A stretch of DNA of 64,000 bases, from assembly GCA_030737835.1 (NCBI GenBank), contig JAUJYN010000012.1, positions 6,119,943-6,183,942 of the forward strand. The letters run 5' to 3'. Source of the stretch: Acorus gramineus. Taxonomy: Eukaryota; Streptophyta; Magnoliopsida; Acorales; Acoraceae. Shown here one piece after another: positions 1 to 64,000 of the stretch (positions are counted from its first letter, which is position 1; each line of letters starts with the position of its first letter). Below the pieces are notes generated by a model. That model was not told the origin of the DNA. It ran no database searches and saw only the letters and a list, made by a program, of their open reading frames with translations. The position numbers were made by a program, and so were the translations under genes.

Positions 1-997
1 ATTCAGATTTGGCATCCCTTTCAAGTTCCAGAAAGGCTTGATTTGCAAGGTCTGCTAGAGCTTCATTTTGTATTAATTCGGGCCTTTGTCTGCAGTTTTG
101 AAGAGAGGACTGAATGGGACAAAAGACTTCCTTATTCCAGTCTTTTAGGACTATCTTCAGCTGTTGCAACTTTTTTGCAAGAATAAACATTGGGGAGTCA
201 CTGACTTGGATGCACCAAGCCTTTTGTACCACCATTTCGAATCCTGGATTGAGTTCCCAGGCAGCAAAGTATTTGAAAGGTCGAGGGCCCGATGGGAATG
301 GTGGGTTCGGGATGACTTGAAGAGGAGTGTGATCAGAGAGACCAAAAGGGTGATATTGCACATAACCATTTGTGTTCCCATGTAGCTAGGACAAGTTAAC
401 TAACACCCGATCCAACTTGCAAACAATATGCTGATCTTGATTGTTACTCCAAGAAAAGCTAGAACCCATAGTCTGGATGTCGTGATGATGACAGGTTGAA
501 AGATAGTCATTGAATCTTGACATGCGTCTAGAATGAATCATATTGCTTCCCAGTTTTTCATGACAATATCGAATCTCATTGAAGTCACCCCCAATAAGCC
601 ACTAATCTTGGGCGACAGACTGAGTTAGACCACATAGATCCTGCCATAAAATCAATCGCTCCGAAGCAAGATTTGAGGCATATATAGCAGTGAGGAAAAA
701 TTCTTGTGAACCGGAAACAGGGGATACTTTGCAATGTAGGAATTATGGGGAGGATGCCAATAATTGAACATGCCCAAGCGCCGGTTGCCATAAGATCCAA
801 ATCCTACCCCTTTGAAGAGGATTGATAATTTTATAGTGCGGGAGAATATTTTGACTGATTCTATTCACATTGAGCTAAACAACTTTTGTTTCGACAAGAC
901 AAACTATAGGGGAGATAGTTTTGCTCAAGAAATTCTTTATATCGTGTTGCTTTTCCTGGCTGTTGAGGCCTCGAACATTCCAAAAAAGAGAGTTCAT
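1..997 (-). pseudogene. LINE-A ORF2, 5' part (endonuclease), degenerate and running off the window
   Basis: This is the start of an L1-type LINE ORF2. The reading opens at 997 with MNSLFWNVRGLNSQEKQ, the usual start of a plant LINE endonuclease/exonuclease/phosphatase (EEP) domain. Further EEP signatures follow on the minus strand: LVETK near 835, GGDFNEIRYCHEK near 575, and KLDRVLVN near 410. In-frame stops interrupt the reading, for example after LVETKVV, so it is dead. The reading continues past position 1 with a linker region; the reverse transcriptase would lie outside the window. It starts 25 bases after the end of ORF1, the usual two-ORF LINE layout. Confidence is high for identity and low for the exact list of lesions. 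Confidence 0.8.
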
Positions 998-1021
998 TGT
1001 AAAATTGAGGAGGGTCGCAAA

Positions 1022-3098
1022 TTACTCCATATATGACCTGGTGCTCTTCTTCCCAGAAGGTGCACCTTTGGAGATTGTTTTATTTTTCTTTGGGGGTTGG
1101 GGAGGTCCACCACCTTTGTGTTTTGATTTATGAATTCTCCCACTACCCTGCTTTACTCGGGCAGTATGACTAATCAAGGGAGTCTCCAAGGAGGTCAAGA
1201 AACGGTCAATCTCAAGGGGGATGTCAACCAATGGTAGGTTCACCACCTCACTGAGCAGGGTAGGAGATTCAAAGAGGTAGGAGGGAGGGAAAATCTCATT
1301 TTGGTTAACATTGTTTGCTGTGGATTGGAAATTTTCATGTGTAACAAAGTGCATGGACTGAGTTTGGGAGGGTTCCCCACTAGATTGAGATCTAGTGAGG
1401 ATTCTTTGGCTTGGCCCTATGACTGTCGCTGTTAGAGGAAGAGTTGGAGGAATAGTATTTGTTGGTGGAGAGATAGTTGAAGGGAAATGATTTGCTTGTG
1501 GAGGGATAGTTGAAGGGATAGGATTAGTTTGTGGTGCTGAGTTTCCCTCTATTGTGGAGGAGATGCTTGCTTCATTTGGCTGAACCGATGATGCTGGGTG
1601 CTTCACATTGTTTTTTATATTAACAGGTGTTGATTTTTCCTCAGTTGCTTCTATGAGGGGCTCATCCTCTTCGGGGATATCTTGGACAATGGTAAATTTG
1701 TTTGCAGAAGGTGGTGAAACCATACTGTTTGGCTGAGAGGTTGAGATGGGATCTATAACATCGACATACTGCTTTCCTTTTGGATTGGTGATGGATCTGG
1801 AGACTTCTATCCATTGAGGGACAAACTTTTCTTTCCCCTTAGAGGTGGTTGTTGTTGCTAATGTCTTTCTGCCTTCGTCTGTGTTTGGGACTTCAACGGT
1901 GGGTTTCATTACACAACCTGCCTCATCATAACTAAAAGTTTTGGTAATATTTGCAAGCATGTGGTTTCCAGTCGTAGTCGACCTTAAAGGATTCACGAAT
2001 GCCTGGTGCTACCTCAATAAGTATAGAGTCTGGAAGCGGCGATGATGCTTGAACCTCCACACAAATTCGAGCATAGGAGGCATGGCTACACCAGAGCGTG
2101 GCGGAGTCTGCAAAGAGTGGGATTCCAAGAACGCTTCCTATCCGGCTAAGGCAGTCTTCATCCCAAAGGTGTAGAGGGAGATTGGGGAGTCTAATCCATA
2201 TTGGGATGCTACTAAGTCTCTCTTGTTCCATATGGACCTGGGGGGACCATTTTCGTAGGTTAAAGGGCCGGTGGTCCATGGTCCATGGGCCTCCTTCAAG
2301 AATGGAGTTTGTGTCTTCATGGAGATCAAATTTTACAGTGAAAAACCCACTTTCGTGGAGAAAAAGACGAATTTCTCCTTTGGGGTTCCATAGTTTTTTC
2401 ACAAACTGAAGGAAAGGAGTGAAGACAGGTAGTTTACCAATGATGTAGCCGACTATAGCACGGTCCCATTGTTGGATTTTCTTTGCATAAGCTTCTGGGT
2501 TGAGGATCTCCATGGTGTTTGAACCTTCAATGGTGGGAGCAATGAAACACAGCGAACCCGCATTTGGATGGGGGATCTCTTTCTGAAATAGGGAGCCCCA
2601 AGAGCGGATCTGCTGTGAGGAGGATGGGGGGGGGGAGGAGGACATGCACCGGCTTCCACTGTTTTCAGATAGGGAGGGCAGGAAAAGAAACAGAGGATGA
2701 AGGGGGTGCCCTTGGGGTTACATTTGGTTGAGAATATGGGGGTGCAAGAGCATGGGGGGTGGGAGATTTGGAAAGGGTGATAATGGGTGACAGAGAAAGG
2801 GAAGCCTAGGATTCTTGATCTGTGGTGGTGGATGTGGAAAGAGAGACCGGGATTTCATGGGTGTTGGTTGTGGAAAGAGAGGTGGAGAAGGGATTAATGA
2901 TCGATGCCCTGGATTTGATATTAAATGAACTGAATATGCTATCAATGGTGTCCCCTCGGGGGGGGGAGGGGGAGGTTTCACAACAAGTGGATGTTCCGAG
3001 TTGGATGGGGGAGCTCCACCAGGGGGTGTAGCGACGATCAGAGGAGAGGCCAAATCCGACTCCGCCATCCCCGCCAAGCCATCATTCTGTAGTTTCAT
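1022..3098 (-). pseudogene. LINE-A ORF1 (DUF4283 RNA-binding protein), frameshifted
   Basis: ORF1 of the same LINE, read from 3098. The N-terminus is proline-rich (MAESDLASPLIVATPPGG). A DUF4283 domain follows at about 2600-1960, with GKLPVFTPFLQFVKKLWNPKG, FDLHEDTNSILEGGPW and IWIRLPNLPLHLW. In intact relatives a CCHC zinc knuckle comes next. Here that position reads HACKYYQNF and then stops, while the +1 frame continues with FSYDEAGC, so a one-base frameshift cuts through the knuckle and the second Cys is already replaced by Tyr. The C-terminal tail (1996-1022) is Ser/Thr/Pro-rich. A frame break also separates the N-terminal segment (3098-2718) from the DUF4283 part. Such proteins bind LINE RNA during retrotransposition; this copy cannot. 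Confidence 0.8.
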
Positions 3099-3378
3099 TC
3101 AAGACATTATTCCCTACATCTCAAATTACTAGGACTATGAAGAGAATATTCCATGTCCTCGCACCCCAAGCAACAGCAGGTGATGGAGCTTTAAATAGAG
3201 TCTTTTTCCTTGGTTGTGCTAATAAATTATACTTAGCGCATTTTTGCCTACTTGATGCATTTCCTTTTATTTATTTTCTCGAACAAGTGTTGCTAAAGTT
3301 GCTTGGTTTCCCGTATTTGAAGGTAGGGGAGGAAAAAAAAATCAGATCCTCTTCTTCATTGTTAGACTAGCCATATTT

Positions 3379-5981
3379 TGTAATAGCCTGGATCTTCTTA
3401 TGCCGAATTATCCTAATATTTACGTGTTTGGATTGCAAAATAGGATAATTTTATGTTATTAAGCTGTTGGTCCTTATTATTCTTGAAGCCTTGCATTTGG
3501 TTACATTTTCAGAAAGCACCTTCGAGGCATAATTGGGTTTTGCACTAAACATATGAAATCTTCATTTTTTAGTTATCTCTCATATAAAATTAGTTTGGTG
3601 TCATTTGGAGCTGTATTAGAAAAGTTATGGCTATTTTACCGTTTCTGCCCGTAGAAGAAGAAATCGCGAGGTCTTCTGTTAGTCGTTATTTTTAATATAG
3701 TTGGAGACTTCTTTTGATCTTGGCCTAGGCATAGAAGTTGTAGATATTTTCGTTACCTTTTCAACAGAAGTTGAATCATTTGAAGTGGACTTTCCTACGA
3801 GAAGTTATGGCGGTTAGAGTTGTGGCTGCGCAGAATTCTAAAGGAGTGCACTTTCGTCATTTGGCGGAATCTAAAGTTTTAAATAATTGGTTAGTCGGTG
3901 GAGGTGGCGTGGGTGATACGTGTGAGAGAGAGAGAGAGTCGCCCGAGACTCAATTGAAGGGAAAATAAAAAAGGGAAAAATTAGGAAAAAAAATTAGGAA
4001 AAGCTTCGTTGAATATTTTTCGTGCCATGCTGGATAAGGATTTTTGTTCTTTTCATTGTTATTCTTCATCTAGGGTTGTTCTATTTTAGTTCTAAATTAA
4101 AAATTGGGATTTGGGACTGAAATATGAATTTGTTTTTGAGGCTGGGTAAATAAGAATTGGAGAGTTATTTTTATTGCGTTAACTTAGAGTTTGTAGTGAG
4201 GACATCATATTTGTTTCGGGGGAAAATGAGAATTTCTTGATTATTAGGATTATATGTTAGTATCTGATTGAGATTATATTTTTATCAGTGGATTTTCTCT
4301 CTGCGTGTTTTAAGAGTTGGAATAGGGTGAGTCCAGTTGAGGTGGTGAATTGCGAGGTAAGTAACCCGATCGATATTTGTTTGTCCTACATTCCATTCCA
4401 CGTGGTATTGTTATAAGTGACCCAATATTTGTGTTTGTTATTTCCAATTCCTCGCTTCATTGTTGTTTCTTATCACCTCTGATATTGTTTGATATTCAAA
4501 ACTGTTTTTATCTCTATTTATTCGTGAAACAACTATTGTCGGTTACTATACTATCTTGTTGAGACCCAGAATTATTCATGTCACCTTTATTAATTAGAAT
4601 TGTTTCTCATTGAGGCTTGCTTCATATTTATCCACTATAATTCAGTTATCATTTGAGGGTGTGATTTATATTATCCCAGTTCAGATTAGTCCTTGAAGTG
4701 TCATTATTAAGGTTCGCTTCGTGATTCATCATCATTATCTAATCGTTGCCATTTATCCTTGTTCTAGACAGTTTTTGAGAGTTCTAAATCTATAGTTGAT
4801 TTGTGAGCCTTCCTTTGATCATGATGTATCCATCCCAGTGTCTTGCCATTGATTTATGATCTGCATGGTCGTGCTGTCCGACCATGAAGCCTTGTACTGT
4901 GTTTGTTTCATTGCTTTTATATTACCTCTTGAATTCGTATTCTTGGAGTTGGATGACCATAGACCTTACAGTGAGGGTTGAGGATTACCTCCCCAGCGCG
5001 CATGAGCACGTACGGTCCAGCGAGGGGGATTTGAGAATACCCTGCCGTGACTGGACGTTCCGAGGGCCAGGTAGCGATTCCACGGTGGACGTTCCGAGGG
5101 CCACACGCGAGAGGTATAGATGTGGACATCCCGGACATAGGGGCCGAGATGGGGTCATGTAGATGGTCTATCCAGCGCTTCGGTCATTCAGGAGCCAGAG
5201 TTGTGATTCCCTTATCATTCTTGTAGAATTGTGGCATCTCGAGTGCCATCAATGAGTTAATTGACCTTCTTTGCTTGATGGGTGATTTCAGAGTATGCGC
5301 CTTCAGTCCAGTGGTGTTGCTTCTTGATGATATCTATTGGTCCTATCACTTGTGATGTGTTCGTTTGAGCTATTCATTCCTATTTTTATATATCAGCGAT
5401 GTATTTGTTCTCCACTGATGATCATAGAGTGTTTTCATGTGTTATTATGCTTTGACCTGATGTTGACGAAGCTTGACTTTGATGTCATCCTTGTTTTCCT
5501 TATGCGTGGAATGTCTGGGTTACTTACTGAGCATCTTTCGCTCATTTTATTCTATTTTTCTATTTTTGCAGAGTAGAGGCGGGGATTCCTGGGCGTTGAC
5601 TTTGTCTTCTTTTGGGGGTCACGTCCAGTTGGTGATAGGTATATATATATAGATATGGATATTGTTGATGTTTTGGATCTGTATATGATTATTTTTTGTA
5701 GAGGCTGGTCTAGTAAACCATGCCTATGTTAAAATGCTCTATATATGTGGATGACTGTATATGAGGTGTGTTAGATGCTCTGTTGACTGCTTAAACTTTC
5801 CTGTGTGAGTTTATGTAGGTGATTATATATTTCTTGATGATTATATGTTATCCCAGTGTTGTTACCAGATGAGTTTATATAGGGTGGTTATTTCGATGTT
5901 TTTTTTTTATATATAAAAGAATGGTGAGTTTTGAGGCTCGTGGCGTGCACGTGTCGAGGGTTTGGGACACGGGCCGTCACA
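3379..5981. mobile_element. Solo LTR, 2603 bp, with perfect 5-bp target duplication
   Basis: The segment starts TGTAATAGCC and ends GGGCCGTCACA, the TG...CA ends of an LTR. It is flanked directly by TATTT (3374-3378 and 5982-5986). No primer-binding site, gag or pol lies next to it, so it is best read as a solo LTR left by LTR-LTR recombination. The terminal string GGACACGGGCCGTCACA is typical of long plant Ty3/Gypsy-type LTRs (family knowledge; not tested here). The interior is mostly AT-rich, with a GC-richer block around 4980-5160 that holds a short direct repeat around GTGGACGTTCCGAGGGCCA. No gene is seen inside. Confidence 0.75.
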
Positions 5982-6160
5982 TATTTATTCTAGTTTTTTG
6001 AGGATTACATGATACCCTATCAAATATTAGTTATTGCATCAAAAATTGTCTTACATTCATATATCCATGAGATAAAATATAACCATGGTTTTATTAGAAA
6101 TATCTCATAGACCTCTGAGTCTACTTTATTAGTGAATAGCTCCATTCAGACATGTAACAT

Positions 6161-7400
6161 TTATTTACTCCTGCAGCAACACTGAGCTCCCTTATACCAT
6201 TTCGTGCAGGATCCTCCACTGTAGCCTTTCTGCTTGCATCTTTCATCACATGGGTTGACATAGAGGAGACAAGATCCAATACAAGGCACGTCTGGATCGT
6301 TCAAAGCATTTGGTGGATGGTGAGGAGAATTAGCCTTCAACATGATATTTTTAGGGAGATTATCATCCATTCTATCATCTTCATTTTCAAAAGCATGGCC
6401 TATCAATTTGAAATCAATGGAAATGTTAGTCCAACCAAAATGAAGCTCATTCTGGTATGAACAACTTGTATTGCGTGGTTTCATACTTTGATTCTCATAT
6501 ACTTTTGAAAGTAAATTATTAGAAGGGAAAGAAATTATTTCCATGTTAACGAAAATTGAACATTTACAACATTGACAAACACAAATAATTCTTAAATTAA
6601 CATTGTGGTTTAAATCCCCAATTCTATGCGTAGTGTCTGTGAGTGATTCTGCCTATCTGGGGTTTTCCCAACTGTTGTTGTTCTGTACACTTCACGAAAG
6701 CAAAAGCTCTAATGTGCAAGTGTCTTGAGTACTATAATTGACCTTCTTGGGATTTACATCTACTTTATTATTTTTCATCAACAAATAAGAGCAGTTGAGG
6801 GTCAAAAATTTCACCTAATTAGGCTCGTCTAGCATATTTTTTCATAGTAGCAAGATTGCTACAACTAACTACGGGCTTGTTCGGGCATGCGTTTGATGGG
6901 CGGTAGTGTGGTGGACACTGACAAATGTGAACGCACAAAACAAATGGGTTTTGACGTCTGTATTGATAAAACTCTTGTTGCATATGGGTTTCCATCAATT
7001 TTTTCAGCCTTCTGATCCGCAAAAAACAACTATTTGTGCAACGCTCTCCCCCCCCCCCCCCCCCCCCTCCGGCATGGCGGACGCCCGCGAGTGCATATGC
7101 CCAAGCGGTCCCTAAATTGAGTTCGCCACCATAGAACTCATCTTTCTCCCCCAAATGGAGATTTTAGTAAATAACCAAATATAACACTTGAACTTCAATT
7201 TCCAATAACTTTTTTATCTTTCAACTAAAAATTTAGACATAAAAAAATTAAATTTTGACTGCAGATTAATTGTCTTGAGGGGAATATAGTTCAAAAACAA
7301 ACATAGCAAATTAAAAACACAAAGAAACATATAAACAATACTCACAGAAACTTGAAAGGATGGAAGCAATCAGAATAACCGCAACTAATTTTCTCTCCAT
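6161..7400 (-). CDS. CRP1: secreted cysteine-rich (defensin-like) protein, two exons
   Basis: Exons are 7346-7400 and 6161-6399, giving 97 aa. Exon 1 encodes MERKLVAVILIASILSSF, a signal peptide. The donor is GTGAGT at 7345-7340 and the acceptor is TAG at 6402-6400; the intron is phase 1 and 946 bp. Exon 2 begins CHAFENEDD, an acidic pro-region, followed by IMLKANSPH, a motif shared with three paralogues in this window. The C-terminal domain has eight cysteines spaced C-x3-C-x6-C-x3-C-x9-C-x8-CCC. The Cx3C...GxC...CxC arrangement fits a CS-alpha-beta fold with a GxC-type gamma-core, so a defensin-like role (antimicrobial or signalling) is inferred, not shown. The longest ORF starts at an internal Met inside the intron; I chose the exon-1 start because all five copies share it. 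A MITE sits in the intron. Confidence 0.78.
6873..7112. mobile_element. PIF/Harbinger-like MITE in the CRP1 intron
   Basis: A 240-bp element with imperfect terminal inverted repeats: GGGCTTGTTCGGGCATGCG at the left and, reversed, GGGACCGCTTGGGCATATGC at the right. The flanking 3-mers are TAC and TAA, close to the TWA target duplication of PIF/Harbinger elements but with one mismatch. It contains a C homopolymer at about 7049-7067. It has no coding capacity. Confidence 0.5.
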
Positions 7401-7448
7401 GATGATATTGAAAGCCAAATTTTCATATATCATAGTTTTAAAACAGAT

Positions 7449-7458
7449 CTTTTATAGC
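7449..7458 (-). promoter_or_regulatory. TATA box of CRP1
   Basis: GCTATAAAAG on the minus strand, about 50 bp before the exon-1 ATG. The identical decamer stands at the matching position before CRP2 and CRP4, which supports both the promoter and the exon-1 start. Confidence 0.6.
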
Positions 7459-8257
7459 ATAAAGGAACAAAATATTTTACCTAATTATGGTATGTAAGAT
7501 ATGATTTACTTTGTGATTTTAATTTTCTTTCCCATTCACATTTGCGTAAATCTTCTCACTTTATTACGTTGGAGATCTTTTATCTTTTTAGTATTTATGC
7601 AAAAGAAGAGAATCTTGTACTTTAAAAAAATACTGATCACAATATCACTATCTTACTGATTGCATCTTTTGTTAAAGAAATTAATCCATGGCCTTTTATT
7701 CATTTGAATAGTTATTATAATAGTCTTTCCCCACATGTGCATGTAAATAAAATTGAAAAAGTTACCCACAACCAATAATAAATCATTAAGGATGTTTTAC
7801 TAAAATGTGATTTTTAGGGGTTTATATAAAAAAGAACATTAAGATTTGGTGGATATGAATGATATTATCTAAATTTATACATTGATACAAAAAATGAAAA
7901 ATTAAAATATTAACAAAATTCTTTAAAAATTCATAAATTTTTAAGTATAACTCTTATTGGTGTGATCAATAGCTCATTATAAATCTCTCTTCGATATATA
8001 CTTATGACTATGAAATAGAGTTTTCCCACAAATGATTATTTCATGATGAAAAAGTAAGATCGAACATTGAAACTCATGTTTGACTCAAAATTAGTTATTT
8101 ATCACTATATTTCATTGTTATCTCAATCTAAATCTAATAAAATTTAATAACAACAAAAAGAATATGATGGAGTAGTATGATCACCACCATTCATTAACAT
8201 ATTTTTAAAAAATTATTAGTGTGACGAAGTTGAAAACACTTTTGATTAGATAAATGT
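7459..8257. other. AT-rich spacer upstream of CRP1
   Basis: No gene, RNA or clear mobile element was recognised. The stretch is strongly AT-rich and presumably contains the distal CRP1 promoter. Confidence 0.4.
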
Positions 8258-9063
8258 GTTGAATCCCACATTGAAAAATGAGCTATAAAATGTTGGTATA
8301 CAAAAAAATTTAATATAATTATCAAATAACATCTACTCCTAGCATGTGATGTGCATGTGTAGACATTTCCTTATTTGTTTAGCATCTCAGTGACTTCCAA
8401 ATTTTTATTGGGATTGTCAAATAAAAGTTTCCTTACATCATGACCATCTAGATGACCATAGGCTATATTGAACAATGCCACTTGTGTGATTGATGCAACA
8501 TGACGCATGACAGATTTGGAAAGAAATCATTGTAGAATATTTGATTTTAAATTTGTCATTAAAATAATGTTTTATGAGATATTGTCATTTATTGATGAAT
8601 CTCAATATTTAAAATCATAATAATCACTTTTAGTGGTGAGCTATAATTTTAGGAATTTTAGAATCTTATATTTTATTTTATTATATTTTAATAATTGTCA
8701 TTGTAATTGTGTGATCTTTACTATTTTTAGTAGAGTTATAATTGACATTATGAGTATGTATTTAATATTTATGGCCTATATAAGGAGTTCCATGATCTTT
8801 TGTAAGGAACAATTTTTAATCAATCAATAAAATTATATTTTCTCTTGTTATTTTCTTTGTTGATTCAAGGAGTTTATGAGATCTCAAAGCTTGTTGGATC
8901 TTTTTATTCGTTTCACGCTGCGTTAGGTGGTATCAGAACATGTTTTGGGATCAGTATGAGAATATTAAATAAAAAATATTTTTAGAATGATATGAAAGGA
9001 TATTTTAATCTATATACATATGCTATTCTAAGATCCCTTGAAATGACTATTGAAGCTTATGTT
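8258..9063 (+). mobile_element. LTR retrotransposon remnant: LTR, primer-binding site and start of the interior
   Basis: The LTR opens near TGTTGAATCCCACATTG (about 8258) and carries a TATA-like stretch GGCCTATATAAGGAG near 8773. It is followed by TGGTATCAGAACATG at about 8927, which matches the initiator-tRNA-Met primer-binding site of many plant Copia elements. The interior is cut at 9063 by insertion of LINE-C and resumes at 12344. No gag or pol reading survives. The exact LTR start is uncertain. Confidence 0.5.
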
Positions 9064-12000
9064 TTTCATTTTTTTGAAAATGATAATGGGTGGATCTGCC
9101 ACTTCTTTGATTATAAAAGAAATACAGTTCCAAAAAAACAAAATACAAAGGAAGAGCAAAGATAAGAGATCTAATTAATGCCTAATTAGGAGATCTAAAT
9201 AAGGCATTCGTCGGATCTCCATCCTTTCTTCCTACGGTGCGATGATTAGTGAATTCCTCTCCACCTAGACTAAGTTAGCCCCAGCACAAAGACATCCCCA
9301 AACCAGGATGTTCCTCTTGACACCCTCCCAAACTCCTTCCGCCGATACCATACTACCGCTGATGATCTTATCATTTTGACCAATCCAGATGGCCCACATA
9401 ACTGTTGGAAACAATGATTGTATAACTTTGCTGCGTAAACTCCAATCGTCACGCCAAGATAGCCTTTGCCCCATTTCCCACAAGTGATCAATAGTAGTAA
9501 TCGGGCTCCACCTGCACCCCAAAGAAGAGCCAAGGCCGTGTCACACCTCCTTCCTAATCACACGTTCACAAAAATAGATGTTGAGCAATTTCCATGCATG
9601 CCATCTTCACATAGAGCACAAGACAGAGAGTCTCCAGGTCACCAAATTGCTCGATAAGCTCACATAAGGAGTCTCTCATTATAAGCTAACCACAAAAAAA
9701 AGGCACCTTCAAGGGGATCATGCATCTTCAAATTTGAGAAGCCTTTCACACCACTCCACCATTGTATGGTTTGTCTCTATCCCACCACGAGTAAGCTAAT
9801 TTAATTGAGAAACCTGTCAAGGGGAAGAGCCACTCCGGATCATCTTCAGCTTCATTGTCAACCCTGAAGTTGGTTAAAACATAGAATAGCTGAGTATAGT
9901 GTAGGAATTCCTCCTCAGATAGGAGGCGTCTAAGCTCAAACACTTAGCACACGGAGAACCTCTAGAAATCCCACACAAAACCCTCCTTGTTGCATGACGC
10001 CTCAAATATATCCGGATAAACCTCCATTAGAGGACCTAAGCCACACCAATGAAAAGTCCATAAGCATATCCTATCACCCCGCCCAAGCCTCCATTTAACA
10101 CTTGATATAATCGAGCCACCCAACCTTGAGATGGCCTTCCAAACAAAAGATGAACATGAACTTGGCTTAAGGAGTTGTAAACTTCGTCGACCACCCCTCC
10201 CTTGCAATCCCACCATTACAACATTCTTCTAGACAGCAAGTCTGTCTTATCCAAATTTCCAAACCCATTTTGATAAAAGCGCTTTATTGAACTCCTGAAG
10301 ATCCCGGTATTTATGCTATCTAAGTTCAAGATCCCGAGGACTATACTCCTTCACTTGGATAAGCTAGGCATTTGCTGTGGTGTGGCCCAGGGCATGGCAC
10401 ACAAAGAGTACATCTCGTTAGCTGGGAAACAGTTTGTACTAGCAAAGGCAAAGGGGGTCTTGGTGTTCTTTATCGGAATTTGACAACACTGACTAAAGAA
10501 GCACGAGTCTACTGCCCAAGCTTAAAAGTCTCCTAGACCATCCCTCCAACCTCTATTCGAACCGATGCACCAGGGGTTCCAAATCATTCAAACACAAAGA
10601 TCTAAGACTCAATAGCAATCCCAAATAGTGTGTTGGGAAGGATTCCTTTGAGAGTGACACGCAAGTTGCTATTTGGTTGAGCTCCACCTCATTAATGTTA
10701 ATCCCGAATAATGTAGACTTCCTCTGATTGATAGCAAGCTCCGACAGCCACCCAAACACCGACACCACAAGCAAAACCCCATCTATGAAACACGGTTCTC
10801 CTCTGAACAAGATCATAGTATCGTCTACATATAAAACATGGGATAACGTACAGGTTGACCTGCCACATTGTAGGCCTTGAACCCATCCATTAGCTTCCAC
10901 ACGGGCAAGCATTCTACTAAGCACATTAGCGACAACAATAAATAGAAATGGAGATATAGGGTCCCCTTGCTAAAGACCCCTCTTGATAGGAAAGAAACCA
11001 CAGAGAGACCCATTTATAAGGACCGAAGCCCAAGCCATCGATATGCAATCAAAGATCATGCGCAACCATCTATCACCGAATCCATGGCAGGCCAATATAT
11101 GTCGCAAGAAAGACCAATCCACAAGATCATATGCTTTTTGAAAGTCCAGTTTAAGCAAAAAGCCTTTCCTTCAAAGAAGATGTGTCCCAGATATTGCCTC
11201 CTGGACAGCTAGGAAGCCTTCTTGGAGGGATCTCCCTGGAACGAAAGTGGTTTGGTTGACCTCAACTAGCAAACCAATCACTTCCTTCAGCCGATTAGCA
11301 AGGACTTTGGAAATGATCTTGTAGCAGGCATTTATCAAACTAATCGGCCCCCCGCCTTCTTAAGAATTAGCACAATAAAAGTCACGTTCATGCATTCAAC
11401 CCCTTGATTTCTTGTTTGGAATTCTGCACACTTGTATGATATCAAATTTAACAATCTCCCAAAACTCTTGAAAGAATCTGGTGTTGAAGTTGTCGGGACG
11501 AGGAGCCTTGTCTCTGTCCGACTCAGCCATTCTACTGATAAACTTGGCAGGTCGTCGTCTACCCATTCCACACGCTTTCCATGGGGAGCCTTAAGCTTTT
11601 CCTGAAAGTGTGATATGAACGCGTCTTGAATACCTACATCAGATCAAATAGTAGTCTCCCCGACTAGCAGACTCTATTTTATTTGCACGTCATCTTTGAT
11701 TTGCTACTTTATGGAAAGAGGCGGTGTCGTTATCACCTTCTTTCGACCATAACACCCTTGACCGCAATCACCACTTCTCTCCTAAACCAAGAATTTGCTG
11801 CAAAGACACCTTAAGCCTGATCCGATCCTCATGTTCTGACTTCCCCATCGGGCCGCTTTCTTCTAATTCATCAAGCATATTTATATCAAGAGCTATGGAA
11901 GCCTCTCGCTCCACCTGTCTTTTCTTTGCCTCCCGACTCCACCCCTTTAAAACATGTTTGAGCCTCTTGAGCTTTAAGGCTATCCTCTTGGCCCTAGAAA

Positions 12001-12343
12001 CTCCCTCCATTGGGAGATTGCATGAGTTTGCAACAACCTCCTTGAAACCATCAACCTTAAACCACCACGATTCGAAGTGGAATTGAATACGGCCCTGTCT
12101 AACTATACCCCAGTCAACAATATGGGACATTGATCAAATGTTACTCTCGGAAGACATCTTATTGAACATGAAGGAAAAGCTTCTTCCCACTCATTGTGCA
12201 CCAACACCCTATCCAGTCGAGCTAACGATGCATGCTCTCGAAGACTGGTCCAAGTGAAAGCCTGTGATAGCATTGGAAGGTCAATGAGTCCACGCTCCCC
12301 GATCCAGTCTGAGAACAAACTAAAAAAATGTTAGCTTACGTTA
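9064..12343 (-). mobile_element. LINE-C: 5'-truncated L1-type LINE with 19-bp target duplication
   Basis: The element is flanked by the identical 19-mer gactattgaagcttatgtt (9045-9063 and 12344-12362). Reading on the minus strand, ORF2 begins inside the EEP domain (FTWTSLREHASLARLDRVLV near 12250). It continues through the linker and reaches the reverse transcriptase: LKLDFQKAYDLVDW near 11150, QGDPISPFLFIV near 10960, and the catalytic YVDDTMIL near 10820. It ends with zinc-ribbon (zf-RVT) remnants near 9500-9270. Frames are broken many times, so it is dead. The 3' end beside the left target duplication has only a short T-rich (poly-A) remnant. It sits inside the LTR element that starts at 8258. 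Confidence 0.85.
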
Positions 12344-12362
12344 GACTATTGAAGCTTATGTT

Positions 12363-13939
12363 AGCTTACACATCTACCAATCTTATTATGATAAAACTAA
12401 AAAAATGATTTTTTTTTTTTAATTCTCTGACTTATCCAACTTGTTTGTGCCATGGCTAGTTAAGTTTCCACAGGACTTGATGATGGAAGAGAATAAGGTT
12501 ATGCATTTGTATTTCGTGCCCACACATCTAGCATAGTGTTTGATACAATTTCCACTACTGAGTACGAAAGTCTCCAAATTTTGATGTAAGGGTGCACTTT
12601 TCTCATACCAGATTCCCACAGACAACACTTCTATTGAGGGAACAAATTTTTGAGGGACCAAAGAACGGCTCTTCGATTGTAGAAAATTTTTAGAGGAGAT
12701 GTTGCTTAATAACGTAGCGTGAAAATGTAGAAAGATCCAACCAAGATCCTTAAACAAAACTCTCAAATCTCAAATAGAAAAAAAACTTGAAATTTTACTA
12801 ATGAAAAATTTGCAGACCCTAATTTACAGGTCTCCTCTTTTATACTAATAAAAAAATTAAAAATTACTAAAAATAGTAAAAACTGAAATTTGTTATAACT
12901 ACTTCAAGATCCTAGATGATCGTCATAATTGATAGAGATCAATTATGATTCGTTATGAGAGATATATAACAAATCTACAAATTACTAGAAATAGTAAATT
13001 CGCTAATTTGAGAGACAAAATAGAAAATATAAAAAAATAAGGACGCATATATAGTGGCATAGCAACCACTCTTGAAGATTTCCTAGATATCTAGCTCCAG
13101 TAAAATTTTCATGTGATTCCGAGATTGACATTTGGTGGAGGTTTTCTGGTAGTCTCATCATTCCAGGAATGCATCAGAACAATTTTTTGAGGTGCCAAAA
13201 ATAGAAAATATAAAAAAATGACGCATATATAGTGGCATAACAACCACTCTTGAAGATCTCCTAGATATCTAGCTCCAATAAAATTTTCATGTGATTCCGA
13301 TATTGTCATTTGGTGGACGTTTCCTGGTGGTCTCATCATTCCAGGAATGCATCGGCTACCCGTTCTGCATCACTAAGGTAGACCAAAGAAAGACTGTCTG
13401 AGATTGAGAAGGGATCACTTGAGATGGAGAAGAAGGGCATGGTCCTACCATGGTGTGCTGCTACACTAGATTTTTCTTGAAAAACTCGTACACTAAATTT
13501 GTGGTTGACTCTAAAGGAATTTACTGATTTTACATGGATCTTTTGTGATATTCATAAGTTTTCGGAGAGTTATATTGATTTTTTACCTTCTTTTTATTGT
13601 TGGTGAATATAGAATAACATGAGAATTTTCAATAAAAAGCAAGGGCATTTTTATCATCAAAATGACTAAATTGGATTTTTCATATTTTGTAAAGACTTTA
13701 AATATAATTATTGGAGCAATTTAACTCGTGAACTAAATACGCTAACCATACATACTTTCTGCGGATATATAACGAATTTTCAATTCTAGAGGGACTAAAA
13801 CTAATTTACCTAACTTACATAGAGTTATATCAATTTTTTTCTAGTAAATAATGCATTTCGTATATGCTTAAGAAAAAAAAATTAAAATGGTGGGGGGCTG
13901 GACACGTGGTTAGATGTATCATTTTGCATAAAAAATTTT
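12363..13939. other. LTR-element interior or flank, unassigned, with a tandem duplication
   Basis: The sequence continues the LTR element split by LINE-C, then passes into AT-rich DNA with no recognised domain. A 115-aa minus-strand open frame at 12419-12766 has no motif I recognise. The tandem duplication at 13021-13355 is listed separately. Confidence 0.35.
13021..13355. repeat. Tandem duplication, about 181-bp period, two units
   Basis: Units start at 13021 and 13202 with tagaaaatataaaaaaat and both run through ctagatatctagctcc to tcattccaggaatgcatc. They differ at scattered positions, so the duplication is not very recent. Similar gcat-agc-actact phrases occur near 25830, suggesting LTR-derived sequence. 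Confidence 0.7.
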
Positions 13940-14813
13940 GGGTGCGTCTATCCCCACCAAACGTTTTTCTTACCCCACCAATAAAAAAAAAAAACGGTGT
14001 TTGGCTGTTCCCACCAATCCAGGTCGACCGAATTTGGTCGCCATTTCAGGTTTTGGGCGACCGGACTTGGTCGCCATTTCAGGTTTTAGGCGACTGGACT
14101 TGATCGCAATTTAAGGCTTTGGGCTACTGTAATTGGTCGAACAGGGTTCAAAACTATATCTACCTATTTTTTGTAAACAAATAACTTTTTGGGTTTATCC
14201 ATCATAGTCTACATTTATTCTTTTATCCAAACAACAGCTAAGGGGCCGAAAAAAATGTAAGTAGATATACTTTCAATCAATTCAAAATTTTATAGAAAAA
14301 TATCTTATTAGACAAATATATATCATTTTTAAGTTTTGTTTGAATTCGTAGTTAAGAGGATTCTTCGTTTGAAAACAAAAAAAAACCTATAAGTTGATCC
14401 AAACACATTATATATTTGGCTTTTGAAAATTAGTCCGTCACTTATGTAAAAAAAAATTGTTCTTATATTCTACATTTAAGAATAATAATTGATTCTTCTT
14501 ACATTACAACTCAAACTTGGAGTGGTATGAAGGATTCAAGGAAGATATACGTCATGAGATTATGTTTTCAAGAAAAAAAATTATAAACTTTATTACAAAT
14601 CATGTTCGACCAAGTTCGGTCGTCCAAAACCTGAAATGACGATCAAGTCCGATCATCCAAAACCTGAAATAACGATCAAGTCCGATCGTCGAAAACCTGA
14701 AGTGGCGACCAAATCTGGTCGACCTGGCCGGATCGGTAGGAAAAGATAAAACACCGATTTTTTTTTCTCGATTGGTGGGGTAAGAAAAATGTTTAGTGGG
14801 GATAGCCGTGCCC
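13940..14813. mobile_element. MULE-1: non-autonomous Mutator-like element, 874 bp
   Basis: The ends are GGGTGCGTCTATCCCCACC and, reversed, GGGCACGGCTATCCCCACT. Long inverted arms of about 200 bp contain a tandem unit of about 33 bp built around CGACCGGACTTGGTCGCC-TTTCAGGTTTTGGG. Flanks are A/T-rich (aaaaatttt and aattttttt) and give only a partial 9-bp match. It is the opposite-orientation sister of MULE-2, whose 9-bp target duplication is perfect. There is no transposase gene. Confidence 0.75.
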
Positions 14814-15990
14814 AATTTTTTTGTCACAATCATGAAAATCTTCACATTTTGAGATTACTTTAAATGAGGTTTTTCAATGAGAAAATAAAGTGAACTTTTT
14901 AGAAGAATGCATAAATCAGATGGTTTTTGGACAATCAAGAAGGATCGATCTGACAAAAAAATGTACAACTCTTTTGAAACAAGGAGCGAGCCCAATTCAT
15001 TCGCACTAACAAACATGCAGATTTTAGTTTTTTTCCTTTTCATAAACTTTCAAATCATAATCCATAATTCAGAGAATCATTAGTCATTTTAATTTGACAT
15101 TGAATTAATCAAATCATCACAATTTTATTTCTTATATTTTTTCAATTTACCCTCGGATTTCAAATTCAATGAACAAACTTTTCGATCAATTAATCATCTA
15201 AAATTTTTTCATTAAGTGATTTCTTAAAGCAGGGGATGTTGAGGGTCAAGGGGATGTTATTTCGTTAAGGCATCTTCATGCCCTTCCACCCACATTTTGA
15301 TCTATATAAAGGACTGTGTATTTGTAAAAATTTCATAGCAATACAACATTTTGATTATCAATTAAAAAAAAGAAAAAATTGATATAACTCCCTAGAAGGT
15401 TAGCTAAGTCGGTTTTTACTTTTTAGTCTCTGTAAAATTGGAAAACGAAGTCATATCAAGATCATCACTCCTATCAATTATGGAGTGCAAAAACAGGTTT
15501 GAGCAGAAAAAAATAATCTCTAGTATTGGATTACAGAGACTATCATAGCGATGGTAAATTGGAAGTCCAATTTTGAAATTATGATTACTTTGGTGGTTTA
15601 AACAGATTTCGAGACAAAAATGAATTTGATAGATCAAATTGAATCGACATTTTAGCTGTCTAGTGGACTTGAACTAGTAGAATATTCCGTGGATTGTTTT
15701 AATACAAAATTTAAGTCCAATTCATGTGATTAATGCTTCAAATGATTCTGATTCGATTTGATGTTCAAAAACTATTTATCAAATCTACAATAAGTTTGTC
15801 TCACTGATAGTGAAAAATATTATAAAAATTTCTTCGAATAAATTTGAAAAATTTATATTTGGATTATGAATTACATCATTTAAATATATTTGCGGATGAT
15901 TGAAAATTGTCTTGAAAACAGGGAACCTTGTTTATGGCTACCTGACACGTTTGTATCCATTTTCCTGCCTATCTTTCTCAATTGCTTCTA
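14814..15990. other. AT-rich spacer, no recognised feature
   Basis: No coding region, RNA gene or element boundary was recognised. It lies between MULE-1 and LINE-D. One TATATAAAGG string is present near 15303 with no open frame behind it. Confidence 0.4.
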
Positions 15991-15999
15991 CAAGTTCGT

Positions 16000-17975
16000 T
16001 CTAGAGCTGATTAGGGAGAAATAGGTTCCCCCCTCATAGATTGATAAGGAACAAGGATGTCAACTGGGGAGTTCCCTTACTTATGTATATGTATGGCCTT
16101 CCAGTCATTCAAATGATCAAGATATTGATGAATGGTTCGGATAGTTCTAATGGCAATCCAAGGAGTAGTACTTCTGCCATTCAACCAGACCAGGCAGTGG
16201 TTGAATCTGATCCAATCCATAATTTGTGAGCCTGAATAGAACTGCCTAGCAATACACCTTGCTCAATCGCTTTTAGCTCAAGGAGATTGATGGTGGGAAG
16301 ATCATGTCTGCTCGTCAAGTCGGTAAAATAATCAGCATTGGAGTTTCTAAAGAGCGCCCCATAGCCCTCCCTCCCCCGTCCCCCGGTCATCTGCAAGTGA
16401 ACCATCCGTGTTGAGTTTCAGCCAGCCATCAACTGGGCACAGGCAAGTTACAATTGAGTTGGAATGCTCCTTCACAAATGTTAAAATAGCAAAGGCTTCC
16501 ACAATCTTGGGAATATCTGAGGAGAAAGCAGTCCGAAAGACCCTATTAAGGATCCAAAGCATCATATTTTCCTTGACTCTATGCAAGGTAAGCATTTTAT
16601 GTTAACTTTTTTCAGCGAAGATGAGATTGCTCAGCTCAGTCCAAAGAAATCAGAATGTGGTAGAAGTTATAATATAGCCAAGTTCTTTCTTGAATGGATC
16701 AGTAATAATTGTTGTCATCTAGGCAAGGAAAGGATCAAGCCTTCTGGGGCACTGAGAACGGATGGTGAGATCGTGAAAGAGCTTACTCCAAACAAATCTG
16801 GAGTAAGCGCAGCCCAAGAACAAGTGGTCTGCATCATCAGTCCGGGCACGGCTATCCCCACTAAACATTTTTCTTACCCCACCAATCGAGAAAAAAAATC
16901 GGTGTTTTATCTTTTCCCACCGATCCGGCCAGGTCGACCAGATTTGGTCGCCACTTCAGGTTTTGGACGATCGGACTTGATCGTCATTTCAGATTTTGGG
17001 CGACCGGACTTGGTCGTCATTTCAAGTTTCGGACGACCGAACTTGGTCGAACATGATTTGTAATAAAGTTTATAATTTTTTTTCTTGGAAACATAATCTC
17101 ATGACGTATATCTTCCTTGAATCCTTCATACCACTCCAAGTCTGAGTTGTAATCTAAGAAGAATCAATTATTATTCTTAAATGTAGAATATAAGAATATT
17201 TTTTTTTACATAAGTGACGGACTAATTTTCAAAAGCCAAATATATAATGTGTTTGGATCAACTTATAGGTTTTTTTTTGTTTTCAAACGAAGAATCCTCT
17301 TAACTACGAATTCAAACAAAACTTAAAAATGATATATATTTGTCTAATAAGATATTTTTCTATAAAATTTTGAATTGATTGAAAGTATAGCTACTTACAT
17401 TTTTTTCGGCCCCTTAGCTGTTGTTTAGATAAAAGAATAAATGTAGACTATAGTGGATAAACCCAAAAAGTTACTTGTTTACAAAAAATATGTAGATATA
17501 GTTTTGAACCCTGTTCGACCAATTACAGTAGCCCAAAGCCTTAAATTGCGATCAAGTCCAGTCGCCTAAAACCTGAAATGGCGACCAAGTCCGGTCGCCC
17601 AAAACCTGAAATGGCGACCAATTTCGGTCGATCTGGATTGGTGGGAACAGCCAAACACCGTTTTTTTTTTTTTTTTTTTTGATTGGTGGGGTAAGAAAAA
17701 CGCTTGGTGGGGATAGACGCGCCCCATCAGTCCCTAGCACACACAAAAGACAATTGACAGTTTGAATTAGTTCTCTCCTTTGAATGCAAACCAGTGTTAG
17801 GAGTTTGTTTAAATATGCCTGCCATAAACCATATTTTGAATTTAGGCTATGATACTTCACTGAATGACTACATTTTTTTCTTCTATTTCCAATTTTCTTG
17901 TTCAAGTGAAATCTTTTACATTTCACACTGATCTAGTGTATAGAGGAAGGCGGTGAAACCACATCCAGGTAGTGC
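16000..17975 (-). mobile_element. LINE-D: 3' part of a LINE ORF2 (zf-RVT and RNase H), split by MULE-2
   Basis: On the minus strand the zinc-ribbon region starts near 17830 (NKLLTLVCIQRRELIQ, then LLCVLGTD) and is cut by MULE-2. It resumes at 16843 with DADHLFLGCAYSRFVWSKLF. An RNase H-like domain follows: GWLKLNTDGSLADD at about 16430-16390, then a GALFRNSNADYF stretch and INLLELKAIEQGVLLGSS, ending with LWIGSDSTTAW near 16205. There is a frameshift between the two RNase H segments. The reverse transcriptase is absent, so this is a 5'-truncated copy. Both ends are approximate; no target duplication was found. Confidence 0.8.
16844..17724. mobile_element. MULE-2: non-autonomous Mutator-like element, 881 bp, perfect 9-bp target duplication
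   Basis: It is flanked by catcagtcc at 16835-16843 and 17725-17733. The ends are GGGCACGGCTATCCCCAC and, reversed, GGGCGCGTCTATCCCCACC. It is nearly the reverse complement of MULE-1 over its whole length, including the roughly 33-bp GACC/GGTC-rich tandem units in both arms. It lies between the codons for LLCVLGTD and DADHLF of LINE-D, so it inserted after that LINE. There is no transposase gene. Confidence 0.9.
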
Positions 17976-18272
17976 AAGTCAACATTTTGTTTCTTTCTTT
18001 TTCTTTTTTTTCCTGCTTGGTGAATAATATTTATTGCCTTTCAAAAGCTTAAAAATGTTCAAATACACTGTTGAAAAAGAGGGCGAGGAACAGGTATTTT
18101 GAAGATCCTTAACAAATATAAGTTGTCCTTCTCAGTTAATACCTCCAATTTTGTCATACATATAGCCATCAGATCTTGATTAAACCACAGGTTTATTGTC
18201 CCATAGACCTAACAAACTCAGATATTGAGTTTACATTATTAGCTTTTGTTCTCTACATTCAGACAGAGACTT
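17976..18272. other. 3' flank of CRP2
   Basis: AT-rich sequence with a T/C-rich tract at 17989-18014; no gene recognised. It should hold the CRP2 3' untranslated region and polyadenylation signals. Confidence 0.4.
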
Positions 18273-19232
18273 TTATTTTGGACAATCACAGCAACATTCG
18301 ACCCCATGGCCAAATTTAAACCTGCAGTGTCCTCCACTGAAGCCCTTCTTCAGCTTCCTGCATTCCCCGGAACATGTCTTATTTTTGAAGTAGTCGACAA
18401 TGCAGGATCCTCCACACTCTCTGTGACATGATGCTAATGGTGAACTAGTTGGATGTGGTGGCTCATCACCGATCAGTGGTGTTTCGTCACTAGCTAATGG
18501 TTTGTGAGGTGCATTAGCCTTCAACATGGCCTCTTTATGGGGCATCTGCTCCATCCTCTCATGATCTTTGCCTATTGGTATAACAATTGGAGTGTTAGTC
18601 CCAACCAAATGGTAGCTCATTTGAACTGTGTGGTTTAATACATTTATTTTCTATAGTTTAATTCAGAAAATAAAGTATAAAAAGATTTAATAATCATTGT
18701 TAGCATGACCAATTTTATTTCATAAACTTTCGTGGATGGCCATAAATTACTCTCAAAAGTGATAAAATGGCATGCTCTTTTCCATACTAGTTCAAAATCA
18801 ATTTGAATCATCAAATTGATCAAATTTTGGGTCAAATCAAAACCAAATAAGTCCACATTGGTAAAATAATATTTTGTAACTCACACTAATACATATAAAG
18901 GATTCTCGAATTCTCAATTCTGAGTAGTAAAATTGCATCTTCTTATCCTTCACATAAATATATTTTTGTTATGTTCAATCAAGGGATATGAACAGCGGAT
19001 GCCATTTCACACTTCTCAATATCATTCTTATCTTTTGACTGCAAAGTTAAATATACAAATAAATGAAATGTTTACTTCATAGTTAGCTTTAGAAGTACAT
19101 TACATTCCAACAAAAAAAAAACTAATACTAAACAAGATAAATTAAAAACACACACAAAGGAACAAACATACAATACTCACCATAACTGGAAAAGATGGAA
19201 GCAATGAGAATTGCTACAAGTATGTTTCTCAT
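18273..19232 (-). CDS. CRP2: secreted ten-cysteine protein of the same family, two exons
   Basis: Exons are 19181-19232 and 18273-18571, giving 116 aa. Exon 1 encodes MRNILVAILIASIFSSY, a signal peptide nearly identical in core to that of CRP1. The donor is GTGAGT and the acceptor TAG; the phase-1 intron is 609 bp. The junction codon gives Gly where CRP1, CRP3 and CRP4 have Cys. The pro-region carries AMLKANAPH, matching the family motif, then a Pro-rich stretch. The cysteine domain is enlarged: C-x3-C-x3-C-x9-C-x3-C-x11-C-x9-CCC-x-C, ten cysteines, with FSGGHC supplying the GxC element. The two extra cysteines (the first and the last) suggest one more disulfide than in CRP1. It is secreted by inference; its function is unknown. 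The most divergent minus-strand member. Confidence 0.78.
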
Positions 19233-19282
19233 TGTCAACTTTTTGAGAGCTAATTTTTCGTATGTCCTTTGCTTGATAGAGA

Positions 19283-19292
19283 CTTTTATAGC
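19283..19292 (-). promoter_or_regulatory. TATA box of CRP2
   Basis: GCTATAAAAG on the minus strand, about 50 bp before the ATG, the same decamer and spacing as CRP1. Confidence 0.6.
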
Positions 19293-19609
19293 AAAATAGG
19301 ACAAAAGATTTTAGTGTACAGGACAAAAGATTTTAGTAAGTTCACCATGATTTATCCAATTATGGCATGCATGATATCATTTACTTTGTCATCTTGATTT
19401 CCATACCAAGACACATTTTCATAATCTTATCTCATTTTGTCATGCTAGATATTGTTATACTATCCCCTTTATGGCCCACTGTGTAATTTCATCTCTCAAA
19501 CAAGATATATATGTTTAATGAAACATATAATTTTTTGGTGGATCCATATAATTTATAAAATACGTACTTCACTTATATTGAAAATTAGATAAGTGTACAC
19601 CTTTAAAAA
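19293..19609. other. CRP2 upstream region
   Basis: AT-rich. It contains a short direct repeat, aggacaaaagattttagt at about 19301 and 19320. No gene recognised. Confidence 0.4.
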
Positions 19610-20290
19610 CTCAACGCATATAACGAGTGCACATAGTTGCACTTGAGGCAATGCTCTATCAGAAGTCTTTTGTGACATGTCCTATCTGTGTTCTCTGCAT
19701 TTCCAGCCCAGAAACAGTGCAACACTTGCTTTTTCAATGCCCATTCCCATCCTACATTAGGTGTGCTTCCCTGCCCAAAGCTGGAATTCAAAGATGAGTG
19801 CTGTTACACAGTTTTTATTCCAGTCTCAATTCAAATAATATATGCATTGATAGAAAATTATTAGAGCATATACTCGTCTTAACAAGGCATATGCTTAGAA
19901 AAAAAAATTAACATTTTTTATAAATACATTTATGCAATTCATTAGAGTATTTGTTTCATTTTTTATAAAAAAGATACCTTATTAGATATAGTATATTAGT
20001 TTTAAAAAATTCAAAACATTTGTAGACTGGATTTATAATTGGAAAGTGGAGTGGATTGGATGTAACATTTTCCTTCAAAAAAACTTGGTCCCTTGTCTTC
20101 AATCTGAGGTCAGGTGGAATCTTCTTTCAAAGCAGAGGTGTCAAAAAAAATCTTGAAGCTCTTCTCTCCACTACGATGTGGCACATTGGCTAGAAAGGAA
20201 GAGAATAATCTTCAAAAGCAAGAATAAGAGGAAGGAATCCATTGTATCGCTTGTTATAAGGCATACCAGGTTGAAATTGAGCCAATTCAT
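19610..20290 (+). mobile_element. LINE-E: short LINE ORF2 3' fragment (zf-RVT), degenerate
   Basis: Plus-strand translation near 19650-19770 gives CPICVLCISSPETVQHLLF, a typical LINE zinc-ribbon. Near 20170 the string atgtggcacattggctagaaagg resembles the W-H-I-W-L-E-R motif that follows, with one base lost. The intervening 250 bp is AT-rich and may be an insertion. The boundaries are approximate. Confidence 0.6.
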
Positions 20291-20553
20291 TCTCAAGTTA
20301 GTGATGACCCAGGACTTTGCAAGTTAGGGATGACCCAGGACCTTGAAAAGATGTGAAGCGAACTGAACATCCTTTATTTTTATTTTATTTTTTAAATGGT
20401 GCTTTCTATGGTTTGATCCCTTGAATTTTTTGACAAAGGTAAAGAGGATTTTGTCCACCTAACTACAGCTTGGTTCAACACAACAGGGCACTCTTATCAA
20501 TTATTTGGAGTTGTTGGCTCTTCGGCAATGCATAAAGTTAGGTCTCGAACTTA
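20291..20553. other. Possible LINE 3' tail or spacer
   Basis: There is a short direct repeat, aagttagtgatgacccaggac / aagttagggatgacccaggac, at about 20295 and 20321. Nothing else was recognised. Confidence 0.3.
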
Positions 20554-20894
20554 GGCCTCGTTTGGTTGCGTGTTTGGATGCGCTTTTTGAAAAGTTGAAA
20601 AGCTAAAATCGTGCAGCCAAACGGGACATCTTTTTGCAGAATCGGAAGCTGGATTCCTTTTAATTTTTTTCTCGAAATCTGTGTTTTAAAAAGCTAAAAA
20701 ACAACGTTTTTTTATCGGAATCGATTTTTTGAATTGAAAAGCAACTTTCTTTGTCAAACATTAAACTCCTTTCAAATATTGATTCCTGATTTTAAAAAAA
20801 AAAAAACATCCTCAAAAAGTCAAGGTCTAAAATTATCTTAAAAAGAAGGTTTATTCCAAAAGCTACTTTTCAATCTGTGTTTCCAAACGGACCC
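20554..20894. mobile_element. PIF/Harbinger-like (Tourist-type) MITE, TTA target duplication
   Basis: A 341-bp element flanked by TTA on both sides (20551-20553 and 20895-20897). The ends are GGCCTCGTTTGG and, reversed, GGGTCCGTTTGG, the common plant MITE terminus. There is no coding capacity. Confidence 0.7.
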
Positions 20895-20981
20895 TTAGAC
20901 TTTCTAATAACGGGTGAAAAGTGATTCAAAAACTGCAATTCATCTGTTCGTCAAAAGGCTCATTATCAGAGCAGGTGGAAA

Positions 20982-22585
20982 GTGACTACCGCACCTGCTC
21001 TTCCCGCCTCCATCTCCCTTAACTCTTCGACCTCTCCCCCTCCTTCCTACAAGCCTCCCTCATCTTCTTCTCCTCCTCCCTCCTCTCCTTCGGACTTTGG
21101 AGGCCTCTGCTCCTCTTTTGGCAAACCCTCCTTCCTCTTCTTCACTAAAGGTTGCTCCTTCTTCCTCTGGAAATCTGGCCCCGATTTTACCCATTCCTCC
21201 TAAATCTGCCTCAACCTCCGCGAAGGGGATTCTTCCCACCCCTGCTCTTCGTGGTGATTCTTCCATGTCAGCCCCTATGGAAAATGGACCTCGTCCAAGG
21301 AAGAACCGCATGAACATCCCCCCTCCGCCTGTGTGTGAGGAATCAAAAAGATGGACAAGCTTCTTCACAGCTCCGCCTTCAAAATGCCTGAATACATCTG
21401 TGGATTTCTTTCCTCCTACTATAGATGGCCCTTAAAAAGTTGCCATTCTTGAAGAAGATGAAGTTGCTGAAGCCTAAGCAGCTTGGGGAAATATCCTAGT
21501 TGGGTACGTTTGAAGGATTACCCCAGTTGTCATACCATTTCTGCAATTTATTAAAAATTTGTGGAAGCCCAAAGGAGAAATTACTGTGTCTTTTCATGGC
21601 AATGGTTTCTTCATGGTTCGTTTTGATCTAGCTGAAGATCTAACTCATGTGCTAGAAGGTGGTCCGTGGTCCATGGCCAACAGACCTTTCGTCATACAAA
21701 AAATGGAATCGTAACATCAGACTTGAACTGGAAAGACTAAACTCTATTACTGTGTCGATTAAATTCCCCAACTTACCTCTCCATTACTGGTCAAGAACAT
21801 GCATTGGTAGAATAGCTAGTTTAATTGGCACCCTTGTGTACATAGATTATCCTACTGCCTTGCGTACTAGATCTGCGTATGCACGAGTCTGTGTCGAGGT
21901 TGAAGCTGAAACTGATCTGCCCAATGAAGCTTTTATAGACATTTGAAATGGTGACCGGGAAGCAATAAAGGTCACATATGATTGGAAACCACAGGCATGT
22001 TCCCATTGCAACACTTTTGGACATGAGGATGTCTTATGCTGCAAGAAACCAAGATTCATTAATGCTCCGACCAAAGCACCAGCTGCATCTCCCTTAGATA
22101 AAGTAGTTATTGCTGGGAGCACTACCACTAAGGCCCTAAAGGAATCCACAAAATCTATCACCGAGCCTTCCCCTGCGGTTCCAAAGGAGACTTCTGTTTC
22201 GAATCCGCCGGTGTTAAATAAGCTTCCCATTCCCATGGGGGTCACTCATCAGTCAGAGGCTATTACAGATGCAGCCCCACAAGTTAATTTAATAGCCCAT
22301 TCAAATCCTCGTGTTGAAAATGTGGAATCTATTTCATCTGAGCACAGGCAGGGAACTATTTCCTCTTCCTCCAGGCGGGTTATTGAAAAGGGTATTGATC
22401 CTCAAGTTGTACTTCATACAAAACAAATAACTTCAGATCCCAAGCAGAAGTCAAAGAAACACAAACTAAAATCTGCATTAGTCAATTCTGGTGATTCCTC
22501 CTCTCAAACCCAAAGTCACAAGCAGAACAAGAAGAAATCAAAATCCCTTGGGGTTAACCAGGGATCTTCAAAGGCTTCGGCCTAA
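20982..22585 (+). pseudogene. LINE-B ORF1 (DUF4283 plus CCHC), with stops and frameshifts
   Basis: The N-terminus is Pro/Ser-rich. DUF4283 follows at about 21510-21950, with FLQFIKNLWKPKGEI, GGPWSMANRPF and KFPNLPLHYW. The zinc knuckle is intact as sequence near 21985-22030: C-SH-C-NTFG-H-EDVL-C. A Ser/Lys-rich tail runs to 22585. Several stops break it (for example after TIDGP near 21432, after AEDEVAEA near 21475, and TGA after EAFIDI at 21944), and the frame shifts near 21690. It is a relative of LINE-A ORF1 but in the opposite orientation. No start codon is certain; the first open stretch begins at a GTG. Confidence 0.8.
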
Positions 22586-22616
22586 TTTACTATCCTTCTA
22601 TTCCAATAACTTTTTA

Positions 22617-23198
22617 ATGAATTGTATTTTTTGGAACGTCCGTGGGATCAACAGTCATGAAAAACAACTGGATGTTAAAAAAAATTTGACGAGACAAGCA
22701 TCTCCGATCATTTGTCTTGTAGAAACGAAGGTGGAAATCCAAAATGCTGAAGTTGTGCGATGAAGAATCCTCCCCCATTTCAAACTTCTTAACTCCTCCC
22801 GAAGTGGTAGGATTTGGTCTATATGGGATCCGTCTGTGGTTGATGTTCGGCTTCTATCTTCCTCCGACGAATTCCAGCACTGCAGAATTATTTCTAAAAA
22901 TCCTTCTCAGCAGGATTACTTTCTTATTATGGTATATGCTTCTAACTCATTCAGTGAACGAGTTACTCTATGGCACGATCTTGAGAACATTGCCTCGTCA
23001 GTTGGAAATCAACATTGGATTGCGGGAGGGGACTTCAATGAAATCCGTCACTTGCATGAAAAAATTGGTGGCAGAGATCCCTTTCCAAGGAGAATCTCTC
23101 GATTCAATGAGTGTATGTCCCATTGTCAATTGCAAGATCTCTGGTCTACTGGCCCACAATTTTCTTGGAACAACAATTTAAAACTAAAGTTGGGATAA
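22617..23198 (+). pseudogene. LINE-B ORF2, endonuclease domain only, 3'-truncated
   Basis: The reading starts with MNCIFWNVRGINSHEKQ and passes CLVETK. It meets one TGA after QNAEVVR (22761-22763) and then continues in the same frame through GGDFNEIRHLHEKIGG and RFNECMSHCQLQDLW to FSWNNN at about 23180. It stops there; reverse transcriptase and everything downstream are missing. Loss of the 3' side is the reverse of usual LINE 5' truncation, so a later deletion or rearrangement at about 23190 is likely. The junction carries small duplications. Confidence 0.8.
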
Positions 23199-23278
23199 TT
23201 TAAAAATAAAGATCCCTGCTTTCCCATTGTCAATTACATATTACTTGGGGATCAAGTTGGGATAATTTAAAAATAAAG
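23116..23278. repeat. Scrambled direct repeats at the truncated end of LINE-B
   Basis: The string aagttgggataatttaaaa-ataaag occurs at 23187-23211 and 23254-23278. The string cccattgtcaatt occurs near 23117 and 23223. The second copies are closer together than the first, as expected from a local duplication followed by a deletion. Confidence 0.65.
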
Positions 23279-23817
23279 TAGAATGAATTTTAGTAATTTT
23301 TTATTGTGTTTTAATGACCGTATTAGAGAGGGATTCAAATTTAGTCATGTAAAAAAAAAAAAAAAAAGTAAAGCGGTCATTCAGCGGATGGGGTTGGACA
23401 TATCATTTTTCATATCAATATATCTAATCATGCGTGTAACCCCATCCGTAGCTTTTCTATTTTTAAAAAAATATATACACTCATTTATTGAAATACACAT
23501 TGTTATTAAAAGTGAAATGTATATCTAGATAAATTAACATATGTGTTTTTCTCTTTGAATAAATAAATAAAAATAAAATTTTTCATATGCTGCGCTAATG
23601 GAGCCATTAGTTAAATATATAGGTGGTGCACTATCACAATTATAATTCAATAACGTAGAGGGGGATCATTTTTAAGCTATAGACAGGATTGTAAAATGGA
23701 TTGAGTGTCTCAGCGCTCTTATTATAAACATCACATAGACCTCATAAAACTGATGGAAATATGTTGAAATTACTTTCTTCATGCATGGGTAATCTCTCCA
23801 TGCAGATAAAAACATTT
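23279..23817. repeat. 3' flank of CRP3, duplicated at 26500-27060
   Basis: The stretch matches 26500-27060 in order and orientation. Shared phrases include gaattttagtaatttt against gacattttagtaatgttt, gtattttaat / ttttaatgacc, and acatcacatagacctcataaaa against acatcacatggacctcataaaa. The copy next to CRP3 holds its 3' untranslated region. Confidence 0.6.
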
Positions 23818-24975
23818 TTATTTTTTCCTGCAGCAACAGTGAAAACCCCATTTACAGAATCCTTGAATGAAGCCGAGATTGTGGCATCTCAATTGGCATG
23901 GCAGAACATAAATGTCGCAGAGTCCGATGCACACTTGTTGGGCTAACTCAGCTGATATTGGCGACGGTTCGGGATGAGCATTAGCTTTCAACATGTTCTC
24001 TTTATCATGTATATGAACCCTTCCCACTTCTTTGTCAAAAGCATGGCCTACTGGAATAGAATTAATTCAGGTGTTATTCGAAATTAAAACAGAGCACATT
24101 TGAGTAAGAAGAATTAGATTTTCGAATATCTTCACCATTTGGCAATGTTATATGTTATATTATTATAATCATGGTATGAAACTGACTTGATATCTTTATA
24201 TTATTTAACAAATATGTCAAGATTATTTATTATATTAGAATGTCATTTTTTTGTCTAATTAATCCTTATACAGTTGAATTAGAATTCATATGATTTTTTA
24301 TCATCTAATATAGATAAATTGAATCATTACAAAAAGTATTAATAGACACATCCCCCCCCCCCCCCAATCATTTAATTTCTTTTATAATATTGTGAAATGC
24401 TAGCAAAATAGTGTGATCCCATAAAATTTATATATTATTATTTGTCACCCCATAGAAGTGTTTTGGTCATTATGAAAATTGGTTTAAAAGAAAAAATAGA
24501 TTATGTCATATGTCTGTTAAAAGTAGATATGGCTACCATAATTTTATTTTTAAAAAACTTTGAACTAGGTTAGGAAACAAAGAAGACGAAAGTAAAAAAA
24601 AGAGAAAAAAACACGGTGATTCAAAACCCCTACATCTACCCAGTTAGATGAGTTTTTGAAAAATCCAAAGATTTTTATCTAGCAGGCTAACTTATTAAGT
24701 TTACCGAACAAAAAAAAAAAAAAAAATCTTAAATTTCTATATGTAATAACGGGTTAAGCTCACAAGGACAAGTATCAGTACACCCTGCACTGTAGTGTAT
24801 ATATAGTCAAAAAAAAAAAAATACTGCAAAAAAAAAAAAAAATCAAATTTGGACTGCAAAGTTGAATCATGCACAAAACAAATATACTCAGTCACTCACA
24901 TAAACGGGAAGAAAAGATGGAAACAATGAGAATGGCTAAAACTATGCTTCCCTTCGTGAACATACTGAAAGCCAT
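23818..24975 (-). CDS. CRP3: secreted cysteine-rich (defensin-like) protein, two exons
   Basis: Exons are 24900-24975 and 23818-24047, giving 101 aa. Exon 1 encodes a 25-residue signal peptide starting MAFSMFTKGSIVLAILIVSI. Donor GTGAGT, acceptor TAG, phase-1 intron of 852 bp. Exon 2 begins CHAFDKEVG and contains NMLKANAHPEP, the family pro-region motif. The cysteine domain is C-x3-C-x6-C-x3-C-x9-C-x5-CCC, ending RKK. The Cx3Cx9Cx5CxC part has the spacing of classic cis-defensins known from invertebrates and fungi (family knowledge), with one extra Cx3C before it and one extra Cys inside CxC. It is very close to CRP4, and the introns also align, so the two are tandem duplicates. Its TATA box is altered, so expression may be reduced. 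Confidence 0.78.
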
Positions 24976-25007
24976 TTTTCATATGTTTCCTAGTGTTTGT
25001 ATACCCT

Positions 25008-25017
25008 CTTTTACAGC
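25008..25017 (-). promoter_or_regulatory. Altered TATA box of CRP3
   Basis: The position that reads GCTATAAAAG in CRP1, CRP2 and CRP4 reads GCTGTAAAAG here, an A-to-G change in the core. Confidence 0.5.
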
Positions 25018-25380
25018 CAAAGCAAGCAAAACTTTATAGTATTAGATCTGTGATGCGCCATGATATTTATCCATTTTTGGCATACAAGATACGATTAATT
25101 TTGTGATCTTTATTACCTGCCATGTAACATATATGCATTAATTTAGTCTCACTACTTTGTCATGCTGGATATGTATTTTACTTTTTGTTATTATAAATCA
25201 TATTAGATTGCAGAAAATCCAAGTGGCATTAAATCAGGATTATTAAAGTAATTTTAATTTCTCGTTTAAATAATCGATTACTACAGGGTGTATATTTATA
25301 CCATGTTTTGGTGAATTATGAATTTCCTTTTGCTTTCTGTTGCAACGTGGTATTCACGCTTTTCTGCTAATTCAATCAAC
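25018..25380. other. CRP3 upstream region
   Basis: Its proximal part matches the region upstream of CRP4, for example gatctgtgatgcgcc at about 25045 and 32396. The duplication therefore included promoter sequence. No gene recognised. Confidence 0.5.
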
Positions 25381-26000
25381 AATGCGAATTCGCAAGCTCC
25401 AATGGCTCTGTTGATTCTTCAAGAGAAGAATGCCAAGGGGGTTGGGTTTCAATGACCTGTTGATTTTTGACGAAATAACAGATGATTGAGAACTCTATGT
25501 ATATGTTAATCCTCCTAGGATAACAAAATACAGTAGATAAAATAAAGAAACTTTAATAATCAATCATCTGAATAATGAAATAGTTTACATGCCTATTTAT
25601 ATAAAAGAATCCTTAACAGATTGGATCTCAACTGATTATTCCAATCTAAACTAAAAATAACAACTGTATCCTTATCTAATAATACAAGTTCGAATTCAAA
25701 TCATTATTTGAAATTCAAATATAAATATAGTAAAATCCTAACAAACTAAAAACTGTCAAAAATAGTAAAAATAACTTTCAACCGTTGATTTGACCCCAAG
25801 ACGATTTCAGAACGCTCCAAAAATTGGCGTAATAGCATAGCGACTACTTCTGTAGGGCTCGTCGATAAGAACGTGTGGACATATTATAATGGCGATTCTG
25901 ATCTACGGTCTAAAAGTTATGGCCGTTTGAAGTTACAGTGCTCCCAATCGATCAAAATATCTTTTTTTTTCTGGCTCATCTGATCTCGGCCGTCCATGTA
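25381..26000 (-). mobile_element. Probable LTR fragment, minus orientation
   Basis: The segment resembles a plant LTR in composition. It contains a run of short A-rich phrases and a patch near 25830 (gcgtaatagcatagcgactac) similar to the tandem duplication at 13021-13355. No primer-binding site or target duplication was found; the call is tentative. Confidence 0.3.
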
Positions 26001-26499
26001 ATGTGTGGCTATGATGTCTGCATCACTGTCCCTCATCAAAAAAAATTTGGGTCAATTGCTCAAATGAAGAACACGTCAGTGTCATTGAAATTCATAATAG
26101 CCCAATTTTTTTTTTTTTTTGCCCCTGTTTATTTTTTCTTTACCCATGCAGTGTTGTCCCATTTTTTCTTTTATCTCTAACTTTTTATAATACCTTATCT
26201 ATCCTTTACATATACAGTTACAAAAATAAAAAATTCAAAAATATAATGTGATACATATAGATGTTATACACATAATTACAAATATTTAATCATTACTATT
26301 CAATTGTTGCCAATGCAATCTAGCTGAGGGACTTATATGGAAGAATACTATTGATCATCTTCTCAGAATGACATCGTAGAAACATAGGCGTAATGAGTGG
26401 CAAATTCTATTGGTCGGTTAGAGACAATGATCCATGATCAATTGTCTATACAACCTTCGGACGTCATCGGATGCAGTGATGATGGCGGAACAGGTGGAC
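26001..26499. other. Spacer, no recognised feature
   Basis: AT-rich with T-runs. No open frame with a known domain. Confidence 0.35.
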
Positions 26500-27060
26500 A
26501 GTTGAGAATTGAATAATTTTAAAATTAAATATTAAGTAGAAGACATTTTAGTAATGTTTCTATTGTATTTTAATCAACATATCAGAGGGATCCGAATTTA
26601 GTGCATAATTTTATTTATATTAGACACCGATGAGCGTTGTGAAAGGGTTACACATAAAGCTAGACATATCATTTTTCATATTAATATATCAAGCCTTGTG
26701 TGGAGCTCCGTCCAGAGCCCTCACCAGCTATTTTTTTATTTTAGTTTTTTAAAATAAAATATACACTTGTCTAAAATATATATAATTATTATGCAAAGTG
26801 AAGTTTATACTTAAAGCAACTAGCATATTTTTCTTTTTTAAAAAAAATTAAAAATTTAAGTTTTTGATATGTTGCACTAGTGGAATATACACTGCACTAT
26901 CACAATATTATACTTAAATAGTGTTTTATATAGATAGTTGGGGGGACAATTTTTTGGATGCAAAACACAAGTGTATCAACACAGGTATAATAACATCACA
27001 TGGACCTCATAAAATTTATGAAATGCTGATATTTCTTTCTTTATGGATAATCTTGTTGGT
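26500..27060. repeat. Second copy of the CRP3 3' flank, without a recognisable CRP exon
   Basis: It matches 23279-23770. Where the CRP coding end should begin (about 27060) the similarity stops and unrelated sequence follows. That sequence includes a 101-codon open frame at 26976-27281 (minus) starting MVHLGFFISILFTIVKINAD; it looks like a secretion signal but lacks the cysteine pattern. I read this as a broken duplicate of the CRP locus, not as a gene. Confidence 0.5.
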
Positions 27061-27372
27061 GAAGATGCTGTGAATAGGACCGAGACTTTAATTGAGTGGA
27101 AACCTTGGAGTAGCGTTATTGTGTCACTATCCTTAAGACAATATTTTCCCCCACCAGATATTCTATGTGCACAGGGTACTGCAAATCTATCTCCGGGATA
27201 ACTCAAAGAAAAAGAAATTTTATCAGCATTTATTTTGACGATGGTGAATAGAATACTGATGAAGAAACCCAAGTGAACCAAGAATCTATATTATGTTATG
27301 CAAAAATCCAATACTAAAATAGATTTTAGGAAAAATAGAAAGCCTTTGATGATTTTCAAAGTGGTTTGAATG

Positions 27373-27551
27373 GTTGAAAGAGTCATTATTAGAATAATAT
27401 TATGTCTTTATTATCATTATTATGATATTATTATTTTCTTAGTTTTCTTATATTCATTTTAATGTAATTTAGAGTTTCCTTTGTGTATGCATAAATAGAG
27501 CCTTTGGCTCCTTTAATACAATAACAAGAATTTCTTTTCCTTTATTCAACA
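27373..27551 (+). repeat. Left LTR of the TRIM-like element
   Basis: It shares aagagtcattattagaataa, the TTTAAATAGAGCCTTTGGCTCC-like region (here cataaatagagcctttggct) and the caagaatttcttttc tail with the right LTR. Its first base is altered relative to TGTTA. Confidence 0.8.
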
Positions 27552-27599
27552 TGGCCTCCACCTCAAAAATTCTAGATCCACAAAGTTTCTCTTTCTCTT

Positions 27600-29560
27600 C
27601 CCCGCTTCAATTGAAGAGTCTTCAATCGGAGCGGGGGAAAAATTTTGCTCACGAGATCTAAAAGCTTCAATCGGAGCGGGGGGGGGGAATTTTGCTCACG
27701 AGATCTAAAAGCTCCACCTTACACCATCACGCACATTCCCACGCCTTCGCGCTTCTCTGCATATCGTCGCGCCCTGCTGACCAGCCCTGCCAGCCCTGCC
27801 GTTGTGCCCTGCTCGCCCTGCCGTCGCGCAGTACGTGCCCTGCCGTTGCACCCTGCCAGCCCTGCCGACGTGCCCTGCCAGCCCTGCCGTCGTGCCTTGC
27901 CGACGGACCTGCCAGCCCTGCCGTTGCGCCCTGCTGTGCCCTGCCGACGTGCCCTGCCAGCCCTGCCAACCCTGCCGTCGCGCCTTACTGTGCTCTGCCG
28001 ACGTGCCCTGCCAGCCCTACCATTGCACCCTGCCGTGCCCTACCGTCGTGCCCTGCCAGCCCTGCCGTTGCGCCCTGCTGTGCCCTGTCGACGTGCCCTG
28101 CCAGCCCTGCCGACAGGCCCGGCTCGCCCTTCCAGCAGCCTTGCCGATGTGCCCTGCCAGCCCTGCCGTCCAGCCCTGCCATTGTGCTCTGCCGTCGCGC
28201 CCTGCCATTGTGCCCTGCTGTCGCACCCTACCAGCCCTGCCGTCCAGCCCTGCCAGCCCTCGCGCATCGCTGCCTGCCAGCCCTACCAATCGCGCCCTGC
28301 CAGGGCGTCCAAGCACTCCCAAAACTCCAGGGATCTGCACTGCCAGCGCTCCTGGATCTCCCTGGATTTGCCATGCCAGCGCGTGCCAACACTCCCGGAT
28401 CTCCCGGGATCTGCCCTGCCAGCGCGTGCCAGCGCTCCCGGATATCTCAGGATCTGCCCTGCCAGCGCACGCCAACGCTCCCGGATCTCTCGGGATCTGT
28501 TCTACTAGTGCGTGCAAGCGCCTGCCAGCAAGTGCCAGGCCCTGCAAGCGCCTGCCAGCGCTCCCGGGATAGTGCCCCGGATCTCCTGGGATCTTGCCCC
28601 GGATCTCCCGGGATCCTGTCCGGGACGCCTCCCCAGCGCGCCCCATGTGCGTCCCGGAGCCACCCAGCGCACGCCACCACCCGCCAGCGTGCACCACCAG
28701 CGGCTGCCGCTCTCCTCTGCCGGCACCAATGTCCGCCGCCCTCCGGTGCCGCTGGCCACCGACTCCGGTCGCCGCCTCCCGGCGATCCTCTGGCTGCCCT
28801 CCGCCACCTCCGGCAATCTTTCGGCGGCCCTCCGCCACCTCCGGCAATCTTCCGGCCGCCCTTCGGCAATTCTCCGGCTGCCTGTCGCCACCACCAGCTG
28901 CCCTCTACCACCTCCGACAGCTCTCGGCCGCCTCCGGCCTCTCTCCGGTGGCCCTTTGTCGCCCTCGGTGATCCTCTGGCTACTCTCAACCATCTCTAGC
29001 CACCCTCCGGCCCTCTCCGCTGCACTCAGCCGCTCTCCACAGACCTCCAATGCATCCGGCTGCCCTCCTATGGCTCTGGCGACCACCTCGGGATTTCATT
29101 TCCTATCTAATGGTCCGATTAAGGTGTTTCAGGGGTCCGTTTCGCTCGATTTTTCGTTCTCTATGCATCTGTGTGATTCTTTTCTTCATCTGAGATCTCT
29201 ACGATCCTCCTCGCAGATTTGCACACCTCCGCGCATCTCCTTGCGGCATTGACCGCTCTCGCGCTCTTCGTGCAATCTCGCGACTCCTCTTGCTGCCTCT
29301 GCACATGTCTTCTTCTATGTGCGCTCTTTCTCTTTTCGCAGCATTGCGGCCGCCACACGCGTCTTCCTTTATGTGCGCCGTCCACGTTCCTGTCCTTGCC
29401 CCTCCCGCACCGTGCAGCACCCATGCCGCGCCTCTGCAGAGCCCCTACCGTGCCTCTGTTGCACCCCTGCCGCGCCTGCACGTGCCCCTGCTGCTCCTGC
29501 ACGTGCCTCTACCGCGCCATGTGGCAACCTCTGCAGCGTCGTGCTATGCCTCACCCCACC
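27600..29560. repeat. GC-rich tandem repeats inside the TRIM-like element
   Basis: Four blocks are visible. First, two units of cttcaatcggagcgggg...ctcacgagatctaaaag (27620-27712). Second, many variants of ccctgccagccctgccgt with cgcgc or tgtgc (27780-28310). Third, units of ctcccggatctcccgggatct plus gccctgccagcgcgtgcc (28340-28620). Fourth, ccgccacctccggcaatctt units (28790-28990) and a looser Cys/Arg/Pro-coding GC stretch to 29560. Long open frames occur in several frames on both strands because stop codons are rare in this composition. Confidence 0.75.
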
Positions 29561-29643
29561 GCCCGTTGCTGTCGCCAGCCTTCGCCACCTTCTCATTTTT
29601 GTGCAAACTCTAAGGGTTCTACCTTTCAGAGTTTGGGAGGGGG

Positions 29644-29825
29644 TGTTAAAGAGTCATTATTAGAATAATATTATGTCTTTATTATCATTATTATTATATT
29701 ATTAGTTTCCTAGTTTTCCTATATTCCTTTTCTAGTATTTTAGGATTTTCTCTATGTATCTTTAAATAGAGCCTTTGGCTCCTCTAATACAACATAACAA
29801 GAATTTCTTTTCTTTTATTCTAACA
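29644..29825 (+). repeat. Right LTR of the TRIM-like element
   Basis: Starts TGTTAAAGAG, ends ATTCTAACA, and follows the purine tract at about 29634-29643. Confidence 0.8.
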
Positions 29826-29830
29826 GAATG

Positions 29831-30329
29831 GTTGAAATTCATGCCTATTTAATTCTAATCAACGGTCCAAATCGATCACCATCTATTTCATCTCTTCCAA
29901 TGGCACCCCTTGATCACTGAAACTGTTACTTGATTAATCTAACGGTGCATATTGCATCTGACTCTTCCACCTTTTGAACGATCCATATTGCATCTGATGA
30001 AAACAATCTCCACTGTCCGATTAGCGAAAAATAAATAGCTCCAGCTCCTAACAACAATGCGCTCATGCCAAGTGCCCCAACAAAACACCACATTGCTCAC
30101 ATCGCACAAGCGTGAACGGTTCTTAAAATACCGTGTGCATAACACCAAATCATTCATAAAGCAAACAATATTTCGTACACACTACTCTTTATATAGTGCA
30201 TATAACTTTTCTTTTTTTCCAACGTGGAACTAAAATCCAACAAACAAACTTACACAATACAAACTTACAACACAAATAAAATACATATTGAAAAACGCTA
30301 ACAAATCTATCCATACGGATAGAAATTTT
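29831..30329. other. 3' flank of CRP4
   Basis: No gene recognised. It should contain the CRP4 3' untranslated region. Confidence 0.4.
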
Positions 30330-31733
30330 TTATTTTTTCCTGCAGCAACATTGAAAACCCCAGTTACAGGTTCCACCAATGAAGCCAAGAGTTTGGCATC
30401 TCAATTGGCATGGCACAACATAAATGGTGCAGGCTCCGATGCACACCTGGGCTGCCTCTTTGGGACGAGCATTATTAGCCTTCAACATGTTCTCTTCATC
30501 ATGTACGTGAACCTTTCTCACTTCTTTGTCAATTTCATTGTCAAAGGCATGGCCTACTGGAATAGAATTATTTGAGCTGTTAGAACTAAAAACAGAGCTC
30601 ATTTGTGTGTGAACAATTATGTTGTGTGGTTTCATGCTCTGATTTTCGGATATCTTCTCCCTTTCGCAATGCTAATTATATGCTTATTATAATTATGAAA
30701 CTGAAATGATATCTTTATGTTACATGAAGTGTTACACATGGTCATGTCACAGTCTAAAACTCAGACTCCATATATTTTCAGTGTTATTAAAATCATATAT
30801 TTCATCTAATGAAGTATGTTCTTTTATAAAATTTGACATGTATACTCTAATGAATTGAATTTTATCATTTATAAAAAATGTGAAATTTTTTTAATGAGGT
30901 GTATATATCGATATAGTGAGGACATGGGGCTATCAAAGTATAGGATTGTATCTGGGATTATAAAATGAGCAAGTATAACATAACAGAACTCTTATATTAT
31001 CTAACAAGTATGTTAGGATTATTCATTTTGTTAGAATGTCATTTTTTGTTTAACTAGTCCTTAAAAGAGTTGAATGAGAATTCATGTGATTTTTTTATCT
31101 TCTAGTATAGATAAATTAAATATCATTACAAAAGATGAATGAAAAAATAGACGCATTGATCACCCCCATCATTTCTTTTATATTCTTGCAAAATACTAGC
31201 CAAATAGTGTGATCCCGTAAAATTTTATATTATCATTTGTGACGCGCCACAGAAGAGTTTTGGTAATTTTAAAATTTAGTTAAAAAAATAATTTTTATCA
31301 AATGCTAACCAAATATTGTTCTTTTTTTTTTAATAAAAGGATAGATATTGCTATCGCAATTTTATTTCTAAATTCGTATTCTAACTCTAAAAAAGTGAAG
31401 GGAAACAGAGAAGACAAGAGTAGGAGGAGAAAAACTGGAAAAAAAATACAAGGGATCAAAACGCATACATCCATCCAATTAGATGAGTCTTCGAAAAACA
31501 AAGATTGTTATACATCAAGCTAACTTATTAAGTGTACACCAATAATAAAAAAAAACACTTATTAAGTGTACCAAACAAAAAAAAGTAATAAATAAATCTC
31601 CAAATGAAATAACGGGTTAAGCTCATAAGGTTAAGCAGTCGTGTCTCTAAAAATTTTTATAGTTGAGATCATCTTAAAAAAAAAATATTCCATAAAATTT
31701 TAAAAAAATCTACTAATATCATATATTTATCAT

Positions 31734-31805
<72 letters not shown>

Positions 31806-32315
31806 TTAAAATTAAACAACAACTTACATTAATAAAAAATAAACTATCAAATAAAGAAGATGAATAATTTTTAATATATTAAGTACAAAATCTGGGTCGG
31901 GCAGGAATCATTGGCCGGCTGAGTTGCTACAATTGGAAAATGTAACAGTAGTGGTTTGAGTTTTTTTTTTTTTAAATGTGATCACGTTGTACGTGGTGCT
32001 AAGGAAAAGTATTATAAACCATGCACTATACTGTATATATAGTAAAAAAATAAAAAAAAAATCAACTGCCATACCTTCGAGTGTAAATTACTGCAAGAAA
32101 AACAAATCAAATTTAGAATGCAAAAAGTTAAATCTATAAATAGTTCAAGTTCCACTTTCGATATGCTGCCGGAGAAAACAAAACAAAAAAAACAAAAAAA
32201 AACACACACACATAAGAAACTTATACTTCAGTCACTCACAGAAATGGGAGGAAAAGATGTAAACAATGAGAATTGCTAAAACCATGCTTCCCTTCGAAGA
32301 CAGACTGAAAGCCAT
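30330..32315 (-). CDS. CRP4: secreted cysteine-rich (defensin-like) protein, two exons
   Basis: Exons are 32240-32315 and 30330-30553, giving 99 aa. Exon 1 encodes a 25-residue signal peptide starting MAFSLSSKGSMVLAILIVYI. Donor GTGAGT, acceptor TAG, phase-1 intron of 1686 bp. Exon 2 begins CHAFDNEIDKEV and contains NMLKANNARPKE. The cysteine domain is C-x3-C-x6-C-x3-C-x9-C-x5-CCC and ends RKK, as in CRP3; most differences between the two are conservative or lie in the pro-region. The intron has grown relative to CRP3 by A/T-rich sequence, including an (AT)n run. An intact TATA box stands upstream. The longest open frame starts inside the intron at MKPHNIIVH, but paralogue comparison favours the spliced start. 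Confidence 0.78.
31738..31801. repeat. (AT)n microsatellite in the CRP4 intron
   Basis: An uninterrupted at-dinucleotide run of about 60 bp. The matching part of the CRP3 intron lacks it. Confidence 0.9.
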
Positions 32316-32357
32316 TTTTCATATGTTTCCTAGTGTTCGTATACCCTTGTATACCCT

Positions 32358-32367
32358 CTTTTATAGC
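32358..32367 (-). promoter_or_regulatory. TATA box of CRP4
   Basis: GCTATAAAAG on the minus strand, about 43 bp before the ATG; the same decamer as CRP1 and CRP2. Confidence 0.6.
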
Positions 32368-32489
32368 CAAACAAAAAGCAAAACTTTTTAGTAGTAGATC
32401 TGTGATGCGCCGTGATTTACCCATTTTTGGCATGCAAGATATGAATTAATTTTGTGATCTTTATTACCTGCCATGTAACATATGCATTA

Positions 32490-33454
32490 ATTTAGGGTAA
32501 ATTGTCGATATGGCCCTGGACCATACCCATGGTTTTTTTCTGTGCCCCTGGACTTTTGGATTTTCGTTTTTTTTGCCCCTGCAGCTGTATCCGATTGTTG
32601 TTTTACCTCTGACCAGTTCCTATTCACAATTCTTACCCAAACTACTCCTGACGCCTAAAATACCCCCCACGAAATCAATTTCCCCCCAAATTGCACCAAC
32701 TTCTCCCTGGACTCTCTCCCCGGTCATCCTCGTGAGGTCCGTTCAATCTCTCCATTTCCGGCGACCCTCACGAGCTCCTTCACGCTGTTCAGTCCTCCCC
32801 GCGGAACTTTCTCCTTGCTTTCAACACGAAATTCGACGGCCAGGCAACATTATTTGTTCTCGACGAACCCTAAGAGACTCGCAACCTTCACACTTTCCCA
32901 GCAACCGCTATTTTGTCTCCCGATGGTCTCACACCTACGCGTTCCACGCGCACCCGCAAGCACGATCCGCGCGGCAGACCTACGCACCCCGCACGTGCTG
33001 GCCCGCGTGGCAAACTTGCGCTCGCCCGCACTGTAGACCGGCGTGCACCCGTGCCAGAAACCCCTTCCCAGCCCTCCTCACACCCCCAAACCCCAAACAC
33101 CTAGCATGCATGACTCCTAAGACACCCATACATGTTAGAAAACATGAAAAAGAAGGGGGGAAAAGCTTACCAAGAGAGGGGAGAGAAAGGGGGGGATGCG
33201 GGGGATCCCAAGCGCACCCACGACCACCTCGACCATCACCACCACCACCACCTCTACCTTAGCTTCTCTTCTTCTTCATGGGCTGAAACCAGGGGGGAGG
33301 GTACAAGAGGGAAGCATGAGAGGGTTGGAGATGGAGAAGGGAAAGAAACAACAACAACAACACATGCACACACAAACCTTTATCACTTCTTCATACACTT
33401 CCTCTTCTTGCTCCTTCTTCTCCTCCTCCTTCTAGGTATTTTATCAAACACAAA

Positions 33455-33498
<44 letters not shown>

Positions 33499-33954
33499 CT
33501 TGGGGAGAGCTTTATTAGGCAAAAATTGGGTTGGTGGTGGTTGACAAGTCAACCCAACCACACAATAAAACAAAATGCACATTTTACTTGGTCAAAGTCA
33601 CCCTTTGACTCAATCAAATCCACCATTTGACTAGGTCAAAATACCTATCTTCCAATCCAGTAACAATTAAATCTGGATGTGATTCCCAACTGCATATTTT
33701 TCTAAAACGTTAACGAAATTCGATGAAATTTTTATGGCACCAGGACCAATAATACGCAGTTAGATTTTCAATCAGAGTACTCCAACTTACGCAGATAGCT
33801 AAAAACTAAAATTTTAGCAACTCCGATCGAAAAATACAATGCTCCAAATGACACAAACACAACATGTACATCAACTGTTGAACCATAAGAGATTCTCTTG
33901 AAAGACATATAGCTGGAATCTCTTCCTCTAGATCTCCATGTTCCACATCATCAC
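32490..33954. other. GC-richer segment, probably transposon-derived, unassigned
   Basis: It begins near tagggtaaattgtcgatatggcc, a phrase like the ends of some plant MULEs, but no matching right end was found. It runs through a Pro/Arg-rich open region (32510-33262, plus) with no domain I recognise, then into a tract (33540-33900) with repeated ggtcaaa / tttgact phrases typical of LTR sequence. No real gene is supported. Confidence 0.3.
33461..33494. repeat. (GA)n microsatellite
   Basis: An uninterrupted ga-dinucleotide run of about 34 bp. Confidence 0.9.
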
Positions 33955-36288
33955 TATCGGTATCGTTTTTTTTGGGTGGGGTCGCTCCGGTTGTCGAGAG
34001 CCTCCGAAAAAGGGATGGTTGTTTTTTGGGCGTGTATGGGGGTTTTTCTGGGATTCAGATTTGATTGTGCCTTGCGGACCTGGCTAGATCGTCTCTTGGA
34101 AAGGGGGAAAGGGGTGTGGTTCCTTGCTGAGGTGCCCGATAGCTCCTCAGGAGGATTCAGGGGTAGTTGTGATCGCCACTTGCTTTCTCAAAAATCATGA
34201 AAAGTTGGGTGTTGCTATTGATCGCCTTCGTGGGGGGATTGTGGATTCTCCGCACTGAGATACAGGCCTTCCTCACACAAAGGTGAAAAACAGGGAATCC
34301 TTTCCTGCTTTGGGAACTTGACAAAGGGAGGTTTAAAAGACAAAAGAGTGGATCAGGGTTGGCTAGTGAGTTTTAGCCGCCTAAAAGGGGACGGCTAGTT
34401 AGGTTTAGCCGCCTGGTGTCTGGTTCAATTTGGGTAGAACCTGGGTAGGAAAATGGGTTAGGGTTTGGCAAAGGTTAAGCTAGGTTTAACCTGGGTCTTG
34501 GAGAGGGTTTTTGGGAGAGTGGATTTGGTAGGAAATGGGTTTTCCTCTTCCAAAATAGGTTTCTTTCTCTTTCTCAAGGGTTTCAAGTAATAGGTGTGGA
34601 GGTTTGATGGTGATGATGGATGATATTGGGTTGGTTGAATGAGTGACTGATGAGTTGAAGAAGTGCTTGGACCTCCCTATTTATAGTAAAAATGGGGCAG
34701 GGGAGTGTCCACTGGACGATATATCAAATTGGATAATATGGTGGTTGATTTGACCTCCCACTAGATCTTTGTTTCTGACAATTGTCCAGGTGTGGGACGG
34801 CTAGTTGTAACTAGCCGCCCAGTGAGGGGCGGCTACTTTCACAATGCCACACCAATGATGACCTAGTTCAATCTCTGACAAGCGGTGGTTTGAGGCGATT
34901 ACTAAGGTTGAACCGTCAGAGAAGGGGCAGCAAAATAGTAGAAACCACCGCAATCATTAAGGTGGTGGCGTTTGGCGCGGCGGAATGTGGATTTTAAGTA
35001 CTGATTAATAAGTGCAGAAAAAAGTTATGCTGATAATCTTTAAGCAGTTCAGAAAAAAAAAAGTGTTTGGTTCAGCGAAAAATATTATGTAGTTATTTAG
35101 ATAAGTGTGTTTGGTTGACCACTTAACATATGTGCTTATTAAGAGAGTATTTCGGTCCATTTTATAAGTGTTGAATGTTATTTTGATGTTTGGTTAAATA
35201 ATTAAAAAAAGAACTTATTTATTCACATCCATAATAAAAACCTCTATCTTCCTCATGTCTGTTCCAGATTCACTAAAAACAACCAAATCAAAAGACCAAA
35301 TCATAAGGAATGTATCAAACAAGAAAAAGCAACCAAAGAACAGAATCACTAACACAAACCAGATCATTAATAAGAACTGATTCAACAAACCCATTCTCAA
35401 AACTAATTATAAAAAAAACTTTCCCAATTGTATATAAAAAAAAAATCAGAAACCCCATATACGCCCTGTGTATCAAACACAAAGACCCAAAAAATAAAAA
35501 AACAACAAAGATTCCACAAACATTATGGATTCTCCTCCGCGGCGGGTGGTCCCGGTGACAGCCGAGCGGGTCTCGTCAAGGAGGGTGCGGCGACATCAGA
35601 GGGGGGAGGCGGTGTCACTCGACGCCGGAGCAGAGGATGTCGTCGGCAAACACGCAAGACGGTCTAGGAGGTTCTCCGTGCACGAGGTTGGATGGAGTGG
35701 CTAGGGTTTCCACAGGTGTGAAATATGTTTCGCAGGAGAGAGAGAGAGAGAGAGAGAGAGAGTGTTAAGAGAAGGGTTTTATAGTGCTGGTAAATATTTG
35801 ATTTGAACAAGGGTAGAGATGACTTTTCGCATCATACACAAGGCGGAATGCTGAAAGATAAGTACCAATCGTATCACTTAAAAGTTTGGCGGTTTTGAGC
35901 CCCAAAACTCTGATTTTCAGTGCTTTTGAAAGGGGTTTACCAAACATGTGTTTACAAAAAAAACTCTTATTTTCATCAATAAGCTGCATAAGTACTGAAA
36001 GCCGGGTTGAGCCAAACAACCCCTAACATTAAATGATGTTTTATGTCCCATCTCTGGAAAGCTGTTGGGGAACGGCTAGTATAAACTAGCCGCCCAAGGA
36101 GGGGCGGATACTTTCAACTAGCCGCCCATCCTCTGGCCTCTTAATTTTTCTAAGTGTTGGGGGCCAGGGTTTCTCCTTCCGATTTCTTTTTCTAAAGGTG
36201 TTTTCTTTTAGATTCCAAATATCGACATTTCTAAATATTACTCGAAGTATTTTCATTTTTTTGGATGGTCAAAATTGAGGTATATACA
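33955..36288. mobile_element. Solo LTR A with nested MITE, perfect 5-bp target duplication
   Basis: It ends TATATACA and starts TATCGGTATCG, a decayed form of the TGTCGATA start seen in solo LTR B. The flanks are ATCAC on both sides (33950-33954 and 36289-36293). It shares long stretches with solo LTR B in order: the tttctc-aaa-gttgct-ttgatcgcct patch, agccgcc phrases, ctatttatagtaaaaatg, and tttatgtcccatctctgg. Removing the MITE leaves about 1.27 kb. No coding region. Confidence 0.8.
34961..36023. mobile_element. PIF/Harbinger-like element nested in solo LTR A
   Basis: A 1063-bp insert with TAA before (34958-34960) and after (36024-36026). The ends are GGTGGTGGCGTTTGGCGC and, reversed, GGGGTTGTTTGGCTC. 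Solo LTR B lacks it at the corresponding place (gatcaacattaaatg near 52540), giving an empty site. It holds a 59-codon open frame at 35525-35704 (plus), Arg-rich, starting MDSPPRRVVPV, of unknown meaning, and a (GA)n run at about 35738-35762. Confidence 0.75.
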
Positions 36289-36293
36289 ATCAC

Positions 36294-37480
36294 CAGCATA
36301 CTCATGTTAGTTGGCATCCTATTCCACATCATTCTATTTTGATCGATCAACGCACCCACGTGATTCGCTCACTGGTCCAAAAATTGCCATGCGCTGACCA
36401 ATCACGTCTCCTCCGCTTCAACCCCCCCCCCCCCCCATGCAGGCAGTGAAGACTTGATTTTTTTGTTTTTGTTTCTTGTTTTTTTTTTTTTTTTAACGGG
36501 ACATTATACTATTTATACTTTTGTTTCAATAGATTATTTGTAGAGATGATATAGATAGATCCCACTAAGGGTTGGAAAACTTAAAAATAAGCAAAGGATC
36601 CATTCCAAATACAAATAATACTTACCATGGTTTTTTTTCTCCTTTTTAAAGTAATATTTGGTTAGAGAGAATCAAGAAATATAAGGACTGACTTTTTTCT
36701 GCTAAAACGTGATTTGTTTTTTTAAAAAAAAAGATAGAAACATCTCCGAATCTATATTATAGTTTTATTATAAAAAAAATAATACATTGGCTTGAATTTT
36801 TTTCTTGGGTGTCTCTTCCAATTTTTTTTTTATATAAAAAAATCAAGTTTTTTTAGAAGAAACAAAAAAAAAATTAAAGTTAGGCCTTATCTTTCTTATT
36901 TAGATTATCACTAACCAAATACTACTTTGAAAATGAGAAAAAGATTATGATGATTGTTATTTGTATTTGAGAATTAATCATCTTATTATTTTTTATGATT
37001 GTTTACCATATTATAACATTTTATTAATTTTTTCAACACCTAGTAGGATCTATCTTATCTCCACAATTTCCTATAGAAAAAATAAAAAATAATAATCAAG
37101 AGGGGGGGGGGGGGGGGGACGTCTCCCCCACAGGGAGATGTGATTAGGGGGAGACATGCCCCTGTGCAAGAGGGGTGGGGGTGAAGTGGCCCAAGGTCAG
37201 TTCTGCAATTAAAATGGCATTGGAAACAAAACTGAAATTGATTTTTTTTTTTTTCAAGAGATTATTTTTTAAAATTATTCTAAATTTAAATTACATGCGT
37301 TGACTTAACCTCTGAACTATTATAAGTTAGTCTTTTTCACTTACCTTTTTTTTTTGGCTTACTAACAAATAGCAAACGGAAAATCTAAAACGCCCATTAA
37401 TCAAACGATTAAAGGAATATACAGGGAGAAATAACATTATATATATGCCAGATGATTCACATGAACGCTGTGACCATAGC
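36294..37480. other. Low-complexity AT-rich spacer
   Basis: It has C and G homopolymers (about 36421-36437 and 37104-37119) and many A/T runs. No gene recognised. From about 37425 it matches the 5' flank of the second ncRNA copy. Confidence 0.4.
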
Positions 37481-37517
37481 CAACGTAGAATCATTGTGCG
37501 TTAAACAGGATTCTTTA

Positions 37518-37560
37518 GTCCCATATCTCTAAAAGACTAAAATGTTCACTTCTTTATAAA
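37518..37560 (+). promoter_or_regulatory. snRNA-type Pol III promoter (USE plus TATA) of ncRNA copy 1
   Basis: GTCCCATATCT (37518-37528) matches the plant Upstream Sequence Element RTCCCACATCG at 9 of 11 positions. TTTATAAA (37553-37560) follows after 24 bp, the short spacing that directs Pol III rather than Pol II in plant snRNA genes (established knowledge). Confidence 0.65.
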
Positions 37561-37582
37561 GATCTCTGGACGCTACTTCTTT

Positions 37583-37740
37583 GGATCGGTTCGCCCTCTC
37601 CAAGTTGGGAGTTATGTCACGTTTTTCCGGCTAAAGCTGGGGTCACTTGGCATTTAGAGTGGAGGGAAATGCGTGAGGCTGGTTTCACAGAGCAGCGAGA
37701 ACCTCCCTCTCTTGACGGTGGAAGGATAACGGGCTGTCCA
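37583..37740 (+). ncRNA. Pol III-type structured RNA, copy 1, unassigned
   Basis: The predicted RNA is 158 nt. It starts at GGATCGG, 23 nt after the TATA box, and ends at GGGCTGTCCA before a T6 run. The 5' GGATCGGTT-GCCC and the 3' GGGCTGTCC can pair to close the molecule, and local hairpins such as CCGGCTAAAGCTGG are visible inside. Copy 2 at 51260-51417 has the same length, about a dozen substitutions and no gaps. I do not recognise the family. RNAs known to use this promoter type in plants are U6, U6atac, U3, MRP and telomerase RNA. The sequence does not look like U6 or U3, and no CTAAACCC template is present, which argues against telomerase RNA. Confidence 0.6.
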
Positions 37741-37749
37741 TTTTTTCTT

Positions 37750-39155
37750 TTTTTAGTATGCATGAAAACTTTTTTTTTTTGTTGTGCGGAATATGATCAT
37801 TTAATCTTGAAAACATTTTTTTTTTTTAATGTTCAATATGATCTCTATGAATTTTATTTTACAATTATTTTCAGAATTTGATTTTTAAAAACAAATTATA
37901 TTACATATTTCACATAATAATGAATTACATACTCTATATAAATAAAATTTTAGTATGAATACCTTTCTCACAAAAACAAAAAAAAATAAATTACGAAGGG
38001 TACATAATACATACCTCAATTATAGGGATTTAAATCTAACACATGTTTCACATCACCAAATCACATAAAAGTGTATATTTTTAATAAAATTTCAGATTTG
38101 TTTAGATGTGGTATATGGAGAAAACCACACCACCATTGTAGGGATTTATAACTATCACATATCTTTCACATCTCTAAATTCAAACAGATTCACCCAAAAA
38201 GAAAAATAACATCCAAATACAAAAATGACATTCATCATCACCCGATCGAAATATATATAAATGTGAAATTTAAATCAAAACATTTTTTATTCATATTATT
38301 AAAGGCATGAATTCTAATCTTATGGCTAATATATATCTTTGTTGACATTTTTTATAAGTAGCTTGGTTGTTATAGTTATTAGAAAAAATAGGATTTTTTT
38401 TTGTGTGGATCATTAACATATGTTAAATAACAAATGATCAAGATTATATAAGATATAACATTAAATAAACTCTTCATCCACACGCCACAAAAAATAGTCA
38501 ACTGTTTACATGAATATAGGATTTGAGTTTTCAAATACATGCATGATCGTAGTGGATTTCTTCAGGGAAAGTCACACGTGTATAAATGGTTCTTCCACTT
38601 AATTCACCATCAATAATTGCTAATATTAGTTTTTCAAATAATTAAAAGTAAATTTTTAACAATGTTACATTGTTTGGCAATTACAAATACACGGGTAGAC
38701 AATTACATTTTTTTTTGTTATTATCTGGTGGGTAGTTACACATTGTGATCCAATTGCATATGTACTTTACTTTTTAGTTTACAAAAAAAAATGCATATTT
38801 AATTTTTATATTTTACTTATATACAAGTATCCCATTGTATAATGTAATCGTGTCAGAGCCGTTTTTTTTAACACTTCTTGTGGTTGCATTAGAGAGAGAG
38901 AGAGCATTGGTTACCTGAATGTCAAGTGAAGGAGAGAGGCCGTGGAGTGTCAATCTTTGTTTGACTAGGGAACAATGTTCTAAAAATCGACAAAAAAGGG
39001 CGACCAATCCCTGACTTAATTGGAAGCAGCCCCTGTCCGCATCGCTCAGGTCCTAAGCGGCCTACCTAGGCGGCCTGACTTAATTGACCGCCTAGGCGAG
39101 CTTTTGCGGCCCACATTGTTAATCAAAATCCAACCCATCCGCTAATAAAAAAAAA
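37750..39155. other. AT-rich spacer
   Basis: No gene recognised. A patch near 39040-39110 (gcggcctacctaggcggcctg ... gaccgcctaggcg) is GC-richer and self-complementary and may be a transposon fragment. A short GA run lies at 38892-38903. Confidence 0.35.
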
Positions 39156-41208
39156 GGGAAATTTGCATGTATACCCTATTAAATATGGTATTTTGCGTTA
39201 TACCCCTATTAAAAAGCTAATTGCATCTATACCCCTGAAAAAATCTTTCGTGTTGCAACTGTGCCCCTGAAGTTAAGTTCCGTCAGATGAGAGTGGAATA
39301 TACCGGGAATATTCCATTAACGGCGTTAAATGCAAAATGAATTGACCAAACTACCCTTTGGACCGTAGGGGCTTGAAAAATTGCATTTATACCCCTATGT
39401 CTGTCTGAAATTTTATCTATGCCCCTGTGTTTGCCTGATGCTTATAAAACCCATTTTCTTCAACCTCCAAGCATGCTAAAACCCTTTTTTTCTCATCTTC
39501 TTCAATGATTGATTGAAAACCTTATAATTATTCAAAAGACTAAGATAGATAGTGTTTATTTGGGTTTCACTGACAGATTTTATTTTTCATAATAGAAAAT
39601 CTATCAACAAACACTATTTCAATCATATAACCATATCAGAAAATAATCACAAAATTCATTTTGAAATAAAAAAGCAATGACTAATTGCCCTTAAAAAATT
39701 ATGAAGTGATAACTCCAGTTCCTTTCATTCTTTTTGAAACCAGAAGATAGATATTTCATTCTAAAGTGAAAAACAAAATAAAAAATTACTAAAATATTTT
39801 TTTTTTATGGTTGTTCATTTAAATTAAAAATTATTAAAAAAATAACGTAATACAAAACTTTAACTATTAGGATTTCTATTTATTTATTTGATCTTCTGTA
39901 TAAATGACACAATAGTATTAAATATGAATTAAATGAAATAATCAAAATTACATGTTACAAAAAAAAAAACATAACGTGTTTAAAGACTTTTAATATCAAA
40001 TTATATCTTCAATTGTATGTGAACATCATGTCAAGAGTGAGTTTTGCAACCTCCAGACCTATTGAAACTCTTTTTTCACCTTCTTTAACATAAAAACAAA
40101 ATATACCAGGATCTAGCTAAATTCTTCATGTTGAAAACCTTACAATTATTCAAAAGACTAAGATAAATATTGTTTATTTGGGTTTCATTGATAGATATTA
40201 TTTTCCATAATAGAAAATATCAACAAATACTATTTTAATCATATAACCATTCTAGAAAGTAAGGCATAATCATCCTGACTATCACAGTGAAAAAAATATA
40301 AAAATATTGATTGGCAAAATTTTCATGTCAGATGATCCTCAATATATAGAATAAGCATCAATTAGCATAATACACCACATAGAGACAAAAAAACACCGAT
40401 TGATTGTAGGATGAACAAAAGTAAAAAATCACAAATTTTATTTCAATGTTGAGATTTCACGAACAAAAATCAAAAGACAATAGAATCTCTATTAGCATAA
40501 TGAGAACCATATGGTACTCAACAATGATCCACTCCAAGCATAGAAGAACCAAGTAGAAATTTGATACTTTTTAGATAAACTGTTTAAACAATTGTCTTGA
40601 TTTTAAAGTTGATATTACAAATATTTCAAGAAAAAAAATGGATCTATGTATATTTGTCTATTCAGCTACTTATTTTTGTTGTTTAATAAACAAGATCACA
40701 ATGATATGTGAAATGTATAAGCATTGAAAAATACAAGACATATGTTCTCTTATATGTTCTTATATGTTTCTTTTCCTGAGCCTTTATCAATCTTTCAAAA
40801 CCCTCCATACCTAAAAATTAGATCAACATGAGTGTCCTATTCTAACTGCAATACAAAACAACATAAATTATATGTTCAGCCTTGGTAACGGAGATGGACG
40901 GAGGGGCATAGTTGTAACACGAAAGAAGTTTCCAGGGGTATAGAGGCAATTAGCTTTTCAATGGAGGCATAACGCAAAATACCATATTTAACAGGGGTAT
41001 AAATGCAAAATTCCATGGGTAAAAGAGACATTTCGTGGGGTAGAGTTAGGTTCGTAACCATGGTTGGTTCAGCCTTGGTAACGGAGACAGACGGAGGGGC
41101 ATAGTTGCAACACGAAAGAGTTTTTTAGGGGTATAGATACAATTAGCTTTTTAAGATGGGTATAACGCAAAATACCATATTTAACAGGGGTATAAATAAA
41201 AAATTCCC
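39156..41208. mobile_element. MULE-3: non-autonomous element with inverted ends and AT-rich 9-10-bp target duplication
   Basis: The left end GGGAAATTTGCATGTATACCC and the reversed right end GGGAATTTTTTATTTATACCCC share about 150 bp, including TTAAATATGGTATTTTGCGTTATACCC-type sequence. The flanks are TAAAAAAAAA and TAAAAAAAA. The right terminal sequence is present twice in tandem (about 40880-41060 and 41063-41208). The interior has a direct duplication of about 125 bp (39523-39650 and 40130-40255). No transposase. Confidence 0.65.
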
Positions 41209-41219
41209 TAAAAAAAACA

Positions 41220-41420
41220 TATCACATAAGCCCTAAATAATCCCGACCTCTCTCACCCCAAACTTCCTTGGAAGGCCCATTCTCGCCGAACAAAGGTGTC
41301 GAAGAAGAAGGGGTTTGACAGCTGCAAGAAGGTCGGGCCATCGTCAACGCCCTCCGCTCCAGTGGCGTGCCCCTCATCATCGACTCCGCCAACCTCTCGT
41401 AAGGGTTTTATTTTTGGTTT
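41220..41420 (+). pseudogene. Possible captured exon fragment, unidentified
   Basis: A GC-rich island in AT-rich DNA. One plus-strand frame (about 41325-41401) reads GRAIVNALRSSGVPLIIDSA followed by NLS and then a GTAAGG donor-like site, which looks like the end of a coding exon. It is open upstream for only a short way. I do not recognise the protein. Confidence 0.3.
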
Positions 41421-41791
41421 GTTTGGTAGAACTCTCGTGAGGGTTTTTGTTTTAGTGATTGGGAAAGAGAGTGGGACTATCGTTTGATTGAGATCATAGG
41501 GTCAATAAAGTTTGACATGGCCTCTTTTTTTTTTTTTTATGACGTGTTAACTTTTACAAATGTGGTATTTAAAAACACCCACAGGGGTTTCTAATTAAAT
41601 ATTTTTTTGACAAGGAGTCCATTACAAACTGTTTGTTGACAGACTTATTTGTTATTGGGTACTCTCCAGCCTGTTTAGTCTCTACTCCATGTTTATCTTC
41701 CTTATATGTGGGAGAGTTGCATTGTTTTGGATTTTTTCTTATATATATTTTTCTTATTTTACTATATTTAGTTTACTTAGATATATACACC
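41421..41791. other. AT-rich spacer before the long inverted-repeat element
   Basis: No feature recognised apart from a T-run at 41525-41540. Confidence 0.35.
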
Positions 41792-43488
41792 GGGGATTGA
41801 TTACCTGCGGTCGTGCGGTCCATCGGGTCCATCGTGCGCCCTCTGTTTCGACCGTGCGATCGCTGACCTCGCGATCGCACGGTCCGTGTTATTTTTTTTT
41901 AAAAAAAACAACTCGTCTCTCTCTCTCTCTCTCGATCGAACATCTCTCTCTGTCTCTCTCGATCTCCCTCTCTGTCTCTCTCTCGAACATCTCTCTCTCG
42001 ATCTCTCCCTCTCTCTCTCTCTCGAACATCTCTCTCTCGATCTCCCTCTCTCTCTCTCGATCGAACATCTCTCTCTCGATCTCCTTCTCTCTCTCTCTCG
42101 ATCGAACATCTCTCTCTCTCTCGATCTCCCTCTCTCTCTCTCTTGATCCCCCTCTCAGCGACTCCGACCCCCGACGATTGCGACCCCCGGGCGACTGCGA
42201 GCCGCTCCACAACGATCTGCGATCCCCGACGACTTCGACCCCCTCCACGTCGATCTGCGGACCCCTAACGTCCCCTCCTCACGCCCCCCCCCCTCCGGCA
42301 CTCCTCCTCCTCCTCCTCACGCAGCTCCACCAGACACCAAATACCTTCTCAAGCGGCACCCCGTCCCGACCCAATCTTCGTCACCGTCGCCGTCCTTGCA
42401 CAGTCATCATCACTGTCACCGTCCCCCAAGACATCTGTGTAAGTATTGGGCTTAACTAATTATTTAGGGTTTTTGGTTTTGATTTGTTCTGTTGTTTGAT
42501 TAATTAGGGTTTTCTTCTTGTTTTTTTTTTTTTTTTTGACATTCAAGAGGAACCCAAATCTTGTTGTGATGTGATCATCTTTGAAATCTGAAAAAAGGGA
42601 TTCTGTATGTTTTATGTTTTAATTTTTAAAGGAGTTTGTAAGATCACCAGTTTTGTTTTTTTATGTTTACTTGATGTAGTGAATCAATTCCTTCTCTAAT
42701 CTATGGAGTTCAATAGTGAATAGGAGGTAGTTTTCCATTTGGAGTCCAAAAGTGAATTGAACTTCTGATTTACCTCCTTTGAAGCAGGATTAGCTTGATT
42801 GGGTTTTAGCAGTTCTATATGTGGAGTGTTTTTCCTTGGAGATAATAATTAGAAAAAAATATGGAACAGTCTTCCAGGTTAAAAGATTTCTTGTGGGTTT
42901 GGTGCATTCTTCTGCTTATCATGTGATAGAACATTTTGATGTATGAAATATCATTGTAAGTACATATAGTATTGTAGTGTTGATGGGCTTAAATATCTTT
43001 GTTTCTTTGATGTTAGAAAGGGATAATTATCTTAATCCAAATTAAACCCAGTAGCAATAATAAAGAATTTCATTTATGTATTTTTCCTTTAATTTATGTG
43101 ATATGACTTCCGAATTGGTTCTTGTACTATATTTCCCCAAGATTGTGACAATAAAATAGTTTCATTTTGAATTTTTTTAAAGTTTTTGTATATCGTGCTT
43201 ATTCTTGATAAGACCGTGGGACAATTCTTTCAAAAGATTGGTTTTGTTTCGCGTTTCTAGGAAAATTGTGGGTTCATATTCTATCATAATCGAGTCATAT
43301 TCTATCATAATTGGTTTTGTTATGGTCTAAACAGTCATTAATGAAATAGTAAAACAACCTGATAATTCATTACCAACATTGAAAATGTTGCTTTATATCG
43401 GTGATGAATGAGGTTGATCATGTGGATGTGATATGTTTTGATATGGCTCAGTGTCGGTACCTTAAATATGCCCTCGTCACTCCTGGTC
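41792..43488 (+). repeat. Left inverted arm, with TC tract and 5'-UTR-like exon
   Basis: In order: the GC-rich terminus, a 220-bp ctct/cgatcgaacat tract (41921-42145), a C-rich segment (42146-42438) like a plant 5' untranslated exon, and a donor GTAAGT at 42439. T-rich intron-like sequence then continues to 43488. It pairs with the right arm throughout. Confidence 0.75.
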
Positions 43489-43910
43489 ACCAATAAATTC
43501 ATGTGAAGGTTGAATGCTTTAACACATGCTTTATTCAATGATGTATTGGCATTGGATTCTTATAAAGGAATGTTTTTCCACCTCCTAATATTGTTGCTGA
43601 AAATTCCTTTTCATTGTGAATTAGGCTGTATTGAATATGTGCCCATGTTGGTCACATAGAATGTGTATCAACTATCAAAGTTGAATGCTTATTCTCACTT
43701 TGATAATTTATCAAAGGAGTGCTGGTGTTGGGATTTTTATTAAGGGTAAACCTCACATTCTATTGTTATTGTTGGAAATCTTTTGCTATTAGTTGTTCTC
43801 ATTCTTAACTCCTTTCCTGTAGGTGGATGTCAAAAGAAGCATAGAAGATGGAGAGAAGCGCGTGATTGATCTTTGCTTGTAGTCTAAAAAGTGTTCTTTT
43901 TTGGTGGAAG

Positions 43911-44149
43911 GTGCAACATGGTGTGTGTGCAGGTCAGATGTGAGTGACTCTATACTCCAAAAAACAATAGACTATGCATGTGAAGCTGAAGCAGACTGCA
44001 CTCCAATTCTTTCAAGTGGAGCATGTTATCAACCAAACACAGTGAGGTCTCACTGCTCTTATGCTGCCAACAGCTATTTCCAGAGGAAAGGCCAGGTTCA
44101 GGGTCATGTGACTTCTCTGGCACTGCCACTATATCCACAACTGATCCAA
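43911..44149 (+). pseudogene. Captured X8 (CBM43) domain exon, frameshifted
   Basis: The open frame reads ATWCVCRSDVSDSILQKTID, then YACEAEADCTPI, SGACYQPNTVRSHCSYAANS and YFQRKGQ. These are the conserved Trp and Cys signature of the X8/CBM43 callose-binding domain of plasmodesmata callose-binding proteins and related GPI-anchored proteins. After QVQG the frame is lost, and the next frame reads SCDFSGTATISTTDPS, the expected continuation, so one base is missing near 44102. An AG acceptor (43909-43910) and a GTAAGG donor (44150) flank it, so the piece was captured as genomic exon with its splice sites. Signal peptide and downstream exons were not found. Confidence 0.8.
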
Positions 44150-45253
44150 GTAAGGAAAATAAGAATCCATGAATGTCATCTAAGGTTTCTTCTTTTGCTC
44201 TTTTGAAAAATCTGGTTTTTATTCTATTTTATGGTTTGGATTTGCAAGTTATTCTGGATGTTCTTATCCAGAAAGTTCTAGGTATTGACTCCCATCTTTT
44301 CTATATGCTTTTTAGGTAGCGTTTGATAATCACTTGAAAGTGTGCATTTGTTAGGTTCCTGAAAAGCTGTTATATGTTCTTTCGTGGTTTTGGGTATAAA
44401 GTTTGCATGATTTACTTAATCTCAGGTACAGATTCTGAATTGTACATTCCATAAGGATCTGATCAAAATTTATGACCAAACAGACTTTGTAGATTCATGC
44501 AGGATCTACTTGGATCTGACTCAAATCAAACCATTGAAGGTCCTATGAATGTCCACAACCACATCAGTATATGCATAACATCATTTCAATACATATTTTT
44601 TTGAAAGAATTGTTTAACAGCTTGTAGAAGATAATTTTGAAATATGAAAACAGGGTTCTTGGCAGAGGTCCCTCTCCTAAATGATCAGATCAAGATTGAA
44701 CCTAAAGATAAGAGTTGGTGTTTTTGTACATAGCATGCCACAAACCAGAACTACAGAAAATCATGTGAGAAGAGCATACAAACTTTTCAAGCATTGAATG
44801 AGAAGGAAAACAAGACACATGCCCACAGAGAAAATGATAACTCCTCGGACACATAGACAATTAGGTAAAAGAATCACAAAAACTCTGCATGATTACATGA
44901 ATACTTGACTGACTAACAAAATATATGTCGCGTATTACGAGAAGGAAAGGTCGCATACCACTTGTATCCTCCAACCTCAAATGCATTGCTCCGAAGCTCC
45001 CTTTTAGTTATAGTTGAAAAATTCTCAATCTTTCATGTAAATTTTCCATAGAGATCAGCGGGCTTTGGACCTGCAAAAAGAGATGGATCAATATGTGAAA
45101 ATGTTGATCATATCTTCACCTACTAGAAGCACTGAAGCAGGTGAACAATTGTTGTTAGTTAAAGAGCAGTACATAAAATCTAGTTTTTCATTTTTTGCAT
45201 CTCAAGCACAAAACTCAATTTTAGTATCCCAGCATAAAATCTAGAGAGTTTGA

Positions 45254-45575
45254 GCACCCATTTGGTTCAAGAAAAGAAAAAACAAAGAACAGGAATAGCC
45301 ATTTTGCTAAGGAATTGTTTTTCCAATTTGTTTTGTTATTTCTATGGATAAAAAACAGGATAAGAAGGACGACTGAATGGATAAAAAGTCACACATAGTT
45401 ATTCAAGCTTTCACCTAGAAGACATTTTTAGTTTACCCAAGTAGAACAGTGATTGAGATGAACCAATTCAAGGTTTTTTGTTTTTTTGCAGCTCAATGTA
45501 ATAAATATAAGATTTCATCTAATTCCTATTCTTATTCACCCAGTAATTGGGTTTTACCCTCAAACCATATGGGAC
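45254..45575. mobile_element. Possible MITE inside the 6-kb element
   Basis: The ends GCACCCATTTGGTT and, reversed, GGTCCCATATGGTTT are similar. The flanking 3-mers TGA and TTA differ by one base. Tentative. Confidence 0.35.
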
Positions 45576-46126
45576 CTTAGGGATTTAACACTGTACTATA
45601 CTCACACTGCTTGATACGACAAGAAGAGACTAAATATAAAAAAGCCCACGCTAATTTTTCAAGTGATCAGAAGCCATTAATTAGTACTACTGACTTCTAT
45701 ACCAAATGCACCTGGCATCAGTCCAAGCAGCAACTTAAATATGAAATACATTTCTCACATATTCCTATATAAAACTTGGAAGTCTTATAGTAGTCCTAGC
45801 TATTGGTTGCATTTACCAGCTACACTATTCAGTATGGCTAGCTTTCCTCTTCAAAACTATAATATAGAATCCTTGTATCCCTTCTCTAGCATTATCCCAC
45901 ACTCAACACTCACTTAATGATAAACCATTCTCTTCAACACTCACTTAATTATTGCCCTACCTTCACCTTATGAAATGCTTCAAAGTTTTGAAAATCAGTA
46001 AGTTCAGGTGCTTACAGATGCAAGTTCACACTTGAAGAAAATCATAACATGATTACCACGTTTAAAAGAGATCCTCGATTCGTATTACTACAGTCTAGAG
46101 AGAGAAAAAAAAAGTCTGTTTTAGTT

Positions 46127-47844
46127 GACCAGGAGTGACGAGGGCATATTTAAGGTACCGACACTGAGCCATATCAAAACATATCACATCCACATGATCA
46201 ACCTCATTCATCACCGATATAAAGCAACATTTTCAATGTTGGTAATGAATTATCAGGTTGTCTTACTATTTCATTAATGACTGTTTAGACCATAACAAAA
46301 CCAATTATGATAGAATATGACTCGATTATGATAGAATATGAACCCACAATTTTCCTAGAAATGCGAAACAAAACCAATCTTTTGAAAGAATTGTCCCACG
46401 GTCTTATCAAGAATAAGCACGATATACAAAAACTTTAAAAAAATTCAAAATGAAACTATTTTATTGTCACAATCTTGGGGAAATATAGTACAAGAATCAA
46501 TTCGGAAGTCATATCACATAAATTACAGGAAAAATACATATATGAAATTCTTTATTATTGCTACTGGGTTTAATTTGGATTAAGATAATTATCTCTTTCT
46601 AACATCAAAGCAAAACAAAGATATTTAAGCCCATCAACACTACAATACTATATGTACTTACAATGATATTTCATACATCAAAATGTTCTATCACATGATA
46701 AGCACAAGAATGCACCAAACCCACAAGAAATCTTTTAACCTAGAAGACTGTTCCATATTTTTTTCTAATTATTATCTCCAAGGAAAAACACTCCAAATAT
46801 AGAACTGCTAAAACCCAATCAAGCTAATCCTGCTTCAAAGGAGATAAATCAGAAGTTCAATTCACTTTTGGACTCCAAATGGAAAACTACCTCCTATTCA
46901 CTATTGAACTCCATAGATTAGAGAAGGAATTGATTCACTACATCAAGTAAACATAAAAAAACAAAACTGGTGATCTTACAAACTCCTTTAAAAATTAAAA
47001 CATAAAACATACAGAATCCCTTTTTTCAGATTTCAAAGATGATGCACATCACAACAAGATTTGGGTTCCTCTTGAATGTCAAAAAAAAAAAAAAAACAAG
47101 AAGAAAACCCTAATTAATCAAACAACAGAACAAATCAAAACCAAAAACCCTAAATAATTAGTTAAACCCAATACTTACACAGATGTCTTGGGGGACGGTG
47201 ACAGTGATGATGACTGTGCAAGGACGGCGACGGTGACGAAGATTGGGTCGGGACGGGGTGCCGCTTGAGAAGGTATTTGGTATCTGTTGGAGCTGCGTGA
47301 GGAGGAGGAGGAGGAGTGCCGGAGGGGGGGGGGCGTGAGGAGGGGACGTTAGGGGTCCGCAGATCGACGTGGAGGGGGTCGCAGTCGTCGGGGATCGCAG
47401 ATCGTTGTGGAGCGGCTCGCAGTCGCCGGGGGTCGCAATCGTCGGGGGTCGGAGTCGCTGAGAGGGAGATCGAGAGAGACATGTTCGAGAGAGAGAGAGA
47501 GGGAGATCGAGAGAGACAGAGAGAGATGTTCGATAGAGAGAGAGAGAGAGGGAGATCGAGAGAGAGATGTTCGAGAGAGAGAGAGAGAGGGAGATCGAGA
47601 GAGAGATGTTCGAGAGAGAGAGACAGAGAGGGAGATCGAGAGAGAGATGTTCGATCGAGAGAGAGAGAGAGGGAGATCGAGAGAGACAGAGAGAGATGTT
47701 CGATCGAGAGAGAGAGAGAGACGAGTTGTTTTTTTAAAAAAAAAATAACACGGACCGTGCAATTGCAAGGTCAGCGATCGCACGGTCGAAACAGAGGGCG
47801 CACGATGGACCCCAGGACCGCACGACCGCAGGTAATCAATCCCC
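46127..47844 (-). repeat. Right inverted arm
   Basis: Reverse complement of 41792-43488, with the GA tract at 47466-47720. Differences are small substitutions and microsatellite length changes. Confidence 0.75.
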
Positions 47845-48051
47845 TATATATTATTGTATTATTTATTATTATTGAAACATGATCGACCACTAAACCCCGC
47901 CTAGCCGATAATCCCTGGTCCCTCACCAACCGCCCGACTAATTTAGAACATTGCTAGGGAGAGAGCATAAATTTCTTTGGTTAGGAACTAGAATATCTTT
48001 ATTATGTAGACTAATCGAAGACGAGACTTGATTACTGGTCCTTTTCACATT

Positions 48052-49129
48052 GGGCATGTCTAATTCCACCAATCAATTGACTAATATCACCAACCAAAAA
48101 AATAAAAAAATCATAATTTAAATAACACTAATCCCACCACCCATTCGACAGTCTCTCTGTTAACCACTGTTTAAACCATTCGACGGTTTCCCTGCCAACG
48201 ATTATTTAAATTATTCGACAAACTCTCTGTCAACCTTCTTTTAAAACCTTCAACAGTTGGTCTATCGACTTAAGAAGACCATTCAAATTTGTTCAGCTTT
48301 GTTGTTATTTGCATTTGATGTTGGTTAATTGGTTAATTGGGCTTGGTATAGAGAACTTTTGGGTTGAACAAATCACAAGTGTATTGTAATTTGGATTTGG
48401 AGCTGTGATGGATTTTGGGTGCGAATCTGTGTATGGTATGAGGAATGGATTGTTGCATTGAGTATTTCAATTTCCTTTGTTGTTTGCATAATACATGTAG
48501 TTGGATTTAGGGTTATTAGTGATTAAGAATGGCACATTTGGATATATTCATATGATAATATGATGATTGACTATCAATTGAATATGATTTTGTTAGACTT
48601 TTTTAAGGTGCATAACTAATCTCTTGGTCTTGAATCGAACATGATTTTGTTATATTTTTGAGGTGCATGACTAACTCTCTTTTTGTTCTCTAGTAATGGT
48701 AGTTTTGATTTGTCTAGTATTTAATTTAACTAAAATGCTTGGTTGTGATACCTTTGGAGTTCACCTTGTTACAATTATGTTCATGTTTTTTTTTAATGTG
48801 TTAAGAGTTGAGTGAATATATTGTAAATGTTAAATGAAATATGAATGTGATTGTGAATCATTTATATTTTAATGTACATTGAATGTTAAATGTAATCAAA
48901 TGTGTCTCAGGTCGACATACCAACTGTCAAAGGTTTTAAAGGAATGTTGAAAGAGCGTCTGTTGAATATTTTAAATGATAGTTGACAGACCCATTGTCGA
49001 TTGTTTTAAAGAAATGTTGACAAAGAAACTGTTGAATGGTTGATGGAAATAATGTTCTTCAAATTAGGATTTTTTTGTTTTTTTTGGTTGGTGAAATTAG
49101 TTAATTAGTTGGTGGAAGTAGAGGTGCCC
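48052..49129. mobile_element. MULE-4: non-autonomous element, perfect 9-bp target duplication
   Basis: Flanked by tttcacatt at 48043-48051 and 49130-49138. The ends are GGGCATGTCTAATTCCACC and, reversed, GGGCACCTCTACTTCCACC, continuing as an imperfect arm of about 200 bp. Each arm carries tandem units of about 45 bp with cattcgacggtttccctgcc-like sequence. The centre is AT-rich with no coding capacity. Confidence 0.85.
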
Positions 49130-49138
49130 TTTCACATT

Positions 49139-51050
49139 TACTACATAGTTGGTGCTTAAATTATGCAAGAAAAAATACTTCTTATAGGCTGAAAGTTTTA
49201 GTCATGCATGGTATTGATCAATATTGGAGCATATAAATTTTTTATTGAGTTTTTCTTTCTTCTTCTTCTTCTTCTTTTTTTAGTTCTGTTCATTTGTGGT
49301 GCACACATGTATAGCTTAATAGTTTTTCATTTGCTAAAGCAGAATTAGCCTATTTCTATTATTTTGTGGCTTCCTTTTGACCAATCAATAGTTCAAGTTG
49401 TGGATCTACTAACTATTAACTTGGATCCATTAGATATGAGGAATATATGCATCTTCCAACTTTTAACTTATATGATAGTCAAATTCACATGTCATCAATT
49501 CATTTGATTAGTGGTCGGTCTTCTATTTCTTCCATATCTATAGTGTAGTTTTCTATGGTATATTATACTCAATTACAAACAGGGGTGGAGCCAGGGGGGG
49601 CGAGCTGGGCCCGGGCCCCCCCAAGCCGCGTCAACATAGGTGATTATAGTGGGTTGTTGAAATGTTTTTTTTTTTTCATATAAAGCCTCAAAAAACCTTA
49701 TATTGTCATATGCCCCCATCAACGTAGGTTATTAGTGGGCATTTGAAAGGTTTTTTGCACATACACCCACAAAAAACCTTATATTGTCAAATAACCCCTT
49801 TGAATATTTAAATGTTACATCAATGCTCTTTTAAGTGGTATTTTTGCACAATATAAAAAAATTTAAATTGTCTAGCAATACCATTCAGAAGAGGGGTATT
49901 GCTGAAAATAGTAATTCACTAGGGTTATTTTAACAAAATGTTATTTTTTCCACGGTATATGTAAAAAATATTAATTGAAATGAGTGGGTTTGAAATTGAA
50001 AAATGTTACATGCAGTCCCATTTGCATCTCAATTAACATGAATACATTTGATTTTTTATATTGTATACTCATATAATAAAATATATTAATCTTTTATAGA
50101 AATAATATACATGTTCATATGAAATAAATGCATATATTTTATTTACATTTTTTGTAATATTTTATACGGAGATAGTAAAATATATATTACGTTAACAAAA
50201 TTTATATACTGCATTAGACGTGGCAAATGCAAATAAGTTACAAAACAAACTGAGTGTATTAGCGCGCATTATTGGAGTCGTGGGTGTTTTCTGGAAAAAA
50301 AATTGATAAACTTTGTTTTCACGGGAATATCGGTATTTGATTTTGAAGTGTGGAAAAATCACTTATTTGGATGGTTTATTAATTTTTTTTGTTTATTTTG
50401 ATTTTTCATCATTGAGTCTCTTAGATTTTTTGAAAGTTAGATTTGAAAATATCTTTCCAAAATATAAGCCTAAAGAATATCTTTATCTATTTTTGTGATC
50501 AATTATTTTCTTCAAATTTATATTTTTAATTTTTGAAAGTTCATTTTTTTTTTTCATGATGGGAGTAATGAGATTTCAAAAAAAAAAATAGATCTTCTAT
50601 AAATGATTTTTTATCAATAAACGTAGAAAATAAGTAAAAAAAATAACTTTTAATATGAATTGATTGTGTCATTATTTGAGGGATTTTCTCCATTATCTAA
50701 TTGTCATAATTTCGTTTTAACTTATCATATATCTATAAAAAAAAAAAATTTGAGGACAACAGAGAAACGATAACATGAAAGAACTATATTGCAGTTCTTT
50801 AAATTGATGGTGCACTTATCTGAAACATCAATTAATTAATATTCAGAAGGATTGCAATATCTTACAGACCATTTATTCTATTCATAAAAGAGATTCAATC
50901 GATGTTTTGAGAACGGATTCATTTATTTTATTGAATTCTGTTTGTTGAAAATGATTGTTGAAAGCATAAAAATCACCTGATCTGCGTGATATATGTAACA
51001 AAATTCAGTCTCTAGGACGAGTGGAATCACTACCAGTAATATAGGGTATA
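49139..51050. other. AT-rich spacer with a GC-rich transposon-like patch
   Basis: At 49580-49625 caggggtggagccaggggggg is followed by gggcccgggcccccc, a phrase common at ends of plant DNA transposons. Two imperfect units of about 88 bp follow (49630-49715 and 49716-49800), each ending ccttatattgtca. No right end was found. The rest is AT-rich without recognised features. Confidence 0.35.
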
Positions 51051-51194
51051 GAACAAGGGGGAATAACATTATATACATGCTAGATGAATCACACAGAGTC
51101 ACAGAGTACAACATTACATAAAAATATGGAAGCATGAACGCTGTGACCAAAGCCAAACAACATAGAATCATTGTGCTTTAAACAGGATTCTTTA

Positions 51195-51237
51195 GTCCCA
51201 TATCTCTAAAAGACGAAAATGTTCACTTCTTTATAAA
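51195..51237 (+). promoter_or_regulatory. snRNA-type Pol III promoter of ncRNA copy 2
   Basis: USE-like GTCCCATATCT at 51195-51205 and TTTATAAA at 51230-51237, again 24 bp apart, as for copy 1. Confidence 0.65.
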
Positions 51238-51259
51238 GATCTCTGGATGTTATTTGAAT

Positions 51260-51417
51260 GGATCGGTTTGCCCTCTCCAAGTCGGGAGTTATGGCACATG
51301 TTTCCGGCTAACGCTGGGGTCATTTGGCATGTAGAGTGGAGGGTAATGCGTGAGGCTGGTTTCACAGAGCAGCGACTACCTCCCTCTCTTGACGGTGGAA
51401 GGATAACGGGCCGTCCA
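51260..51417 (+). ncRNA. Pol III-type structured RNA, copy 2, unassigned
   Basis: 158 nt from GGATCGG to GGGCCGTCCA, followed by a T7 run. The terminal pairing GGAtCGG / CCGTCC is better here than in copy 1. CCGGCTAACGCTGG forms an internal hairpin. The 5' flank shares more than 100 bp with copy 1, with one insertion of about 40 bp. Equal length and absence of gaps over the transcribed part suggest constraint or a recent duplication. Function unknown. Confidence 0.6.
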
Positions 51418-51424
51418 TTTTTTT

Positions 51425-51643
51425 ATATCCCCGTCTCATGTAATGTTGTCATATAAATCAAATACAAATAATAAGTTGTATACGTGTTGTGTTGTGAATC
51501 AGGAACGGGTCGAGCATCTGACTAGAGTGGAACGACTAGAAGAATGTCACTCAACCTGGCCTGGGATGATTCGACTCCTACCGGGCCCAACTAGGACGAC
51601 CAATCAATAGAGCCTTTTCCACCTAGAAAAGCCTGACCGCGAG
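51425..51643. other. Spacer between ncRNA copy 2 and solo LTR B
   Basis: Nothing recognised. Confidence 0.35.
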
Positions 51644-53105
51644 TGTCGATATTGAAATCGTGGGTGTGGGTTCCTCAAGCTTGGGCCCGACTTGTCTCGC
51701 AACGAATTGGATCACCACCCCGAGAGAGTCACTTTCTGGATGGCCTGACAACATCCCAGAATAATCGAACTGCGATCACCACCTGCTTTCTCGAAAAGCT
51801 GGTGCTTGCTATTGATCGCCTCACGGAGTAGATTTTGTGGTCCTCCTCTCTAAGATATGGTCAGCCGTAAATAGAGGTGAAAACGGAGAATCCTTTCTGC
51901 TAATTGGGAGTTTGACAAAGGAGAATACTAAATGGGGGGATGGGTGCTGGCTACTTGGATTTTGCCGTCTGGGGTTGTTGGCTGGTTTGGGCTAGCCGCC
52001 CGATACCTGGTCCTTGATTTTGAAAATCTGGGCAGAACCTAGATAGGAAATCGGTTTTGACTTGGCTAGAGCTAAACAAGGTTTAACCAGGGGTTTAGGG
52101 AAGATTTATGGAGAGTGGATTATGGTGGGAATATGTTTCCTTCTCTTTCAACTAAGGCTCTCTTTCTAAAAGGGATCTTCAAGTAGTGGAGTGATCAAGT
52201 GAATATGGTAGTGGATTTGAAGATTGCTTCATGTTGTAAAGATTTTGAACTCCTCTATTTATAGTAAAAATGATGCAAGGAGGTTACCTTTGGACAATAG
52301 ATTGAATTGGATAATAGGCTGATTGATTTGACTCCCTATTAAATATTTGTGTTCTGAAACTTGGTCCAAGCAGGGGCCGGCTACTTGAATTGAGCCATTG
52401 GGCTTGGACGGCTAGGTTGAACAACCCGCCTTGCATCATTTCTTGCCATATGTCCCATCTCTAACAAGCGATGGTTTAGCCAGCTACTTGGATTGAGCCA
52501 TCAAAGAGTGGCGGCTAAACTCAACAAATCGCCACAGTGATCAACATTAAATGTCAATTTTATGTCCCATCTCTGGGAAGCGGTTGGGGGGGGGGGGTTA
52601 CTTGGTTTTTGCGGCCGGGGAAGGGGCGGCGGCTACTTTGAAGTAGCCGTCTGGTTTCTAGTCTTCTAATTTTTCCAAGTGTTGGGCCAAGTTGTCTTTC
52701 TTGCCTTCTCCTTCTAATTCCCTTTAAAGATGTTTTCTATTTGATCCAAATGTGGTCATTTTAAAATAGGGTTTTTTTATTTTTAAGTCCTCATAAACGA
52801 TATGATTTAGTAATCAATCCCTCACTTCTTCATATTTCAGTTTAAGTCCCTAGATTTAAAGGATATGTTCTTTTTAATCCCTTTCAGGGACTAAAAAGAA
52901 AACCAAATAATTTAAGGATAGGTCCCTCCCATGGACTAATAAGAAACATATCCTTTAAATCTAAGGACTTAAATTGCAATATGAAGAAGTGAGCGATCGA
53001 TTACCAAATCACATAGTTTACAAGGACTAAAAAGTAATAAACCCTTTAAAATATTACTTGAAGTAATTTTATTTTCTTTGAACGGTTAAAATTGGGGTAT
53101 CTACA
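51644..53105. mobile_element. Solo LTR B, same family as solo LTR A, with nested MULE-5
   Basis: Starts TGTCGATATTG and ends GGTATCTACA. The flanks are gcgag (51639-51643) and acgag (53106-53110), one mismatch in five. It is collinear with solo LTR A except that it lacks A's MITE and has MULE-5. No coding region. Confidence 0.75.
52769..53044. mobile_element. MULE-5: 276-bp foldback element, perfect 9-bp target duplication
   Basis: Flanked by tttaaaata at 52760-52768 and 53045-53053. The two halves are inverted copies of about 115 bp: both contain cacttcttcatatt and agatttaaaggatatgtt. It is absent from solo LTR A, which has tttctaaatattactcgaag at the site. Confidence 0.88.
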
Positions 53106-53205
53106 ACGAGTTTTGGCCCTATGCAAGGAGGGCGCTTGGATGTCCACGTCAATAAGATAACAGAAAGCGCAGGGAATATCTTCTGACACGGTGCTGGTCG
53201 GCAAC

Positions 53206-53880
53206 TGTTGGGGATCGGTTATACCCCAAGATCACACGTGGCAAGAGATCCCGAGGTCACCTCGAAGATTCCATCCAACTTACGATAACCTCACTCCACG
53301 AGAGTGTAATCGGCACGCCCTCTCATAGTACAAAAAGGGAGACATCATCTTCCCCAACCCTTCGAAGCTCTCTAAGACTCAAGTAGAATTTCACTAAACA
53401 TTGTGAGGATTGATTTGAGCATTGGAGGGGCATTAGCCGGCACCACACTGATGTGAGTTGCAGGTGATCAGAGCGAAAGACTGAACCTGAGGACTGGCCA
53501 AAGAGATGTCCTACACCGCGAAGGGGGACTTTGCATGCTTCTTCTCAAATCCACAATCGAAGCCCGGACTACCTCAAGATTCAGCCGAGAAGAGACGATC
53601 GGATTTCACCTCCCACAAATTGGCGCCCACCGTTGGGCACAGAAGGAAAAGTCGTTCCAAACATAGATCTGAGACGAAGATGGTGAAGACCCGGAGTGGT
53701 GTGGATAGGTCCACGATCCACGAGCAACTCAAGGTTGAAGGCCACATGACACCTGAGGACCCCCCTTGCAGTGAGACTATCGGCAGGGGGATCTACCCCG
53801 TAGCACCCGAAGACAGAGACAAAATGCAACCTCACGAAGGAACTTGAAGAGATGGGCCAAAGGTATCGCCGCCTCGTACC
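53206..53880 (+). mobile_element. Ty3/Gypsy-type fragment: LTR, primer-binding site, start of gag
   Basis: The LTR runs from TGTTGGGGATCGG (53206) to CCCACA (53617). The next bases, TTGGCGCCCACCGTTGGGC, form a primer-binding region typical of plant Gypsy elements. A frame starting MVKTRSGVDRSTIHEQL (53678) may be the gag N-terminus. It is cut off near 53880 by the next LTR element. No pol. Confidence 0.6.
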
Positions 53881-55324
53881 GATTCGATTGAAGTGGCGAG
53901 ATTCTATTTCTGTTCCTCTATCATTCACGTCTCGCTTATATCTCTATGGGTGGATATCTCATCCCCATCAAGTGGTATCAAAGAACCTAGGAGACATCTT
54001 GCAACGCTAATTGTGAGATTATCCAGTTTGCATTATCTCATCTCAATGGCATTCAAAGAATTTGAGGTTTCCTAACCTTTCATCGATAAAGAAAATCCAA
54101 ATGCTATTGTTGATTGGAGCCTTCCATCTATCTTTCATAAAGAGATGGTGGAGGAACACCTTCCACCAATCTTTGATGAAGAGATCGAGGAGACAAACCT
54201 TCACCAAACTTTGATGAAGAGATCGAGGTGATGGACCTTCTACCTATCTTCAATGAAAAAATGCGGGAGATCGAGCCCAAGAGCTCCCTTCATTTTTTAT
54301 GAGGAAGTTGAGGAAACATTACCTCCATTTATTTTTGCACACCACCAAGGAACCTCTTCATTATCTTCCATGTTGGACCCATTTCAAGTCTTTCATACCT
54401 CTCCACCACTAAAAAATTCATCACAAAAATCATTTCATCCACCCTACCATCATTTTGTGGATCCGTTCTTTCCCTCCTTTATTTTGTATCATTCACTACC
54501 CCTTCTCAAGTTATTACTTGGAAGCTAGGCTTCTGAGCATTGGTCAAATTGGATGGATGTGATTCAACAACCTAAGAGGTTCTTTGTTTGTAGAAAGTCC
54601 ACATCTGAAGTTCAAGGATGAATTTTCTTCGAACAAGGGGTATCTGATGCAGAACATCTACTCCATTAGTGATGGGCTAAATGCAGCGATCAAATGGACT
54701 GATATTATGGAGAAAAATGGAGTCCAAAATATGTTACACGAGATCGGCCCATGGACAACCCCATTTAGTCCATAATCCAACCCACCCAACTCACCAAAAT
54801 GACATTTATAGATTGACTAAGTAGTTGTTGACTTAACCATCCTTCTCCTTAGTAGTTGATATTCGCATTTCCGAGTTTTGTTAGTCTTGTGTGTTGTGTT
54901 TTTATGTTTCAATTATAGTCAATGTCTTGTAAAGTATTGGAACGATCTCTTGTCAGTTGTAACTATTGTTGTCCCAAGACATAGAAATTGGGTAAATGAC
55001 ATAGGACTTTATGAGGCTTGTCTCCTCCCTTGGCCTATATAAACCATGCTAGATGAATGAAGTCAAATTTATCTAAAGTTTGCTAAGGGTGGATTCTCTT
55101 GAATGAATTTTTTTCTCTTTATCCTTCTTCTTGTGGGAGTTGAAGGTGGCAAGAACATCTCTTATCATTCTTCGTTGATCGATGATCTGTTTGAGGTGCC
55201 AAGTACTTGCTCTTATCCTTTCTACGTTCAATCGTGTCGATCTAATTGAAGTGATGAGATTATATTCCAATCCCTCTATCCAAGGTTGCGTCCCCTTTAA
55301 ATCCCTATGGGTGGATATCCATCA
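53881..55324 (+). mobile_element. Non-autonomous LTR element with 5'-truncated left LTR
   Basis: The left LTR remnant ends at ATCCCCATCA (53970) and is followed by AGTGGTATCAAAGAACC, a tRNA-Met-type primer-binding site. A short interior (53990-54640) carries repeated gatgaagagatcgagg phrases and no gag or pol domain. A purine-rich stretch (gaacaagggg) precedes the right LTR (54645-55324, from TGATGCAGAAC to GATATCCATCA). The left LTR remnant matches the right LTR end (cctctat...ctatgggtggatatc). Confidence 0.65.
54645..55324 (+). repeat. Right LTR of the element above
   Basis: 680 bp. It contains ggcctatataaaccatgctag as a likely TATA region near 55033. It is about as similar to the inverted LTR at 55716-56419 as two diverged family members. 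Confidence 0.7.
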
Positions 55325-56419
55325 AGTGAATAAATGGAAGTGAAGGAAAATAGGACAACAAAGGAGGACTGAGAGTTAGTTGGGACATGGAAGAGGTGGG
55401 ATGAGTTCATCAAAAGAGTCGAGTGTAAGGGTTTGGTGAGAGGGAAACGGGAGATCCAATTTGTAAGACAAATTTCTTCCCTGTGAACAGTACTCTTGTC
55501 CAATATCATCAACACTTCTTCATTATCTGACGTATAATCATCATAGATCGTATGGAGACTCCAATCTATGAAGCTTTCTGGGGTCTCCTTGTGAGTGAAA
55601 AGGGAAGAGGTTGTTTGAACATCAGGCTCCATCGATGCAATGGAAAAAATCACCATTAGGATTTTCCCGCAAACACATCATGAGATGCAGACCTTGTAAA
55701 TGCTCTAATACCATTTGACGGATATGAGATATCCACCCCGTAGAGATTTAAGCGGAACGCGACCTTGGAAAGAGGGATAAGAATAGAATCTCGCCACTTC
55801 AATCAGATCGGTCTGATCGAACGTTGAAAGGATAAGAGCAAATACTCGCCACCTACAACGGATCGTCGATCAACTCACCACCTTAAATCACAAAAGAAAA
55901 AGGGTAAAAGTTATGTTTGCTCAAGAGAATTCATTCTTAGTAAACTTTAGATAAATTTAATTCAATTCAACTATTTCACTTTCATTTCATTCATCCAGCA
56001 TGGTTTATATTGGCCAAGAGAGAGGATAAGCATCATAAAGGGCAATAAGTCATATGTTGATTTGCCCAATTCCCGTGTCTTGTAACAACAATAGTTACAA
56101 ATTATAAGACATAGATTAATAAAACATCTTACAAGACATTGATTACAATTGAAAAATAAAAACACAACTCACAAGACTAACAAAATCTAAAAATGCCAAT
56201 ATCAACTCCCAAGGAGATTGATAGTCAAAATCAACAATCACTTAGTCAATCCATAAATGTCATTTTGATGAGTTGAGTGAGTTGGGTTGTGGGCTAAATG
56301 GCGCAATCCATTGCCCAATCTTGTATGACATGTTTTGGACTTCATTTTACTCCACAATATTGGTCTATTTGATTGATGCATTTCGCCTATTATTAGTAGA
56401 GTAGGATGCTCTTGCATCA
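55325..56419 (-). mobile_element. Second, inverted LTR of the same family with a piece of interior
   Basis: The LTR reads on the minus strand from TGATGCAAGAGCATCC (56419) to ATATCCGTCA (55716). AATGGTATTAGAGC, the primer-binding site, follows it. About 390 bp of interior is left; its open frame (minus, 55656-55297) has no domain I recognise. It is head-to-head with the LTR at 54645-55324, so these are two independent insertions or an inversion. Confidence 0.65.
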
Positions 56420-57863
56420 ATATCAATGAAAAAAAAAATGCACATAATACAAACCGTATTTGCGTTCACTGTAGAAAGAAAGATTTGATTCACTATGACA
56501 ATAACAGGCGTTTTTTTTTTTTTGGACAATCCAAAATACATTCCTATATACCTATACTTTCTTGCAACTCTAATGAAACATGTACCTCATTAGATAATGC
56601 ATATACTTTTTTCTTATACTTACTAAAAATGGGTTCATTTAACTCGAAATGGATCAATACACTTTTTATTAAAACATGTACCACTTTAAGTAATGTTTAC
56701 TATTTTCAAAAAAATTATAACATGTGGTCTGAGTTTTGGTTCGTAAAGATGAACGAGTGTAACATTTTCCATAATAGAAATGCAAAATCAATGATCCTCT
56801 CTCCTCCCCAATGCTTGTTTATCAAAATGTAACCTCTCATATGGCTTGTTGAGAGGTTCTTGTTTTACAAGGAGATGAGAGGTGTGTGTCAACTTAATCA
56901 AAGCGATCGGTTCACAGATATTGAAAATGTTACACATCAAAAAGTATTTTGAAAACCATTCAACCTACTATTGAAAATGATTTTAGATGAGGAATAATGT
57001 TTTGAAATTATTTTGAAATCAGAAAAATCTTCAAATGGTTTTGAAAAGTGAAGAATTCTTGACTTGCAATGTGTTGCCCTGGACGGGGTCCATCAGGACC
57101 ATCAAAAAGAAGTCTAAACAATTATATTGTAACGCATCATATGGATGATGAAGAACCTTCTGGATGATCTTTCACTTCTGCTAACTGTAATACAAGTCGA
57201 TTTGATTTTGACCTGGACCCTAATGACCATTTAAAAAATCGACGTTTGAAGGACAATGTAACTGACAAAATTTTAGGGAATATTCTTTTCAACTCATTTC
57301 TCTATAATTTAAGTAGTGTTCCCTATGATAATTAGGTTAAAATCTACAAGGAGCTTATTTGTGAGGTTATTCTGATGTTCTCTAATACCACCCATTGAGA
57401 TTTCTTCACTTTTCTCTGGGTAATTGAGGTTTTATTGACATTAAAAAAAGTTATATATTACTTTACTATAAACCTATATGGAGTCATATAACTTTTCCTC
57501 TCTCCGTAAGACTAAAATACAATTAAAAAATAAGATTGTGTTTAACAAAGTTAATTTCCTTGTCACGCATCTATTCTCTATCTTTTTAGAATTTGTAATT
57601 CGAATTCGGTAATGAAATCGAATAACAAATATTTACATTTTTTTCAAAAAAATATTCCTTCTCATGCAATATCTTGTATGATACAAATGGTTACAAACTA
57701 GAAAAAAAAAAAAAAAAATTAGTCAAGGTGATTGAAACCCTACATGCCAGAAAGGGACAATTTGTATATCCCCAGAGACCTATGCAAAAAGTAGTTTGTA
57801 TTAAATGATGAAATCTTACATGCCTAAAAGGATTAATGGTTGGAAAACGTCAGAAGATTAATA
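56420..57863. other. Spacer and CRP5 upstream region
   Basis: AT-rich; no gene, RNA or element boundary recognised. Confidence 0.35.
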
Positions 57864-57872
57864 CTATATAAT
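57864..57872 (+). promoter_or_regulatory. TATA box of CRP5
   Basis: CTATATAAT, about 32 bp before the exon-1 ATG. It differs from the GCTATAAAAG of the minus-strand paralogues. Confidence 0.45.
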
Positions 57873-57903
57873 AAGTGGCCTGATAGTGGACTCAATAATC
57901 ACA

Positions 57904-58908
57904 ATGGCTGAATTCACACTCATGAGGAGAAGCATCTCTGTTCTGCTGTTGGTTCTCATCAACTGTTCCTTGTCAAGCTGTAAGCATTCCTATATATATA
58001 TATATATAGATTAATTTGTTTGACAGAAATAGAGGACTATTATAAATGATTAAGAATTATGTGAAATAATAATTTGTGAACGATTTAGTAGCCACTGTTG
58101 GAAATATGATTACTTTTGGAAAGATTGATAAAAAAAAAATTAAATCATTCACAGAAAAGTAGTTTCCATTCAATTTGAAAGTTGTTAGAATTTCAAATAG
58201 AAATTTGAATATTATGGACATAATCCATTGGAAGATGCGGGTTTAATAAGGTCAGTTATGTAACAAACTAATTTTCTTTTAAATAATAATAAAATATGAG
58301 GGGCAGCCTTATATGCAAACCTTTGCTTTGAATTTTTTAAGATACACGCCGCCTACTGCAATGACGTATGTACCTTTATAAATTAATAAAAAAATCAAAT
58401 TAAATTATATACTCAAATAAATCATTTCACATAAAAAAATATATATATACACATACTTTATTTAACAAAGCACCTCTTGTTAGCATCAGAGGTCTGTAAG
58501 GACTACGTATATCTTTTTATTTTCGTACTTGAATCTCATTTATAGATCATAAGAATCTCATTCATGGATATATCCAAAGAACACAAAAAACATAATACAA
58601 ATGGATAGTTGGATACTGATTCACTATTTCTCATAGGCGATGCTCATGAAGAGAGTGAAGTTCTAGCCCCCATATCAGAGGTAGGAGGCATGATTGAGGG
58701 ACATGTATCTGAAGATAGGCTAATACCTGGTCCAGCAGTAACAGCACTACAAACCATAAGTGACGATGCATGCATTGGAGGCTGTATGTTCCATTTATTC
58801 AGCTGCAAATTAAGATGCATGGTTCATGGATTCCCAACTGGCCACTGCAAGCAGCAACCGACCGGGCAGCTGTGTTGCTGTGTCAATGAAACAAACAAAG
58901 GAAACTAA
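57904..58908 (+). CDS. CRP5: secreted cysteine-rich (defensin-like) protein, two exons
   Basis: Exons are 57904-57979 and 58637-58908, giving 115 aa. Exon 1 encodes a 25-residue signal peptide starting MAEFTLMRRSISVLLLVLIN. The donor is GTAAGC and the acceptor TAG; the phase-1 intron is 657 bp. The junction codon gives Cys, then DAHEESE, matching the C-H-A-F-(D/E) start of exon 2 in CRP1, CRP3 and CRP4. The pro-region is acidic and lacks MLKAN. The cysteine domain is C-x3-C-x6-C-x3-C-x9-C-x8-CCC, identical in spacing to CRP1, with a hydrophilic tail VNETNKGN containing an N-x-T sequon. It is the only family member on the plus strand and lies 25 kb or more from the others. An in-frame ATG upstream in the intron (58609) is not used in this model. 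Confidence 0.75.
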
Positions 58909-61494
58909 TGTCATCACTTTGTCTACCATAATAAATTTTGTACTTGTTTACAACAAGAATGAATTTCATTTTGAACTGTAGTTATGGAAACCTGTGTGAT
59001 GAACCTGGACAACCAAATCAGGAATGCAAGAATCAGAGTGAACATGAGCTGGTGATCATGATAGTCAGAGCAGAGTCAGTAGAGTTTCTATGGCCCTACT
59101 GAAATCTTATGCCTAATAAACTGGTTGCCCAACCCAATATAGTTAACACTGTCTAACACTATTGGTTCTCTTGGCTCATCAAATAAGACTGTTTTAGTTC
59201 ACATGACTCACATTCAGCATATATGCTGCATTAGACTATAAACATTGGATGAGAGAGTCGATACATATAGCATTGCATCATTCATGAGAGAGTCGATACA
59301 TATAGCAATGCAGAAGAATTCACAATGTACTAAGGGCAAAAGGGATACAGAGGCACCATAGAAGAGATGTGCAGCGGATAATTACCATTTCATGTGTGTG
59401 TGTGCAGAAGAATTCACAATGTGTTAAGGGCAGAAGGGATACAGAGGCACCATAGAAGAGATGTGCAATGGATAATTACTATTTCATGAATGTATCTTAC
59501 AAGACACATTTGACAATGATCAGACTCTGATCATCAATTGCTGGACACTATTACTCCAGTGGTTATGCAATTCTTCCTCTCCTGACTGCAAGGCACAAAG
59601 CCAGATGTCTGTGTGTGTGCGTGCAGGGCAATGATTTCTTTTTTCTTTTTTTTTTTTTTGAGGGGGGATGGGGGGGAGGAGGAGAACGAAGCGTGTGTGC
59701 AAAGAAATGAAGCATGAGCTTTATTTTTCTTTTTTTCTTGGGAGAAAGGAAGCATAATCAACTTGTAACATTTTAATTAAAGTCATATGTGACATTACAT
59801 ATTTGTGCTATACCATGTCATATCCCTATCTAATACTCCAGTAATATGTCAAAAAATTTGTCCAGGTTTTCTCATGTCTTTCATGATACACCCTTCCCCG
59901 TGTCCTAGTGGTATATAAGGTTGTCATAACCTCCACTGCTTTACACGAAGCAGCATGTAAGTAGATGAAAACTTGGCCATTTACTTAAGATCCAAACACT
60001 ACCATGTATACCCACATTAATATCAACTTTAGAACATGTGTATGTGAGAATTGCCACCCACAATGGAATTTATTAATGTAATAAAAGAGATGCACTTATT
60101 ATTAGGGAACCAAAGGTTTGTAATCGTAGCACTACTTCTATGTTTCAATGACCAGCCTCCAATGTCAATCTTTCTGGTCAGTGGGATACTGGGATTCATG
60201 AATACCTAGAAATCGTTGCAACATCTAAGCCATGATCACAAAGCTTATCAAGGCCAAGAAGGCATCCATGTCATGCCCCTTGTTGGGCGCTACTACCTCT
60301 CCCTAAGAATGCAATATATTGACAACAACCTATCACAGTTCCAGGTAAGATCAAACACCAAACAAGGGCCGTGAAAGTGGTTTTATGAAACATGTCTAGT
60401 CCTGTTTCAGAGTACAAGGATCCATACAACAATAATAGACTAGTCAAATGTGCTTATCTCTTATATATACACAAAGACTCCATGGTCAAATATCAGATGT
60501 TCCAGGGTAAACAATCCCATGTTCATATAAATAGTTTCTAAGAAAGGACTTTGAACCAACAAATAAATTCATAGTAAGGCATGATACTAAAATGGATTTG
60601 CTCAACAAGATAAAACTTAAATGAATGCTTTGGAATATTATTTCATCCACCGTTCTTGACATTAATACATGCATAAAAATACAAGATGCCTTTTGTTCTG
60701 TAACCCATTCCCTAACATGAAAACCAAACATCATCATTACTTATTAGTTAACATACATATATCACAACAATTCTAGTACAAATATAGGGCTCATTAAACT
60801 AGTAATATGGAAATGTTTTATGTATGCAATGTAAATTCAAAATATGCTCTAACATCAGAAATGCCAAAAAAATGGGACTCAAGTGCATATACAAGAACTT
60901 GCCCTTTTAGACATACTGACATACACAAGATAATCCAATCTCTCATGCAATTACAAATAAATTAAACGTAGATAAAATTAACCAATTTAAATGGTTTCCT
61001 TTATTTGGCATATAAGAAGTGGTGTTTGAATACAGAAACAATGAAATTGCATTAGTAATCACCGAGGCTCCACAAATAAAATCTTACAGGAAATCAATGT
61101 ATTTGATGCGACCTTACACATTTTCCTTTATATTCCACAAATGAGAAATTAATTAGAGGACGATATAAAGTTCATCAACAATTTTTTTTGTTTCCAAATT
61201 GGTGGTGAAAGCATTATCAGTTGTTCTTTTTTTTTCTTTTGGGTGGGAGGGGTTCAAAGTTCTACTAACACAGTTTTCAAACATACGACACAAATAAGAC
61301 ATAATAGTCTGCCATGAAAATAAAAATCCAGATTTTTTAGGATGAGCTGACAGCAATGAAGCAAACACAAGATATTCTACAACTGGCTGAAGGACTTACT
61401 TGCAAATGCTGCCCAGGCATACTATCAATACACAGTGCATCCTTAACTAAATTTGCTGCATCAAACTCTGGCCACAGCAGAAGCTTGTAAATGG
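58909..61494. other. Spacer between CRP5 and the F-box gene
   Basis: No coding domain, RNA gene or element end recognised. It contains the tandem duplication at 59311-59490 and a T/G-rich tract at 59637-59680. The part nearest 61494 should hold the F-box 3' untranslated region. Confidence 0.4.
59311..59490. repeat. Tandem duplication, about 94-bp period
   Basis: Both units start cagaagaattcacaatgt and include gggatacagaggcaccatag. A shorter duplication of gagagagtcgatacatatag precedes it (59250-59305). Confidence 0.8.
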
Positions 61495-62610
61495 TCATCC
61501 ATCATTGGTTAGTCTCATTACCAACAATCGTCTATTTACCAAAGGCATCAAGCTTTCCATGCATACGCAAGGGAAAAAGAAGTCTATACAGCGGAGGTTC
61601 TCCTCAAAAGTATTGGTCCCAGGATCATACCAAAGGAGTCCTGAGAACAGATCTTCCAATAACATCTTACCCTTCCAATCGTATAAGGGAAAGATATTAC
61701 AAGGTCGATGGATCTTCCATAAACTGGTGTCAATTGAATACTGTTTGACCCAACCACAAACATTGTCATCTCTCAGCATCCATATCTCCAGCTTATGATT
61801 TATGACACGTCGTCCAAAATGGTCGCATGTCAAGCACAGGGTCCCTTGGAGTACTCCCAAAGATATAGCTGACATGCTCTCGAATGCTTGGCAGTCTGGT
61901 GGGCCTGAGATTGCTCCAAACCGCTCATCTCCGACATTGAAAGTCGCAATTTCTTCTTGAGAATCGAAACCTCTTTTCTTGGTGTATGTAAGCCAATACA
62001 TAATTCCATTCAGCGTAATAGACTTTTTCTCCGGGTGAAGCACATACGGAACATTGCCAATGGGTCTCCATAACTTGGTGCCCAATGTGAGGACCTCAAA
62101 TTTAGATAAAAGGCGAGAACATCCATCAATGAGCTTGTTGTGCATCAGTTGCACCACCTTATATTCCTTTGTATTGGGACTATAACCAAAGCCATGCATG
62201 AATGACTCCTTCAGAGAATTTGATCTGGGCAGGGTTACTAGTTCACGAGTGCTCGGATTACAAATGTGAATGCCTGCTGATCCGCTTATGCAGATCAGGC
62301 CTTCACAAGAATAGACTGATGAGATGTCCTCAATGTTAGTCTTCAGTGATGAACTTAACTGCGGATGGTTCTCGTTGTCTAATTTGTAGATTTGTATTTC
62401 CCATACTGTCCTAGATGGTCGATATTGACAGATGACAAGGTTGATGGAATCACACTTCGAGCGTTGCAGGTGCAGCTCCGCGAGAATAGGATCATTGATG
62501 AGGGAATACCAACGTTTTGACACGCACTTGCACTGCATTAAGGATTTCAAGGGAAGCCTTGAAAGAATGTTTAGGATGATATCCTGTGAAATCTTCTCTA
62601 TGGCATCCAT
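61495..62610 (-). CDS. F-box protein with F-box-associated (FBA) domain
   Basis: 371 aa, single exon. The start was chosen at 62610 because the F-box begins at once: MDAIEKISQDIILNILSRLP, then CKCVSKRWYSLINDP (residues about 1-45). An upstream in-frame ATG at 62676 would add 22 residues not typical of the family. The rest is an FBA-type beta-rich domain: YSCEGLICISG and IHICNPSTRELVTLP (about 110-145), HGFGYSPNTKEYKVV (about 155-170), and KLEIWMLRDDN late in the protein. Such proteins are substrate receptors of SCF (SKP1-cullin-F-box) ubiquitin ligases. The target is unknown. The frame has no stops or shifts, so it is likely functional. Length is normal for this class. Confidence 0.88.
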   Translation of the reverse strand: MDAIEKISQDIILNILSRLPLKSLMQCKCVSKRWYSLINDPILAELHLQRSKCDSINLVICQYRPSRTVWEIQIYKLDNENHPQLSSSLKTNIEDISSVYSCEGLICISGSAGIHICNPSTRELVTLPRSNSLKESFMHGFGYSPNTKEYKVVQLMHNKLIDGCSRLLSKFEVLTLGTKLWRPIGNVPYVLHPEKKSITLNGIMYWLTYTKKRGFDSQEEIATFNVGDERFGAISGPPDCQAFESMSAISLGVLQGTLCLTCDHFGRRVINHKLEIWMLRDDNVCGWVKQYSIDTSLWKIHRPCNIFPLYDWKGKMLLEDLFSGLLWYDPGTNTFEENLRCIDFFFPCVCMESLMPLVNRRLLVMRLTNDG

Positions 62611-64000
62611 CTCTAGATTTATTCCTATCAGCCAACACAAAGAAATTATTTGCATATTCACTAGTATTAGTGTCACAAGGAAAAATTCTTAGCAGAAAAA
62701 AACACCAAAAATGAGAGTGACACTTCAATGGACATTACTAGCCAAGAAAGTGATATGAATACAACTTATATCATGCAAAGAAAATGAGAGCATGCACAAA
62801 GAAATATATCATGGAATTACATGATTATGTTAAACTATTTTCAGAGATCAAGGTAGTTTAGATTTAGTTGTCAGAAATTAATTCTTCTTGTATCTTTGTG
62901 GTGTTTGTTCAAGTAAGCTGAGTACATGGACACCATATATAGAAACAATCAAGAGAGGCATGTCTCAATGCATGAAGCAGACCAATGGGATTGGAGACAC
63001 ATAGATCAAGCTTTTAGAATTCAATGATCAGCTATTATGTTGATAGTCATTAGATGTTCAGAGTTCTACTAAAAGCAATGTTTTGGCAGCTTCTCAAACT
63101 CGAAAGAAATAACACTTTGAACGCTGAAATGCGGCGAACACAGTGTTTGGAAGAATAAAATGTTTGCATCCGTGTTTTGAGGTTAAAATGCAAATCTACC
63201 CAAACGCAGATCCAACGAGGCTTTAATGTTCACATCCACACTTAAAAATGCATGACCCAACTCTGGAGCCCCCCAAGCTAATCTAATCACTACTATATAA
63301 GCAGACTACATATTTTTCACAATTCCATTGAAATTTTACAACCTTCTTCAAGTAAAAGGCAATTAGACTTGAGTCAATGTGCAATAGGCACGAAACTCGA
63401 GCACATGGATTCAAAACAGTAATTCAGCAGTAAATCTACTTCACAAGAACAACAATTTCTCCTTCCTATACCTTGGACATTATATAAGCACACACTACAT
63501 TTTCTTCAATATTCCAGTAATTCCACTGAAATTTTACAATCCCCTTCGAGTAAAAGGCTAATTAGACTTGAGTCAATGTGCAATAGTAACGAAACTCGAG
63601 CACATGGATCAGAAACAGTAATTCAGCAGAAAATCGACTTCACAAGAACTACATTTTCTCCTTCCTATACCTCGGAAATCATAAAGGAGAACCAAAAAAA
63701 AAAAAATCTTTCCCATTTTTAACATTCAGTGACCATCCTAAAATGCGAGAAGCCATATTTTGAGAACATTTAAGAAACAGTTCTTCACTTTCTTAAGGAT
63801 TAGGGCATTCGTTGCGCCAGAGCGACAGGCACCCGTGTGGATAGCATTTGTTCATTGCAAGTGTTGGAATCTATGATGGATTGAAGTCTCAGCCTCTCAG
63901 GCCTTCCTTGTTTTCCTTTCCATTTTAATATCTTTGTATTGGCAGAAGCCATTTCTACCCAGTATTCTTGGAGTATCTCTATTTATATACCATAAGATCC
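62611..64000. other. Upstream region of the F-box gene
   Basis: No other gene recognised up to the window end. It includes the tandem duplication at 63292-63676. Confidence 0.4.
63292..63676. repeat. Tandem duplication, about 187-bp period, two units
   Basis: Each unit starts with tatataagca, then has ttccattgaaattttacaa (or a close variant), aattagacttgagtcaatgt, acgaaactcgagcacatgga, and cttcacaagaac...ttctccttcctatacct. The TATATAAG at the head of each unit could act as a core promoter. Confidence 0.8.

Follow-up and report, generated by a model that had tools for sequence, protein, structure and literature searches.

CCC-class defensin-like genes of Acorus gramineus with a putative acidic N-terminal pro-region and a short conserved motif

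According to the excerpts of PMC3922462 and PMC7764197 considered here, plant defensin precursors either lack a propeptide or carry an acidic C-terminal propeptide, and in the class II plant defensins (NaD1 type) one precursor combines a basic defensin domain with the acidic propeptide (PMC3922462). Two-exon genes of secreted plant peptides usually hold the signal peptide in the first exon and the mature peptide in the second, as described in the available part of PMC3924332. The CCC-type 'group 2 DEFLs' of wheat and Leymus follow the motif CX{3,21}CX{2,12}CX{3,4}CX{3,15}CX{4,23}CCC, which the accessible text of PMC6329339 credits (as motif 2) to Silverstein et al. 2007 and also reports for a Fusarium protein.

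The window, i.e. the whole stretch of 64,000 nucleotides analyzed here, was originally predicted to contain five two-exon genes, and all five candidate models could be reproduced from the sequence with identical coordinates. On the minus strand, g1 (7400-6161) consists of exon 1 (7400-7346, signal peptide), an intron (7345-6400) and exon 2 (6399-6161) and would encode 97 residues with an MLKAN pro-region and an 8-Cys CCC domain. The models of g2 (19232-18273; exon 1 19232-19181, intron 19180-18572, exon 2 18571-18273), g3 (24975-23818; exon 1 24975-24900, intron 24899-24048, exon 2 24047-23818) and g4 (32315-30330; exon 1 32315-32240, intron 32239-30554, exon 2 30553-30330) lie on the same strand. 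Their putative products also contain MLKAN and comprise 116 residues with a long Pro-rich linker and a 10-Cys domain (g2), 101 residues with an 8-Cys CCC domain (g3) and 99 residues with an 8-Cys CCC domain (g4, the closest paralogue of g3). The divergent member g5 is located on the plus strand (57904-58908; exon 1 57904-57979, intron 57980-58636, exon 2 58637-58908) and would yield 115 residues with an acidic pro-region lacking MLKAN and an 8-Cys CCC domain. A sequence-level check of the splice junctions revealed GT-AG borders and phase 1 for all five introns (609-1686 nt), with exon 1 varying between 52 and 76 nt. Each window gene has kept an open frame, its splice sites, a hydrophobic leader, a TATA-like element and all eight of the common cysteines. 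A tblastn search of the genes against the window gave no further family member among the matches listed for g1, g2 and part of g3. For two inverted-repeat elements the search for target-site duplications yielded one common AT-rich 8-mer, which lies outside the arms and is unconvincing.

The proposed C-terminal cysteine domain with its CCC triplet was recovered in full: when the window is translated in six frames, the complete pattern occurs five times, only at g1-g5, versus 0.0 times per mononucleotide shuffle (100 shuffles of the window). In g1 it spans 6173..6283 (minus strand) and reads C-x3-C-x6-C-x3-C-x9-C-x8-CCC. g2 carries two extra cysteines: one precedes the first common Cys as C-x3, the other belongs to a CCC-x-C end, so that more than the stop region comes after its CCC. 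The triplet is followed by three residues in g1, g3 and g4, by four in g2 and in g0, a sixth gene 58 kb upstream and outside the window with related promoter and pro-region, and by eight in g5. The claim that such an ending falls outside the known plant patterns had to be abandoned, as all six genes match the DEFL motif listed in the part of PMC6329339 considered here; the classical 8-Cys pattern of plant defensins ending in CXCX{1,6}C was found in none of the six. Judged by sequence, g0-g5 appear to belong to the CCC cysteine class of plant defensin-like (DEFL) genes. With the wheat and Leymus group 2 DEFLs they share the cysteine motif (6/6) and the arrangement of a signal peptide plus one domain. 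The mature peptides described there are neutral (pI 6.37-7.10), whereas the domain of g0-g5 is basic, and that description, which was compared as a description and not by sequence, mentions no acidic N-terminal pro-region in the excerpt at hand (PMC6329339).

With the signal peptides of g0-g5 judged by eye, the models show the expected order of a signal-peptide exon and a mature-peptide exon, the usual one according to the available part of PMC3924332. As had been noted, a Cys codon is completed at the start of exon 2 in g1, g3, g4 and g5 (versus a Gly codon in g2), but we prefer to read this junction Cys as part of a cleavage site: it probably occupies position -3 of a C-x-A site for signal peptidase, which is present in five of the six genes on this contig (C32). 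The TATA decamer assigned to three genes, GCTATAAAAG, indeed occurs three times in the window, upstream of g1 (7449..7458), g2 (19283..19292) and g4 (32358..32367), each on the minus strand, and g3 shows GCTGTAAAAG instead at the matching place. Promoter sequence is common to g1-g4 and intron sequence partly so; the g5 promoter gave only a 24-nt match, to g3 (E 0.006). The supposed five-member family must consequently be redrawn: its natural group is g1-g4 together with g0, which have promoter, pro-region and layout in common, and g5 is an outlier.

For the mature domain the original prediction of a defensin-like CS-alpha-beta fold agrees with a profile match and two predicted models. The family profile matches insect and plant defensins, best of all the insect antifungal defensins heliomicin and ARD1 (1i2u, 1ozz); Arabidopsis PDFL2.1 (2mz0) was absent among the 31 matches listed. 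The two AF2 models, made of g4 and g2 (two of the six genes) with pLDDT values of 82 and 69, resemble defensins and scorpion toxins in the PDB comparison with modest scores, and ARD1 is the best structural match of the g4 model. Foldseek returned no match at E <= 0.001 (best E 0.33), and its list also contains kinase chains (probability <= 0.08); structural realignment, a re-scoring of Foldseek's own candidates only, gave Z < 8 throughout. A PDB search with g5 alone gave no significant match (best E 0.089). Pfam yielded no family above cut-off for any of the five window proteins and only sub-threshold defensin matches: for gamma-thionin PF00304 (gathering score 25.1) g1 reached 11.7 and g4 11.1 bits, with g2, g3 and g5 unlisted, and PF24552 matched nine places in the whole genome, none of them above cut-off. 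The order beta-alpha-beta-beta, a helix bearing CxxxC and a last strand bearing CxC were found by way of the g4 and g2 models, the PDB comparison and the profile match, and on these models the mature domain of the family looks like a CS-alpha-beta domain. Heliomicin and ARD1, which are insect and not plant proteins, show the same CxxxC ... GxC ... CxC frame in the alignment but lack an equivalent for both the first Cys and the middle CCC Cys (C-W-C there). By alignment to both, the three standard bonds would be C2-C5, C3-C6 and C4-C8, and a fourth may connect the first Cys with the middle Cys of CCC (C1-C7).

Ahead of the basic cysteine domain (+3 to +5) lies an N-terminal acidic pro-region of 36-76 residues with a net charge of -2 to -13. 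In the class II plant defensins, as far as the excerpt of PMC3922462 describes them, the acidic propeptide is C-terminal, whereas in g0-g5 the acidic part is N-terminal and the domain carries the CCC motif; an acidic C-terminal propeptide after the domain is absent from g0-g5, only 3-8 residues following CCC. MLKAN, announced for four genes, is present in g1-g4 only, at 6329..6343 (g1, then Ser), 18513..18527 (g2, then Ala), 23980..23994 (g3, then Ala) and 30474..30488 (g4, then Asn), all on the minus strand. These four occurrences in the six-frame translation compare with 0.01 per mononucleotide shuffle (100 shuffles). g0 keeps M, L and N with K and A replaced, and M-L-x-x-N is found in five of the six genes (g0-g4), g5 being without the motif. 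By manual count the motif lies 14-21 residues downstream of the junction codon, and in g0-g4 it ends the acidic segment; the linker behind it varies in length and is rich in proline in some of these genes. Of the 25 pro-region columns without gaps, g1-g4 agree fully in five, all of them contiguous, which was reached in a fraction of 0.00015 of 20,000 column shuffles; upon inclusion of g0 three invariant columns with a longest run of two remain (shuffle fraction 0.23), and with all six genes one (1.0). The codons of MLKAN are identical at four of five positions in g1-g4, and the fifth differs synonymously in g3 alone (AAA for Lys); given this near-identity at the DNA level, recent common descent could explain part of the conservation. 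The 15 papers listed of 3,108 literature matches make no mention of MLKAN, and a thin literature search brought up no plant defensin whose acidic propeptide is N-terminal.

The remainder of the 399-Mb genome holds at least 13 further CCC genes that are intact, a lower bound from a search that scored only its best candidates. This count excludes an incomplete C11 copy without CCC (L044), two copies from which cysteines have been lost (L009, L043), three weak places with an internal stop on C7, C4 and C121, five PF24552 places below cut-off that have no CCC domain (L034, L036, L037, L039, L040) and a weak C32 place that lacks the domain (L030). In none of the 13 does the frame of the domain contain an MLKAN-type motif further upstream, and in 12 of them this frame leaves no room for such a pro-region. 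An exon 1 candidate was seen in three of nine scanned intact loci (L014, L021, L038) and in none of the other six, so that these genes may differ in layout and could carry a pro-region on an exon of its own. The exact MLKAN DNA pattern occurs at six places in the genome, three of which are g1, g2 and g4, and no CCC domain is present at the other three loci (C5, C10, C52); since g3 with its AAA for Lys is missed, this count is no census. Conserved cysteines have been lost from two relatives (C8 and C7), and a degenerate C8 gene has MVNEN ahead of its domain. In a tree of 20 CCC domains (41 columns) none of the 17 inner branches is starred, and the six C32 genes require four changes and form one group in 0 of 200 bootstrap trees. 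A single origin of the six seems compatible with the firm branches, but as the domain tree lacks firm resolution, their monophyly is not claimed from the domain.

The g3-g4 cysteine domain shows dN of 0.168 versus dS of 0.073 at an intron distance of 0.186, and thus no purifying selection is visible on it. Positive selection on this domain is not claimed either (Fisher p 0.28 versus the remainder of the gene).

What computation shows is the layout of the genes, the class of their cysteine pattern, the predicted fold, the pairing of charges and the place of the motif, and we consider it reasonably probable that g0-g5 encode CCC-class DEFL precursors in which an acidic leader guards a cationic peptide and is then removed by proteolysis. 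Exon 1 would encode most of the signal peptide, and exon 2 would complete the cleavage site and then encode the acidic pro-region and the basic cysteine domain. By analogy to the acidic C-terminal propeptide of class II, the leader may neutralize and guard the cationic peptide in the secretory pathway until it is cut off; the conserved Asn with a small residue after it would suit a vacuolar asparaginyl endopeptidase. The freed peptide might act as an antimicrobial or signalling defensin. Cleavage, targeting, disulfides and activity of the g0-g5 products are thereby what we infer.

The pro-region could instead be a vacuolar sorting signal, with M-L-x-x-N read by a sorting receptor and proteolysis being secondary. 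NPIR-type N-terminal propeptides of sporamin and aleurain are sequence-specific vacuolar sorting signals, and a short hydrophobic motif within an otherwise variable N-terminal propeptide would be in line with such a role, although MLKAN does not match the NPIRL-type consensus and g5 has no such motif. Vacuolar targeting is, moreover, a known role of a defensin propeptide according to the part of PMC3922462 considered. Taken as a whole this explanation is possible but somewhat doubtful; as regards the motif itself, a sorting signal is nearly as likely as an asparaginyl cleavage site.

It is likewise conceivable, and we view it with similar reserve, that the motif itself serves no function, g0-g4 being duplicates of one gene and the pro-region a tolerated spacer. 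The common promoter and partly common introns of g1-g4, their nearly identical MLKAN codons and the ordinary invariant run once g0 is included all point this way; yet the other pro-region columns have diverged around the single contiguous block, g0 has kept M, L and N while K and A changed, and MVNEN precedes the domain in the degenerate C8 gene. That some of the five window genes are decaying copies without a working product is quite improbable: protein divergence between g3 and g4 does approach the intron distance (dN 0.12-0.17 versus 0.186) and the C8 and C7 relatives have lost cysteines, but every window gene retains its frame, splice sites, leader, TATA-like element and eight cysteines.

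Returning to the precursor with a guarding acidic leader, a bolder form, which we regard as unlikely, would be a third precursor type: a basic CCC-class CS-alpha-beta domain kept inert by an acidic N-terminal pro-region whose end is a conserved M-[LV]-x-x-N cut site of a vacuolar asparaginyl endopeptidase. Such a precursor would have arisen when exon 2 gained coding sequence at its beginning, and the genes would later have spread as a cluster. The cysteine type of the cluster is known, and what is unusual is mainly the acidic spacer with a conserved short motif before a basic peptide. Related genes with and without the pro-region in one genome offer a ready contrast, and an acidic N-terminal pro-region with a conserved short motif ahead of a defensin-like domain would mean that plants have a separate way of solving the same problem, that of moving a cationic peptide through their own cells.

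Rebuilding the five two-exon defensin-like genes of the window (g1–g5) reproduced the gene models of the original prediction exactly, with GT-AG, phase-1 introns in all of them. Each gene combines a short exon 1 bearing a hydrophobic segment with an exon 2 that encodes the pro-region and the cysteine domain, and the cysteine pattern was matched five times in the window, always at g1–g5, versus 0.0 times per shuffled window (100 mononucleotide shuffles). In g2 the domain has an additional pair of cysteines, located towards its two ends. Genome searches, which covered 398.6 Mb in 137 contigs and whose counts are lower bounds, yielded a sixth gene upstream of the window (g0; C32:6062386–6061855, minus strand) with a 103-base intron, modelled from the middle one of three possible start codons; the window itself occupies C32:6119943–6183942.

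The triplet ending the domain (CCC) had been considered to lie outside the known plant patterns, a view which has to be abandoned: PMC6329339 already lists C-X{3,21}-C-X{2,12}-C-X{3,4}-C-X{3,15}-C-X{4,23}-CCC among its defensin motifs, and this motif fits all six genes (g0–g5). The paper names four precursors from wheat, Leymus relatives and a single Fusarium protein as carriers, and states that its groups 1–4 follow Silverstein et al. 2007 in their motifs. The classical defensin cysteine pattern matched none of the six genes. In an alignment with heliomicin and ARD1 the final CCC corresponds to their usual CxC plus a cysteine in the middle, with which, judging from this alignment, the extra first cysteine likely pairs.

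The intron-split codon encodes Cys in g1, g3, g4 and g5, bearing out the four junction cysteines predicted for the window, as well as in g0, and Gly in g2. From the junction onwards the residues read C-H-A (g1, g3 and g4), C-D-A (g5) and C-N-A (g0). Since C-x-A conforms to the −3,−1 rule for signal peptidase, the junction Cys would most likely depart with the signal peptide.

In all six genes the pro-region is acidic and the domain basic. Exact MLKAN, announced as common to four genes, was indeed found in g1–g4; g0 carries MLMDN at the matching position, and g5 has no MLKAN-like motif, the aligner placing MIEGH there. In g1–g4 all five invariant pro-region columns are contiguous, which a fraction of 0.00015 of 20,000 shuffles reached, and with g0 added the invariant run was no longer unusual (0.23). 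The Asn of the motif is followed by Ser (g1), Ala (g2, g3), Asn (g4) or Gly (g0). Judging by the preference of asparaginyl endopeptidase, this Asn and the small residue behind it may form a cleavage site for the enzyme. Counted by eye, the motif starts 18 (g1), 14 (g2), 17 (g3), 21 (g4) and 17 (g0) residues after the junction codon. Because this distance is similar, not fixed (14–21 residues), our confidence in the overall explanation, CCC-class defensin-like genes whose acidic leader would guard the cationic peptide and then be removed by proteolysis, is slightly reduced, and we favour this explanation only moderately. The subsequent linker ranges in length from 10 residues in g4 to more than 50 in g0, and those of g2 and g0 are rich in proline.

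Besides these genes, the window contains two inverted-repeat elements. The first (arms 13980–14765 and 16891–17675, 95–98% complementary, flanking 2.1 kb) bears 33-base direct repeats and looks like a foldback-type transposon from its sequence; no clear target-site duplication was found for it. The larger one (arms 41825–43496 and 46119–47812, longest arm pieces 97–99% complementary) contains TCTCTCTCGATC tandem repeats within its arms. Two copies, 92% alike, at 37481–37746 and 51158–51423 match plant SRP RNA (RF01855), with 150 and 187 of the model's 305 positions covered, and are either genes or 7SL-derived pseudogenes. Furthermore, an F-box protein with an F-box-associated domain (FBA) is encoded at 61495–62688 (−), and remains of LINE-type elements were assigned at 1932–2717 (−), 10553–10969 (−) and 22764–23198 (+), based on matches to DUF4283, to reverse transcriptase and, below threshold, to an endonuclease. 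The SRP RNA matches, the F-box/FBA gene and the LINE remains evidently mark the genome as that of a plant.

The domain tree did not recover monophyly of the C32 genes. A common origin of g0–g4 is suggested by the promoter sequence and pro-region they have in common; the g0 promoter is related to that of g4 (E 1.5e-10), and its pro-region and domain are also related to the window genes. g5 shares layout and domain with the other C32 genes, but not the motif, and its promoter has only 24 nt in common with g3 (E 0.006). Cys-domain dN/dS was 0.18–0.77 in 12 of the 13 pairs with computable dS (15 pairs, two saturated), and the family has therefore been preserved at the protein level, although caution is needed as most dS values lie around 1 or higher. 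Only the closest pair, g3–g4, departs from this, with a dN/dS of 2.3 (~1.5 synonymous and 13.5 nonsynonymous changes) and a protein divergence near their intron distance of 0.186; this contrast does not reach significance (p 0.28), and positive selection is not claimed.

Beyond the C32 genes, at least 13 loci with an intact CCC domain were found on contigs C1, C2, C3, C7, C8, C11 and C75, together with two degenerate loci with a long pro-region, L009 (C8) and L043 (C7), whose domains lack conserved cysteines and which are probably decaying copies. By eye, the sub-threshold PF24552 places L034 (C10), L039 (C50) and L040 (C136) have the look of classical-type defensins with a C-x-C-x3-C ending. 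Twelve of the 13 intact loci have at most 33 residues of open frame before the first domain Cys; the thirteenth has 59, perhaps partly intron. M-[LV]-x-x-N in frame of the CCC domain was absent from all 13 and present in one of the two degenerate loci. Because exon 1 was found for only three of nine intact loci scanned, other CCC loci may carry a pro-region on an exon of its own; on this evidence, the pro-region belongs to the genes on C32 and to a pair of scattered relatives rather than to CCC genes generally.
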